Source: Thermothelomyces thermophilus ATCC 42464
Lineage: Eukaryota > Ascomycota > Sordariomycetes > Sordariales > Chaetomiaceae
Reading direction: 5' to 3'
DNA length: 64,000 nucleotides
Assembly: GCF_000226095.1 (NCBI RefSeq)
Contig: NC_016475.1
Coordinates: forward strand, 62,001-126,000
Both the position numbers and the translations under genes were made by a program. Numbering within the stretch: position 1 is the first letter of the stretch; every line of letters begins with the position of its first letter. Below the pieces are notes generated by a model. That model was not told where the DNA came from and made no database searches. It saw nothing but the letters and a program-made list of their open reading frames with translations. Positions 1 through 64,000 of this stretch are shown here, in pieces.

Positions 1-58
1 GCGTCATTAGCTTAGTTTACCCCAGTCCTTGTTACTGATACAGCCGTAGGTTCGGGGT

Positions 59-1557
59 TTAAGGGCCGAAATGGAGGAGGACTTGGGGGAAGGGGGGGGG
101 GCGCGGCTTGCCTTTCCTTCCATCGCCCACTCGCACCCTGACTGGTAGTCTCGTCTCCAAGGCGTTAACCTCGAGATCCCAACCGGCAGCGGTCATGGCT
201 GCGAATATGGTCTGCTTCTGCTCATCCGACACGTAACCCAGGGGCATCTCGTTCTCGTAGTGGCTATGCAGGCCATCCTTAAGCGCCGAATCGAAGTGGT
301 ATGCGTGGTTGACGGCGTCGAACCAGGCCGAGAGCGGGTGCTTCGTCCCCTCCTTCAGAGCGATCCGGATGTAGAAATGACCGCCGCGATGCCATATCCC
401 CATGAAGTACGTGCTCGTCTCAAAGTCGTACCGGTGGTAGCCCCTCGGATTCCAGGACATGAGGTCTCCGTAGGTTCCGAAATCGCAGAAGCCGGTGTAG
501 TCATTGGTCTTGCTGGACATGTTGCCCCTCCCGTTGCCCAGGATGCTCTCCCTCTGGGCCACCTGCTCCGGCGTGAGCACCACCCCGTGGTCCAGCCACT
601 CGCGGAAGACGATGGTGGCGCGCTGGCGGTTTAGCGAGCGCATCTTGACGGAGCGCACGGCGCGGTAGTTCATGGTGAGATGGACGCCGGCCAGGATCAC
701 CATCAGCATCCAGACGACCTGCTTGTCCTCGACCATCCGGACCACCAGAGAGCCGACCAGCATGCCCAGCAGGCTGACGACCGTCTCCTGGGATGCCTCC
801 TTGGCATTGAGCTCGGCCAGGTTGCCCGTCAGGGCGAAGTGGGCCGACAGGCTGGCCTTGCTGGCGTTGGCGGCGACGCCGCACAGCGAGCGGAGCACGC
901 CGGCCGAGACGATGACGCCGAGCTTGGGCAGGTACGGCAGGGCCGGGGTGAGCAGGTCGAGGAACTGGGCGCTGTCGTTGAAGATGTCGGCCAGGAAGCG
1001 GTAGAACTTGCACTCGGGCTCGATGGCCTGGCCCATGCGGTGGGCGAAGAGGATGGTGGCGATGCGCGAGATGGTGTCGCCCGTGATCTTGAGGATCAGC
1101 GCGCCCGTGGGCGAGGACGACGAGTCGCCCACGCCGAGGCCCTCGAGCACGGCCCGGTTGGCGAGCAGCGACGTGATGGACGAGGCAAACGCCTGCAGCG
1201 AATCGAAGGTCTGGTAGGCGAGGTAGTCGCCCGTCACGGTGTGCGGGTATCCGGCTGGGAGGAAGGCGTAGAGGATTGCCTTGAGGAGGGGCACTTCGGT
1301 TTTCTCCTGCGCGCCCGAGAGCGAATCGTCAGCGGGGCGTGCGCGCGATCGAATGAGCGTTTCAAAAATGCAATTGTTGTTGCCGTCAGGGAAACAGGGA
1401 GCTTGGGTTGGCCGTGTAGACCATGCCGAGGCCAGGCGGCTTTTGTGGGAGATGGAAGTTTCGCACTCACGGACTTGAGCTTCTCCTTCTCCCCGCTGTC
1501 AGTGTACGTGCAGAGCACCTCGCCCGCCGAGTCGATGTCGTAGAAGCTCCGGCTCAT
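59..1557 (-). CDS. RUS / DUF647 family membrane protein, two exons
   Basis: Complement of exon 1 (1471-1557, 29 codons from ATG at 1557) and exon 2 (59-1306); the intron 1307-1470 has a GTGAGT donor and a GCAG acceptor and the frame runs through it in phase 0. The product is about 444 residues. It matches the Root-UVB-sensitive / DUF647 family: the N-terminal half has the FLPAGYP motif and a hydrophobic core rich in small residues, then the family hallmark YRAVRSVKMRSLNRQRA. Plant RUS proteins act in UV-B/vitamin B6 responses and auxin transport; the role of the fungal members is not established. The last ~20 residues are proline/basic-rich and may be less certain. The gene is in tandem with MVD1 (same strand), without sign of functional coupling. 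Family call is recognition from sequence; function is unknown. Confidence 0.85.
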
Positions 1558-2244
1558 GGCGGCGGTTGTCGCATTCTCTCGTCTTTCAAGAAGAAGGAAA
1601 AAATAAAAAGAAACAGAAAAAATAAAAAGAATGAACGATAAAATGCTGGGAGGGATGGAAAGGGCTGAAGCGGGCGAGCAAGTTCGGGTCTTGGGGTTGG
1701 TGGCTTCTTCAGGCAATGAGCGACGGGCCGAGACCTTCCCACAGGTTTGGCCGGTTAGCAGTTCCCGTCACTTGCAGCAGGGCCAAGCAGCAGGTGCGGC
1801 GGTGGCCAGAATTGGAGCTTTGGCGCGTGCAGTTCGCGTGCCTGAAGGGGCATCCCGTCAGCGATTGATTCCCCTGAAGCTCGGGCTTCTGACGTAACGT
1901 TGGGGCTTATCGACCATTATCAGGTTCTGGCCCTAGGCCCATCCGGGGGCTGCCAAGCCTGGGGGATCAACCCTGCCGACGCTATTACTCCGCACTGAGA
2001 CTTTTCGGACACTGGTACTCCTTACGGATTACTTCGTAGTTAAAAACGGCCGAAACGGGGAATACAGCGATCTCTTCAAAGACGAACAACAAACATCTCA
2101 GCATCCTCATCAAGGGAAAAAAAAAAGAAAATGATGGCTCAGGAAATAGATTCGACAGTCTAGGAGTGATCGCCAAGGATTTGCCCTAGCAGCGCGGCGA
2201 ACAGACGACCTACACAGATCCCGGTAAAAAAAAGCAGGCCGAGA
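1558..2244. other. Intergenic spacer, RUS-gene promoter side
   Basis: No coding sequence that I trust. The part next to the RUS-gene start (about 1575-1640) is strongly A/G-rich on the plus strand, that is a pyrimidine-rich tract on the coding strand just upstream of the start, as is usual for filamentous-fungal promoters. The rest should hold the MVD1 3' untranslated region (near 2,100-2,244, with A-runs). Short ORFs here have no recognisable domains. Confidence 0.6.
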
Positions 2245-3588
2245 TCATCGGATCCGACTACCATCCTCGGCGATCAGATGCTCGTCGGTCTTGATGGGGC
2301 CTTCCCCGACACCCGTCATGATCACCCGGCTCACACCGCTCTTCAGGATACCAGCAACGCCTTCGTCCAATGACAAGCTCGGCTTCAGCCCCTTGACCAC
2401 CGCGTCCTTCCAGCCGCTAATGTCGCCCCCGAGGACGTGGTAGAGAGTGCCGACCACGGCCTCGGTGTCCTTCTCCAGGTAGTAGATGACGGCGTTGGGG
2501 CCGGCATCGAAGGTGTACGCGGCCACCGTCCTCCCGGCGGCGGCGTTGATCTGCTCCACCGCCCGGATGGCGGCCCGCGAGACGTCGTTCATGTAGAAGA
2601 TCGGGGGGTAGGTATCGGCGCAGGTGGCGTGGAACGAGTTGGAGTCGCGCATGGTGACCTCGGCGAACGAGGCAAAGTCGCGTTCCCGGATGGCCTTCTC
2701 CATGGCCGCCATGTTCTGGGGCACCACCCTGGCGATGCGCTCGCGGAAGAGGCCCGAGGTGGCGACGGTCTGCTGCATGCCCGAGGTCGAGCTGACGCCC
2801 TTCTTGGCGGCCGAGACGACGAGGATGAGGGCGCGCATGTCGGGCCAGTGCGACGCGTCGGCGACCTGTTCGGCGGTCGAATCGCTGCCGTCGGCCGCCT
2901 CGCCCATGCGCCAGGCCACGTAGCCGCCAAAGAGGCTGCGGCAGGCCGACCCGGAGCCCTGGCGGGCGATCAGGCTCAGCTCGGACGGCGAGGCGGGCAG
3001 CTCGTACAGGTCGGCGATGGCGCGCACCAGGGCGGCAAAGCCGGCGGCCGACGACGCCAGGCCGGCGGCGGTCGGGAAGTTGTTCTCGGACACGAGGCGG
3101 AGCGGCATGGTCGAGAGCTTGGGCAGGGATGGGTCGGCGGCTTCGAGGGCGGCCCGGCGGGCGCGCAGCTCGCGGAAGCAGGCCTGCGTGCGGGCGCCCG
3201 ATACATCGGACGGCTCGCCATTGAGGACCAGCGAGTCGCCTTCTTCGGCCGGGTACGAGGCGGAGCACGACGCCGTGGTCAGAGTGCGGAGGTCGGCCTG
3301 CGACAGCGTCACCGAGAGCGAGCTGTTAGTGGGCAGATTGAGCTTGGGATCGCGCTTGCCCCAGTACCTGCGGTCGGGTGGTTGTGGTTAGCGGTTGGCT
3401 TAGCGGTCAGCGATAGCGACCTTCTCCCCATCGAGTCGCGGGTGGCCCCGATGCCAAAAATGAAGAGGAAGCCCAAGACCCAGAAAAAAAAAGGGGGGGA
3501 GGGGCGGGGGCGGCGCTCTGACGTACTTGACCACGGCGATGTTGACTGGCGCCGTCGTGGTGGCGCGGTATACCCTCCTCTCTGCCAT
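2245..3588 (-). CDS. MVD1: Mevalonate diphosphate decarboxylase, two exons
   Basis: Complement of exon 1 (3527-3588) and exon 2 (2245-3367); intron 3368-3526 with donor GTACGT and acceptor CAG, splitting the lysine codon of the family motif VVKYWGKRD, which is restored exactly by splicing. The product is about 394 residues, very close to yeast Mvd1/Erg19 (396). It converts mevalonate-5-diphosphate to isopentenyl diphosphate using ATP, the last step of the mevalonate route to sterols. Visible family marks: N-terminal TAPVNIAVVKYWGKRD, the ATP-binding loop SENNFPTAAGLASSAAGFAA, RQGSGSACRSLFGG, and YTFDAGPNA with the probable catalytic aspartate at residue 308. The start is chosen because it gives the conserved N-terminus and lies in a good context (GCC ATG GCT). 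GHMP-kinase fold, cytosolic by family knowledge. Confidence 0.95.
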
Positions 3589-4525
3589 GGCTGCGGAAAA
3601 GAAACAGAGGCGCTCTGGATTTGTCGAGTGCAAGGCGTTGACGGAGCTGAGCACTGGAGCGGACGAGGCGGTCAACAGCCCAAAGCTCCCTACCTTTAGG
3701 TTCGGGTTTGCTCCTTAATGCCCCATTTTGGCGGGGTAACTGAGAGCTGCTGCCAAGAGTCGGCTGAAAACAGCTAGCGCGGGGCAGATCCGCAGGGCCA
3801 ATTGAGCCTCCCGTCCCGCCCGTAACACACAGTTACACGCCTTCGCAAGCAAGCCCTGTTGCCGTTCTGGACCAATGGCTTGTTGCCGTCTCCCTGTTCT
3901 GTTAGCAACCTGTTATTGCTTCCTACAGTCTGCTCAAAACCATAAGCCAACTCTGACCAATGACTTTCAACACTCATCCAGGCCTGTTTCTATCCCCTTC
4001 CACGTCAAAAAGGCTTCCTTTCCTGGTCCTTTCTCTTCTGCGCAAACGCGGTTGGTCCGCGCTTCTGGGCAGAAGATTCCTGCCTTCCGTTGTTCCCCGT
4101 TTCGAGGCCCATCTTCGACTCGTTCCTCGGGTCAACAACACGCTTCGCAGCTCCTAGAGATCCGGGCAGTTCTGTAACATGTACTACACCTCCAATGGCA
4201 GAGGGCGTTTCGTTCCTCTTTGATATATATCTGCACACTTTGTAGGAGGCAACAGAGCTCCCCCCGCGCGAGAACCGCAATCCTATGGTGCTGGCCTGCC
4301 AAGGCGTCAGGGCTCCTATCGGATATTTCGTCTCCTCTCAGCCATCTTTAATGCGCATTTTGTGCATTGGCAACTGATATTGCGGTGTAAAGGTCAGCCA
4401 TCCTACTGATCTCTCTTCTCTTAAGCATCTTGGAGCCCCTTCGGCGCGGTCTGATCAACACAGCGAGGTCTCCGCTTCCCGACTCCGTGACCATGGACCG
4501 CAATACGGAACCCGACGGACATCAA
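3589..4525. other. Intergenic spacer upstream of MVD1
   Basis: About 0.9 kb without a convincing gene. The 3,600-3,720 part should contain the MVD1 promoter and leader. Short ORFs on both strands (for example near 3,875-4,280) show no domain, no consistent codon use and no splice-supported extension. The tRNA-Ala gene follows. Confidence 0.55.
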
Positions 4526-4615
4526 GGGCGTGTGGCTCAGTTGGTAGAGCGTTCGCTTAGCATACCATATCATAGTGTATGCGAAAGGTCCTGGGTTCGA
4601 TTCCCAGCTCGTCCA
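4526..4615 (+). tRNA. tRNA-Ala(AGC) with a 17-nt intron
   Basis: Canonical cloverleaf: 5' acceptor strand GGGCGTG, D-arm with GGCTCAGTTGGTAGAGC, anticodon stem TTCGC/GCGAA, loop TTAGCAT with anticodon AGC, T-arm GGTTCGATTCC, 3' acceptor strand CTCGTCC and discriminator A at 4615. The intron sits after base 37 (about 4563-4579), the usual place in eukaryotic tRNAs; removing it leaves 73 nt. The G3:U70 pair, the identity element for alanyl-tRNA synthetase, is present. Position 6:67 is a T:T mismatch. Transcribed by RNA polymerase III; no long T-run directly follows, so the terminator position is not obvious. Confidence 0.93.
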
Positions 4616-6790
4616 AAGCCCATCTTGAAGATCGTGGAGTGATCCGCGAGATTTTCGTTTTGGTGGAGAGTCACTTCTTTTTGGCAGTGGGTACCTCCTC
4701 TCCACCTTTGTGAGCATGTTAGTCCCAGTCGGGAAGAACCAAACCAAACCTCTACGTAGACCAAACTATTGTGAATCATGAACGACGCTCGTTAAAAGTA
4801 TGGCTCAGGAGCTCTCCTGAAGTTGACCGGATTAAGAGTGAACCAATTGGTTGTCTCAAAGTGGACGACAGCCAAGAGAGAGCAAGATAGATCACCAGGA
4901 GCTTGAATGAGCTTAGAAAGTTTCTAAGCACGCTCTTGGAAAAAAGCAAGAAATTGATAATGTGATGTTTCCGGTGAGGACGCTTTTCAGAGCCCCAACG
5001 CTGGATCAACAAATAGATAGGAGGATGTACATTTATGTTGATATCCAGCATAGGTGGTAGTCAATAACGAGGGTATGTCCAGCAAAGGAGCAAGCAGCAT
5101 TACTATGAGAGTCCTCGAACTCCAGGAATTGAATCAATGCCCGCAGTCGAGTGGCGGAAGCGTGAGCCAAGCTCAGTGGGTGCGTGATTGAATGCGGCAG
5201 ACCAACCGATAATAAGAGATGATCGAGGATAGGGATGGAGGAATCAGTTGCCAGATAGACTTCTCGAGAGGATTGCTTCATTTAATTAATAAGATGGAAG
5301 TTCATTCAGGCCTGCAGGCAGGAACAGGCACGGCCTCTGCCCTGCTGGAGTCAAGTTGGTAATTACTCCCTTTCTTTATCAATTTTTATCCGCTTGCATA
5401 CGGCGGGTTGGCCTAGTCCTCCACCTATTCGGTACCTATGGAAAAGCAGATCGATATGAACGAGAGACGAGACCAAGGAAGCTTTCTCAACACAAGGTGA
5501 TTATGTGCTTGACACGAAGTATTTCAAAGAGCGCACGTGTAATTACTGTATTGTTTCGCTCTTTCCTGAGACGGTGTTCTGTGGAAGTATGTGGCTTCCT
5601 TGGGCTCACGGAGCGTGGGGGTTCAGAATGTCTGGCAGCCATGTGACGCGATGATCGCCCGAAGCATCCGGTGTATGTACGGAAGTGAAGTAGTCACTGG
5701 AGAAAAAAAAAGCAATACTGTATATTCCGAGATTTAGCTGTCTTTAAGCAGATCACCGTGTGATATTCCCCTGTCTATCCGTCGTGATTCACAAGGGATC
5801 TGGATGAGACTTGGTCTTCTTGCTTCTTCTCTACCTATAGTCGCCAACGGGTTTCCCTTGCTGGATCAAGCTGCAGCGTGCTAGTAACAGGTAGGACAGC
5901 TCGCGTGTTTAAATAATTACCATCCGAATTGCATACCGCCGAGACCGAAAAAGGCACCGAAACTCCAAAGACAGTCACGAAGCATTCCACACAAGAGGTG
6001 GGCCATGTTAATTCGAGCCTGTAGCACAGATTTAACATCACACTTTGGAATGTACGAATCAGCGTAAGCTGTAGGTATGTGTGTGCACATTGTATACTCC
6101 GCACGAACCTATATACACCGGGGATCGGTTTGCGGTGGCTTGGACCTTGGCGTGGACCTTGGCGGGAGGATGAGAGGACCTGCATTGTTCTCGAAGCCAG
6201 CAGTGCAGTGGATGAACGGCATTTCGGGCAGAGTACCAGATGCTAGTCCGGTAGGGTCGACTAGGAGAATCCTCTGGCAGAGGTAAGCTCCAAGTTGGAA
6301 TGTTTGCTATCCGCTGCCGCTGTGTTTGAATCGGACCACGGAATGCATCGGGTTATCGGCAACCGTTGTGCCACGGACGCGGGGGATGAGCTGCAGGATG
6401 ACGGGAACGTGACAGGGAGGGAAGAGGACACCGGGAGTGGTCTCTGTCACTACGGAGTACCAGCAGAAAGGATTTCGCACACATCATGGAAGTTCCCTCT
6501 CCGTCCGTAGCTATATCCGAACGATGCGATACCTAATATGTGCTGCGTAGCCCGCACTAGAGGAACAAGACCCGAGACCTGTTGGCCGCTTGACGTGGCT
6601 TTCCAACGGGTTCGACAGCCCCGCAGAGGTGCAGAGGTGACGAGATACGGCATCCGGAATAGATGGATGGAAATGGTGCGGGTCAGTACTCGGGACAAGA
6701 ATTGGGAGGGGTTCCATTATTATTGCGCAACCTTGCTGAGGCCAGTCAGATGCCGGTGGTTTAAGGAATAATAGAGTACATACAGTAATT

Positions 6791-6823
6791 ACATGTATGT
6801 ATGTACGGATCCGTATGTACGGA
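6791..6823. repeat. GTAC/TACGGA palindrome cluster
   Basis: The stretch carries ATGTATGTATG followed by the perfect palindrome TACGGATCCGTA (6804-6815) and another GTACGGA. The same short words (TCCGTACATACGGA) recur near 12,556. Such motifs often mark remnants of small inverted-repeat elements in fungal genomes; here the span is too short to prove a MITE. Confidence 0.4.
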
Positions 6824-7350
6824 TAGACTAGCGGATCTATTGATTGATGAGACAAGCAAGAGCGCAGGTGACCAAGTACGAGAAGAGCGGAAGCGTGGAA
6901 GCAGTCCAGCCACTGGGAGCTCTCCGCGCTGCGGGGGTGGGATGCTCGGCGTGGGCCGCTTAAGGGGCGTGACGAGTGGTGAGTGGGGGGAGGGCTGGTT
7001 GCGCACGCCTTCCTGGGTGCCGGCTCCCTGGAGCTTTCCGGGCAACTGCTTGTTTGAGCGCCTTGGCGGCGCCCGTTAGTCGCTGGAGCGCCTGTTCTCC
7101 GCCCCTTGGCCGACTTGGCCGACGTACGGTCCCCACCCCAGTCCGCCCATTGCCAGAATGCCCACAGACCAGGGCGTCATCCGTTCCAGCCCCAGGCTCC
7201 GGGTCCGTCCACCTGTCGTCCAATCCGGGCAACCCGGGTGGGATGTGGCGGGCAGACGGCGGTCGGCGATCGGACGCCCAGCGGCGCCAGCAGCGGCAGG
7301 GGTTTCTGATTAAAATCACCCCGGTTCGTCTCTCCGGCTTCTGGAACCCC

Positions 7351-7414
7351 CGTTTGTTTCCTTTCTCCTTCCCCTCTTATCGTTTCCCCTTTTCCTTTTT
7401 CATTCTTCTTTCCT
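7351..7414 (+). promoter_or_regulatory. Pyrimidine-rich tract before the ATPase gene
   Basis: A CT-rich run (mostly C and T for about 60 bases) lies roughly 75-140 bases before the ATG at 7489. Pyrimidine tracts just ahead of the transcription start are common in strongly expressed filamentous-fungal genes. No clear TATA box was seen at a fixed distance. Confidence 0.45.
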
Positions 7415-7488
7415 GATTTGATTTGTCCCCTGCGTCAACCTCGCTGGGATTATATCGGCGACGTTACTTTGAATCGTGAAGATATTGA

Positions 7489-10400
7489 ATGGGGACAGAG
7501 AACGAGCTGGACGTCGAGGGGCAGACGGAGCCTCCTATATGTGGCCTCAAGAGTTCCGTAACCTGCACTGCATCTCCCACTCTGGTCGGGACCGTTAGAT
7601 CAGACGGCGATGCCACTGATGCCGATGTCAATGCCGATGTCGATGCCGATGCCGATGCCACTGTTGGCCGCGGCTCCATCACCAGCACCGTTGACACGGC
7701 GCGCGTCTTGATCCCCGAGTGTGCCCACACCCTCACTGTGCCTGACGTTTGCGCGTTGCTTGAGACAAATATCGAGTGAGCCTCTTCGTTGCCCCTTCTT
7801 CCTCCTCTTTCTTTTTTTTCCTCTCATCCTTCCCTTCGCTGCCTTTAATACGCGGGACCCCCCCAAGCTCACGCTCGCAGCAATGGAATCGACGGCTCCG
7901 AGGCGGCTCGTCGCCTACAGCACCATGGCCCTAACAAGGTTGAGGGAGCTAAAGGGCTATCCGTGTGGACGATTCTCTTGAGGCAGGTCTCCAACAGCCT
8001 GACTCTCGTAAGCGCCTCCCTCTCCCCCACACACCCCCCCCCCCCCCCCCTCCTTCTTTGTCTCTGTGGCTGCCGCGCGGGGAAGGACTGGAGAAAAGAC
8101 ATGTCTTACTAACTCGAGTCTCTGCGCAGGTCCTCGTCATCACCATGGTCCTCTCCTTCGCGATTGCGGACCACATTGAAGGCGGCGTCATCGCCGCCGT
8201 CATTCTGCTCAACGTCGTGGTTGGGTGAGAACAACCCTACCCCCCTCCCCCCCCCTCCCTTTTTCTTTTCCTCATCCTCTCCGATTTTGTCCCCCCTCCC
8301 CCTTTTGCGGCGTCTAGGCCAGTCCTTCTCATTGCTTGGTCAGGTTCATCCAGGACTTCCGCGCCGAGCAGACCATCCAGGCGCTCTATGCGCTGTCTGC
8401 CCCGACGTGCAAGGTGATCCGCGGCGGCCAGGCGGATACCATCAAGGCCGAGGCCCTCGTACCGGGCGACCTGGTCAGGCTCGGGGTGGGCGACATTGTC
8501 CCCGCCGACCTCCGGCTCGTTCACAGCATCAACCTGTCCACCGACGAGGCCCTGCTCACCGGCGAATCGGTGCCCGTGAGCAAGCATGCCGAGATGGTCC
8601 TCAAGGACCGCGACGTGCCCCTGGGCGACCGCATCAACATGGTGTACTCGGGCAGCACCGTCTCGCGCGGCCGCGCCACCGGCGTCGTCGTCGCCACCGG
8701 CATGGCCACCGAGGTCGGCAAGATCGCCGCCCTCCTCAAGAGGAACCCCCAGAGCGACGGGCGGCAGCGTCTGAGCGTCGCCGGCAGGGCCTGGGCCAGA
8801 TTCCGGAGCGGCCTCCGCGTCCTGCTCGGCCTCGACGGCACTCCGATGCAGGTGGCCCTGAGCAAGTTTGCGCTGCTGCTCTTTGCCCTGGCCATCGCCC
8901 TGGCCATCATCGTCTTCTCGGTCAGCCGGTGGCGCGTGACGAGCGAGGTGCTCATCTACGGCATCTGCGTCGCCGTCGCCGTCATCCCCGAGTCGCTCAT
9001 CGCCGTCCTCACCATCGCCACCGCCCTCGGCACCCGCGCCATGGCCAAGGGCAACGTCGTCATCCGCAAGCTCGCCGCCCTCGAGGCCGTCGGCGGCGTG
9101 ACCAACATCTGCTCCGACAAGACCGGCACGCTTACCCAGGGCCGCATGGTCGCCAAGCGCGTCTGGCTCGAGGACGGCACCGAGGTGTCGGTCCGCGACA
9201 CCACCCACCCCTTCGACCCCGCCAGCGGAAACGTGCGCGTGGGGGAAGACGAGTACAGCCCCGTCCTGTCCCCGGCCGCCGAGAAGAAGGCGGCCCGGCT
9301 GAGGGCCTTGCTCGAGACGGTCGCCCTGTGCAACAACTCGAGCGTCACCACCACCCAGGCTGCCGCTCCCGCCGCCCCCGGCGCCCCTGCCGCCCCCAGT
9401 GGTGGTGCTGGTGCCGGTGCCTACGCCGCCGTCGGCGAGCCCACCGAGATCGCCCTCCAGGTCCTGGCCATGCGGTTCGGCATGGGTAAGCCCGAGCTGG
9501 TGCGCTTGGACGGCGGCGGTGGCGGCCGCCAGCTCCTGGCCGAGTTTCCCTTCGACTCGTCGTGCAAGCGGATGACGGTAGTCTACGCCGACGAGGCCGG
9601 CGACGGCGGCGCCTCAGCCTACACCAAGGGCGCCCTCGAGGCCCTGCTTCCCCTGATGGACCTCTCGGACGAGCAGAAGACGGCCGTCGTGGCCAAGGCC
9701 GAGTCGCTGGCCGCCGAGGGCCTCCGAGTCCTCTGCGTTGCCAAGCGGTCCGTCGACCCGGGCCTCTTCTCGTCGACGACGACGACCACCGCGCCGAGCC
9801 CTCTGACTGGTGTCGACGACGCCGAGAAGGTGGTCGTACAGGAGGGAGGGACGCGGGCGCTGCCGGCAGGTCACGACACCACGGAGCACCTGCGCTCGGC
9901 CGTCGAGAAGGACCTCAGATTCCTCGGCCTGGTGGGCCTCTACGATCCCCCGCGCGTCGAGTCGGCCGCGGCCGTGCAGCGGTGCCAGCGTGCCGGCATC
10001 ACTGTCCACATGCTGACGGGCGACCACGTCAAGACGGCGACGGCGATCGCGTACGAGATTGGCATCCTGAGCCGAGCAGCCAACCACCACGGCGGCAGCA
10101 ACGACTACGACAAGAACAACAACAACAACAACAGGGACACCACCATCATGGTGGCCAGCGCCTTCGACGGCCTTAGCGACGCCCAGATCGACCAGATGGA
10201 GCGTCTGCCCCTGGTCCTGGCGCGCTGCAGCCCGGCGACCAAGGTCCGCATGGTGGAAGCCATGCACCGGAGGGGGGCCTTCTGCGTCATGACCGGAGAC
10301 GGCGTGAACGACTCGCCCGCCCTCAAGAAGTCGGACGTCGGCATCGCCATGGGCCTTAACGGGAGCGACGTGGCCAAGGAGGCCGCCGACATGGTCCTGA

Positions 10401-11477
10401 CCGACGACAACTTTGCCTCCATCGTCACCGCCATCGAGGAGGGGAGGCGCCTGTTTGACAATATCCAAAAGGTAATGCCCCTACTGCTAGCAACTGCTAT
10501 ACCAACCAACCAACCAACCCAAACGGAGAGAGGCTAACCATGTGCGCATTTCTTTTCTCGTCCGTGTGTCTCCACGACAACAGTTCCTGCTTCATCTCCT
10601 CGTCTCCAACATTGCCCAAGTCTTCCTCCTCCTCATCGGCCTGGCCTTCAAGGACGAGGACGGCGTCTCCGTCTTCCCGCTCTCGCCGCTCGAGATCCTC
10701 TGGGCCAACCTCGTCACCTCGTCCTTCCTCGCCCTCGGGCTCGGTATCGAGGAGGCCCAGCCCGACATCATGCAGCGCCCGCCCCACGACCTCTCGGTCG
10801 GCGTCTTCACGCGCGAGCTCATTACCGACAAGTTCGTCTACGGCACCGCCATGGGCGGCCTCTGCCTCGCCGCGTTCTCCTCGGTCGCCTACGGCGGCGG
10901 CCCCCCCGGCAGCCGAGGGGAAGGGGGCGCTTCCCGCGCCCTGGGCCGCGACTGCAACGAATCCTACTCGGACGTCTGCCGCGTCGCCTTCCGCGCCCGC
11001 GCCACCACCTTCGCCACCCTGACCTTCCTCCTGCTGGTGACCGCCTGGGAGGCCAAGCACTTTACCCGCTCGCTCTTCGCCATGTACCCGGAGGAGGAGG
11101 AGGAGAAGTACAACAACAACAACAACAACGACAACGACAACGACAACAACAATGGGCGGCATGGGCGGCGGCGGCGGCGCCGCTCGGGCACGGGCCCCGC
11201 CTCGGTCCTGCGGACCGTCTGGCGCAACAAGTTCCTGTTCGGCGCCGTCACCGCCGGCTTCGTCATCGCCTTCCCCGTCATCTACCTGCCCGCCGTCAAC
11301 CGCATCGTCTTCAAGCACGACGCCATCACCTGGGAGTGGGGCGTCGTCGCCGCCTGCGTCGTCGTCTACACGGCAATCGTCGAGTCTTGGAAGGCCGTCA
11401 AGAGGCGCTTCCGCCTGGGAACCACCGCGGCAGCTTCGGCGGCTTCCCCGGCGTCGCGCACGGTGGGCGAAGTGTGA
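7489..11477 (+). CDS. ENA-type (class IID) Na+/K+ efflux P-type ATPase, five exons
   Basis: Exons 7489-7775, 7881-8007, 8130-8224, 8344-10471 and 10584-11477; all introns (105, 122, 119, 112 nt) have GT..AG ends and the one before exon 3 has a TACTAAC branch point. Product about 1,176 residues (yeast Ena1 is 1,091). Domains in order: low-complexity N-terminus (Asp/Ala-rich near residues 41-60), cation-ATPase N-terminal segment (GPNKVEGAKGLSVW..LLRQVSNSLTL), M1-M2, actuator loop with TGES (242-245), M3-M4 with VIPESL, phosphorylation motif DKTGT (Asp428), nucleotide domain, TGDGVND (Asp822), and a C-terminal membrane half in exon 5. ENA pumps expel Na+, Li+ or K+ across the plasma membrane and serve salt and alkaline tolerance. 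Oddities: Asn-rich repeats inside the coding sequence (about 10,112-10,132 and 11,112-11,152) that lengthen loops. Which cation is moved cannot be read from sequence. Confidence 0.92.
8034..8050. repeat. 17-nt poly-C tract inside intron 2 of the ATPase gene
   Basis: An uninterrupted run of 17 C lies in the second intron (8008-8129), within a longer C/T-rich polypyrimidine stretch. It is likely length-variable and prone to sequencing error; it lies well upstream of the TACTAAC branch point (about 8,108). Confidence 0.85.
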
Positions 11478-11509
11478 GGTAATTATACTCTACTTCGCAA
11501 GGCATAATT

Positions 11510-11535
11510 AGGTACCTGCCTACCGGTAGGTACCT
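11510..11535. repeat. AGGTACCT / CTACCGGTAG palindrome cluster
   Basis: Two AGGTACCT palindromes flank a CTACCGGTAG palindrome, making the whole stretch nearly self-complementary. A related cluster lies at 11,751-11,782. It sits just past the ATPase stop codon and could form a cruciform or hairpin in RNA. Similar TAGGTACCTA-rich repeats are frequent between genes in Sordariomycetes (general knowledge). Confidence 0.6.
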
Positions 11536-11750
11536 TACATGCCAAAGGCTTCCACACACTGTCGACAGCTTTTAAGTGGTAGAATGATGGGGAAAACAAA
11601 CTGGCGAGAACAAGAAAAGAGAGATGAAAAAAACAAAACGGACAAAAAAAAGGCAAAGATAGCACAAGATTGATGATCTGGTCGCTCGTTTAATTATCGG
11701 TCGTGGCGGTGACCCTCGTAGGGGCGATGGTCAAGGTATGGTTGCTCACT

Positions 11751-11782
11751 AGGTACATGTACCTACCTAGGTACTGTACCTA
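11751..11782. repeat. AGGTACATGTACCT / ACCTAGGT palindrome cluster
   Basis: AGGTACATGTACCT is a perfect 14-nt palindrome, followed at once by ACCTAGGT and a further GTAC-containing arm. Same family of short palindromes as at 11,510. Confidence 0.6.
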
Positions 11783-12450
11783 CACCATCTTGTGAGGGAG
11801 AGTGACATTGCTCTGTTTTTGGCTTCGCGGTGTGCTTGATTCAGGCACTCGGTTTGGGTTTCGGTTTGGGTGTTAACCGCCTACCTTGCTCAGATTGATC
11901 TTCCGATTTCCGTTCTCACGCTCCTTTTAACACATTATTATCATGGTCTTATCTTACTTCAATCAAGATAGCTAGTGCGTACTAGTATGCTACAATGTTT
12001 TGTTTTAAAGCTCGGGGGTTGTTTCCCTCTAGAGTCCATTGAAACCGTAGTGTAAAGAGACCTGGTACAGTACGGCCATTCCAAAAACAGGCCAACTTTG
12101 CTTTCCCAGTGGGGAGGGATCCTTTGGAATCATCAATGCCCCGGATTCGACAAGCGAGAATCAATTAGGGTGGTGGTACTGGTAATGGTTTTTCGTCTAT
12201 TGGCTACCCTCTAAACGGGTCTTAGACGTGCCTAGTGTACGACGACGGCAAGGTATAGGTATGTTTTTGGTGACTCGGGAAAACCATAGCGATGCTTTAG
12301 TGTAGGCAAGGTTTAGACGAAAACCCGGTCGTTAGGTAATCCATTTCCATCCCCCGATTAGGACTACTCCCTAACCGGCCCATTTCCTCCACACCCCTAC
12401 CCCATTTTTTCCTCCATGGTTGCCTCGAGGGCCCTCTCCTCCCGAAGTTG

Positions 12451-12532
12451 TCCCGCCGCCGGATTCGAACCGACTGTCGTACCAACCCAAGTGTTACCAG
12501 CACTTGAGTGGTTTGACCATGCCAGGCGCCCA
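12451..12532 (-). other. tRNA-like sequence (possible tRNA relic)
   Basis: On the minus strand there is a good B-box/T-arm (GTCGG TTCGAAT CCGGC) preceded by a stem-loop AAGTG-CTGGTAA-CACTT that resembles an anticodon arm with anticodon GGT (Thr). However, the stretch between the two arms is 14 nt, the acceptor 3' strand (GGCGGGA) finds no 5' partner, and the D-arm is poor. Either a decayed tRNA, a tRNA-derived short element, or chance. An alternative reading with an intron after a CAA (Leu) anticodon is also not convincing. Confidence 0.3.
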
Positions 12533-13062
12533 ACCTATTACGCCAGGCGGGATACTAATCCGTACATACGGAGTAGTAGTAATCCGTAGGGTGTGTGTGG
12601 TAGACTGGGCCCCACTAGGGCCCCGGCCCCACCAGGGTTCAGGCATCCACATCTTCCCTGCAGGGCGGCCCCTGGTCAGCCTCTTCCTCTTCCTCCTCCA
12701 TCGACCTCCATAGCAGATATACGAAGATCGTTATTTTCCGCATCCCACAGGGTGGAACTTTGGCGGTTTAATGCTGACATCATCAGACCAAAGCGAACTC
12801 GTCCCATCCCGACTGCTTGTCTGTCGCTCTAGGATTTGCTAACTAAACTCCGAATCCTACCGCGCTGCCGAGAGGCGCTGTTGTCGGTGAGGGCGAGCCC
12901 GAAGGATTGCTTACGCCAAGTAATCATGAACTTACAGCTGTCGTGGCTCATCCCTGGCAGCCCGCATATCAGTAGTCAAGAAACCACCACCTCGCGCTTG
13001 CGTGTTACCACTACCTAGGTAACCTACTTCATACAAATGGGGGCTTGGCCGGGGAGGAGCTT
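12533..13062. other. Host spacer up to the retrotransposon nest
   Basis: Balanced base composition, no RIP-like pattern, no gene seen. The last five bases (13058-13062, AGCTT) are the left copy of the target-site duplication of the outer Copia element; the matching copy is at 63,067-63,071. Confidence 0.6.
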
Positions 13063-13274
13063 TGCCAAACGCAGTGATAAGCTTCCGGGAGCATTAAAAG
13101 CAGTCTATAGTAGGTAGCTATACGAAGGAAAAGAGTGCCTTGTTAAAACTATCTACAAAGGAGACAAAAAGAGTGGTATTTATAGACAAAGGGACTGGCC
13201 AATACGTTAAATAGCCTTATACAGCTATGGCAAACGTATGGCTAATGCGTTTGGAAGCTCTATAGCTTCCGACA
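13063..13274 (-). repeat. Copia 3' LTR (left)
   Basis: 212 bp, direct repeat of 62,855-63,066. Preceded by TSD AGCTT and followed inward by CCCCCT, the complement of the polypurine tract. This copy carries more A/T at the variable positions than the right copy. Confidence 0.9.
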
Positions 13275-13619
13275 TACCCCCTAGTTAAACGCGGTAGTCG
13301 TTTAACTACGCTTTATAGTAATACTGTTCTTAGTGTTATGTCCTTTGTCGCTCTTACCTCGATAGCTCCTTTAGGGGCCTGCCTTCTGTATTTAGAAGTC
13401 TGAAAGAGTCAAGTATAGTAGAGCGATTCCTTTAAAGCTATAGATCAAATATAGCTATTATAACTATAGTAGTAATAATATTACTAGTTTTAATTATAGT
13501 AATAATAGGATGATACCTCTTATGCTTGAATTAATAGATAACTTATTAGGTATGCCTATTATAAATATTACTACTATTAGTAGGTTAACTCTTATTCCTA
13601 TAATGCCTTAAAAGTATAA

Positions 13620-14240
13620 GCGTATTAAAGCTTCTATACTATAAGTGTTCTAGTTGCTTTAAGATCGTTTAAGCTAACTAAATATAATGATATTAAAGCT
13701 AGTAAGCTTTATAAGGTGCCCTATAGAATGTATATATAGTTAGCTCTAGTAGGATGTTCTTTTAGTAAATGTTATAATTATTCTAGCGCTAGCTCCTATT
13801 ATTATTATTATACCTATAGTTCTTATAAGTATAAGAATATATACGCTAATTGCCTATATATCCAATAGCTCTTACAATGCTTATACTAACTATAATAGTA
13901 GTCTTACTTCTTATATTAGGTTAGCAAAGGATTTGACGAAGGCTTTACTAGATAGAGCTAAGGCTTCTATAAGTCCCTAGATCCTAAACCTCTACCCTTA
14001 ATATATAGGCAAATCGCTAATAGTTATATATAGGATCTTAAGAAGTAATATATAGTTCTTTAGAATAACCTTAAACGTGCTAATATAGATGATATAGAGG
14101 AGTATAAGTTTAATAAGGCTAAACTCGTATATTTTACGAAGATTACCTACTTTATATATAATATCTTCTACTAGTTAGGTAAGATCAAGGAGGCTTATAA
14201 TGCTCACGTTAGCATGTCTAATAACATATTAGGCGCTATA
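13620..14240 (+). pseudogene. Antisense ORF relic in the Copia 3' region, part 1
   Basis: Read on the plus strand (opposite to Copia pol) this stretch gives a long coherent frame interrupted only by TAG/TAA codons of the kind RIP makes. It lies between the end of pol and the 3' LTR. The frame includes a Cys-containing part, a Tyr-rich run and a Lys/Glu-rich helical-looking C-terminal half. It is cut at 14,240 by Gypsy-B and resumes in frame at 37,463 once the element and one TSD are removed. I do not recognise the protein. It is either an accessory gene of the Copia element or a captured host gene. Confidence 0.5.
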
Positions 14241-14693
14241 TGTGACAAACCTAACTTAGACTTCTTCTAAAAGGGTTCAGACAAAGGTAGATTAAGCGGG
14301 ACAAGCAGGCAGGTCGTCTAAGGGATTCGGTAAAGCCAAAGGGTTTATAACAACACTAGAGTTGTCTCTTATAGTAGTTAACGATGCTTAGTATAAGTAC
14401 TATAATTATAAGTTACTATTACTAGTAAACTCCTAGAGTCTACTATAACAAGTGACTATTTATATATATATATACTTCTGTCGATTGCTTATAGTCCCCT
14501 TCTATCCTATCCTTAGATTGCCTTTGGTAGTTAGCTATCCTCTACTATCTTTCCCTTTTTAGCAATTGTTTGCCTATAGTAGCTTACGCTCTCTAGTGAT
14601 CCTATGTTAGCCTTGCTTTATGCCCTTCTTGATTAGTAACTTATTTAGCCTGCTATACCCTACTAGGTCGTAGTATATAGTTAGCTTGTAATA
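14241..14693 (-). repeat. Gypsy-B 3' LTR (left)
   Basis: 453 bp, TG..CA ends allowing for transitions. The half shared with all other Gypsy copies here (R-U5: TCACTCGTT... to the ...GTCACA end) is at the left; the U3 half, carrying the words CGACCTAGTAGGG and CAATCGACAG on the minus strand, is specific to type B. Confidence 0.9.
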
Positions 14694-14834
14694 CGATGCC
14701 CCCTCTTTAGAGCTTTTGACTTAAAAGCTTCTTATAACTTGTTTTAAGTACTACTAATACCCCCTTTTTCTAGTAGGTAACGTCTTTCTTCTGCTAACTT
14801 CCTTTTGCTATAGCTAATTATATTCTTAGGAATC

Positions 14835-15490
14835 GTTATAATCTTAAACGCGAACGATATATTATTATAATTAAGATTAAGCAAGAAGGTTATAAGGTTA
14901 CTATACCTTATAAGCGTTATTAGAATATAAAGCTATAAAAGTATTATATAATAATAGAAGGTTTAAATAAGTATTAAAACTATATTTATATAGGTAAGAA
15001 GTATAGTAGTCTAAATATTATAAATGCTTATAGGTTCCTTATTATTTTCCTTTATAGTCTTAAGTTACTAACTATCTTAGTCTTTTCGAATTTATTAGAG
15101 CAAGAGAAGGTTTCAAGGGAGATTACTAAGACCAAGGCGTTACTTGCTTAGACACTAAGCTATTTAAGTTAATTATATCGTTTATAACAATCTTTATATG
15201 ATCGTAGTACCGAAGTTTTTTGTCGTAGCGTAGCTCGTCTAGAGGAGGAGGAAGAGCTAGATACTCCTCTGCCGATATCAGAGACGTAGACCCTCACGGG
15301 TCAGGCTTAGGCATTAGGTGCTTTTGACGTGCTTAATTAGGAGTCGATCAGGTTAGATCCTAGTCTTAATTCTAGCAGGTTCCCCTCTTTTTCTATTAGG
15401 GAATAGGCTTTAGAGCTAGTTTTTATAGCTAGTTAGGATTCTACTAGTAAAACTACTTTAGTTTCTTAGGGCAATTTAAATTCTTAATAG
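14835..15490 (+). pseudogene. Gypsy-B antisense accessory ORF (Cys-rich plus coiled coil)
   Basis: Lies between the end of pol and the 3' LTR, on the strand opposite to pol. A single frame shows an N-terminal cluster of Cys-type codons, most now TAT/TAC through G-to-A change (around 14,906-15,015, pattern like CxxC..C..CxxC..C), then a charged helical region ending in a Glu-rich stretch (around 15,240-15,270). The end of the frame overlaps the antisense of the last pol codons. The start is uncertain. Same general plan as the antisense ORFs of Gypsy-A, -C and -D but a different sequence. Confidence 0.55.
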
Positions 15491-15494
15491 GTTC

Positions 15495-16905
15495 TTATAA
15501 GTTATCTTCTAATCTGAAATTAAGCTATTTGACTAGATATTATAGTTCTTTATTAATAATATATAAATCTAGAATTTCTTCGATATCCTATTCTTCTTCT
15601 TTATCCTTTACTTTGATATATATAGTAACCTTAGCATTCTTTAGTACTAGTTTAAGAAGTGAAATATAAAAAATATCTGTCTATAGTTATATAGATAATG
15701 GTAACGATAGTTAGTAGTTAGATATCGAAATTTGTTCTTTAATAATAAAGGGTCTGACCTTCTTAAAGTCTAGCTTCGTACTTAGTCGTTTAGTTTATAA
15801 GTTTCGTACGATTAGGTAGACTTTGTCTCCCCTCTCTAGGCGAGGTCCCTCGAGCCTATATTTATTATAGTAGTTCTTTATTCTGGTCTTGATAAACTCG
15901 AGTTCCTTTTTAAGCTTTTTATATAGTATATACATTTGTTCTACTTTGACTGCTGCTCTTAGCATTATAACCTCTAATCCTTGCCTAAGGTCTGCTTTAT
16001 ATCTATAGTTCGCGAAGAACGGTGTAACTTTGGTCGTTTCTATTAGTGTCGTATTATAAGCGAGTTATACTATTAGCAATAGTATGACCTAGTCGTCTTA
16101 CTAGCAGTTAACGTAAGAATAGAGATACTACTTAATAACTTAGTTTAGTTGCTCCATTTATCTGTTAGTCTATAGGTAATATACTATTGATAGCTTGCTA
16201 TTAACGCCTAATCGTTATATTAACGCTTACTAGAACTTTGATACGAACTTGGTGTCTCTATTAGTAATCTATTCTTATAGCTAAGTATATATTAATGTAA
16301 CTTGCCGATAGATTACGTTTACTAACTATTCTGCTATCTAAGACTCCTTGTAAGGAAAGAAGTATACCTATTTAGTTAGGCAATCTACTATAGTGAGAAT
16401 ATTATCATAGATTACTCCTATAGCCGTATCCTTAGATTCTAGTAGCTTTATAATAAAGTCTATTATAACTAAACTCTATAGTTTATTAGCTATTGGCAAT
16501 GGCTAAAGTAGCTTATATAGCTTATATTATACCGTTTTGCTTTGATTACAAATGTCGTAGTTCTGTATAACTTCCTTAACTCGTACTGTTAACTATAGAA
16601 AGTCGTAATATTTCTTGACTTGTACGATAGTCTTCGTAACTCCTTTATATCCTCCGAGTTTCGACTTATAGAGTTTTCAAATCATTTGTAGCTATTGATC
16701 CCTATTGTAGATATATACTTTGCCTTAGTACTAGAGTTTTCTATCTCTTTCTTTTACTCTATTAGGTACTACTAGTCTAGGTACTACTTAATACTATATC
16801 TTGTTAATCCTTTCTTCTCGAAAGATTATATAATATTCTAGGAACGAGTCAAGTAGATTATCTTCTACAGGTATCTACGTTTCGTAATATAGCGTTCTAT
16901 CTATT
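15495..16905 (-). pseudogene. Gypsy-B pol relic: integrase, GPY/F and chromodomain-like end
   Basis: Third and last part of the Gypsy-B pol on the minus strand: it starts at the solo LTR and carries the integrase catalytic region, the C-terminal GPF module and the chromodomain-like tail (about 15,495-15,650). It aligns by eye with 40,265-41,700 of Gypsy-C. In-frame TAG/TAA replace Gln and Trp codons throughout. Confidence 0.8.
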
Positions 16906-16910
16906 CGTTC

Positions 16911-17332
16911 TATCACGATTTGGCTGTATAAGGCGACCCGGCAAGGCACATAGGACTAATCAGGAACCACAAGACCTAAGGACCAATCAGGAAGTGATCG
17001 CAGTGATCGCACTTCGATCAAGACGAGCACTTAGGTAACGATCGCAGGATCGTAGCAGCGACCGCACGATCAAGACTCAAGGAGGAAGGACAGGGAATTG
17101 TATATAGTCACTCGTTCCACCAGACTCTGGCGAACTCTGGGAGTTTACCAGTGGTAACAATCACAATCATAGTACTTATACTAAGTATTGCTAATTACTA
17201 TAAGAGATAACTCTAAGTGTTGTTGTAAACCCTTTGGCTTTACTGAATCCCTTAGACGACCTGTCTGCCTGCCCTGCTTAATCTACCTTTGTCTGAACCC
17301 TTTTAGAAGAAGTCTGAGTTAGGTTTGTTATA
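16911..17332 (+). repeat. Solo LTR of Gypsy type C, inserted in Gypsy-B
   Basis: 422 bp, same length and sequence type as the Gypsy-C LTRs, in plus orientation. Flanked by perfect TSD CGTTC (16906-16910 and 17333-17337). The uninterrupted target is visible in Gypsy-C near 41,693, which has a single CGTTC. No internal sequence is present, so this is the usual product of LTR-LTR recombination after a full insertion. Confidence 0.9.
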
Positions 17333-17337
17333 CGTTC

Positions 17338-19239
17338 CTTAAATAATAGTAGTGTTGTTTCTGTTTATCCTTTTGTATGATCTATTTGTTGGCTTAAGAT
17401 GTCTGTTTGTACGTTCTCTTTGCCCTTCTTATAGCGGATCTTGAAGTTAAATTCTATAAGGAATTCTACCTATCGTATTTATTATCTATTAAGCTCCTTC
17501 GTCATTATAAAGTATTGTAAATTCTTATAGTCTATATATACTTATATTAGTTTAATTATATTGCTAAGGTATAGTCGCTATTCCTTAAAAGCTTTAACAA
17601 TTGTAAGTAGTTCCTTATTATAGATTGGATAATTAAAATATAGTCTATTAAGCTTCTTTAAAAAAAAGGCTATAGGATGTAGCTTTCCTTGTTTGTCTCG
17701 TTATCCTAATTATCCTCTAATAGTATAGTCTAAAGCGTCCATTTCCACCTTAAATAGCTTCTTAGGATTTAGTAATACTAGTACTAGATCTTTGGTAATA
17801 GCGTTACAGATCTATATAAATGCTTACTCGTACTGTTCTTCTTATTAAAATTTAGCGTTCTTCCTGGTAAGTTCGTACAAAGGTTATATAATCGCTCCGA
17901 AACTTCTAATGAACATCTAGTAGAAGTTTATAAATCCGATAAAGCTTTGTACTTCTATAACTAACGTCAGTCGTAGCTAATTCTTGATAGCTTTAACCTT
18001 TAAAGGTTCTATCCAAATTTGTCCTAGGGATATCTTGTATCCTAAAAATACCGTCTTCCTAACGTGGAATTCGCTCTTTTCTTTATTAACTAATAGTTTA
18101 TATACGTATAGTACGTCTAGCATTGCTTTTATATATTTCTAGTGTTTATCTATTGTCTTAGAGAAGATAAGTATATCGTCAAGATAATATACCGTAAATT
18201 TGTTAAGAAAGGGTTAGATAGCTTGATTAATTAGGGCTTAGAACATTGCTAACGCGTTTGTAAGTCCAAATAGCATAATAAGGTACTTGTAGTAGCTATA
18301 GGGTATCCTAAAGGCCGTTTTCTACTCGTTGCCTTCTTTGATCTGTATATAGTTATAGGCCGATAGCAAGTCAAGACACGTAAAATATTAGGCTCCTACT
18401 AACTAATCTTAGAGCCGTTAGATTAGCGGTAATAGGTATCGGTTTTTTATAGTCTATTCGTTAAGTTACCAATAGTCGACATATAACTATAGCTTTCTAT
18501 CTTTCTTAGGTATAAATAGGATTAGGTAGCCTACTAGCAATATCAATAGGTAAATATATCTTCTTCGAAGGTTCTCCTCTAAATATCGCTTAAGTTCTTC
18601 GTTCTAAGTCTAGCTTATATAATAGATCTTAAAGAACTTTAGTCGTGCTCCTTCCTTAAGCTTAATCTCGTAATCCTATAAGCTATGTTCTAGTAGTCCT
18701 TCTAGATATTTCGGTTCAAATGCTAGGTGTCCTTTATATTCCTTTAGTACTTCCCTAGTCTTATCTCGTCTCTTAGTTTTCTAATAATATACAAACTTAG
18801 TTCTATCTATAGCGATACTAGCGATTTCTCCTATCTTAACCTATTACTCTAATTATAGTGCTCCGTATTCGTTAACGGAGAGAATAGCTATTAGCGGTTT
18901 AGCTCGTTCCTCCTATCGTAACGTTGGTGTCGTTATACCGCTTCTTCCAAAGTCTATAGTGGTCTGCCTGCCACTATCTATCTCTTGCGGTAGATCTATA
19001 GGACATGCCTTTCCCTAAGCATCGTCTGCTTGTGATCCTTGCACGCTCCCTATCTCGCTAGTCAAATATAACTCTATTTAGGGTTATAGGTAGCTATTAT
19101 TTTTCTAGCTAATGTCTAGGTTATAATTTTTATACTATAGTAACCTTAATATTATGTCTTCGTCGTTGCCTATATCTATAATGCTAAATATGATTGCTAT
19201 AATCTTCCTTACTATAATAATGTCAATCGGTTTGATCTC
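17338..19239 (-). pseudogene. Gypsy-B pol relic: reverse transcriptase and RNase H
   Basis: Middle part of Gypsy-B pol. The RT active-site box YLDD is still readable at 18,175-18,186 (minus strand). RNase H follows toward 17,400. Interrupted to the right by Gypsy-A1 (target CCTAC) and to the left by the solo LTR. Confidence 0.8.
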
Positions 19240-19244
19240 CCTAC

Positions 19245-19690
19245 TGTTATAGATAAGCATATAGACGGCCTAGTAGGCTATAGCTAGGACGTAGGACATT
19301 CTAATAGCTAATTACTTAATAGACTAATTAGAAGATTATTACCGCTAAGACTAAGGTCTTTACTAGTGATAATAACATATCACCGTCGATAATACGGAAT
19401 TATAGAGTAAAAGGAAAAATAATACTAATAATAACTATTAAAGAGGGACAGATAATTATATATATATAGCTAGCTAGTCACTCGTTAAGTAGACTCTAAG
19501 AGTTTACTAGTAGTAACAATCATAATTATAGTACTTATACTAAGCATTGCTAATTACTATAAGAGATGATTCTAGTATTATTATAAACCCTTTAGCTTTA
19601 CCAAATCTCTTAGACGACCTGCCTACTTGTCCCGCTTAATCTACCTTTATCTAAACCCTTTTAGAAGAAGTCTAAGTTAGGTTCGTTATA
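19245..19690 (+). repeat. Gypsy-A1 5' LTR
   Basis: 446 bp. Type-A U3 begins TGTTATAGATAAGCATATAG; a TATATATATAG run just before TCACTCGTT is a plausible TATA box, and the part from TCACTCGTT onward is common to all Gypsy types in the window. Confidence 0.92.
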
Positions 19691-19699
19691 TATTATTAC

Positions 19700-21975
19700 C
19701 ACTCCCTTTGTTCTATTATAGTTTAGAACGGAGGTAACTTTGACCTCGACATCGATATAGCTACTAACATTATAGCCAAATAGCTACTTACCTAGCTTAG
19801 TTAACTCTATTAGCGAATCTAGGAGTTAGACTAGAGAGATAAGGCTACTTAAGCTCGAATCAAGGAACTCGAGAACGGCGAAAAGCACTTGTAGAAATTA
19901 GTTAATGAGGCCTACGCTAAAATTAAGGCACTTAAGAGCGCTAAAGCGAGCTATATTAAGATCGAACTACCTAGTAAATATAGAGGAATTAAGGAGGACC
20001 TTATAGGATTCCTAATAAACCTCTGATCTTACTTCTAGCTTAATAATGACAAGTTTCTAGACGACAAAGCCAAAGTCCTCTATATAGCTACAAGACTAGA
20101 GGGTAAGGTACTTAGATAGTTTAAGCCTATGTAGAATGACTATCTTACTAAGGAAGACGAAGACGACCGAGATATATTTATATAAGTAGTCTTTTAATCT
20201 TATGACTATTTTAAAGAAGAGCTTTAGAAGGTTTTTAGCGACAAAGATAGGAAGATTTATATATAAGAAAGACTTGCTAATCTCTAATAGACTAAGTTAG
20301 TAGCCTCCTATGTTATATAGTTTAGATAAGACATGCTCAAGTCTTAGCTTAATAATAAAGTATTAAATATAACTATTCTATAACGGCTTAAAGGAAAAGG
20401 TTAAAGATAAGCTATATAAGTATAATTAGCCTAAGACTCTAGATAAATATATTATATAGGCTATTAAAATTAATGATTGACTCTATATATAAGAGTAATA
20501 AAAATAAGGTCAAATAAATAAAACTATAGTTAAGGCTAACGATAAGAAAAAGCAAGCGTACATTAGTACTTTATATAGAATATACCCTAGAGCTATAGAT
20601 ATAGATATAGTATAGAAGCAGGATTAGAAAAAGACGACTAAAGACAAGTCTAATGTTACCTAGTATAACTATAGAAAGAAAGGGCACTATAAGCGAGAAT
20701 ATCGAAGCCCGAAGAAAGAGTAGAAGATAGTCCCTAGAAAGGAAATTATAGCTATCGACAAAACTACTAAGGACGTTATCAAAGTAGTAGCCACGAGCTA
20801 CGAAGACAGGGATAGTGACACGGACAGTCTCGGACACGATAGTAATAGTAAAGACAAACAAGCACTATACTCCGAACTGGTCACTATGGACCTAGAGATA
20901 GGTCTTGCCAAATAGGATATAGTAGAAGAGTATATACTGCCAATTTCGATTCTCCTAGCCTTAAGGTAGTAGGGTTTTATAGTTATATAGAGGTAGGATA
21001 GATTATAGATAACTAATATTTAAGGAATCGAAAGACCTAGACCTAATGTTCTATTCCTCTAGGAACGAATTAAATAGTACTATAATAAAGTTTTCTAACT
21101 TAATATAGAACTATATAAATAGAATAGATACTTGATTCGACTTGCCTAGTAGAGCGATAAGATAAGGGATAAAACAAAAGAACTCTAATATATTATAGAA
21201 ATCATTAAAGGAGGATAGCCTATAATATATAATAGGCCTAATAGCTATACTAAGTACCTTAATGACTAGTAACTTAGTAACGACGTATAGAACCTAGAAT
21301 ACTAGTTTATATATACGAACCGTAGAAAAGACGAGTATATATAAGGAAGCTACTAGAAGAAATACTCTTACTATAGTATTAAAGTACCTATAGTCTATAT
21401 ATAATAGGAAGAATTTAGGAAAGACTGCTAATACCTCTTAGGCAACGCTATACGACTATATCCTTAATATAAGGCATATATATAAGTGCCCTAGTTCTAG
21501 TATATAGCATATAGATGCCGATACTACTTCTGTAACAAATTTGAAAATAATTACTAGCCGACCTGATAAGGAAATGAGGACAGAAGCTTACGCCCTGTAA
21601 AATAGGTCTACGATATAGGAAATAGAGCGGCCGAATTGCTTTAAAAGATCGAAGCCTATGATCTAGAGGGTATTATAATAGTTCTAAGACGAGCCTGGCC
21701 TAGGTACTGCGGAATAGGACGAGATATATAGGACTCGTACTAGAGTAACGATTACCTCTATTATACGGACGAAAAGAAATCGCGAATTCGGGAGCTTTAG
21801 ATAAAGCTATAGTATATACAACAAGAAGCAGAACAGACTTAATAGTAGAAAGCTATAAGCACTTAATGGCTTATAGAAATAAGTACGATTGACGAAGCCG
21901 CTATTAGCCGAATAACTAAAGAGGTTAGTACTAACCTAGGAAACGGGTTAGGGCCCGGAAACCATTAACGCCCAT
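19700..21975 (+). pseudogene. Gypsy-A1 gag relic
   Basis: Frame with an N-terminal helical/coiled-coil part, a capsid-like retrotransposon gag domain (about 19,970-20,500; pattern LPSKYRG..DL.GFL..L.SYF..N) and a CCHC zinc knuckle near 20,660-20,705 whose Cys codons are mostly mutated to Tyr. A long tail follows up to the gag/pol border. Broken by many TAG/TAA codons. Confidence 0.8.
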
Positions 21976-21999
21976 GTAGTAGCGAGTAGTAGCGTAGTA

Positions 22000-24900
22000 T
22001 AGGAGGAACTAGCGTAAGAGACCACTATATCGAGACCTCCCGGCAGAAACATAGGAAATCGCTATAATCTTTAGACGATGGCGGTAAGACAAGTGACTAT
22101 AGATAATAGTATAATAGAAACAGCATGAAATGCTTATACTAGTAGATAGTAGAGCAGAGATAAACCTGATTTCGCCGACGCTTATAAATTAGCTATAGAT
22201 ACCTTAGAGAATGAAGTAGAAGTATAGTATAGTTAAAGGGCCATTTCTAATATAATAGGTATATAGGGAGACCGAACTAATTAATATTACCATAGTAAGA
22301 AAGACTATAGTAGTCGTATTTAGTATTGTAAATATGGGTAATAATAAAGATATAATATTAGGGTTACTATAATCTAAAGACTATAACCTAGATATTAGCT
22401 AGAAGAATAGTAGCTACCTATAACCTTAAATAGAGTTATATTTGACTAGTAAGATAGGGAGTACACAAGGATCGTAAGCAGACGATGCTTAGGGGAAGGT
22501 ATATCTTACAAATCCATTATAAGAGATAGATAGTAGTAGGCAGACTATTATAGACTTTAGAAGAAGCAATATAACGACACTAATATTATAATAGGAAGAA
22601 CGAGCTAAACCGCTGATAGCTGTTCTCTCCGTTGACAAATATAGAGCACTATGATTAGAGTAGTAGGTTAAGATAGAAGAAATCGCTAGTATCGCTATAG
22701 ATAGAACTAAGTTTATATACTATTAGAAAACCGAGAGATAAGACAAGACTAGGGAAGTACCGAAGGAATATAAAGGACATCTAGCATTCGAACCGAAATA
22801 TTTAGAAGGACTATTAGAATACAGCCTATAGGATTACAAGATCAAGCTTAAGGAAGGAGTATAACTAAAGTCCTTTAAGATCTATTATATAAGCCAGACT
22901 TAGAATAAAGAACTTAAGCAATATTTAGAGGAGAACCTTTAAAGAGGATATATCTGCCTATTGACATCGCTAGCAGGCTACCTAGTCCTATTTATACCTA
23001 AGAAAGATAGAAAGCTATAGTTATATATTAACTATCGGCAACTTAATGAACAGACCGTAAAAAACCGATACCTATTACTACTAATCTTATAGCTCCGAGA
23101 TTAGTTAGCAGGAGCCTAATATTTTATATATCTTGACTTGCCATTAGCCTATAACTATATATAGATTAAAGAAAGCGACGAGTGGAAAACGGCCTTTAGG
23201 ACACCCTATAGCCACTACGAGTACCTCGTCATGCTATTCGGACTTACGAACGCGCTAGCAATGTTCTAAGCCCTAATTGATCAAGCTATCTAACCCTTTC
23301 TCGACAAATTTATAGTATATTATCTTGACGATATATTTATCTTCTCTAAGACGATAGACAAACACCGGAAGTATATAAAAGTAGTACTAGACACGTTATA
23401 TACGTATGAATTATTAGTTAATAAAGAAAAGGACAAATTCTATATTAGAAAAACGGTGTTTTTAGGATATAAAATATCCCTAGGATAAATTTAGATAGAA
23501 CCTTTGAAGGTTAAAGCTATTAAGAATTAGCTATGACCGACGTTAGTTACAGAAGTATAAAGCTTTATCGGATTTGTAAACTTCTATTAAATGTTTATTA
23601 GGAACTTTAGAGCGATTATACGACCTTTATACGAACTTATAAAGAAGAACGCTAAATTCTAATAGAAAGAACAGTATGAGCAAGCATTTATGTAGATTTG
23701 TAACGCTATTACTAAAGATCTAGTACTAGTATTACTAAATCCTAAGAAGCCATTTAAGGTAGAAACAGATGCTTTAGACTACACTATTAGAGGATAATTA
23801 GAATGATAAAATAAATAAGGAAAGCTATATCCTATAGCCTTCTTTTTAAAGAAGCTCGATAGACTACGTCTTAATTATCTAATCTATAATAAGGAACTAC
23901 TTATAATTATCAAAGCTTTTAAGGAATGGCGACTATATCTTAGTAGTACGATTAAACCGGTACAAGTATATATAGACTATAGGAATTTACGATACTTTAT
24001 AACGATAAAGGAGCTTAATAGATAACAAATACGATAGGTAGAATTCCTTGCGGAATTTAACTTTAAGATCTATTATAAGAAGGGCAAAGAGAACGTACAA
24101 GCGGATATCTTAAGCCGACAAACAGATTACACGGAAGGATAAACGGAAACAATACCATTATTATTTAAGGAACGAACAGACAGAACGCTATATTACAAAA
24201 CGTAGATACCTATAGAAGATAATCCACTTAACTTGTTCTTAGAATGTTACACAATCTTTTAAGAAGAAAGGATTAACGAGACATAGTATTAAGCAGCACC
24301 TAGACTAGTAGTACCTAATGGAGTAGAAGAAAGAGATAGGAAACTCTAGTACTAAGGCAAAGCATATATCTATAATAGGGATTAATAGCTACGAATGATT
24401 CGAGAACTCTATAAGTCGAAACTCGGAGGATATAAAGGAGTTACAAAGACTATTACACAAGTTAGGAAACACTACGACTTTCTATAGTTAATAGTATAAG
24501 TTAAGGAAGTTATATAAAACTACGACATTTGTAATTAAAGTAAAACGGTATAATATAAGCCGTATAGGCTACTTTAGCTACTGCTAATAGCTGACAAACT
24601 ATAGAGTTTAGTTACGATAGACTTTATTATAAAGCTACTAGAATCTAAAGACACGGCTATAGGAGTAATCTATAATAGTATTCTTACTATAGTAGATCGC
24701 CTGACTAAATAGGTATACTTCTTTCCCTATAAGGAGTCCTAGATAGCTAAACAGCTAGTAGATATGATCTATCGGCAAGTTACATTAGTATATGCTTGGC
24801 TGTAAGAATAGATCACCGACAGAGATACTAAGTTTATATCGAAGTTCTAGTAAGCGTTAATATAACGATTAGACGTCAATAGTAAGCTATTAATAGCATA

Positions 24901-25680
24901 CTACCTGTAGACTAATAGATAAACAGAGCGACTAAACCAAGTTATTAAGTAGTACCTTTACTCTTACGTTAACTACTAGTAAGACGACTAGGTTATGCTA
25001 TTGCTAATAGTATAACTCGCTTATAATATAACGCTAATAGCAACGACTAAAGTTATACCATTCTTTACAAACTATAGATATAAAGCAGACCTTAGGCAAG
25101 GACTAGAGGTCATAGTACTAAGAGCAGCAGTCAAAGTAGAACAAATATATATACTATATAAAAAGCTTAAAAAGGAACTCGAGTTTATTAAGACTAGAAT
25201 AAAAAACTACTACGAAAAATATAGGCTCGAGGGATCTTGCCGAGAGAGGGGAGACAAAGTCTACCTAATTATACAAAACTTACGAACTAAATGACTAAGT
25301 ATAAAGCTAGACTTTAAGAAGGTCAGACCCTTTATTATTAAAAAACGAATTTCGACATCTAACTACTAACTATCGTTACCATCATCTATATAACTACGGA
25401 CGGATGTTTTTTATATTTCACTTCTTAAACTAGCACCAAAGAACACTAAGGTTATTATATATATCGAAGTAAAGGACAAAGAAGAAGAATAGGATATCAA
25501 AGAAATTCTAGATTTACGTACTATTAATAAGGAACTATAGTATCTAGTTAAATAGCTTAATTTCAGATTAGAAGATAACTTATAAGAACCTATTAAGAAC
25601 CTAAACTGCCCTAAGAAATTAGAATAATTCTACTAGCAGAACCTAGATTAACTAAAGGAAAACCTAGGACAGAACTAAAG
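22000..25680 (+). pseudogene. Gypsy-A1 pol relic (PR-RT-RH-IN-chromodomain)
   Basis: Aspartic protease motif at 22,145-22,156 (Asp-Ser-Arg-Ala, the Gly changed by G-to-A), RT box YLDD at 23,321-23,332, RNase H start (ETDALDY) near 23,763, integrase zinc and catalytic domains about 24,380-25,000, GPF-like module near 25,310-25,340 and a chromodomain-like C-terminus at about 25,465-25,660. A GPY/F module plus terminal chromodomain defines chromoviruses (established knowledge). Stops throughout. Confidence 0.85.
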
Positions 25681-26247
25681 ATAACGCCCTAGTCGATAGC
25701 ATCGATAATATCATTAATCTCTGACGAGGGTATAGTAGGCGCCTCTTACTACTCTTGCCGCTTAACCGCCTTTAACTCGTCTAAGGTCGACAGACTATAC
25801 GCTATTATATCGGCACCTTTCTCTACTAAAACCTCCTTCTGCTAATAAAGACGCCGGAGCTATATAAGCTTTTCGGACAACTCGTACTAGGCTTCTTCTA
25901 GACGGCATTAGGATTTATCTAGCTTAAGTTTGGTATAACGTTTAGCATTCTTGATATAACGCTGCTCCTAGAGAATGTAATCTACTAGAACGAATATTAG
26001 GAATTACACTTAAAAAAAAAAAAAGGAAGACAAGCTTATAGGAAGAAAGCAGGATACTAAAGCCATTGTAAGAATGACGTCGACAAATATAGGTCTTATA
26101 ACGCTTTATATATACGATCATTTTATAGATAAGGCCTTATAACGCGTACTAAGAGCAAGGTATAACGATAAAACCGTTCTTAGTAATATTCTAAGCAAGG
26201 GAAGCATAGTAATATATAGAAAGCAACTTCCGTTTCTCTATCGGCAT
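25610..26247 (-). pseudogene. Gypsy-A1 antisense accessory ORF
   Basis: Minus-strand frame from ATG at 26,247, running against pol and overlapping its 3' end. The N-terminal half has scattered Cys codons (several mutated to Tyr); the C-terminal half is a Lys/Glu/Leu-rich probable coiled coil ending in a stretch with LDELKAVK. A poly-A run on the plus strand (26,011-26,025) cuts the frame. The layout recalls a widespread class of fungal proteins with CxxC clusters followed by a coiled coil (my recollection, not checked). Confidence 0.55.
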
Positions 26248-26373
26248 TTTATCAATATAGCGACTATAATATAGAAATAGAAAGAATATAGTACTTATAA
26301 GTGAAAGGTGTTAGCACTATTTAAAACGGCCTAAGAGGGCTTTTAGGTTAAAAGCCTTAAAGAAGGGGTATTA

Positions 26374-26819
26374 TGTTACAGATAAGCATATGGACAGCCT
26401 AGCAGGCTATAGCTAGGACACGGGACATTCTAATAGCCAATCACTTGACGGATTAATTAGAAGATTATCACCGCCAAGACTAAGGTCTTTACTAGTGATA
26501 ATAATATATTACTATTAATAATACGGAATTACGGAGTAAAAGGAGAAATGGTATTAGTGATAACTATTAAAGAGGGACAGATAATTGTATATATATAGCT
26601 AGCTAGTCACTCGTTAGGTAGACTCTAAGAGTTTACTAGTAGTAATAATTACAATTATAGTACTTATACTAAGCATTACTAATTATTATGAAAGATAACT
26701 CTAGTGTTATTATAAACCTTTTAGCTTTACCAAATCCCTTAGACGACCTGCCTACTTGTCCCGCTCAATCTACCTTTATCTAAACCCTTTTAGAAGAAGT
26801 CTAAGTTAGGTTCGTCACA
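26374..26819 (+). repeat. Gypsy-A1 3' LTR
   Basis: 446 bp, pair of 19245-19690. Preceded by a purine-rich tract (AAAGAAGGGG, then TATTA) that is the polypurine tract; in other copies the five bases before the LTR read CATCG. Confidence 0.92.
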
Positions 26820-26824
26820 CCTAT

Positions 26825-27125
26825 ATACCTATCACATTAGAAATAGCCCTTTGACTATGCTATGCTTCCGCTTCATTCTCTAAGGTATCTATATCTAATT
26901 TACAAGTATTGGCAAAATTAGGTTTATCTCTACTTTATTATCTACTAGTACGAGCATTTCGTACTATTTCTATTATACTATTATCTATAGTCGCTTGTCT
27001 TGCTGCCGTCATCTAAAGATTATAGCGATTTCTTATATTTCCACTAGGAGGTTTCGATATAGTAGTCTCTTATACTAGTTCCTCCTATACTACGCTACTA
27101 CCTGCCGCTATATAGGCGTTAATGG
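26825..27125 (-). pseudogene. Gypsy-B pol relic: protease end
   Basis: First part of Gypsy-B pol on the minus strand, between Gypsy-A1 and the gag/pol border; contains the aspartic-protease region. It continues at 19,239 after removal of Gypsy-A1. Confidence 0.7.
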
Positions 27126-27129
27126 TTTC

Positions 27130-28774
27130 TAGGCCCCTCGAAGGGCCCTAACCCGTTTCCTAGGTTAGTGCTAACCTCTTCGGTTATTCGGCTAATAGTA
27201 GCTTTATCGATTGTGCTTATTTCTGTAAGCCATTAAGTGCTTATAGCTTTCTACTATTAAGTCCGTTCTGCTTTCCGTCGTACGTGCTATAGCTTTATCT
27301 AAAGCTCCCGAATTTGTGATTTCTTTTTGTCTACGTAATAAAGGTAATCGTTACTCTAGCACGAGTCCTATATATCTCGTCCTATTCTATAGTGCCTAGG
27401 CTAGGCTCGTCTTAGAACTATCGTAATGCCTTCTAGATCGCGGGCTTCGATCTTCTAGAGCAATTCGGCCGCTCTATTTCCTATATCGTAGACCTATTCC
27501 ATAAGGTGTAAGCTTCCGTCCTCATTTCCTTGTTAGGTCGGCTAGTAATTGTTTTCGAATTTATCGTAGAAGTAGTATTAGCATCTATATGCTATATACT
27601 AGAACTAGGGCACTTATATATATACCTTATATTGAGGATATAGTCGTATAACGTTGCTTAGGAGGTATTAGAATTCTTTCCTAAATCCTTCCTATTGTAT
27701 ATAGACTATAGGTACCCTAATACTAAGGTAAGAATGTTTCTTCTAGTAGCTTTCCTACGTATGCTCGTCTTTTCTATAGTTTACGTATATAAACTAGTAT
27801 TCTAGGTTCTATATATCGTTACTAAGTTACTAGTTATTAAGGTACTTAGCGTAGCTATTAGGCCTATTATATATTATAGGCTATTTTCCTTTAATAGTTT
27901 CTATAATATATTAGAGTTCCCTTGTCTTGTCCCTTATCTTATCGCTTTACTAGACAAGTTAAATCAAGCGTCTATCCTATTTACGTAATTCTATATTAAG
28001 CTAGAAAACTTCATTATGGTACCATTCGATTCGTTTCTAAAAGAATAGAATATTAGGTCTAGGTCTTTCGATTCCTTAGGTATTAGTTGTCTATAATCTA
28101 TCCCGCCTCTATATAACTGTAAAACCCTACTACCTTAAGGCTAGGAGAATCGAAATTAGCGGTACATACTCTCCTACCGTATCCTATTCGGCAAGACCTA
28201 TCTCTAGGTCTATAGTAACTAGTTCGGAGTACGGTACTTATTTATCTTTACTATTGCCGTCATGTCCGAGACTATCCATATTATTGCCCCTATCTTCATA
28301 GCCCGTGGCTACTACTTCGATAACATCCTTAGTAGTTTTGTCGATAACCGTAATTTCCTTTCTAGGGACTATCTTCTACTCTTTCTTTAGGCCTTGATAT
28401 TCTTGCTTATAGTGCCCTTTCTTTCTATAGTTATAGTAAGTAATATTAGACTTGTCTTTAATTATCTTCTTCTAGTCCTGCTTCTATGCTATATCTATAT
28501 CTATAGCTCTAGGGTGTATTCTATACGAGGTACTAATATATACTTGCTTTTTCTTATCGTTAGCCTTAACTATAGTTCTATTTATTTGACCTCGTTTCTA
28601 CTACTCTCGTATATAGAGTTACTTATCGATTCTAATAGCCTATACGATATATTTATCTAGAGTCTTGGGCTGATTATACTTATATAGCTTGTCTTTAACC
28701 TTTTCCTTTAAGCCGTTATAAAATAATTATATTAATGCCTCGTTATTAAGCTAAGACTTAAGCATGTCCTATTT
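27130..28774 (-). pseudogene. Gypsy-B gag relic, 3' part
   Basis: Zinc knuckle near 28,400-28,440 on the minus strand, followed by the long gag tail. The hairpin-forming GGGCCCTTCGAGGGGCC (about 27,133-27,152) lies at the gag/pol border. Split from the gag 5' part by Gypsy-A2 (TSD AAACT). Confidence 0.75.
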
Positions 28775-28779
28775 AAACT

Positions 28780-29225
28780 TATTACGGATAAGCATATAGA
28801 CGGCCTAGCAGGCTATAGCTAAGACGTAGGATATTCTAATAGCTAATTACTTAACAGACTAATTAGAAGATTATTACCACCAAGACTAAGGTCTTTACTA
28901 GTAATAATAACATATCACTATCGATAATATAGAATTATAGAGTAAAAGGAAAAATAGTACTAGTAATAACTATTAAAGAAGGACAGACAATTATATATAT
29001 ATAGCTAGCTAGTCACTTGTCAGGTAGACTCTAAGAGTTCACTAGTAATAATAATCACAATTATAGTACTTATACTAAGTATTGCTAATTACTATAGGAG
29101 ATAACTCTAATGTTATTATAAACCCTTTAGCTTTACTAAATCCCTTAGACAACCTGCCTACTTGTCCCACTTAATCTACCTTCGTCTAAACCCTTTCAAA
29201 AGAAGTCTAAGTTAGGTTCGTTATA
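28780..29225 (+). repeat. Gypsy-A2 5' LTR
   Basis: 446 bp, type-A U3 with shared R-U5. Confidence 0.92.
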
Positions 29226-29234
29226 CATTAGTAC

Positions 29235-31515
29235 CACTCCCTTTGTTCTATTATAGTTTAGAATAGAGGTAACTTCGACCTCGACATCGATATAGCTACT
29301 AACGTTATAGCCAAATAGCTGCTTGCCTAGCTTGGTTAACTCTATTAGCGAATCTAGGAGTTAGACTAGAGAGATAAGGCTACTTAAGCTTAAATTAAGG
29401 AACTTGAGAACGGCGAAAAGCACTTGTAGAAATTAGTTAACAAGGCCTATACCAAAATCAAGGCACTCGAGAGCGCTAAAGCGAGCTATATTAAGATTAA
29501 ACTACCTAGCAAATATAGAAGAACTAAGGAAGACCTTATAGGATTCCTAACAAACCTCTAATCCTACTTCTGGCTTAATAATAATAAGTTTCTAGACGAT
29601 AAAGCCAAAGTCTTCTATATAGTTATAAGACTAGAGGGCAAGGTACTTGGATAGTTCGAGCCTATATAGAATGACTATCTTACTAAGGAAGATAAAGATG
29701 ACCGAGACGCGTTTACGTAGGTAGTCTTTTAATCTTACGACCGTTTCGAAGAAGAGCTTCGGAAGGTTTTTAGTAATAAAGACGAGAAGATTTATATATA
29801 AGAAAGACTTACTAATCTCTAATAGACTAAGTTAGTAACCTCCTATACTATATAGTTTAGATAGGATATACTTAAGTCTTAGCTTAATAATAAAGCGTTA
29901 ATATAACTATTCTATAATAGCTTAAAGGAAAAGGTTAAAGATAAGCTATATAAGTATAATTGGCCTAAGACTTTAGATAAATATATCATATAGGCTATTG
30001 GAATCAATAATCGACTCTATATATAGGAGTAGTAGAAACGAGGTCAAATAAATAGAACTATAGTTAAGGCTAATAACAAGAAAAAGCGAGTATACATTAG
30101 TACCTTGTATAGGACGTACCCTAGAGCTATAGATATGGACGTAATATAGAAGTAGGACTGGAAGAAGACGACTAAAGACAAGTCTAATATTACCTATTAT
30201 AGTTATAGAAAGAAAGGGTATTATAAGCAAGAATGTCAAAGCCTAAAGAAAGAATAGAAGATAGTCCCTAGAAAGGAAATTACAGCCATCGACGAAACTA
30301 CCAAGGACATCATCGAAGTAGTAGCTATAAGCTACAAAGATAGGGGTAATAATACGGATAGTCTTAGATACGATGGCAATGGTAAAGACGAACAAGTACT
30401 ATACTCTAAACTAGTTACTATAGACCTAGAGATAGGTCTTGCCGAATAGGACACGGCAGAAGAGTATATACTGCTAATTTCGATTCTCCTAGCCTTGAGG
30501 CAGTAGGGTTTTATAGTTATATAAAGGCAGGATAGATCGTAGATAACTAATACCTAAGGAATCGAAGGACCTAGACCTAATGTTCTATTCCTCTAGGAAC
30601 AAATCGAATAGTACCGTAATAAAGTTTTCTAACTTAATATAGAACTATATAAATAAGATAGACGCTTGATTTGACTTGCCTAGTAGAGTAATAAGATAAG
30701 GGACGAAATAAAGGAACTCTAATATATTATAGAAACTATTAAAGGAGGATAGCTTATAATATATAATAGGCCTAATAGCTACGCCGAGTACCTTGACAAC
30801 TAGTAACTTAATAACGACGTATAGAACCTAGAATACTAGTTTATACGTACAAACCACGGAAAAGACAAGTATATATAGGGAAGCTACTAGAAGAAACACT
30901 CCTACTATAGCATTAGAGTACCTATAGTCTATATATAATAGAAAGGATTTAAGAAAGAATTCTAATACCTCCTAGGCAACGGTATATAACTATATCCTCG
31001 ATACAAGGCATATATATAAGTGCCCTAGTTTTAGTGTATAGTATATAGATACTAATATTACTTCCGCGACAAATTCGAAAACAATCACTAGCCAACCCGA
31101 TAAGGAAATAAGGATAGAAGCTTACGCCTTGTAGAATAGATCTATAATGCAAGAAACAGAGCGGCTGAATTGCTCTAGAAGATCGAAGCCTGCGATCTAG
31201 AAGGCATTATAATAGTTCTAAGACGAGCCTAGCCTAGGTACTACGGAATAGGACGAGATATATAGGACTTGTGCTAGAGCAACGATTACCTCTATTACAT
31301 GGACGAAAAGAAATCGCAAATTTAGGAGCTTTAGATAAAGTTATAGTATATATAACGAGAAGTAGAACAGACTTAATAGTAGAAAGCTATAAGTACTTAA
31401 TAGCTTATAGAAATGAGTATAATTGACGAAGCTACTATTAGCCAAATAACTAAAGAGGTTAATACTGACCTAGGAAACAGGTTAGGGCCCTTCGAGGGGC
31501 CTAGAAACCATTAAC
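29235..31515 (+). pseudogene. Gypsy-A2 gag relic
   Basis: Same plan as in Gypsy-A1: N-terminal helix-rich part, capsid-like domain, zinc knuckle near 30,190-30,240 with Cys-to-Tyr changes, and a long tail ending at the hairpin-forming GGGCCCTTCGAGGGGCC (about 31,484-31,500). Confidence 0.8.
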
Positions 31516-31539
31516 GCCTGTATAGCAGCGAGTGGTAGC

Positions 31540-34500
31540 GTAGTATAAGAGGAACTAGCGCAAGAGACCACTATATCAAGACCTCCCGGCAGAAACATAG
31601 GAAATCGCCGTAATCTTTAGACGACGGCGGTAAGACAAGCGACTATAGATAATAGTATGATAGAAATAGTACAAAATGCTTATACTAGTAGATAGTAGAG
31701 TGGAGATAAACCTAATTTCGCTAATACTTATAAATTAGCTATAGATACCCTAGAAAATAAAGCAGAAGTATAGCATAGTCAAAGGGCCATTTCCAATATA
31801 ATAAGTATATAAGGAGACCGAACTAATCGATATTACTATAATAGGAAAGACTATAGTAGTTATATTTAATATTATAGATATAGGCAACGACAAAGATATA
31901 ATATTAGGGTTACTATAGTATAAAGATTATAACCTAGATATTAGCTAGAAGAATAATAGCTACCTATAATCCTAAACAGAGTTGTATTTGACTAGCAAGA
32001 TAGGGAGCATACAAGGATTATAAATGGACAATGCTCAGGGGAAGGCATATCCTACGGATCTACTATAAGAGACGGACAGTGGCAGGCAGACTACTACAGA
32101 CTCTAGAAGAAGCGGCATAACGATACCAACATTACGATGGGAAGAACGAGCTAAACCGCCAATAGCTATTCTCTCTATTAATAAATATAGAGTACTATAA
32201 TTAGAGTAGTAGGTTAAGACAGAAGAAATTGCTAGCATTGCTATAGATAGAACCAAGTTCGTATACTATTAGAAAACTAAGAGACGAGACAAGACTAGGG
32301 AAGTACCAAAGGAATATAAAGGATACCTAGCATTTAAACCAAAATATCTAAAAGGACTAATAGAATATAGCCTATAGGATTATAAGATCAAGCTTAAGGA
32401 AGGAGCATGACTAAAGTTCTTCAAGATCTATTATACAAGCCAGACTTAGAACAAAGAACTTAAGTAATATTTAGAGGAGAACCTTCGAAGAGGATATATC
32501 TGCCTATTAACATCGCTAGCAGGCTACCTAGTCCTATTTATACCTAAGAAAGACGGAAAGCTATAGTTATATATTAACTATTAGTAACTTAACAAATAGA
32601 CTATAAAAAACCGATACCCGTTACCGCTAATCTTATAGCTCCGAGATTAGTTAGCAGGAGCCTAATATTTTACACGTTTTGACTTGCTATCGGCCTATAA
32701 CTATATATGGATTAAAGAAGGCAACGAGTAGAAAACGGCCTTTAGAACACCTTATAGCTACTATAAGTACCTCATTATACTATTTAGACTTATAAATACG
32801 CTAGCAACGTTCTAAGCCCTAATTAATCAAGCTATCCGACCCTTTCTTAACAAATTTGTAGTATATTATCTCGATGATATACTTATCTTCTCTAAGACAA
32901 TAGACAAACACTAGAAGCACGTAAAAGCAGTACTAGATATACTATACACGTATAAACTATTAGTTAATAAAGAAAAGAGCGAATTTCTTATTAGGAAAAT
33001 AGTGTTTTTAGGATACAAAATATCCCTAGGACAAATTCGGATAGAACCTTTAAAGGTTAAAGCTATCAAGAATTAGCTATAACCGATATTAGTTATAGAA
33101 GTACAAAGCTTTATCAGATTTGCAAACTTCTACCAAATGTTCATCAGGAACTTTAGAGCGATTATACAACCTTTATACGAACTTATAAAGAAGAATGCTA
33201 AATTCCAATAGAAAGAATAGCACGAGCAAGCATTTATATAGATCTATAACGCCATTACTAAAGATCTAATACTAGTATTACTAAATCCTAAGAAGCTATT
33301 CAAGATGGAAACAGACGCTTTAGACTATACTATTGGAGGATAATCAGGATAACGAGATAAACAAGGAAAGCTATATTCTATAGCCTTCTTTTTAAAGAAG
33401 CTCGATAGACTATATCTTAATTATCTGATCTATAATAAGGAACTACTTGCAATTGTCAAAGCTTTCAAGGAATGGTAACTATACCTTAGTAATATAATTA
33501 AACTAATATAAGTATATATGAATTATAAGAATTCACAATACTTTATAATGACAAAGGAGCTTAACGGACGATAAATATAATAGGTAGAATTCCTTGTAGA
33601 ATTCAACTTTAAGATCTGTTATAAGAAGGGTAAAGAGAATATACAAGCAGACATCTTAAGCTAACGAACGGCTTATACAGAAAGACAAACAGAAACAACA
33701 CCACCGTTATTTAAGGAACGAATAGACAGAACGCTATATCACGAAATATAGACACCTATAGAAGATAATCCACTTAACTCGTTCCTAGAATGTTATATAA
33801 TCTTTCGAGAAGAAAGGATTAACGAGATATAGTATCAAGCAGCACCTGGACTAGTGGTACCTAATAGAGTAGAAGAAAGAAATAGGAAACTCTAGTACTA
33901 AGGCAAAGTATATATCTATAACAGGGATTAATAGCTACAAATAATTTGAGAACTCTATAAGTCGAAACTCGGAGGATATAAAAGAGTTATAAAGACTGTC
34001 GTATAAGTTAGGAAACATTATAAATTACTATAGTTAACGGTACGAGTTAAGGAAGTTATACGAAACTACGACATTTGCAATCAAAGTAAAACGGTATAAT
34101 ACAAGCTATATAGGCTACTTTAGCCACTACTAATAGCTAATAAACTATAGAGTTTAATTATAATAGACTTTATTACAAAGCTACTAGAATCTAAGGACAT
34201 AGCTATAGGAGTAATCTATAATGGTATTCTTACTATAGTAGATTGCCTAACTAAATAAGTATACTTCTTTCCCTATAAGGAGTCCTAGATAGCTAAATAG
34301 CTAGCAGATATAATCTATTAGTAAGTTACATTAGTATATGCTTAGCCGTAAGAATAGATTACCGACAGAGATACCAAGTTCGTATTAAAGTTCTAGCAAG
34401 TGTTAATATAACAATTAAGCGTCAATAGCAAGCTATCAATAGTATACTACCTATAGACTAACAGACAAACGGAGCGACTAAACTAAGTTATTAAGCAGTA

Positions 34501-35225
34501 CCTCCGCTCTTATATTAACTACTAGCAAGACGACTAGGTTATACTATTACTAATAGTATAACTTGCTTATAATATAACGCTAATAGAAATAACTAAAGTT
34601 ATACCGTTCTTTACGAACTACAGATATAAAGTAGACCTTAGGCAAAGACTAGAGGTTATAGTACTAAAAGCAGTAGTTAAAGCAAAACAAATATACACAC
34701 TATATAAAAAGCTTAAAAAGGAACTCGAGTTTGTCAAGACTAGAATAAAGAACTACTACGACAAATATAGGCTTAAGGGACCTTACCTAGAGAAGGGAGA
34801 CAAAGTCTACCTAATCGTACGAAACTTATAAACCAAATAATCAAGCATAAAGCTAGACTTTAAGAAGGTCGGACCCTTTATTATTAAAGAACGAATTTTA
34901 ATATCTAACTACTGACTATCGTTACCGTTATCTATATAACTATAGACAGATATTTTTTATATTTCACTTTTTGAACTAATACTAAAGAACGCTAAGGTTA
35001 CTATATATATCGAAGCAAAGGATGAAGAGAAAGAATGAGACGTCGAAGAAATTCTAGATTTATATACTATTAATAAGGAACTATAGTATCCAGTTAAATA
35101 CCTTAATTTTAGACTAGAAGATAACTTATAAGAACCTATTAGAAACCTAAACTACCTTAAGAAATTAGAATAGTTCTACTAGTAGAACCTAGATTAACTA
35201 AAGGAAAACCTAAGACAGAACTAAA
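31540..35225 (+). pseudogene. Gypsy-A2 pol relic
   Basis: Protease motif near 31,690, intact RT box YLDD at 32,867-32,878, RNase H near 33,305, integrase about 33,950-34,800, GPF (VGPF-type) module near 34,867 and chromodomain-like end at about 35,005-35,200. Many in-frame stops. Confidence 0.85.
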
Positions 35226-35799
35226 GATAACACCCTAGTTAATAGTATCGACGGTATCATTAATCTCTAACAAGGGTATAGTAGGCGCCTCTTGCCGCTC
35301 TTGCCACTTAACTGCCTCTAACTCGTCTAAGGTCGATAGACTATACATTACTATATTGGTATCTTTCTCTACTAAAAACTCCTTTTACTAACAAAGACGC
35401 TAGAGCTACGTAAGCTTTTCGGACAACTCGTACTAGGCTTCTTCTAGACGGTATTAAGATTTATCTAGCTTAAGTTCGGTATAACGTTTAGTATCCTTGA
35501 TATGACGCTACTCCTAGAGAATGCAATTTATTAGAATAAACATTAGGAATCATACTTAAAAAAAAAAAAAAAAAAAGGGAGACGAGCTTATAGGAAGAAA
35601 GCAGGATGCCAGAGCTATTGTAAGAACAACCTCGACAAATATAGGTCCTATAACGCTTCATACGCGTGATTATTTTATAGACAAGGCCTTATAACGCGTA
35701 CTAAGAGCAAGGTATAACGATAAAACCGTTCTTAGCAATGTTCTAAGCAAGGGAAGCATAGTAATGTATAGAAAGCAACTTTCGTTTCTCTATTAGCAT
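35140..35799 (-). pseudogene. Gypsy-A2 antisense accessory ORF
   Basis: Counterpart of the Gypsy-A1 antisense ORF, from an ATG at 35,799 on the minus strand, with an 18-20 nt A-run (about 35,559-35,577) in the same place. Overlaps the antisense of the pol end. Confidence 0.55.
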
Positions 35800-35925
35800 T
35801 TTGTCAATATGGCGACTATAACGTAGAAACAGGAAGAATGTAGTACTTATAAGCGAAGGGTGTTAGCACTATTTAAAACGGCCTAAGAGGGCTTTCGGGT
35901 CGAAAGCCTTAAAGGAGGGGCATCG

Positions 35926-36371
35926 TATTATAGATAAGTATATAGACGGCCTAGCAGGCTATAGCCAGGACATAGAACATTTCGATAGCTAATCACTTAA
36001 CAGACTAATTAGAAGATTATCACCGCTAAGACTAAGGTCTTCACTAGTAATAATAACATATTACCGTCGATAACACGGAATTACAGAGTAAAAGGAGAAA
36101 TGGTACTAGTGATAACTATTAAAGAGAGATGGACAATTATATATATATAGCTAGCTAGTCACTCGTTAGGTAGACTCTAAGAGTTTACTAGTGGTAACAA
36201 TTACAATCATGGTACTTATACCAAGCATTGCTAATTACTATAAGAGATAACTCTAGTGTTATTATAAACCCTTTGGCTTTACTAAATCCCTTAGACAACC
36301 TACCTACTTGTCCTACTCAATCTACCTTTATCTAAACCCTTTTAGAAGAAGTATAAGTTAGGTTCATTATA
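35926..36371 (+). repeat. Gypsy-A2 3' LTR
   Basis: 446 bp; preceded by polypurine tract AAAGGAGGGG and the spacer CATCG. Confidence 0.92.
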
Positions 36372-36376
36372 AAACT

Positions 36377-37000
36377 ATATAGCGTAGGAGGCTACTAACT
36401 TAGTCTATTAGAGATTAGCAAGTCTTTCTTATATATAAATCTTCTTATCTTTATCGCTAAAAACCTTCTAAAGCTCTTCTTTAAAATGGTTATAGGATTA
36501 AAAGACTGCCTATATAAATATATCTTAGTCATCTTCGTTTTCCTTAGTAAGATAGTCATTCTATATAGGCTCGAACTATCTAAGTACCTTACCCTCTAGT
36601 CTTATAGCTATATAGAGGACTTTGGCTTTATCATTTAGAAACTTATCGTTATTAAGCTAGAAGTAGGATCAGAGGTTTATTAGGAATTCTATAAGGTCCT
36701 CTTTAGTTCTTCTATATTTACTAGGTAGTTCGATCTTAATGCGGCTCGCTTTAGCGCCCTCGAGTGCCTTAATTTTAGTATAGGCCTCGTTAACTAGTTT
36801 CTACAAGTGCTTTTTGCCGTTCTTAAGTTCCTTGATTCGAGCTTAAGTAGCCTTATCTCTCTAGTCTAACTCCTAGATTCGCTAATAGAGTTAACCAAGC
36901 TAGGTAAGCAGCTATTTAGCTATAACGTTAATAGCTATATCGATGTCGAGGTCGAAGTTACCTCCATTCTAAACCATAATAGAATAAAGGGAGTAATAGC
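36377..37000 (-). pseudogene. Gypsy-B gag relic, 5' part
   Basis: N-terminal gag with the helix-rich leader and the start of the capsid-like domain, read on the minus strand; continues at 28,774 after removal of Gypsy-A2. Confidence 0.75.
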
Positions 37001-37004
37001 AACG

Positions 37005-37457
37005 TATGACGAACCTAACTTAGACTTCTTCTAAAAGGGTTTAGACAAAGGTAGATTGAGTGGGACAAGTAGGCAGGTCGTCTAAGGGATTTGGTAAAGC
37101 TAAAGGGTTTATAACAATACTAGAGTTATCTCTTATAGTAGTTAATGATGCTTAGTATAAGTACTGTAATTGTGAGTTACTATTACTAGTAAACTTTTAG
37201 AGTCTATTATAACGAGTGACTATTTATATGTATATATACTTCTGTCGATCACTTATAGTCCTCTTTTATCCTGTCCTTAGATTGCCTTTGGTAGCTAGCT
37301 ATTCTCTGCTATCTTTCCCTTTTTGGCAATTGTTTGCCTATAGTAGCCTGTGCTCCCTAGCGATTCTATATCAGCCTCGCTTCGTGCCCTTTTTGATTGG
37401 TGGCTTATTTAGCCTGCTGCACCCTACCGGGTCGCGGTATATGGTTGGCTCGTAATA
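37005..37457 (-). repeat. Gypsy-B 5' LTR (right)
   Basis: 453 bp, pair of 14241-14693; followed by TSD CTATA (37458-37462). Confidence 0.9.
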
Positions 37458-37462
37458 CTATA

Positions 37463-37575
37463 TTATTACCTAGCTAGGATAAAGGTAAGGGTAAGGCTAT
37501 TAATCCCGGTAATAGCTAATAGTCGTAGATAGGGAGTATTAAGTAGTATTTTATCTAGTAAATTTGACTTATTTT
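37463..37575 (+). pseudogene. Antisense ORF relic in the Copia 3' region, part 2
   Basis: Continuation of the plus-strand frame from 13,620-14,240: once Gypsy-B and one CTATA are removed the frame runs on through a Gly/Lys-rich stretch and ends near 37,575, close to the end of Copia pol on the other strand. Confidence 0.45.
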
Positions 37576-37757
37576 CTACCCCCTAGTTATATAAGCCTAT
37601 GATTAATATCTTAAAGATTAAAGAGAGCCCTTTAGCGCTTAAAGGCTTATTAGCTAAGTCATTTAGTAAGCCTATCTATTAGTATCTAACTAGTTAATAG
37701 ATATATAGCTTTAAACGTTCCTTTTACTACTTCCTAGTATAACTATATATTATAGAT
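37576..37757 (-). pseudogene. Copia pol relic: end of RNase H
   Basis: Minus-strand frame with a NKPLSAKGL motif (about 37,630-37,660), the decayed form of the (A)D..TKPL box near the C-terminus of Copia polyproteins. Joined to 50,063 once the LINE is removed. Confidence 0.7.
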
Positions 37758-37789
37758 ATCTATATACTATTATTATTATCATTAGTCCC

Positions 37790-39077
37790 ATACTATTATG
37801 CTAATAAGTATACTAGAGCCTCTCTAGTTATATATAAAGGAAACCGTGCCTAATAGGCCAGATAAAAACCTCTATCCTTCGTTTAACGCCTATTCTAGAA
37901 AACTAATACACTATAAAGAAAAGGAGAAGTGGCTAGAACAGCCCTAAAGAGGCCTTCCCTCCCGGTCTAGCCTCCTTGTAAGGCGGTATTCCGGGAGCCT
38001 CCCTAGGTCTATTAGCCACTATAGAACCCTCCTTGCCAAACGATAGTTATAGGCCCCTATACCCTGTAGAACGAGGTCTAGGTCCCTTTGTGACCGTATA
38101 TCCTAGGACCCCTACGTTCGGCTTCTTAGTAGGTTTTGGTACCAAATAACTAGGTGCTTAATAGTCTCCCTCCCCTGGCTATAGGTATAGTAAGGGGTAC
38201 TAACCCCTAGGACTTAAACCCTAAATAGGAAGTCGCGGAGGCCGATAGCCCTTATATGGGCCTATACTAGTAGGGAGCTCTAGGCCTTTATTAGGCCCTA
38301 GTACCTTTATAGGCCTTCCCCTATAAAAACTAGGCATAGGGGGTCCTTGTCCGACACGTGCTATATCTTCTTACTAGCCTAGTTAGCCCTCTAGTGGTTG
38401 CTCTAGCTAGCTACTACGGCTAGTTCTGTAGCCTGTAGCCTTCTTTATAGGGTTTGTAGGGGGGGTTAACCCCTTCTATAGCCTTTCTAAACCTACTGCC
38501 GGACTATCGACCCTGCTACCTCTAGGGCTATAGGCCTCGGCTCCTAGCCCCTTGCCTTAGCCCTTCTCTTCTAGAACCTTAGGCTTAGCCTATTATAGGC
38601 CTGCTAGATAAGAGCCCTTGTAGGGACCTAGGAGGCCCCTAGGCCTGCCCTGGTCTATAGGAGTAGCTAGTCGAGTTTGGCTTCGAAGTCGGCTAGCCTC
38701 TTGTTAAGATAGAGGTCGAGGGGCAGTACCTAGGCTTTCGTTTCGAGGCACTAGATAGGGGTAGCCTTATAGGCCCTAGTAACTACTCGAAGGGCCCTAT
38801 ATTAGGCCTTCGATAGTTCCCTAGCAGGGCCTTCTGGCTTACCCCCTGGTTTGGTAGGCTTATAGAAGTTCGAGGCCCTATAAGCTAAGGCGCTATAGAT
38901 ACACTTGGTATAGACTTCGTAGGCCTATAAGAGGCCGGGGCCCTAGGTCTTTATAGGGAGACTAGTCAGGGCAAACTCTTAGGTCTCTAGCTTCTTAGCT
39001 ACCTTCATATAATAGGGGCCTTACTATAGCCTCTAGTCTTACTAGACCCCTAGGAATCTAGCTAACTTTAAAAGGGC
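37790..39077 (-). pseudogene. LINE ORF2 relic, C-terminal part
   Basis: Minus-strand continuation of the RT-bearing ORF2. The RT thumb/connection region (YTKCIYSA-like, near 38,880) is readable. The rest may include an RNase H domain, which I could not confirm. Separated from the RT palm by Gypsy-C. Confidence 0.65.
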
Positions 39078-39082
39078 TATAG

Positions 39083-39504
39083 TATAACAAACCCAACTCA
39101 GACTTCTTCTAAAAGGGTTCAGATGAAGGTAGATTAAGCAAGGCAGGCAGGTAGGTCGTCTAAGGGATTCGGTAAAGCCAAAGGGTTTATAACAACACTT
39201 AGAGTTATCTCTTATAGTAATTAGCAATACTTGGTATAAGTACTGTGATTATGATTATTACCACTAGTAAACTCCTAGAGTTCGCCAGAGTCCGGTAGAA
39301 CGAGTGACTATATACAATTCCCTGTCCTTCCTCCTTAAGTCTTAATCGTGCGGTCGCTGCTACGATCCTACGATCGTTACCTAAGTGCTCGTCTTGATCG
39401 AAGTACGATCACTATGATCACTTCCTGATTGGTCCTTAGGTCTTGTGGTTCCTAATTGGTCCTATATGCCTTGCCGGGTTGCCTTATATAGCCAAATCGT
39501 GATA
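39083..39504 (-). repeat. Gypsy-C 3' LTR (left)
   Basis: 422 bp. Type-C U3 (minus strand) begins TATCACGATTTGGC and contains several GATCG-rich words (ACGATCGT, CGATCAAGACG). Adjacent inside is the polypurine tract AAAGGAGGGGCATTG on the minus strand. Confidence 0.92.
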
Positions 39505-39612
39505 CAATGCCCCTCCTTTAGGTCTTTTGTCCTTAAAAGACTCTAGTCCGTTTTAAATAGTGCTAATATCCCCTATCTATATGTAATTGCGTTTCCTAGT
39601 TTCTTCCTTCCT

Positions 39613-40275
39613 TTGCCTTCCTATAATGTTATCGAGATAGCTAATTATGTGAGAAAGAAGTCGAAATCTAAACCTACTATATCGACTCTTTGTGCTAATT
39701 ACCTTCTTATAGCGATTCTTTCTTCGGATAACCTTTTAACGATACGTCCTTGTTTGCCGTGTGAGTCTAAAGGCCTTAGTTTATATAAGGTCTTGAAAGC
39801 TAACTCTTCTTAATATATAGAGTATGTCTATAATAAATGCTCGAATTGTAACGTTCTTAGCGTTTCCCCTACTTAGCTTTGGTCTATTACGGCTTAATAT
39901 TAGAAACTTGAGGATGAACTTATAGCTGCTGAGGAGCGAGTCCTTCGTCTTCGGAAATAAAAGCGGATATAGTTTGAGAAGATGATAAGGGCTATTGCTC
40001 GGGGTATTGATAGTGTAGAGGAGTTAGAACGAGTAGAGCGTGAAGAGGCTGAGGCGGCGGCGGCAGTGGAAACTTCTGGGGTTATTGCGTCTTCTTCGAC
40101 CCTATCTCGCCTGTCTGCCGATTTCGGATAGCTTTAGGATACCGTGTATCCTGAAGTTCCTTTAGATCTGTCCTTACTAGCCGATTTCGGGTTAGTCTCT
40201 GGTTTGTCGCTCTCGGCCGATTAGGGTTCCTCTAGTAGAACTGCTGAAGTTTCTTAGGGTAATTTAGGTTCTTAA
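39613..40275 (+). pseudogene. Gypsy-C antisense accessory ORF, best preserved copy
   Basis: Plus-strand frame opposite to Gypsy-C pol. An open run of 66 codons (39,613-39,813) is followed by the same frame with few stops to about 40,275. Features: CxxC at 39,751-39,762, a second CxxC at 39,838-39,849, then a charged coiled-coil region (about 39,905-40,075) with a Glu/Ala-rich end, and a Ser-rich tail overlapping the antisense of the last pol codons. The first codon is now TTG; the true ATG is lost or lies elsewhere. No enzyme motif seen. A zinc-binding, DNA- or protein-binding role is plausible but unproven. Confidence 0.65.
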
Positions 40276-43200
40276 CAGGTTCCTATGAGTTATCTTCTAG
40301 TCTAAAATCAAGCCATTTAACTAGATATTACAGTTCTCTATTGATAACTTGTAAATCTAAGATTTCTTTGACGTCCTATTCTTCCTCTTTGTCTTCTGCT
40401 TCGATATTTGTGACGACTTTGGCGTTCTTTGGTGCTGGTTCTAAGAGTGAAATATAAAAAACGTCTGTCTGTAGTTATATAGATGATAGTAACGATAGTC
40501 GATAGTTAGATGTCGAGATTTGCTCTTTAATAATAAATAGTCCTAATTTTTTAAAGTCTAGCTTCTTGCTTAGTCGTTTGGTTTATAGGTATTATAAGAT
40601 TAGGTAAACTTTGTCTCCCCTCTCTAGGTAAGGTCCCTCGAGCCTATATTTATTGTAGTAGTTCTTTATCCTTATTTTAATAAACTCGAGTTCCTTTTTA
40701 AGCTTTTTATATAGTGTATGTATTTGTTTTGCTTTGACTGCTGCTCTTGGCACTGTGATTTCTGGTCCTTGTCTAAGGTCTGCTTTATATCTGTAGTTTA
40801 CGAAGAATGGTGTGACCTTAGTCGTTTCTGTTAGCATCGTGTTATAAGCAAGCTATACTATTGGTAATAGTATGACCTAGTCGTCTTATTAGTAGTTAAC
40901 GTAAGAACGGAGATACTATTTGACGATTTAGTTTAGTTGCTCTATTTGTCTGTCGGTCTGTAGGTAATATACCATTAATAGCTTACTATTGACGCCTAAT
41001 CGTTATATTAACGCTTACCAGAATTTCGATACGAACTTGGTGTCTCTGTTAGTAATCTATTCCTATAGCCAAGCGTGCACTAATGCGACTTGCCGATAGA
41101 TCACGTCTACTAGCTGTTCTGCTATCTAGGACTCCTTATAGGGAAAGAAGTATGCCTATTTAGTTAGGCAATCTACTATAGTAAGGATACTATCGTAGAT
41201 CACTCCTGTAGTTATATCCTTAGATTCTAGCAGCTTCGTAATAAAGTCTATCGTGACCGAACTCTATGGTTTGTCAGGTGTTAGCAGTGGCTAAAGTAGC
41301 CTATACGGCTTATATTGTGCCGTTTTGCTTTGGTTGTAGATGTTGTAGCTTCGTATGACTTCCTTAACTTATACCGTTAACTGTAGAAAGTCGTAGTATT
41401 TCTTGACTTATATAATAGTTTTCGTAACTCCTTTATATCCTCTAAGTTTCGACTTATAGAGTTCTCGAATCATTTATAGCTATTGATCCCTATTATAGAT
41501 ATATGCTTTGCCTTAGTATTAGAGTTTCCTATCTCTTTCTTCTACTCTATTAGGTACCGGTGGTCCGGGTGTTACTTAATACTATGTCTTATTAATCCTT
41601 TCTTCTCGAAAGATTATATAACATTCTAGGAATAAGTCGAGTAGATCATCTTTTACGGGTGTCTACGTTTCGTAATATAGCGTTCTGTCTGCTCGTTCCT
41701 TGAACAATAGTAGTATTGTTTCCGTTTGTCCTTTTATATAATCTGTTCGTCGGCTTAAGATGTCTGCTTGTACGTTTTCTTTGCCTTTCTTGTAGCGGAT
41801 CTCAAAATTAAATTCTATAAGGAATTCTGCCTATCGTATTTGTCGTCTGTTAAGCTCTTTCGTCATTATAAAGTATCGTAAATTCTTGTGATCTATATAT
41901 ACTTATACTAGTTCAATCGTGCCGCTAAGGTATAGTTGCTATTCCTTAAAAGCTTTAATAATTATAAGTAGTTCCTTGTCGTAGATTAGATAATTAAGAC
42001 ATAGTCTATCGAGCTTCTTTGAAAAGAAGGCTATAGGATATAGCTTCCCTTGTTCGTCTCGTTATCCTAATTGTCCTCCGATAGCGTAGTCCGAAGCGTC
42101 CGTTTCCACCTTAAATAGCTTCTTAGGGTTTGGTAGCACTAGTACTAGATCTTTAGTAATAGCATCGCGGATCTATGTAAATGCTTGCTTATATTGCTCT
42201 TCCTATTGGAATTTAGCGTTCTTTTTGGTAAGTTTATATAAAGGTCATACAATCGCTCTAAAGTTCCTAATGAACATCTAGTAGAAGTTTGTAAACTCGA
42301 TGAAACTTTGTACTTCCGTGACTAACGTCGGTTATAGCCAATTCTTAATGACTTTAACCTTTAAAGGTTCTATCTGGATTTGTCCTAGGGATATTTTGTA
42401 TCCTAAAAAGACTGTCTTCCTAACATGGAATTTGCTCTTTTCCTTGTTAACTAATAGCTTGTACGTATATAGCACGTCTAGTACTACTCTTACGTGCTTC
42501 CGGTGTTTGTCTATCGTCTTAGAGAAGATAAGTATATCGTCAAGATAATATACCGTAAATTTGTCGAGAAAGGGTTAGATAGCTTAATTAATCAGGGCTT
42601 AGAACGTTACTAGCGTGTTTGTAAGTCTAAATGGCATGACGAGGTACTTATAGTAGCTATAGGGTATCCTAAAGGCCGTTTTCCACTCGTTGCCTTCTTT
42701 GATCTATATATAGTTATAGGCCAATAGCAAGTCAAGATATATAAAATATTAGGCTCCTACTAACTAATCTCAGAGCCATAAGATTAGTAGTAATAGGTAT
42801 TAGTTTTTTATAGTCTATTCGTTAAGTTACTAATAGTCGACATATAACTATAGCTTTCCGTCTTTCTTAGGCATAAACAGGATTAGGTAGCCTACTAGTA
42901 ATATTAATAGGTAGATATATCCTCTTTAAAGGTTCTCCTCTAAATATTACTTAAGTTCTTCGTTTTACGTCTAGCTCGTATAGTAAATCTTAAAGAACTT
43001 TAGTTATACTCCTTCCTTAAGCTTGATCTTGTGATCCTATAGGCCGTATTCTAGTAGCCCTTCTAGATGTTTCGGTTCGAATGCTAGGTGTCCTTTGTAT
43101 TCCTTCGGTACTTCCCTAGTCTTGTCTCGTCTCTCGGTTTTCTGATAGTATGCGAACTTAGTTCCGTCTATAGCGATGCTGGCGATTTCTCCTATTTCAA

Positions 43201-43890
43201 CCTACTACTCTAGTTATAGTGCTCTACATTTATCAATGGAGAGAATAGCTATCGGCGGTTTAGCTTGTTCGTTTTATTGCATCGTTGTTATCATTTTGCC
43301 GCTTCTTCTAGAGTCTGTAGTAGTCTGTCTATTACTACCTATCTCTTGTAGTAGATCTATAGGATATGCCTTTCCTCGAGCATTATCCTCTTGCGATCCT
43401 TGTATGCTCCCTATCTTGCTAGTCGAATATGACTCTGTTTGGGGTCGTAGGTAGCTACTATTCTTCTAGCTAATGTCTAGGTTATAATCTTTATACTATA
43501 GTAACCCTAATATTATATCTTTATTATTACTTATATTTACGATACTAAATATGACTACTATAGTCTTCCTTGCTATAGTAATATCGATCGGTTTGGTCTC
43601 CTTATGTACCTATTGCGTTAGAAATGGTCCTTTAACTATACTATGCTTCTGCTTCATTCTCTAGGGTATCTATAGCTAGTTTACAAGTATTGGCGAAATT
43701 AGGTTTATCTCTGCTCTACTATCTACTAGTACGAGCATTTCGTGTTGTTCCTATTGTGCTATTATCTATAGTTGCTTGTCGTGCCGTCGTCGTCTAAAGA
43801 TTACGGCGATTTCCTATATTTCCGCTAGGAGGTCTCGATATAGTGGTCTCTTGTAGCAGTTCCTCCTATACTATGCTATTACTTGCTGCT
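40265..43890 (-). pseudogene. Gypsy-C pol relic
   Basis: On the minus strand: protease (DSRAE-type motif near 43,720), RT box YLDD intact at 42,536-42,547, RNase H near 42,100, integrase about 40,600-41,480, and the chromodomain-like end at 40,265-40,440. An open piece (40,592-40,837) covers the integrase C-terminus with the ERGDKVYL motif. Confidence 0.85.
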
Positions 43891-43904
43891 ATATAGGCGT
43901 TAAT

Positions 43905-46180
43905 GGTTTTCGGGCCCCTTGAAGGGCCCTAACCCGTTTCCCAGGTCAGTGCTAACCTCTTCGGTTGTCCGGCTAATAGCAGCTTTATCTATCGTACTCA
44001 TTTCTATAAGCCATTAAGTACTTACGGCTTCCTACCATTAGGTCTATTCCGCTTTCTATCATATGTACCATAGCTTTATCTGAAGCTCCCGAATTCGTAA
44101 CTTCTTTTCGTCCGCGTAGTAGAGGCAATCGTTGCTCTAGTATAAGTCCTATATGTCTCGTCCTATTCTGTAGTGCCTAGGCCAGGCCCGTTTTAGAACT
44201 ATCGTGATGCCTTCTAGACTCCGGTCTTCAATCTTCTAGAGCAATTCGGCCGCTCTGTTTCCTATATTGTAGACCTACTCTATAGGGCGTAAGCTCCTAT
44301 CCTCATTTCCTTGTTAGGTCGGCTAGTAATTGTTTTCGAATTTGTTATAGAAGTAATATTGGCATTTGTATGCTATACACTAGAACTAGGGCACTTGCGT
44401 ATATACTTTATATCGAGGGTATAGTCGTGTAGCGTCGCCTAGGAGGTATTGGAATTCTCTCCCAAATCCTTCCCACTATACGTAGACCGTAGGTACTCTA
44501 ATGCTAAGGTAGGAGTGTTTCTTCTAGTAGCTTTCCTACGTATGCTTGTCTTTTCTGTAGTTCGCGTGTATAAACTAGTATTCTAGGTTCCGTATATCGT
44601 TACTAAGTTACTAATTATCAAGGTACTTGGTGTAGCTATCAGGTCTATTATATACTATAAGCTATTCTCCTTTGATAGTTTCTATAATATATTAGAGTTC
44701 TCTCGTCTTGTCCCTTATCTTATCGCTTTACTAGGCAAGTTAAGTCAAACGTTTATCCTGTTCACGTAATTCCGTATTAAGCCGGAAAACTTCGTTATAG
44801 TACCCTTCGATTCGTTCCTAGAGGAATAGAATATTAGGTCTAGGTCTTTTGGTTCCTTAGGTGTCGGTCGTCTACGATCTATCCTGCCTCTGTATAATCG
44901 TAAAACCCCACTGTCTTAAGGCTAGGAGAGTCGAAATTAGTAGTACATACTCTCCTACTATATCCTATTTAGCAAGACCTGTCTCTAGGTTTATAGTGAC
45001 TAGTTCGGAGTATAGTACTTGTCTATCTTCTCTATTGCCGTTATGTCCGAAACTGTCCGTGTTACTGTCCTTGTCTTTGTAGCTTGTAGCTACTACTTCG
45101 GTAACGTTCTTGGTAGTTTTGTCGATGTCTGCGATTTCTTTTCTAGGGACTAGCTTCCACTCTTTCTTCGGGCTTCGACATTCTTGCTTATAGTGCCCTT
45201 TCTTTCTATAGTTATAGTAGGTAACATTAGACTTGTCTTTGGTTGTCTTCTTCCGGTCCTGCTTCTATGCTATATCTATATCTATAGCTCTAGGGTATGT
45301 CCTATACGAGGTACTAGCGTATGTTCGTTTTTTCTTGTCGTTGGCCTTGACTATAGTTCTGTTTATTTAACCTTGTTTCTGCTACTCTTATGTATAGAGC
45401 CAATTATCGATTCTAATGGCCTATATAATATATTTGTCTAGAGTCTTAGGCCGATCGTACTTATATAGCTTGTCTTTAACCTTTTCCTTTAGGCTATTAT
45501 AGAATAATTATATTAATGCCTTGTCGTTGAGCTGAGACTTAAATATATCCTATCTAAACTATATAGCGTAGGAGGCTACTAACTTAGTCTGTTAGAGATT
45601 GGCGAGCCTTTCTTATATATGAATTTTCTTGTCTTTATTACTAAAAACCTTCTAAAGCTCTTCTTCGAAATGGTTATAAGATTAGAAGACTACCTATATA
45701 AATATGTCTTGGTCGTCTTTGTCTTCCTTAGTAAGATAGTCGTTCTATATAGGCTTAAACTATCTAAGTGCCTTACCCTCTAGTCTCGTAGCTATATAAA
45801 GGACTTTAGCTTTTTTGTCTAGAAACTTATTGTTATTAAGCCGGAAGTAGGATCGGAGGTTTGTTAGGAATCCTATAAGATCTTCCTTAGTTCCTCTATA
45901 TTTGCTAGGTAGTTCGATCTTGATACGGCTCGCTTTAACGGTCTCGAGCGTCTCGATTTTGGCATAGGCCTTGTTAATTAATTTCTACAAATACTTTTCG
46001 CCATTCTCGAGTTCCTTGATTTAAGCTTAAGTAGCCTTATCTCTCTAGTCTAACTCCTAGATCTACTACTAGAGTTAACTAAGCTAGGCAAGCAATTATT
46101 TGGCCATGACGTCAATAGCTATATCAGTATCAAGGTCAAAGTCACCTCTATTCTAAACCATAATAGAACAAAGGGAGTAG
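43905..46180 (-). pseudogene. Gypsy-C gag relic
   Basis: Minus-strand gag with leader helix region (46,170-45,960), capsid-like domain (about 45,930-45,560), zinc knuckle near 45,190-45,230 and a long tail ending at the hairpin-forming GGGCCCTTCAAGGGGCCC (about 43,912-43,930). Confidence 0.8.
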
Positions 46181-46188
46181 TAATAACG

Positions 46189-46610
46189 TGTGACAAACCT
46201 AACTCAGACTTCTTCTAAAAGGGTTTAGATAAAGGTAGATTAAGTAAGGCAGGTAGGTAGGTCGTCTAAGGGATTTAGTAAAGCCAAAGGGTTTATAATA
46301 ACACTTAGAGTTGTCTTTCACAGTAATTAGCAATACTTGGTATAAGTACTATGATTGTGATTGTTATCACTAGTGAACTCCTAGAGTTCGCTAGAGTCTG
46401 GTAGAACGAGTGACTATATACAATTCCCTGTCCTTCCTCCTTGAGTCTTGATCGTGCGGTTGCTGCTATGATCCTGCGATCGTTACCTAAGTGCTCGTCT
46501 TGATCGAAGTGCGATCACTGCGATCACTTCCTGATTAGTCCTTAGGTCTTGTAGTTCCTGATTAGTCCTGTATGCCTTGCCGGGTCGCCTTATATAGCTA
46601 AATCGTGACA
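46189..46610 (-). repeat. Gypsy-C 5' LTR (right)
   Basis: 422 bp, pair of 39083-39504 and same type as the solo LTR at 16911-17332. Confidence 0.92.
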
Positions 46611-46615
46611 TATAG

Positions 46616-48861
46616 TAGTAGTGCCCCCTCTAGGCCGTAGGAGCTTAAGCGGCTACGACTACTGTTTCTAGCCCTTATTAAAGTAGATAAGTTTATACTT
46701 TTCTAGGGCGAAAGCTATACCCTAGGTCTTTGCTTACTATAGATAGGCCTTTTAAGCCTTCTATAGCTAACCATTATAGGCCTCCTTGGCCTTCCTAAAG
46801 GCTAGAAGGTTGGTATCGTTAGCAAAGTCTATTAAGCTAACTATAGGGCTAGCCTAGCGAATAGCCTGGTGGAGGGAGGCTATATAGAGGATAAATAGTA
46901 TAGGGGAGAGGGGTAACCCCTATAGGACCCTAGCCCTTACTACTATATCCTCTATTTCCTAGCTATCGAAGTAAAGGATAGCTACCCTATCCTATAACCA
47001 CTCCCTAACCTAGACTACTACCTACTTTGGGAAGCCCTAGCTCCGTAAAGTGGCTAGTAGCCAGGTATAGTTAATAGTGTCGAAAGCCCTTGAGATGTTG
47101 AGCTATAGGAGGGAGGTAGCCGCCTTATACCTCTAAGCCTCCTAGACCTGAGCCATAATAAGCCGAATAGCTAGTTCTATAGACCTATGTTCCTAGTTGC
47201 CTATCTGTTTAGCTAGGAGGAGCCTATAGGCTTTCATAATGGCCGTTACCTTCTAGGTAACTATAGCCTCTAGTACCTTGCCTACTATTAGTAGGAGCAC
47301 TATAGGCCTATAGCTACCTAGGGTAAAGTAGGCCTATAGGGGTTCACTAGGCTTATAGAGGACTACTATCTTAGCCCTTTTAAATCAGGCTAGGAAATAG
47401 CTAAGCCGTAGGCTCTTCGAGGCTAGTTTAGCTAGTATCCGGTAGAGCGGCCGCCTATAGGCCTTTAGTAGGCCTATGGAAAAGAGGTCTTCCCTTAAGG
47501 CTTTCTATAGGGCCGCCCTAGCTAGTACTACCTTGACTTTGCCTACTATAACCTCCTAGCTTATTTCGAACTTTGGCTCCTAATGGTTATTTAGATCTAG
47601 GTCGTCGATATCTAACAGGTCTACTTTTAGGTTTAGAAAAAACTTATTAGCTAGAGCCCTAGCCTTCTATTAGTAGGTTATAAGCCCTTCTTTAAAGGCT
47701 AAGAGCTTTAAAAGGTCGACCAATAGGTGGCTTTATAGCCTTGCCTACCGCTCTAGCCTCTATAGTAGGTCCGGCGGGTTAGTTACCTCCTATAATATAG
47801 CTCTCTAGCTCTTAGTCTTTATAGCTAAAATAGTCTTAGCCTAGTCCTATAGGGCCTGCTGAAGTGCTTCCTATATATAGGGGTTTAGGGTACCCCTATA
47901 GGCCCTCTCTACTTCCTTAGCCCTCTTCTAGGCCTCTTAAACCTCCTTTGTCCACTACTAAGCTTGTTTACTACCTATACTAGCCTTCTTTACTAGGGCC
48001 GAGACCGTAGCTATCTCCTCGAGGGCCTCTATAAGCCTGTCAAAGGCCTATAAAAGCTCCTCCGGGCCCCGGAAGATAGGCCTGGCCAGGGCCGATGCCT
48101 ACCTACTAAGCCAGAGTAGGAGGTAGGCCGCCTCGGCCTACATGACCTCCTCGTCTAGGCTCTTCTAGTCCTACCCTTTACTAGCTAGTATAGGCCTATT
48201 AGTCCCCTAGAGGGAGACATTTAGGGCCTATAGGTAGTAATCGGATTTCCCACGTTCCGCGATATCCCTATAGGTCGCTTCTAGCCTAGCTAAGGCCTAG
48301 AATAGGTCTATCGTAGAAGGCTAGCCACGTTAGTCCCCCTAGGGGGCCCTAGTAACCTAGCCGTAGGGTGTATATAGGTCAAGGTCCTATTAGTCTATAA
48401 GGCTAAGGAGGTCCCTAGCCCCCGGGCTAAGCCTATTAAATAGGTCCTAGACCGGGTAGTAAAGGTTAAAGTCACCTATAAGAACTAGGAAGTAGGTTAG
48501 CCAAGGTAGGGCTAGCAGGTCCTATAAGAGGGCCTGCTCCCCCTTGTTATTATAGACTAACTAGAGCTCGAACCCCCTCTCTCCTAGGGCTAGAAAGGTT
48601 ACCTTATACCAGTTCTCCTCTGCCGAATAGTCCTACTAACTAACTAGGAAGCGCTTAGCTACTAGAATAGCCGTCTTACCCTTAGGCTTATAAACCAGGT
48701 AATATTTCGAAGCCTAGGGGTAGTATATTAACCCTATAAACTAGTTAATCTATAGTTCCTAGATAGCTAATAGGTCGTATTTAGCCTCCTCTAGTAAGAC
48801 CTCGAGGGCCTATTTATTACCTTAGGTATTCTACTAAAGGATCTTAATTTACATTCGAGGT
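46616..48861 (-). pseudogene. LINE ORF2 relic: endonuclease and reverse transcriptase
   Basis: Minus-strand frame starting near 48,861 with an apurinic-endonuclease-like N-terminus (pattern KILQ*NT*GNK..L..LL......LLAI*E, where stops replace Trp/Arg/Gln). The RT palm shows GLPLSPILF-like and FANDTN (46,815-46,832), the decayed FADD box with Asp changed to Asn. Continues at 39,077 after removal of Gypsy-C. Confidence 0.75.
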
Positions 48862-50000
48862 AGCCAGAGCAGAGGCCGAAGGTATAATAGTTAGCTCTAT
48901 AACTATTACCCCCTCGGCTGGTTACGAAAAGGAGGGGGTTCCGGGTTGTAAAAAGAAGATACAGGTCTATCGGGCGTCAAATAAGGCGCTCCTAGCCGCC
49001 TATTAGACTAGGGTAGGCCTCCTATAGGGGCGTTTAGCCCCTATTTGATAGTGGTCGTCATCTTCCGGCTGGTTACTAAACTCGAAGGCTACCCTCTAAT
49101 ATAGTTGCTCTAGTGGTTAGAAGGTTTAGGGTCTATACTAGTAGGTCTTCCTAGCCCTCTCCTAGGCCTTGACTTTCTTCAGGCAGTCCCTATACTAGGC
49201 TATATAGGGGCCCCTATAGGCTATATACCTATAAGGGAGTTAGTTAGAGTAGGTAGGGCACTAGGCCTCCCTAGCCTTCCCCCCTTCCCTATAGGCCTTT
49301 ATACTATAATAGCTATAACAGGCCAGCTACTAGTAGTACCGCTAGGTATAGCCAAAGCTCTAATACCTATAGCACTACCTTAGCTCTAGAGCATCCTAGT
49401 AAGGCTTGTAGTCTAATACCTAGGCATCCTAGACCACGCCCTTATTATAGGCCTTCTAGGCCTCTTCGAGGTCCTATAGGCCTAGGAGTACTATAGCCTA
49501 CTTCTTTTACGGGCTCTTTAGTAGCCGGAACTTGATCGTTTCGATCGAGTATAGGCCTACGGCCCCTTTAAAGTCTTGTTCGCTAACCCCTTGTAACTCC
49601 TCCTTCTAGACTCCTTTGGCTAGGACTATATAGGCCCTGCTAACCTCCCTAGCCTCCTCTCCAAAGGCTATAGCTACCTATCGCTTATTAACCGAATACC
49701 AATCCTTAGTAGCCTTGTCCTTAAAGACCACTACTATATCCCCGCTTAGGAGCTTCTTAGCTATAACGGCTCTCTGGCGGCTAGAAGCCCCGTTAACTGT
49801 TTAGACTATCTCGGCCAGGGTTTGGGCTTTGAGGTCCTCCTATAGGCTTGCGTTCCGTATCGTAACCTCTCGCGAGGCCCGTAACGGCACCGCCTTGGCC
49901 GATGGTAGGCCTCCCTAAGGGCCTGTTATCCCCTGTTGCGAGCCTGCGGCCACCTATGCCTAGGTAGGGTGGGGGGTGGCCTTAAGGGCTTCTTTAAGCC
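48862..50000 (-). pseudogene. LINE ORF1 (gag-like) relic
   Basis: Less mutated, GC-richer stretch upstream of ORF2. A zinc-knuckle-like array (CYRY*SFGYT..., about 49,330-49,385) is readable, as in ORF1 proteins of Tad1-type LINEs. Boundaries approximate. Confidence 0.55.
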
Positions 50001-50062
50001 TTTTTTTGACTTCCTTAGCTACGAGTTCCTATAGGTTCGGAACCGGGCTATCTATATACTAT

Positions 50063-53000
50063 AAGTAAGTATTAATATATTTGTTCTTAACTATTACTAG
50101 TCTTATTATTTGCTAATTGTTATAGTAGATGTTCTAGGGTTCCCTAAGCTTAAGATCGATATCCATAAATAGCCTTTTAAGTGCTATAGCCTCTCTTACC
50201 GTAAGGGAGAGCATTAGAAGTTCTGCTTTAGTGCTTAACGTTATAATAATATCCTAGTATAACGCTTTCCACGTAATAGGACCTCTAAATAGGAAGAAGA
50301 TATATCCCTATAACGAATACTGTATATCTAGATTATCTATATATAAAGTGTCCCTAGCAATTATAAGCGTTAGACTTTCTAGCGCTTGCTTACCTTTATA
50401 CTAGATTAATAGGTAAGAGCTCCTAAATAGATATCTTACTACTTGCTATACCTTTAATAAGTAGTCTAGTCCTGGATTGGTTAGGTATTAAGAAAGTACT
50501 AAATAGGTATATACAATATCTAGACGTAGTATAACTATATAGTATAAGATTAATCTGACGAGCTCCTAATACTCTTTAATCTATATACTAGTAACGCTCC
50601 CTTCGAACTTCTTAAGTTCTTTATAGCTTAAGAGAGTTAGCTTATATATACTAGGTATATCTAGCCTATATCTTCTTACTACCTTTCTAATATATTAGTT
50701 ATAGACTAACTATATCTTACGTATAGATCGGTCTTAAATCACTCTAATACCAAGGAACTAACCAATATTACTCTATTTATAGACGTCATATCAAGCTTTA
50801 ATTCCTTCTATTATATACTCGGCCGCTATAGTATTACTTTTATAGAAGAAGACTAAGAAGTTATCAATATAGAAGATTAGGATAACTTATTTATTATAGC
50901 TTAGGAAGAGACACTTCTCTTTGCCTAATAGTTCTATACCTAGTTCTAATAGCGTTTTATAGAATTCCTTATACTATAAGAGTAGCGAGTCTCTTAAGCT
51001 ATATAGAGCTCTTTATAACTCTATACATTTCCCTAGTTACTTAAATCCTTCTAGTAATTTGTGGACGATAGGATCGTCTTCCGGTCGTTCGGCGTTAAGG
51101 AATGCTTATACTATATTAAACTGCTTAACTTCTAAGTTAAAGTACGTAGCGATTGCTATCATTATATAGAACGACTATACCGCTAGAATAGCTATATATA
51201 TACTTTCTACTAAGCTAATATCTTATAGATCTCCTTATATATGGATCCTTGCCTTATACTTTTCTAAGAAACTGTCCTTATCAAACTTATATATAAAGAC
51301 CTATTTTAATGGGATAGGTCGCGCTTTCGCCTACTTGTACGGTATAATCTTCTATATTCCCCTGCTCTCTAGGTTATATATCTCCTCGCGAGCTATATCT
51401 TTAAATTATTATCCTAATAGGTAATTATATAGGTCTTGCTAGTTAGTAGGAACGCGAGCAAGATCGTTAATATACTAATATAGCTTATTCGGGGCTGCTC
51501 CAAGGTATATAGTATTCTTCTATTATATAGCGGTAACGAATACTATATATATCATTCTTATACTCTGGTTCTCTAGGTAAGCTTCCTATTAATTAGGTAG
51601 GTAAGTCTTATGAAACTATTACTGGAGTTCCTTAGTTATATAGATAAAGGAGTAGTAGTAATTGACCTTCTCTTCATTTTATAGCCTTTTACTTGACTAG
51701 ATAGGGTCCCTAGGCTTATAAGCTCTCTTCCTACCCCTGCCTCTCCTTATAAGAGGTTACTAAATAGCTTCTCCTTTGCTTCTACCTTTTAGAGGATACG
51801 TTAGCTAATCCGGACTTTACTTAACACTCTACTTCTCTAGCCTAGCTAGGTACGATATATTAGTAGTACTATCCCTAGCTCCTAGCTCTTCTATCTATTT
51901 ATCGTATATATTGGATTCTTCCATAGAAGGCATTCCTCTATTAAATTCGATAGCTCCCCTACTCTCTCTAGCATCTAATTAGCTAGCTAGCAACTAGGAA
52001 GGCCCTGATTTAAACCTTCCTACTTCTTAGTAGACATCCCCTTTACTAGCCGGTATAGAGTAAGTTATCAAGGGCTTAGGTATATATTTAGGGGTTAAGA
52101 GTCCTCTAAAGCTCTCTATCTATTTGGTAAGTTTATCTATTATTTATATCTCTATTATAGGAGTCTCTAGAACTGATTACTTACTTATAGGCTATATATT
52201 AAAGAGCTCCCTTACCCCTAAGTCTTGACCCTATTAGAGAGGTTAGTCTACCGCCGGACTCTCTTAAAATAGAGGTAGCTAAGCCACTATAATAGAGTCT
52301 TCTATTAGTTATCAGGTCTATTATAACGCTTCCTAGAGAAAATCGGTATCTTAGGAATCTTTGCTAAGATCGAACTAATTAACTTCCTAGCTTATTACTA
52401 CTAGTAATGACTCCATCGGCTGCTCTTTACCTAGATAATAGAAAGTCTTCTTATCGAAGCGAACGTTACAAGTTATAATAACCCTCTTGAGCCTAGGTAT
52501 CTAAACGCGATAGATATTAGATATACAATATCCTATAAGATACCTTGTTAGCCTATATAGTAGCACCTTAAAGTCTTTTATACGTTGCTTAGCTTCCCTA
52601 TCCTTATGAAGGATATATACTTAGTATCTATATATAAAGATATTACTCTAATCTAGGTATAAGTCGCTAGTTAATGTAATTATTAAGCTAGGTTCGTACT
52701 AGCGAAAATACTATTTAAACTAGCTATAAAGTACTTTATTAGGAGTTCTAGATAAGTAAGTATAGCTTGGGCTTATTATATATAAGTATACTATTACTTA
52801 TATACTTTCTAACTAGAGCTTTATAAGGAGATTTATACCATTAAGTATCTTAATTAAGTATAAAATTAGTTTTTACCCTACTTACTCTATTAGTTTATTA
52901 GGCTTATGGGTATATAAAGGTAAGAGTTTAAGATTAATACCGCTTTTTATAGCCTAAGTCTAGTAACGTATTAATATACGCCTTGCTAAACTGATCGTTA

Positions 53001-54819
53001 TAATATCGTTATCCTGCTTAATCTTATGGATAGCAAGCCTATATTAGCGTCTTACCTAGCTCTCGAAATTCTAGATAACTCTTAAGATTTAATCTAGTAA
53101 CTTCGTTATTAAGAGAAAAGGGAAGAGCTTCTTATTATACTTATTAATAATTATAAGTAGCTATCGCGATCTATTAATTACTTTAGGATAGTTAAATGGA
53201 TCCTAGGCCACTTGCTAAAACAGGTATATAGACTTCTACTTAGGTAGTATTTTTCTAGAGATAACCTTACTTATATAAGTACAAGTATAGCTCTTGTACT
53301 TAATATATACTATCCCCTTAATATAGACGTTTCTAGCGTTATTAATAAGCGCTTTTAACGCTTCTAGTCCGAGGTAGCCAGCTCTTAAGTGCTAAAGATT
53401 CTCGGTATTCTCTTTTATAATAGGTAATACTCGTATATATAACCTTTTACTATATATAGTAAATATATTCCATAAGGATATATAAATATTTATAATACCT
53501 GCTTTACTAATTAAGATATAGTCTAGAAAGCTTGAGTAATAGGAAAGTAGCTTATATTCGAGGAAGGTAAGATTATACTTACATTCTAACTTATAAAGTA
53601 TAATGTTATTTTCTAGTATTTTAAAACGTAGTAAGTAATCTAAGCTATAGTATTAAGTGCCTACCTTAAGTAATAAAGCTTCTAAGATAATATTAATATA
53701 AAATCCTTTGATAATAACGATATCTTTAAGCGTTAGGTTCTTAATATATAATCCATATAATCTATCTAGAATATTCTTAATTACTTAAGTACCTTTCTTA
53801 CTAATAAGAAAGGTCGTTATACCTACTTTAATAAACTTAGGATCTTCTACCTTGACAAACGTCCTAGGCAAAAGGAACTTTTTATCATTAACTAAGTAAG
53901 TTATACTATATAAGTCTAGTAGAGTACTTTCTAAAGGAGGATAGCATTATAGAGTAACTATACTAAACGCCCTATAGTAAGTTAAGAGCTTACTAAGTAG
54001 CTAAGGGCTAATAATTAATATATTAAGGGAACTAGGGTATCTTACCCCTAACTACCTAGAATAGGATAGCTTCCCCTACTTAGCAATAAGTTAACTCTTT
54101 AATCTAGCCTACTTTAGCTTATTAAGCTTTTAGTAAATCCTCTTATACTCCTTATTAGAAAGGTATAAGCGTTACTTGTTACTATAGATAGCTTACTTAA
54201 GTATATAGCAGTTTACTAGATCCTATAGATATCTTAAACGCTTATAAGGACATCTTATATTACATTACTAACTATTATAAAAGTCTCTATATAAGTCTCT
54301 ACCTCTCTCTTTACCGCTCTTCTAAGCTATAGGAAGTGTTAATATATAAGTTGTCAAGAAGATTCTATACTTCTAAGAGACTCTAGGTTATATATCATTA
54401 TTAATTAGGATCTTAGCCATTATAATAAAGGTACTAAGCTCTAGATGTAGCTATTCTATACTATTAGCAAGCTCGATTTCTATCCTCTTGTTTACTACCT
54501 AGGTTAGTAAGATATATATAGTAATAGTATTAAGAAAGGTATAAAGTCCTTATACGCCCTATACTTTTAGAATATTATATTAGATAGCTTACTAGAAGAT
54601 AATATTAAAGTTATAAATCTAATATTATAGATTAACTCTTAAATACTTAGCTATATTAAGACTAGCTATATATTATATAATAACTATTATATAAAGTATT
54701 ACGATAGATAGCGTAAGTATAAAGTAAAGCGCCTAGATAATCCTTCTAATAAGGTTAATATCCTTCTTCTTATACACTTTTATAGCTTTATAGAGTTTAA
54801 GATCTATAGTATATACTAG
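50063..54819 (-). pseudogene. Copia gag-pol relic: gag end, protease, integrase, RT, RNase H
   Basis: Minus-strand order: gag C-terminal part (about 54,200-54,819), protease (decayed LLDSGA..H.VND motif near 53,890-53,935), integrase with an HLRAGYLGLEAL zinc-finger region near 53,330-53,400 followed by CxxC-type remains, RT with a YVDD-box relic (YIDN, near 50,850), and RNase H start (CDNQ-type, about 50,100). The order PR-IN-RT-RH is diagnostic for Ty1/Copia. Stops of RIP type throughout. Confidence 0.8.
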
Positions 54820-54824
54820 CTAGT

Positions 54825-55250
54825 TGTCACAGAAATATATATGCAGCTGCCGCCTAGGCCACCGACACAAACAGGCCAATCAAGCCGAAGAATGATAGAC
54901 CAATCAGGATAGGATCACACTTAGCAAGAAACGATCCTAGCAGAGGATCACTAGCTCACGACGTAAGCCAGGTAAGCTAGTACGGAGGATCACCACGACC
55001 ACTAGTAATCCTAGGATTATATATATATATAGATAGTCACTCGTTATAGTAGACTCTAGGAGTTTACTAGTAGTAACAATTACAATTATAGTACTTATAC
55101 TAAGCATTGCCGACTACTGTAAAAGACAACTCTAGTGTTGTTATAAACCCTTTAGCTTTACCAAATCCCTTAGACGACCTGCCTACTTGTCCTGCTTTAC
55201 CTACCTCTGTCTAGACCCTTTTAGAAGAAGTCTGAGTTAGGTTTGTTACA
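54825..55250 (+). repeat. Gypsy-D 5' LTR
   Basis: 426 bp. Type-D U3 begins TGTCACAGAAATATATATGC and includes GATCACTAGCTCACGACG; a TATATATATATAGATAG run before TCACTCGTT is the likely TATA box. Confidence 0.92.
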
Positions 55251-55259
55251 CGTTATTAC

Positions 55260-57530
55260 CACTCCCTTTGTTCTATTATAGTTTAGAACGGAGGTGACTT
55301 CGACCTTAACACTGACATGGCTACCGACGTTATAGCCAAATAACTGCTTGCCTAGCTTAGATAACTCTAGTAGCAGATCTAGGAGTTAGACCAGAGAGAT
55401 AAGGCTGCTTAAGCTCGAATTAAGGAACTCGAGAACGGCAAAAAGTACTTATAGAAATTAATTAACAAGGCCTATACCAAAATCGAGACGCTTAAGAACA
55501 TCAAAGCGAGCTATATTAAGATTAAACTACCTAGTAAATACGGAGGAACTAAGGAGGATCTTGTAGGATTCCTAACTAACCTCTAATCTTACTTCTAGCT
55601 TAATAATGACAAGTTTCTGGACAAAAAAGCCAAAGTCCTTTATATAGCTATAAGACTAGAGGGCAAGGCACTTAGATAGTTCGAGCCTATATGGAACGAC
55701 TATCTTACTAAGGAAGACGAAGACGACCGAGACGTATTTATATAGGTAGTCTTCCGATCTTACGACCGCTTTAAAGAAGAGCTTTAGAAGGTTTTTAGCA
55801 ATAAAGATAAGAAAATCTATACGTAAGAAAGACTTGCCAATCTCCGATAGATTAAGTTAGTAGCCTCCTACGTTATATAGTTTAGATAGGATATATTTAA
55901 GTCCTAACTTAATGATAAGGTATTAATATAATTGTTCTATAACGGCCTAAAGGAAAAGGTTAAAGACAAGCTATATAAGTATGATCGGCTTAAGACTCTA
56001 GATAAATACATCACACAGGCTATTAGAATTGATAATCGGCTCTATATACAAAAGTAGCAGAAATGAGGTCAAACGAATAGAACCATAGTCAAGGCTAACG
56101 ACAAGAAAAAGCGAACGTACGTCAGTACTTCGTACGGGACGTACCCTAGAGCTATAGATATAGACGTAGCGTAGAAGCAGGACTAGAAGAAGACGACCAA
56201 AGACAAGTCTAATGTTACCTGCTATAACTACAGAAAGAAAGGGCACTATAAGCGAGAATGTCGAAGCCTGAAGAAAGAGTGGAAGCTAGTCCCTGGAAAA
56301 GAAATTATAGATATTGACGAAACCATTAAGAACGTTACCGAAATAGCAGCTATAAGCTATAAAGACGAGGATAGTGATATAGATAGTTTTAGATATGATG
56401 GTAATGACAGACAAGTACTATACTCCGAACTAGTCACTGTAAACCTAGAGATAGGTCTCGCTAAATAGGATATAGTAGGAGAGTATATACTACTAATTTC
56501 GATTCTCCTAGCCTTAGAGCAATAGGGTTTTATAGTTATATAGAGGCAGGATAGATTATAGACGACCGACACCTAAGGAATCGAAAGACCTAGACCTAAT
56601 GCTCTATTCCTATAGGAACAAATCGAAGGATACTATAATAAAGTTTTCTGGCTTAATACAGAACTACGCGAATAGGATAAACATTTGACTTAACTTACCT
56701 AGTAAAGCAATAAGATAAGGGACAAGATAAGGAAACTCCGACGTATCGTAGAAACCATCAAAGGAGAACAGCTTATAATATATAATAGACCCGATAGCTA
56801 CGCCAAGTACCTTGATAATCAGTAACTTAGTAACGATGTATAGAACCTAGAATACCATTTTATATACGCAAACCGCGGAAAAGACAAGCATACGTAGGAA
56901 AGCTACTAGAAGAAACACTCCTACCTTAGCATTAGAGTACCTATAGCCTATATATAGTAGGAAAGATTTAGGAGAGAATTCTAATATCTCCTAGGCAACG
57001 CCATACGACTATACCCTCGACACGAGGTATATACGCAAGTGCCCTAGTTCTAGTATGTAGCACACGAATACCGATATCACTTCTACGACAAATTCGAAAA
57101 CAATCACTAGCTAACCTGACAAGGAAATGAGGACAGGAGCTTACGCCCTGTAGAGTAGGTCTACAATATAGGAAACAGAGCGGCCGAATTGCTCTAGAAG
57201 ATTAAAGACCGGAGTCTAGAAGGCATCACGATAGTTCTAAAACGGGCCTGGCCTAGGTACTACGGAATAGGACGAGACATATAGGACTTATACTAGAGTA
57301 ACGATTACCTCTACTATGCGGATGAAAAGAAGTTGCGAATTTGGGAGCTTTAGATAAAGCTATAGCATGTACGATAGAAAGTAGAACGGACCTAATGGTA
57401 GGAAGCTATAAGTACCTAATGGCTTATAGAAATAAGTATAATTAACAAAGCTGCTATTAGCTAAACAACTGAAGAGGTTAGCACTGACCTGGGAAACAGG
57501 TCAAGGCCCTTCGAGGGGCCCGAAAACCAT
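55260..57530 (+). pseudogene. Gypsy-D gag relic
   Basis: Leader helix region, capsid-like domain (about 55,530-56,060), zinc knuckle at about 56,218-56,262 with two of the three Cys codons retained, and a long tail to the hairpin-forming CCCTTCGAGGGGCCC (about 57,508-57,523). Confidence 0.8.
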
Positions 57531-57549
57531 TAACAACTATATAGCGACG

Positions 57550-60500
57550 AGTGGTAGCGTAGTATAAGAGGAACTGGTGTAAAAGACTACTATATTGAGA
57601 CCTCCCGGCAGAAATATAGGAAATCGCCGCAATCTTTAGATAACGACAGCACGATAAGCGACTATAGATAATAGCATAATAAAAATAGCATAAAATGCTT
57701 ATACTAGTGGATAGTAGAGTAGAGATAAACCTAATTTCGCTAATGCTTGTAAATTAGCTATAGATACCCTAGAGAATGAAGCGGAAGTATAGCATAGTCA
57801 AAGGACTATTTCCAATATAATAGGTATATAGGGAGACTAAACCGATCGATATTACTATAGCAGGGAAGACTATAGTAGTTATATTTAGTATTATAGACAT
57901 AGGCGACGACAAAGATATAATACTAGGGTTACTATAATATGAAGATTACGACTTAAATATTAGCTAGAAGAATAGTAGCTACCTATAACCCTAAACAGAG
58001 TTATATTTAACTAGCAAGATAGGGAGTACGCAAGGATCGTAAGAGGACGATGCTCGAGGAAAGGCATATCCTATAGATCTACTATAAGAGATAGGCAATA
58101 GTAGACAGACTATTACGGACTCTAGAAGAAGCGGCAAAACGATACCAACGCTATAACAGGAGGAACGAGCTAAACCGTCGATAGCTATTCTCTCCGTTAA
58201 TAAGTATAGAGCACTGTAATTAGAGTAGTAGGTCGAGATAGGAGAAATCGCTAGTATCGCTATAGATAGAACTAAGTTCGTATACTATCAGAAAACCGAG
58301 AGACAAGACAAGACTAGGGAAGTACCGAAGGAATACAAAGGACACCTAGCATTCGAGCTAAAATATCTAGAAGGGCTACTAGAACACGGCCTATAGGATC
58401 ACGAGATCAAACTTAAGGAAGGAGCATAACTAAAGTTCTTTAAGATTTACTATATAAGCTAAACGTAGAACGAAGAGCTTAAGCGATATTTAAAGGAGAA
58501 CCTCTGAAGAGGATATATCTACCCGTTAACATTACTAGTAGGCTACCTAATCCTGTTTATACCTAAGAAAGATAGAAAGCTATAGTTATATGTTAACTAT
58601 TAGCAACTTAATAAATAGACTATGAAAAACCAATACCTGTTACTATTAATCTTACAGCTCTAAGATTAGTTAGCAGGAGCCTAATATTTTATACATCTTG
58701 ACTTACTATTAGCCTATAACTATATACAGATTAAAAAAGGCGACAAGTGGAAAACGGCCTTTAGGATACCCTATAGCTACTACGAGTACCTTGTCATGCC
58801 ATTTGGACTTATAAACGCGCCAGCAACGTTCTAAGCCCTAATTGATCAAGCTATCTAACCCTTTCTCGACAAATTTACAGTATATTATCTTAACAATATA
58901 CTCATCTTCTCTAAAACGATAGACAAATACTAGAAGCATGTAAGAGTAATACTAGACGTGCTATATATATATAAGCTATTAGTTAACAAGGAAAAGAGCG
59001 AATTCTATGTTAGGAAAACGGTATTTTTAGGGTACAAAATATCCCTAGGACAAATTCGGATAGAACTTTTAAAGGTTAAAGCTATTAAGGATTAGCCACG
59101 ACTAACAACAATTATAGAAGTATAAAGCTTTATCAGATTTACAAACTTCTACTAAATGTTTATCAGGAACTTTAGAGCAATCGTACGACCTTTGTACAAA
59201 CTTACCAAGAAGAATACTAAATTCTAATAGGAAGAACAATATAAGCAAGCATTTATATAAATCCGTAACGCCATTACCAAAGATCTAGTACTAGTACTAC
59301 CAGACCCTAAGAAGCCATTTAAGGTAGAAACAGACGCTTTAGACTACGCTATTAGAGGACAATTGGGATAACAAGACAAACAAGGGAAGCTATATCCTAT
59401 AGCCTTCTTTTCAAAGAAGCTCGACGGATTACGTCTTAATTATCCGATTTATAATAAGGAACTACTTACGATTGTTAAAGCTTTCAAGGAATAGCGACTA
59501 TACCTTAGCAGCATGATTAAACTAGTACAAGTATATATAGATCATAAGAACCTATAATACTTTATAATGACAAAGGAGCTTAATAGATAATAAATATAAT
59601 AGGTAGAATTCCTTATAGAATTTAACTTCGAGATTTGCTATAAGAAGGGTAAAGAGAATATACAAGCAAATGCCTTAAGCTAACAAATAGATCATACGAA
59701 AGGACAAACAGAAATAATACTACTATTGTTTAAGGAACAAGCAGACAGAACACTATATCACAAAACGTAGATACCCGTAAAATATAATCTACTTAACTCG
59801 TTCCTAGAGTATTACGTAATCTTTCGGGAAGAAAGGATTAACAAGATATAGTATCAAACGGCACCCGGACTAGCGGTACCTAATGGAGTCGAAGAAAGAG
59901 ATAGGAAACTCTAGTACCAAGGCAAAGCATATATCTATGACAAAGATCAATAGCTACAAATGATTTAAGAACTCTACGAATCGAAACTTAGAGGATATAA
60001 AGGAGTTACGAAAACTATCGTATAAGTCAAGAAATACTATAACTTTCTATAGTTAACGGTACAAGTTAAGGAAGTCGTACGAAGCTACGACATCTATAAC
60101 CGAAGTAAAACGGCACGACATAAGCCGTATAGGCTACTTTAGCCACTATTAATACCTGATAAACTATAGAGTTCGGTTACGATAGACTTCATTACGAAGC
60201 TACTAGAATCTAAAGACACGGCCATAGGGGTAATCTACAATAGTATTCTTACTATAGTAGACCGCCTAACTAAATAGGTATACTTCTTTCCCTATAAGGA
60301 GTCCTAGACAGCGGAACAGTTAGTAAACGTGATCTATCGGCAAGTCGCATTAGTGTACACTTAGCTACAAGAATAGATTACCGATAGAGACACCAAGTTC
60401 GTATCGAAGTTCTAGCAAGCGTTAATATAATGATTAGGCATTAATAGCAAACTATTAATAGTATATTACCTACAGACTAATAGACAAACAGAACAACTAA

Positions 60501-61220
60501 ACCAAGTTATCAAGTAATACCTTTATTCTTATATTAACTACTAGCAAGATAACTAGGTTATACTATTGCTAATAGTATAACTTGCTTACAATATAATGCT
60601 AATAGAAATGACTAAAGTCATACCGTTCTTTACAAACTACAGATACAAAGCAGACCTTAAGCAAGGGCCAAAGGTCACGGTGCCGAGAGTAGCAGTCAAA
60701 GTAGAACAAATGTACATACTATACGAGAAGCTCAAAAAGGAACTTGAGTTTATTAGAACTAGAATAAAGAACTACTATGACAAACACAGGCTCGAGGGAC
60801 CTTGCCTAGAGAGGGGAGACAAAGTCTACCTGGTCGTACGAAACTTACAAACCAAACAACCAAGTATAAAGCTAGACTTTAAGAAGGTCGGACCCTTCGT
60901 TATCAAAGAACGAATTTCGACATCTAACTATTAACTATCGTTACTATTATCTATACGACTACAGATAGATGTTTTTTATATTTCACTTCTCGAACTAGTA
61001 CCAAAAAACGCTAAGGTTACTATATATATCAAAGCAAAGGATAAAGAGGAAGAATAGGACATTAAAGAAATTCTAGATTTATACATTATTAATAGGGAAC
61101 TATAATACCTAGTTAAGTAGCTCGATTTTAGACTAGAAGATAACTTATAGGAACTAGTCAAGAATCTAAACTGCCCTAAGAAACTAGAACAGTTCTACCG
61201 CCAGAACCTAGATCGACCGT
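57550..61220 (+). pseudogene. Gypsy-D pol relic
   Basis: Protease near 57,710, RT box changed to YLNN (58,886-58,897, both Asp codons G-to-A), RNase H near 59,330, integrase about 59,960-60,700, an open frame (60,596-60,934) with ERGDKVYL and the VGPF module, and a chromodomain-like end at 61,019-61,215. Confidence 0.85.
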
Positions 61221-61817
61221 AGGCACTAGCTCGGACAAAACGGCCAAGTTAGCCTCCGACAAATCTAGGCCTAAAGAGGACTAGTCAAACAGGACGTTAG
61301 TACCCTAGGACTATACGTTACTAATGACACGTGCCTTAGAATCCTGTACCCTCTGTTCTTCTGCCTCTATTTCCTCTAGAGACTATATGCCTTAACGAAA
61401 TAGCTTAGAACCCTGCTCCTTTAAGAAACGTTTCTAGCGATAAAGATAAGCTAATTGACTAACAGCCATCTAAAGTTGAGTTTGAAGAACGAAAAGGGCC
61501 TCTTTAGCATTAGCCTCTTCTTATTCTATATGTTTTTATTTAGATATAATCTTTATTACTATAAAAGATTAGCTATAAACATCAAGGCAATAACTAGGCT
61601 ATAAATAAGCAGATGCTACGTCGGAACTATTATAAAAACGACCCCAATATATACACTCGCTATAGCGAGAAGAGCCTAATACTATATAATAAGCCAAGTT
61701 CCGCTTAAAACACTACGAACATAGTATAACGTCTATGCCAGAAGAGTCAATAAAAGAAGCAAGTATAGCACGTTATTAGGATTTCAAAGATTGGCATTTA
61801 GAGATACGATCTGCCAT
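61170..61817 (-). pseudogene. Gypsy-D antisense accessory ORF
   Basis: Minus-strand frame from ATG at 61,817. Cys cluster in the first third (CS*C, then a SxxC motif after mutation), followed by a Gln/Leu-rich coiled-coil region with KRFLKEQGSKLF and a SLEEIEAEEQ stretch. Ends against pol. Same architecture as the other antisense ORFs, different sequence. Confidence 0.6.
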
Positions 61818-61943
61818 CTTATTAGCCACTAGTAGTATAGAAAAAGGGAAAAATTACAAGGTATATATAGAAAAGGATATTAGCGCTATTTGAAACGACC
61901 TAAAGAGGGCTTTTAGGTCAAAAGCCTTAGAGGGAAGGCATCA

Positions 61944-62369
61944 TATCATAGAAATATATATACAGCTGCTGCCTAGGCCACCGACACAAACAGGCTAATC
62001 AAGCCAAAGAATGATAGACTAATCAGGATAGGATCACACTTAGCAAGAAACGATCCCAGCAGAGGATCACTAGCTCACGACGTGAGCCAGGTAAGCCAGT
62101 ACGGAGGATCACCACGACCGCTAGTGATCCCAGGATTATATATATATGTAGATAGTCACTCGTTATAGTGGACTCTAGGAGTTTACTAGTGGTAACAATC
62201 ACAATCACAGTACTTATACTAAGCACTGCCGACTACTGTAAGAGATAACTCTAGTGTTGTTGTGAACCCTTTGGCTTTACCGAATCCCTTAGATGACCTG
62301 CCTGCTTGTCCCGCTTTACCTACCTCCGTCTGGACCCTTTTAGAAGAAGTCTGAGTTAGGTTCGTCACA
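61944..62369 (+). repeat. Gypsy-D 3' LTR
   Basis: 426 bp, pair of 54825-55250; first bases TATCATAG through transitions. Preceded by purine-rich AGAGGGAAGG and CATCA. Confidence 0.92.
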
Positions 62370-62374
62370 CTAGT

Positions 62375-62854
62375 ATTATAGCTATCCTATCTACTTATTA
62401 ATATCTATAATATATATAATATCTTTATAAAAGGAGTCTTATAATTATATAAATTTAGCTATAATAGTTATATTAAAAGATATTAAATCTATAGATATTA
62501 AAGGTAATAATCCTTCTAAGAGTTACTCCTAGGAGGCTAGAATAAGGTTATCTCTAGCTTATTTATAGGTTAGGCATTATAGAACTTCTAGATCTAGCTT
62601 ATAGTTACTATTAAGGTTAATAAATCCCTATATACTAGTAAATTTAGCCTATAACTATAGTTTAATATACTACAAGTTCCAGGAACTAAGCCCTATAAGG
62701 CATATAGAAGTCTTAACTAGGATCTTAGATATAATAGATAGATATATCGTCAAAAGCGTATTAAAGCAAGGTAAGAGAGTTCGTAATAGAAGAAGCTACT
62801 ACTAATATTAAAGATACGTCAGTAGAAGAGTAGTCAAGGCGCCGGGCTTATAAC
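62375..62854 (-). pseudogene. Copia leader and gag 5' part
   Basis: Minus-strand region between the Copia 5' LTR and the Gypsy-D insertion. AT-rich with stops; presumably primer-binding site, leader and gag N-terminus. No recognisable domain. Confidence 0.45.
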
Positions 62855-63066
62855 TACCGAATGTAGTGATGAGCTTCCGGGAGCGTTAAAAGCAGTCTAT
62901 AGTAGGTGGCTATACGAAGGAAAAGAGTGCCTTGTTAAAACTATCTATAAAGGAGACAAAAAGAGTGGTATTTATAGACAAAGGGACTGGCCAATGCGTT
63001 GAACAGCCTTATACAGCTGTGGCAAACGCGTGGCTAATGCGTTTGGAAGCTCCACAGCTTCCGACA
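62855..63066 (-). repeat. Copia 5' LTR (right)
   Basis: 212 bp, direct repeat of 13063-13274, less mutated than the left copy. Followed by TSD AGCTT (63067-63071). Confidence 0.9.
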
Positions 63067-63071
63067 AGCTT

Positions 63072-63369
63072 CGATCTAGGCCTACTCCGTATCCGTAGTG
63101 CTCCGGGAATAAGGTAGAGAGGCGTAATCATACCACTCCCAGTTAGACCTGGCCGTTCTTATTGCATTGGGGGGCCAACAACGGCTATATTGTATGTTGG
63201 ATTAGTCAAAAGGCGTTACGATTGGACATATAACAACTTTATGTTCGCCCGCGACGCGCTTCAAGAGTGCCGTCGTGTCGGTTGCTTTGACTCCTTGAGC
63301 ACCGGCATCTATTCCTACAAACATCCATACCCGAGATAATTGATTACTTTCGTTGCTGGAAACATCAAC
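63072..63369. other. Host spacer, promoter of the hemerythrin-like gene
   Basis: Non-mutated host DNA between the Copia LTR and the ATG at 63,370. Includes a TATATTG-like word near 63,187. The retrotransposon nest thus ends about 300 bp ahead of this gene. Confidence 0.5.
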
Positions 63370-64000
63370 ATGGCCCCGGTCTACGCAGATCATCCCTTCG
63401 CGCTCATTCCGACTCCCGGCTTCCTCGCCAGGAGCAGGAACGAAGAAGTATAACTTCATCCCTTTGGTCTTTTGTCTAGGTATGCTCGGAACTTACATGT
63501 CTCCCAGCCAGACATGTTCGACAGGGTCGCCTCGGAAATGGCCCTTGTGCACAACGTCATCATCCGCGGGCTGAACTCCATCTACCTCCAGGCGCCGTAC
63601 ATCCGGCCGGAGGACGAAAAGGCCGTTTTGCCATTACGTATCGAGCTGGTGCCAGTTCCTGGACGTCCACCACGGCAACAAGGAGGAGTTCTTCTTCCCT
63701 TTCGCGGAGGAGATGACCGGGGTCAAGGGCATCATGGACGCCAACATCGAGCAGCACAAGGCGTTCCACGACGGCGTTGAGGAGCTCGAGGCCTACGTCG
63801 GAGCGGTGCTCGCTGACGAGGACAAGTACGACGGAAGCAAGGTGGTGGGCACAATCGACAGGTTCGGAACGGTCCTGATGCAGCATCTCACCGACGAGGT
63901 CGCCTCCATTCTCAGCCTCCGTCCGTACGGCGACAAGCTGGCCGGATTGCCCAAGCTCCTTGACGAGGAGGGAGGCAAATCCATGGTATGCGAGTTCCAG
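63370..64000 (+). CDS. Hemerythrin-like (HHE) protein, 5' part, with a frameshift
   Basis: Exon 1 63370-63447 (26 codons), intron 63448-63507 (GTATAA..CCCAG, phase 0), exon 2 from 63,508. The protein shows the HHE-domain helices: MALVHNVIIRGLNS, FLDVHHGNKEEFFFPF, EQHKAFHDGVEELEAY and LMQHLTDEVASI, that is His/Glu ligands typical of a di-iron four-helix bundle (O2 or iron binding by family knowledge). The frame breaks near 63,625: AAGGCC is followed by an extra G before TTTTGCCATTAC, after which the family sequence goes on one frame over. So either an indel error or a young pseudogene. The gene leaves the window at 64,000; GTATGC at 63,986 may be the next intron donor. Confidence 0.8.

What the first reader, a model, noticed from the sequence alone, without database searches (positions are those of the whole stretch)
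14241..62369. Chromovirus family with a swappable [antisense gene + U3] cassette on a constant gag-pol
Five Gypsy copies share gag, pol and the R-U5 part of the LTR (recognisably the same sequence from TCACTCGTT to the GTCACA end, and through the chromodomain). They fall into four types (A, B, C, D; LTR lengths 446, 453, 422, 426) that lose similarity abruptly just after the last pol codons and regain it at R. The unlike block holds an antisense ORF, then a conserved polypurine tract, then U3. Because U3 is copied from the 3' end to both LTRs during reverse transcription, one template switch would replace antisense gene and promoter together. This looks like modular evolution: constant replication engine, exchangeable regulator plus promoter. 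I know of no description of such a cassette system in fungi, but could not search.
Basis: partly seen in the sequence, partly recalled or inferred. Interest (0 to 1): 0.9.

Follow-up and report, generated by a model that had tools for sequence, protein, structure and literature searches.

The report
Retrotransposon with swappable regulator–promoter cassettes
A jumping gene of the heat-loving fungus Thermothelomyces uses one shared copying engine with six sharply different end pieces that are likely swapped between copies, each holding a backward-facing gene predicted to make a DNA-binding protein next to the promoter it would control, so such elements may trade control circuits as some bacterial viruses do.

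Summary
Confirmed, and stronger than first described. Counting transversions only (blind to RIP), gag-pol of types A, C and D is about 99% alike, while the adjacent 3' block and U3 are unalignable; similarity ends within about 25 bases at the end of pol and returns at R. In Thermothelomyces thermophilus, 42 typed copies fall into six discrete types; 20 of 20 further LTRs fit them. About 2 kb of pol carries no type signal (1009 of 2000 label shuffles reach the observed value). All six carry versions of one antisense gene; undamaged copies exist (15 C, 18 A). A, B and C are 30-40% identical to each other but 54-80% to proteins of other genera; one T. thermophilus clade is rejected. The protein is predicted Zn2Cys6-like with a long helix; five of six types have repeated U3 motifs. 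Linkage is not absolute: one of 42 is a natural mix. Exchange at reverse transcription and control of U3 are inferred. Each half has precedents (crapaud, Tnt1; Boty brtn); I found none for the joint cassette.

The parts
14241..37457 (-). E0, type B element, interrupted by E1, E2 and a solo type-C LTR
   Evidence: 5/5 TSD TATAG, LTR pair U3 RY identity 189/190; nesting from the repeat maps
14695..15433 (+). E0 3' block: type-B antisense gene (RIP-damaged) plus PPT island
   Evidence: coordinates; clusters with 8 other B copies; frames with stops
14475..14694 (-). E0 U3, type B
16911..17332 (+). solo LTR of type C inside E0
   Evidence: TSD CGTTC/CGTTC; 93% to the E3 LTR
19245..26819 (+). E1, type A element
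   Evidence: TSD CCTAC/CCTAT, LTR pair U3 RY 190/190
25646..26372 (-). E1 3' block: type-A antisense gene (RIP-damaged) plus PPT island
26373..26587 (+). E1 3' U3, type A
28780..36371 (+). E2, type A element
   Evidence: TSD AAACT/AAACT, LTR pair U3 RY 190/190
35192..35924 (-). E2 3' block: type-A antisense gene (RIP-damaged) plus PPT island
35925..36139 (+). E2 3' U3, type A
39083..46610 (-). E3, type C element
   Evidence: TSD CTATA/CTATA, LTR pair U3 RY 185/185
39640..40272 (+). E3 antisense protein frame, type C, 75% identical to the intact C protein, 10 in-frame stops
   Evidence: row C4:101640-102272:+ (window = minus 62000)
39317..39505 (-). E3 3' U3, type C (inner edge approximate)
54825..62369 (+). 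E4, type D element
   Evidence: TSD CTAGT/CTAGT, LTR pair U3 RY 190/190
61211..61942 (-). E4 3' block: type-D antisense gene (RIP-damaged) plus PPT island
61943..62136 (+). E4 3' U3, type D, with GGATCAC/GTGATCC repeats and a GATCAC-N11-GTGATC dyad
62137..62369 (+). E4 3' R-U5, the part common to all types
   Evidence: probe; similarity returns here

Best explanation
This is a Ty3/gypsy chromovirus family of Thermothelomyces thermophilus in which one shared gag-pol pool is joined to six sharply different versions of a 3' cassette (antisense gene, PPT island, U3 promoter), likely exchanged by template switching during reverse transcription, and whose antisense protein is predicted to be a Zn2Cys6-like DNA binder that would control its own U3. 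Shown: the common body, six discrete types, abrupt borders at the end of pol and at R, absence of type signal in about 2 kb of pol, concordant LTR pairs with TSDs, one antisense gene family whose versions are shared across genera, a natural antisense/U3 reassortant. Predicted: a Zn2Cys6-like cysteine domain plus a long helix fit for dimer formation. Inferred: minus-strand strong-stop DNA made on one RNA jumps at R to the 3' end of a co-packaged RNA of another type, copies that RNA's U3, PPT and antisense gene, then switches back anywhere in the near-identical gag-pol. The obligatory jump at R sets one border, the start of homology sets the other, and U3 is copied into both LTRs. The antisense gene would be transcribed from the U3 side of the 3' LTR, and its protein would bind repeated sites upstream of the TATA box of its own type (repression or activation undecided).
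For: Gag-pol transversions 0-1.6% (3.2% in one window) versus 25-36% in the 3' block, types A, C, D. Six discrete types in 42 copies; 20 of 20 other LTRs match a known U3 at RY 0.98-1.00. Pol RY distance within types 0.00631, between 0.00650, 1009 of 2000 shuffles reach the gap (40 copies); 12 of 16 zero-transversion pairs are cross-type. TSDs and LTR concordance 5 of 5. L022 and the D mosaics. Antisense A-B 61/174, A-C 68/171, B-C 56/188 identical residues (none of 200 shuffles reaches any of these scores), versus pol tail A-C 344/350; named relatives of each type in other genera 54-80%; one clade rejected, p-AU 8e-81. 15 C copies and 18 A copies (exon 2) free of stops, identical or nearly so. 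Third-position excess of transversions in the antisense frame: A-E p 0.0016-0.0046 per copy, A-F p 0.0004-0.0017. Phase-1 intron at the same place in A and B on the antisense strand, matched by several public models. Six cysteines invariant or at least 90% kept in 41 sequences. All 11 Foldseek rows for the cysteine domain are Zn2Cys6 DNA-binding domains, weak E. U3 repeats and dyads.
Against: No Pfam family passes its cut-off for the own proteins or ten relatives; Zn_clus is sub-threshold (A exon 12.5 bits against 21). The PDB profile search found no zinc-cluster chain, mostly short coiled-coil-like matches. B shows no significant U3 repeat or dyad excess, and neither does the reassortant L022 for repeats. 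A and E have the most alike antisense genes but different U3 motifs. The A-D codon-position test is not significant (p 0.06-0.23). Three T. thermophilus gene models (P0104, P0114, P0116) do not use the proposed splice junction. U3 alone gives five clusters at RY 0.90, because D and F join. Antisense-U3 linkage is imperfect (L022). Only one copy each of undamaged A and C, and one lightly damaged B, were read at the 3' end. No expression, binding or transposition data.
Confidence: 0.58

Rival explanations
1. The types are old separate element lineages, and gene conversion between chromosomal copies has made their gag-pol alike; conversion stops at the 3' block because homology ends there. Exchange is of gag-pol after integration, not of cassettes during reverse transcription.
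For: It also gives abrupt borders, shared pol variants, LTR concordance and TSDs. Crapaud shows 5'/3' LTR mismatch, read there as conversion or ectopic recombination, in 7 of 150 full copies (PMC10787394, section 6).
Against: R-U5 and the PPT island, short islands between unlike stretches, are also shared; near-homogeneity of about 6 kb over dispersed RIP-mutated copies would need very efficient conversion. Undamaged A and C copies are near-identical sets, as retrotransposition bursts would give.
Confidence: 0.2
2. The cassette exchange is real but the antisense product does not control U3: it could be a packaging, nuclear-import or integration factor, or the antisense RNA itself could act through RNA silencing; the U3 repeats would be bound by host factors.
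For: DNA binding was not tested; Zn_clus stays below Pfam's cut-off; type B lacks a significant repeat; antisense RNA roles have been proposed for plant aORFs (PMC7264820, passages).
Against: Cysteine spacing, predicted fold, long helix, repeated and dyad motifs with type-typical cores and coding constraint fit a protein that binds DNA as a dimer.
Confidence: 0.3
3. No exchange: the 3' block and U3 simply evolve extremely fast in place.
For: The antisense genes of all types are homologous, so they share an ancestor.
Against: Types are shared with other genera at 54-80% identity while differing by 60-70% within the genome; zero-transversion pol pairs of different type; natural reassortants.
Confidence: 0.03
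4. Artefact of RIP mutation and alignment.
For: All window copies are RIP-mutated.
Against: The transversion-only comparison and the undamaged A and C and lightly damaged B sequences show the same borders.
Confidence: 0.01

Closest known systems
crapaud Ty3/gypsy family, Podospora anserina complex (Westerberg et al. 2024, PMC10787394; abstract, sections 3, 6, 8, 12 and passages read)
   Same: RIP-prone genome; many subfamilies (14) that differ in U3 while R-U5 and most of the body are shared; LTR and internal-region histories disagree; recombination at reverse transcription suggested
   Different: Its figure legend names two ORFs and its text has 0 occurrences of 'antisense'; variation is placed mostly in U3. 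Here the variable unit also includes an antisense gene, and its versions are shared across genera
Boty / BcGypsy1 with antisense gene brtn, Botrytis (Zhao et al. 2011, not read; seen as cited in PMC8365987, PMC7264820 and PMC4227169, passages)
   Same: Fungal chromodomain Gypsy element with an extra antisense gene between pol and 3' LTR
   Different: No set of exchangeable versions linked to U3 in the passages I saw; whether brtn is homologous was not tested
Tnt1 superfamily, Solanaceae (PMC1838419, abstract and passages read)
   Same: Conserved coding part with sharply different U3 modules ('modular' in the paper's words)
   Different: Plant element (Copia class, recalled); no antisense gene in the passages seen, promoter only
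Plant antisense aORFs: Grande gene23, RIRE2, Retand (PMC7264820, passages read)
   Same: Antisense gene between pol and 3' LTR, function unknown, regulatory role suggested
   Different: Not described as interchangeable alleles tied to U3 in the passages seen, which report no clear similarity to other proteins
Lambdoid phage immunity regions (recalled, no call)
   Same: Works like: repressor gene and its operators exchanged as a block on a common backbone
   Different: Analogy only; no repression shown here and no kinship

Membership tests
Chromovirus (Ty3/gypsy with chromodomain) | RT/RNase H, integrase and a C-terminal chromodomain in one pol | tested here: met
   C pol part (712 aa): RT_RNaseH 134.5 bits, Integrase_H2C2 57.6, Chromo 52.6 (cut-off 25.1); rve 31.9, just under its cut-off 32.6. 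The RT palm itself was not in the scanned part
Chromovirus (Ty3/gypsy with chromodomain) | Paired LTRs, short target-site duplication, PPT next to the 3' LTR | tested here: met
   5 of 5 elements; purine-rich AAGGAGGGGCATCG just before TGTCAC
Chromovirus (Ty3/gypsy with chromodomain) | gag domain and primer-binding site | not tested
Zn2Cys6 fungal transcription factor | CX2CX6CX5-12CX2CX6-8C (pattern recalled) | tested here: inconclusive
   A fits strictly; B (8) and C (7) only with a longer first loop. Strict/relaxed fits: 13/77 of 99 C-query hits, 3/3 of 15 A-query hits, 0/4 of 9 B-query hits; 19, 12 and 5 of them have fewer than six Cys in all
Zn2Cys6 fungal transcription factor | Pfam PF00172 over its cut-off | tested here: not met
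   A exon 12.5 bits and P0106 16 bits against 21; 3 of 41 members match at E 0.013 or worse. Hence filed as 'Zn2Cys6-like' only
Zn2Cys6 fungal transcription factor | Binuclear zinc-cluster fold | tested here: inconclusive
Zn2Cys6 fungal transcription factor | Coiled-coil dimer and sequence-specific DNA binding | not testable with these tools
   Long helix 78-121 predicted; binding needs an assay
Antisense aORF between pol and 3' LTR (brtn, gene23 kind) | Opposite strand, between pol and 3' LTR, kept in many copies | tested here: met
   Representative copies of all six types; 71 matches to C and 150 scored matches to A exon 2 in the genome
Antisense aORF between pol and 3' LTR (brtn, gene23 kind) | Sequence homology to brtn | not tested
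   brtn sequence was not obtained
U3 subfamilies as in crapaud | Variation confined to U3 | tested here: not met
   About 600-700 bases upstream of the PPT island vary as sharply

The most novel reading that the evidence does not exclude
Retrotransposon heteroimmunity: each cassette is a self-recognising regulator-operator pair, so elements of different type ignore each other's control while sharing one gag-pol pool, and frequency-dependent selection keeps the alleles alive longer than fungal genera.
Probability: 0.3. Interest if true: 0.92.

Novelty: new variant of a known kind. Interest (0 to 1): 0.74.

Why it matters
It would show that an LTR retrotransposon can evolve as a common replication engine with a set of ancient, exchangeable control alleles, much as phages exchange immunity regions. 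It gives the unexplained antisense genes of LTR elements a testable role (own-type control of U3), offers a reason for U3 subfamilies such as those of crapaud, and makes direct predictions: own-type binding, a spliced antisense transcript, and recombinant cDNA bounded at R.

Tried and rejected

Sampling limits: the pol probe had 887 first-look candidates, of which 40 were scored; the 39 outside the window were fetched, with the 5 window copies 44. L021 had no R-U5 in the fetched stretch and L014 a 1390-base block; both were dropped, leaving 42. Of 41 R-U5 hits (1737 candidates, 40 scored) 20 were fetched. The label shuffle used 40 (no C copy, no E0, no undamaged reference). The pol probe came from the type-D copy, so ranking favours pol sequences like it.
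Full report
What is there. The window lies at C4:62001-126000 of a 38,744,216-base, 7-contig genome. A protein of this gene family carries the name Thermothelomyces thermophilus ATCC 42464 on a contig of 10,931,058 bases, the length of C1 here, so the host is that thermophilic fungus. Between 14.2 and 62.4 kb sit five Gypsy copies: E0 (B), E1 and E2 (A), E3 (C), E4 (D). E0 is split by E1, E2 and a solo type-C LTR. Each copy has target-site duplications (5 of 5 letters in four, 4 of 5 with one C/T change in E1), and the U3s of its two LTRs agree in purine/pyrimidine (RY) code (190/190, 190/190, 185/185, 190/190, 189/190). All carry RIP signatures.

Observation. RIP makes transitions, so I compared transversions. 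Among E1-E4 (types A, C, D), gag-pol differs between types by 0-1.6% per 250-base window (3.2% in the last pol window of pairs with C); the core of the 3' block differs by 25-36% and the U3 window by 26-28%; the R-U5 window of the 5' LTR is at 0-0.8% and the short last window of the 3' LTR at 0-2.2%. In a six-type alignment RY agreement is 0.96-1.00 per 25 columns up to the end of the chromodomain region, 0.63 in the next 25 and 0.02 after that. Inside the block it ranges from 0.00 to 0.81, rises to 0.86-0.97 in the PPT island, and is 0.76-1.00 from about TAGTCACTCGTT over the next 125 columns (dips there are indel columns).

Genome-wide. A pol 3' probe found at least 40 copies (887 first-look candidates, 40 scored). 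Of 44 copies examined (39 fetched, 5 in the window) 42 gave a clean block: A 15, D 10, B 9, E 4, F 3, C 1; within-type RY identity 0.96-1.00, between types 0.69-0.82, pol 0.983-1.0 for all pairs. Shuffled blocks align at 0.66-0.70 (15 pairs). Twenty of 20 further LTRs fetched with an R-U5 probe match a known U3 at 0.98-1.00. In about 2 kb of pol (45 rows) 17 transversion sites are informative; 12 have the rarer state in two or more types, and the five one-type sites lie at the block border except one seen in two D copies. Pol distances within (0.00631) and between types (0.00650) do not differ: 1009 of 2000 label shuffles reach the observed gap (40 copies), and 12 of 16 pairs without any transversion are cross-type.

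Modules. The antisense part gives six clusters; U3 alone gives five at RY 0.90, because D and F U3s (0.82-0.90 alike) and L022 join. Antisense part and U3 usually go together, but L022 has an E antisense gene (RY 1.00 to E) with a D-like distal U3, and type D occurs with two PPT/proximal-U3 segments, one like F and one like E. So the cassette has at least three segments, and the PPT island, alike in all types (0.77-1.00), can serve as a further crossover point (inferred).

The antisense gene. Undamaged copies exist: an open pol frame of 1287 aa with cassette C (L048) and of 1264 aa with cassette A (L049); the difference of 23 equals the difference between their cassette-coded pol tails as I count them. 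The C protein (212 aa) is free of stops and identical or nearly so in 15 places among 71 matches; A exon 2 in 18 among 150 scored (604 candidates). A and B have a phase-1 intron of 69 and 51 nt at the same place on the antisense strand; models P0115 (T. thermophilus), P0102 (Chaetomium globosum), P0100 and P0117 (Canariomyces), P0118 (Parathielavia) and P0120 (Corynascus) read through this junction, while three T. thermophilus models (P0104, P0114, P0116) do not. An intron on this strand is not removed from genomic RNA, so its upkeep suggests that the antisense strand is transcribed and spliced (inferred). The end of the antisense frame overlaps the conserved pol tail. RY mismatches between A and E and between A and F are most frequent at third codon positions of the antisense frame (for example 31/19/44, p 0.0046; 32/22/53, p 0.0004); A against D is not significant (p 0.06-0.23) (copies of one type are not independent). 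D, E and F frames, all damaged, were recognised by eye and by local alignment to relatives.

Age. A-B 61/174, A-C 68/171 and B-C 56/188 identical residues, against 344/350 for the A-C pol tail (330/349 for A-B, where the B copy is lightly RIP-mutated). The nearest named relatives are in other genera: A 123/154 in Canariomyces and 115/185 in Chaetomium globosum; B 82/128 in Corynascus, 96/154 in Parathielavia, 92/164 in Canariomyces; C 88/112 in a Chaetomium, 119/184 in Colletotrichum, 100/160 in Cordyceps, 103/192 in Pyricularia. The three T. thermophilus proteins as one clade are rejected (p-AU 8e-81; 29 rows: 3 own and 26 of 123 hits). Pol of those other species was not sampled, so the claim that pol sorts by species is untested.

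U3 motifs. Repeated heptamers exceed 500 dinucleotide shuffles in C (GATCGCA x5, 0 of 500), D (AGGATCA x5 or GGATCAC x4, 0 of 500), E (GTGATCA x4, 0 of 500), F (p 0.022 in one copy, 0 of 500 in another) and A (GTGATAA x3, p 0.022), not in B (p 0.86) nor in L022 (p 0.94). Type-typical cores: GTGATA only in A; GATCGC 6 in C and 3 in B; GATCAC 4-7 in D, E and F and 2 in C; for scale, GATCAC occurs 4 times in 1890 bases of C pol. F has three GATCAC-N10-GTGATC dyads at exactly 34-base steps in all three copies (RIP-tolerant sites; 1-3 of 2000 shuffles reach the simpler equal-step score). Dyad counts exceed mononucleotide shuffles in E, F, C and D (0, 0, 3 and 8 of 300 reach them), less in A (19) and not in B (68). 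Several word lengths were tried, so marginal values (A) are weak, and D, E, F come from RIP-mutated copies. Inverted half-sites fit a dimeric binder (inferred).

Mechanism. Strong-stop DNA transfer at R is an obligatory step of LTR-element replication (established knowledge). If it goes to a co-packaged RNA of another type, U3, PPT and antisense gene of that RNA are copied next, and one later switch in near-identical gag-pol restores the first engine. This gives the observed borders, matching LTR pairs and a pol without type signal. Gene conversion between chromosomal copies remains a rival.

Literature. Crapaud in Podospora (PMC10787394) has 14 U3 subfamilies with a mostly shared body; its text has no occurrence of 'antisense'. 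Tnt1 (PMC1838419) shows modular U3 evolution. Boty's antisense gene brtn is cited in PMC8365987, PMC7264820 and PMC4227169; the original paper was not seen. In the searches listed under Tried and rejected I found no description of an antisense gene and U3 that vary together.

Verdict. A real, clean case of modular exchange; the regulator-operator reading is the best guess and untested.

Noticed in passing
26320-26372 (E1) and the same island in other copies: Just upstream of the PPT lies a short perfect hairpin in undamaged copies: GGCTTTCG-GGT-CGAAAGCC in A, GTCTTTCG-AGGA-CGAAAGAC in C, GCTTTCG-GGT-CGAAAGC in lightly damaged B; the A/C difference is a paired change (read; not folded). It may help PPT use, RNA processing or the antisense leader.
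   Followed up: partly
13065-13274 and 62857-63066: A 210-base direct repeat, 93% alike, lies on both sides of the retrotransposon cluster and outside all five elements; nature unknown.
   Followed up: no
L048 1947-2585 versus L049 1009-1668 and L051: Type C lacks the intron that A and B share at one position and phase; it may have been lost through a spliced antisense RNA.
   Followed up: partly
F-type copies L012, L023, L025, last 100 bases before R: Three dyads at exactly 34-base steps (about three helical turns) directly upstream of the TATA tract.
   Followed up: yes
G000: Two cassette types (18 A and 15 C copies) are free of stops and near-identical, so two types were active recently; 55 of the other 56 C matches carry stops.
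   Followed up: yes
P0007, P0011, P0034, P0102, P0115 and others: Relatives of the antisense gene are annotated in named fungi as 'hypothetical protein' or, by UniRef in three cases, 'Zn(2)-C6 fungal-type'; they are probably retrotransposon genes (inferred) and may inflate transcription-factor counts.
   Followed up: partly
46611-54824: Eight kilobases between E3 and E4 without tandem repeats; GC 0.47 then 0.31 and TpA/ApT up to 2.66, so possibly older RIP-mutated repeats of another family.
   Followed up: no
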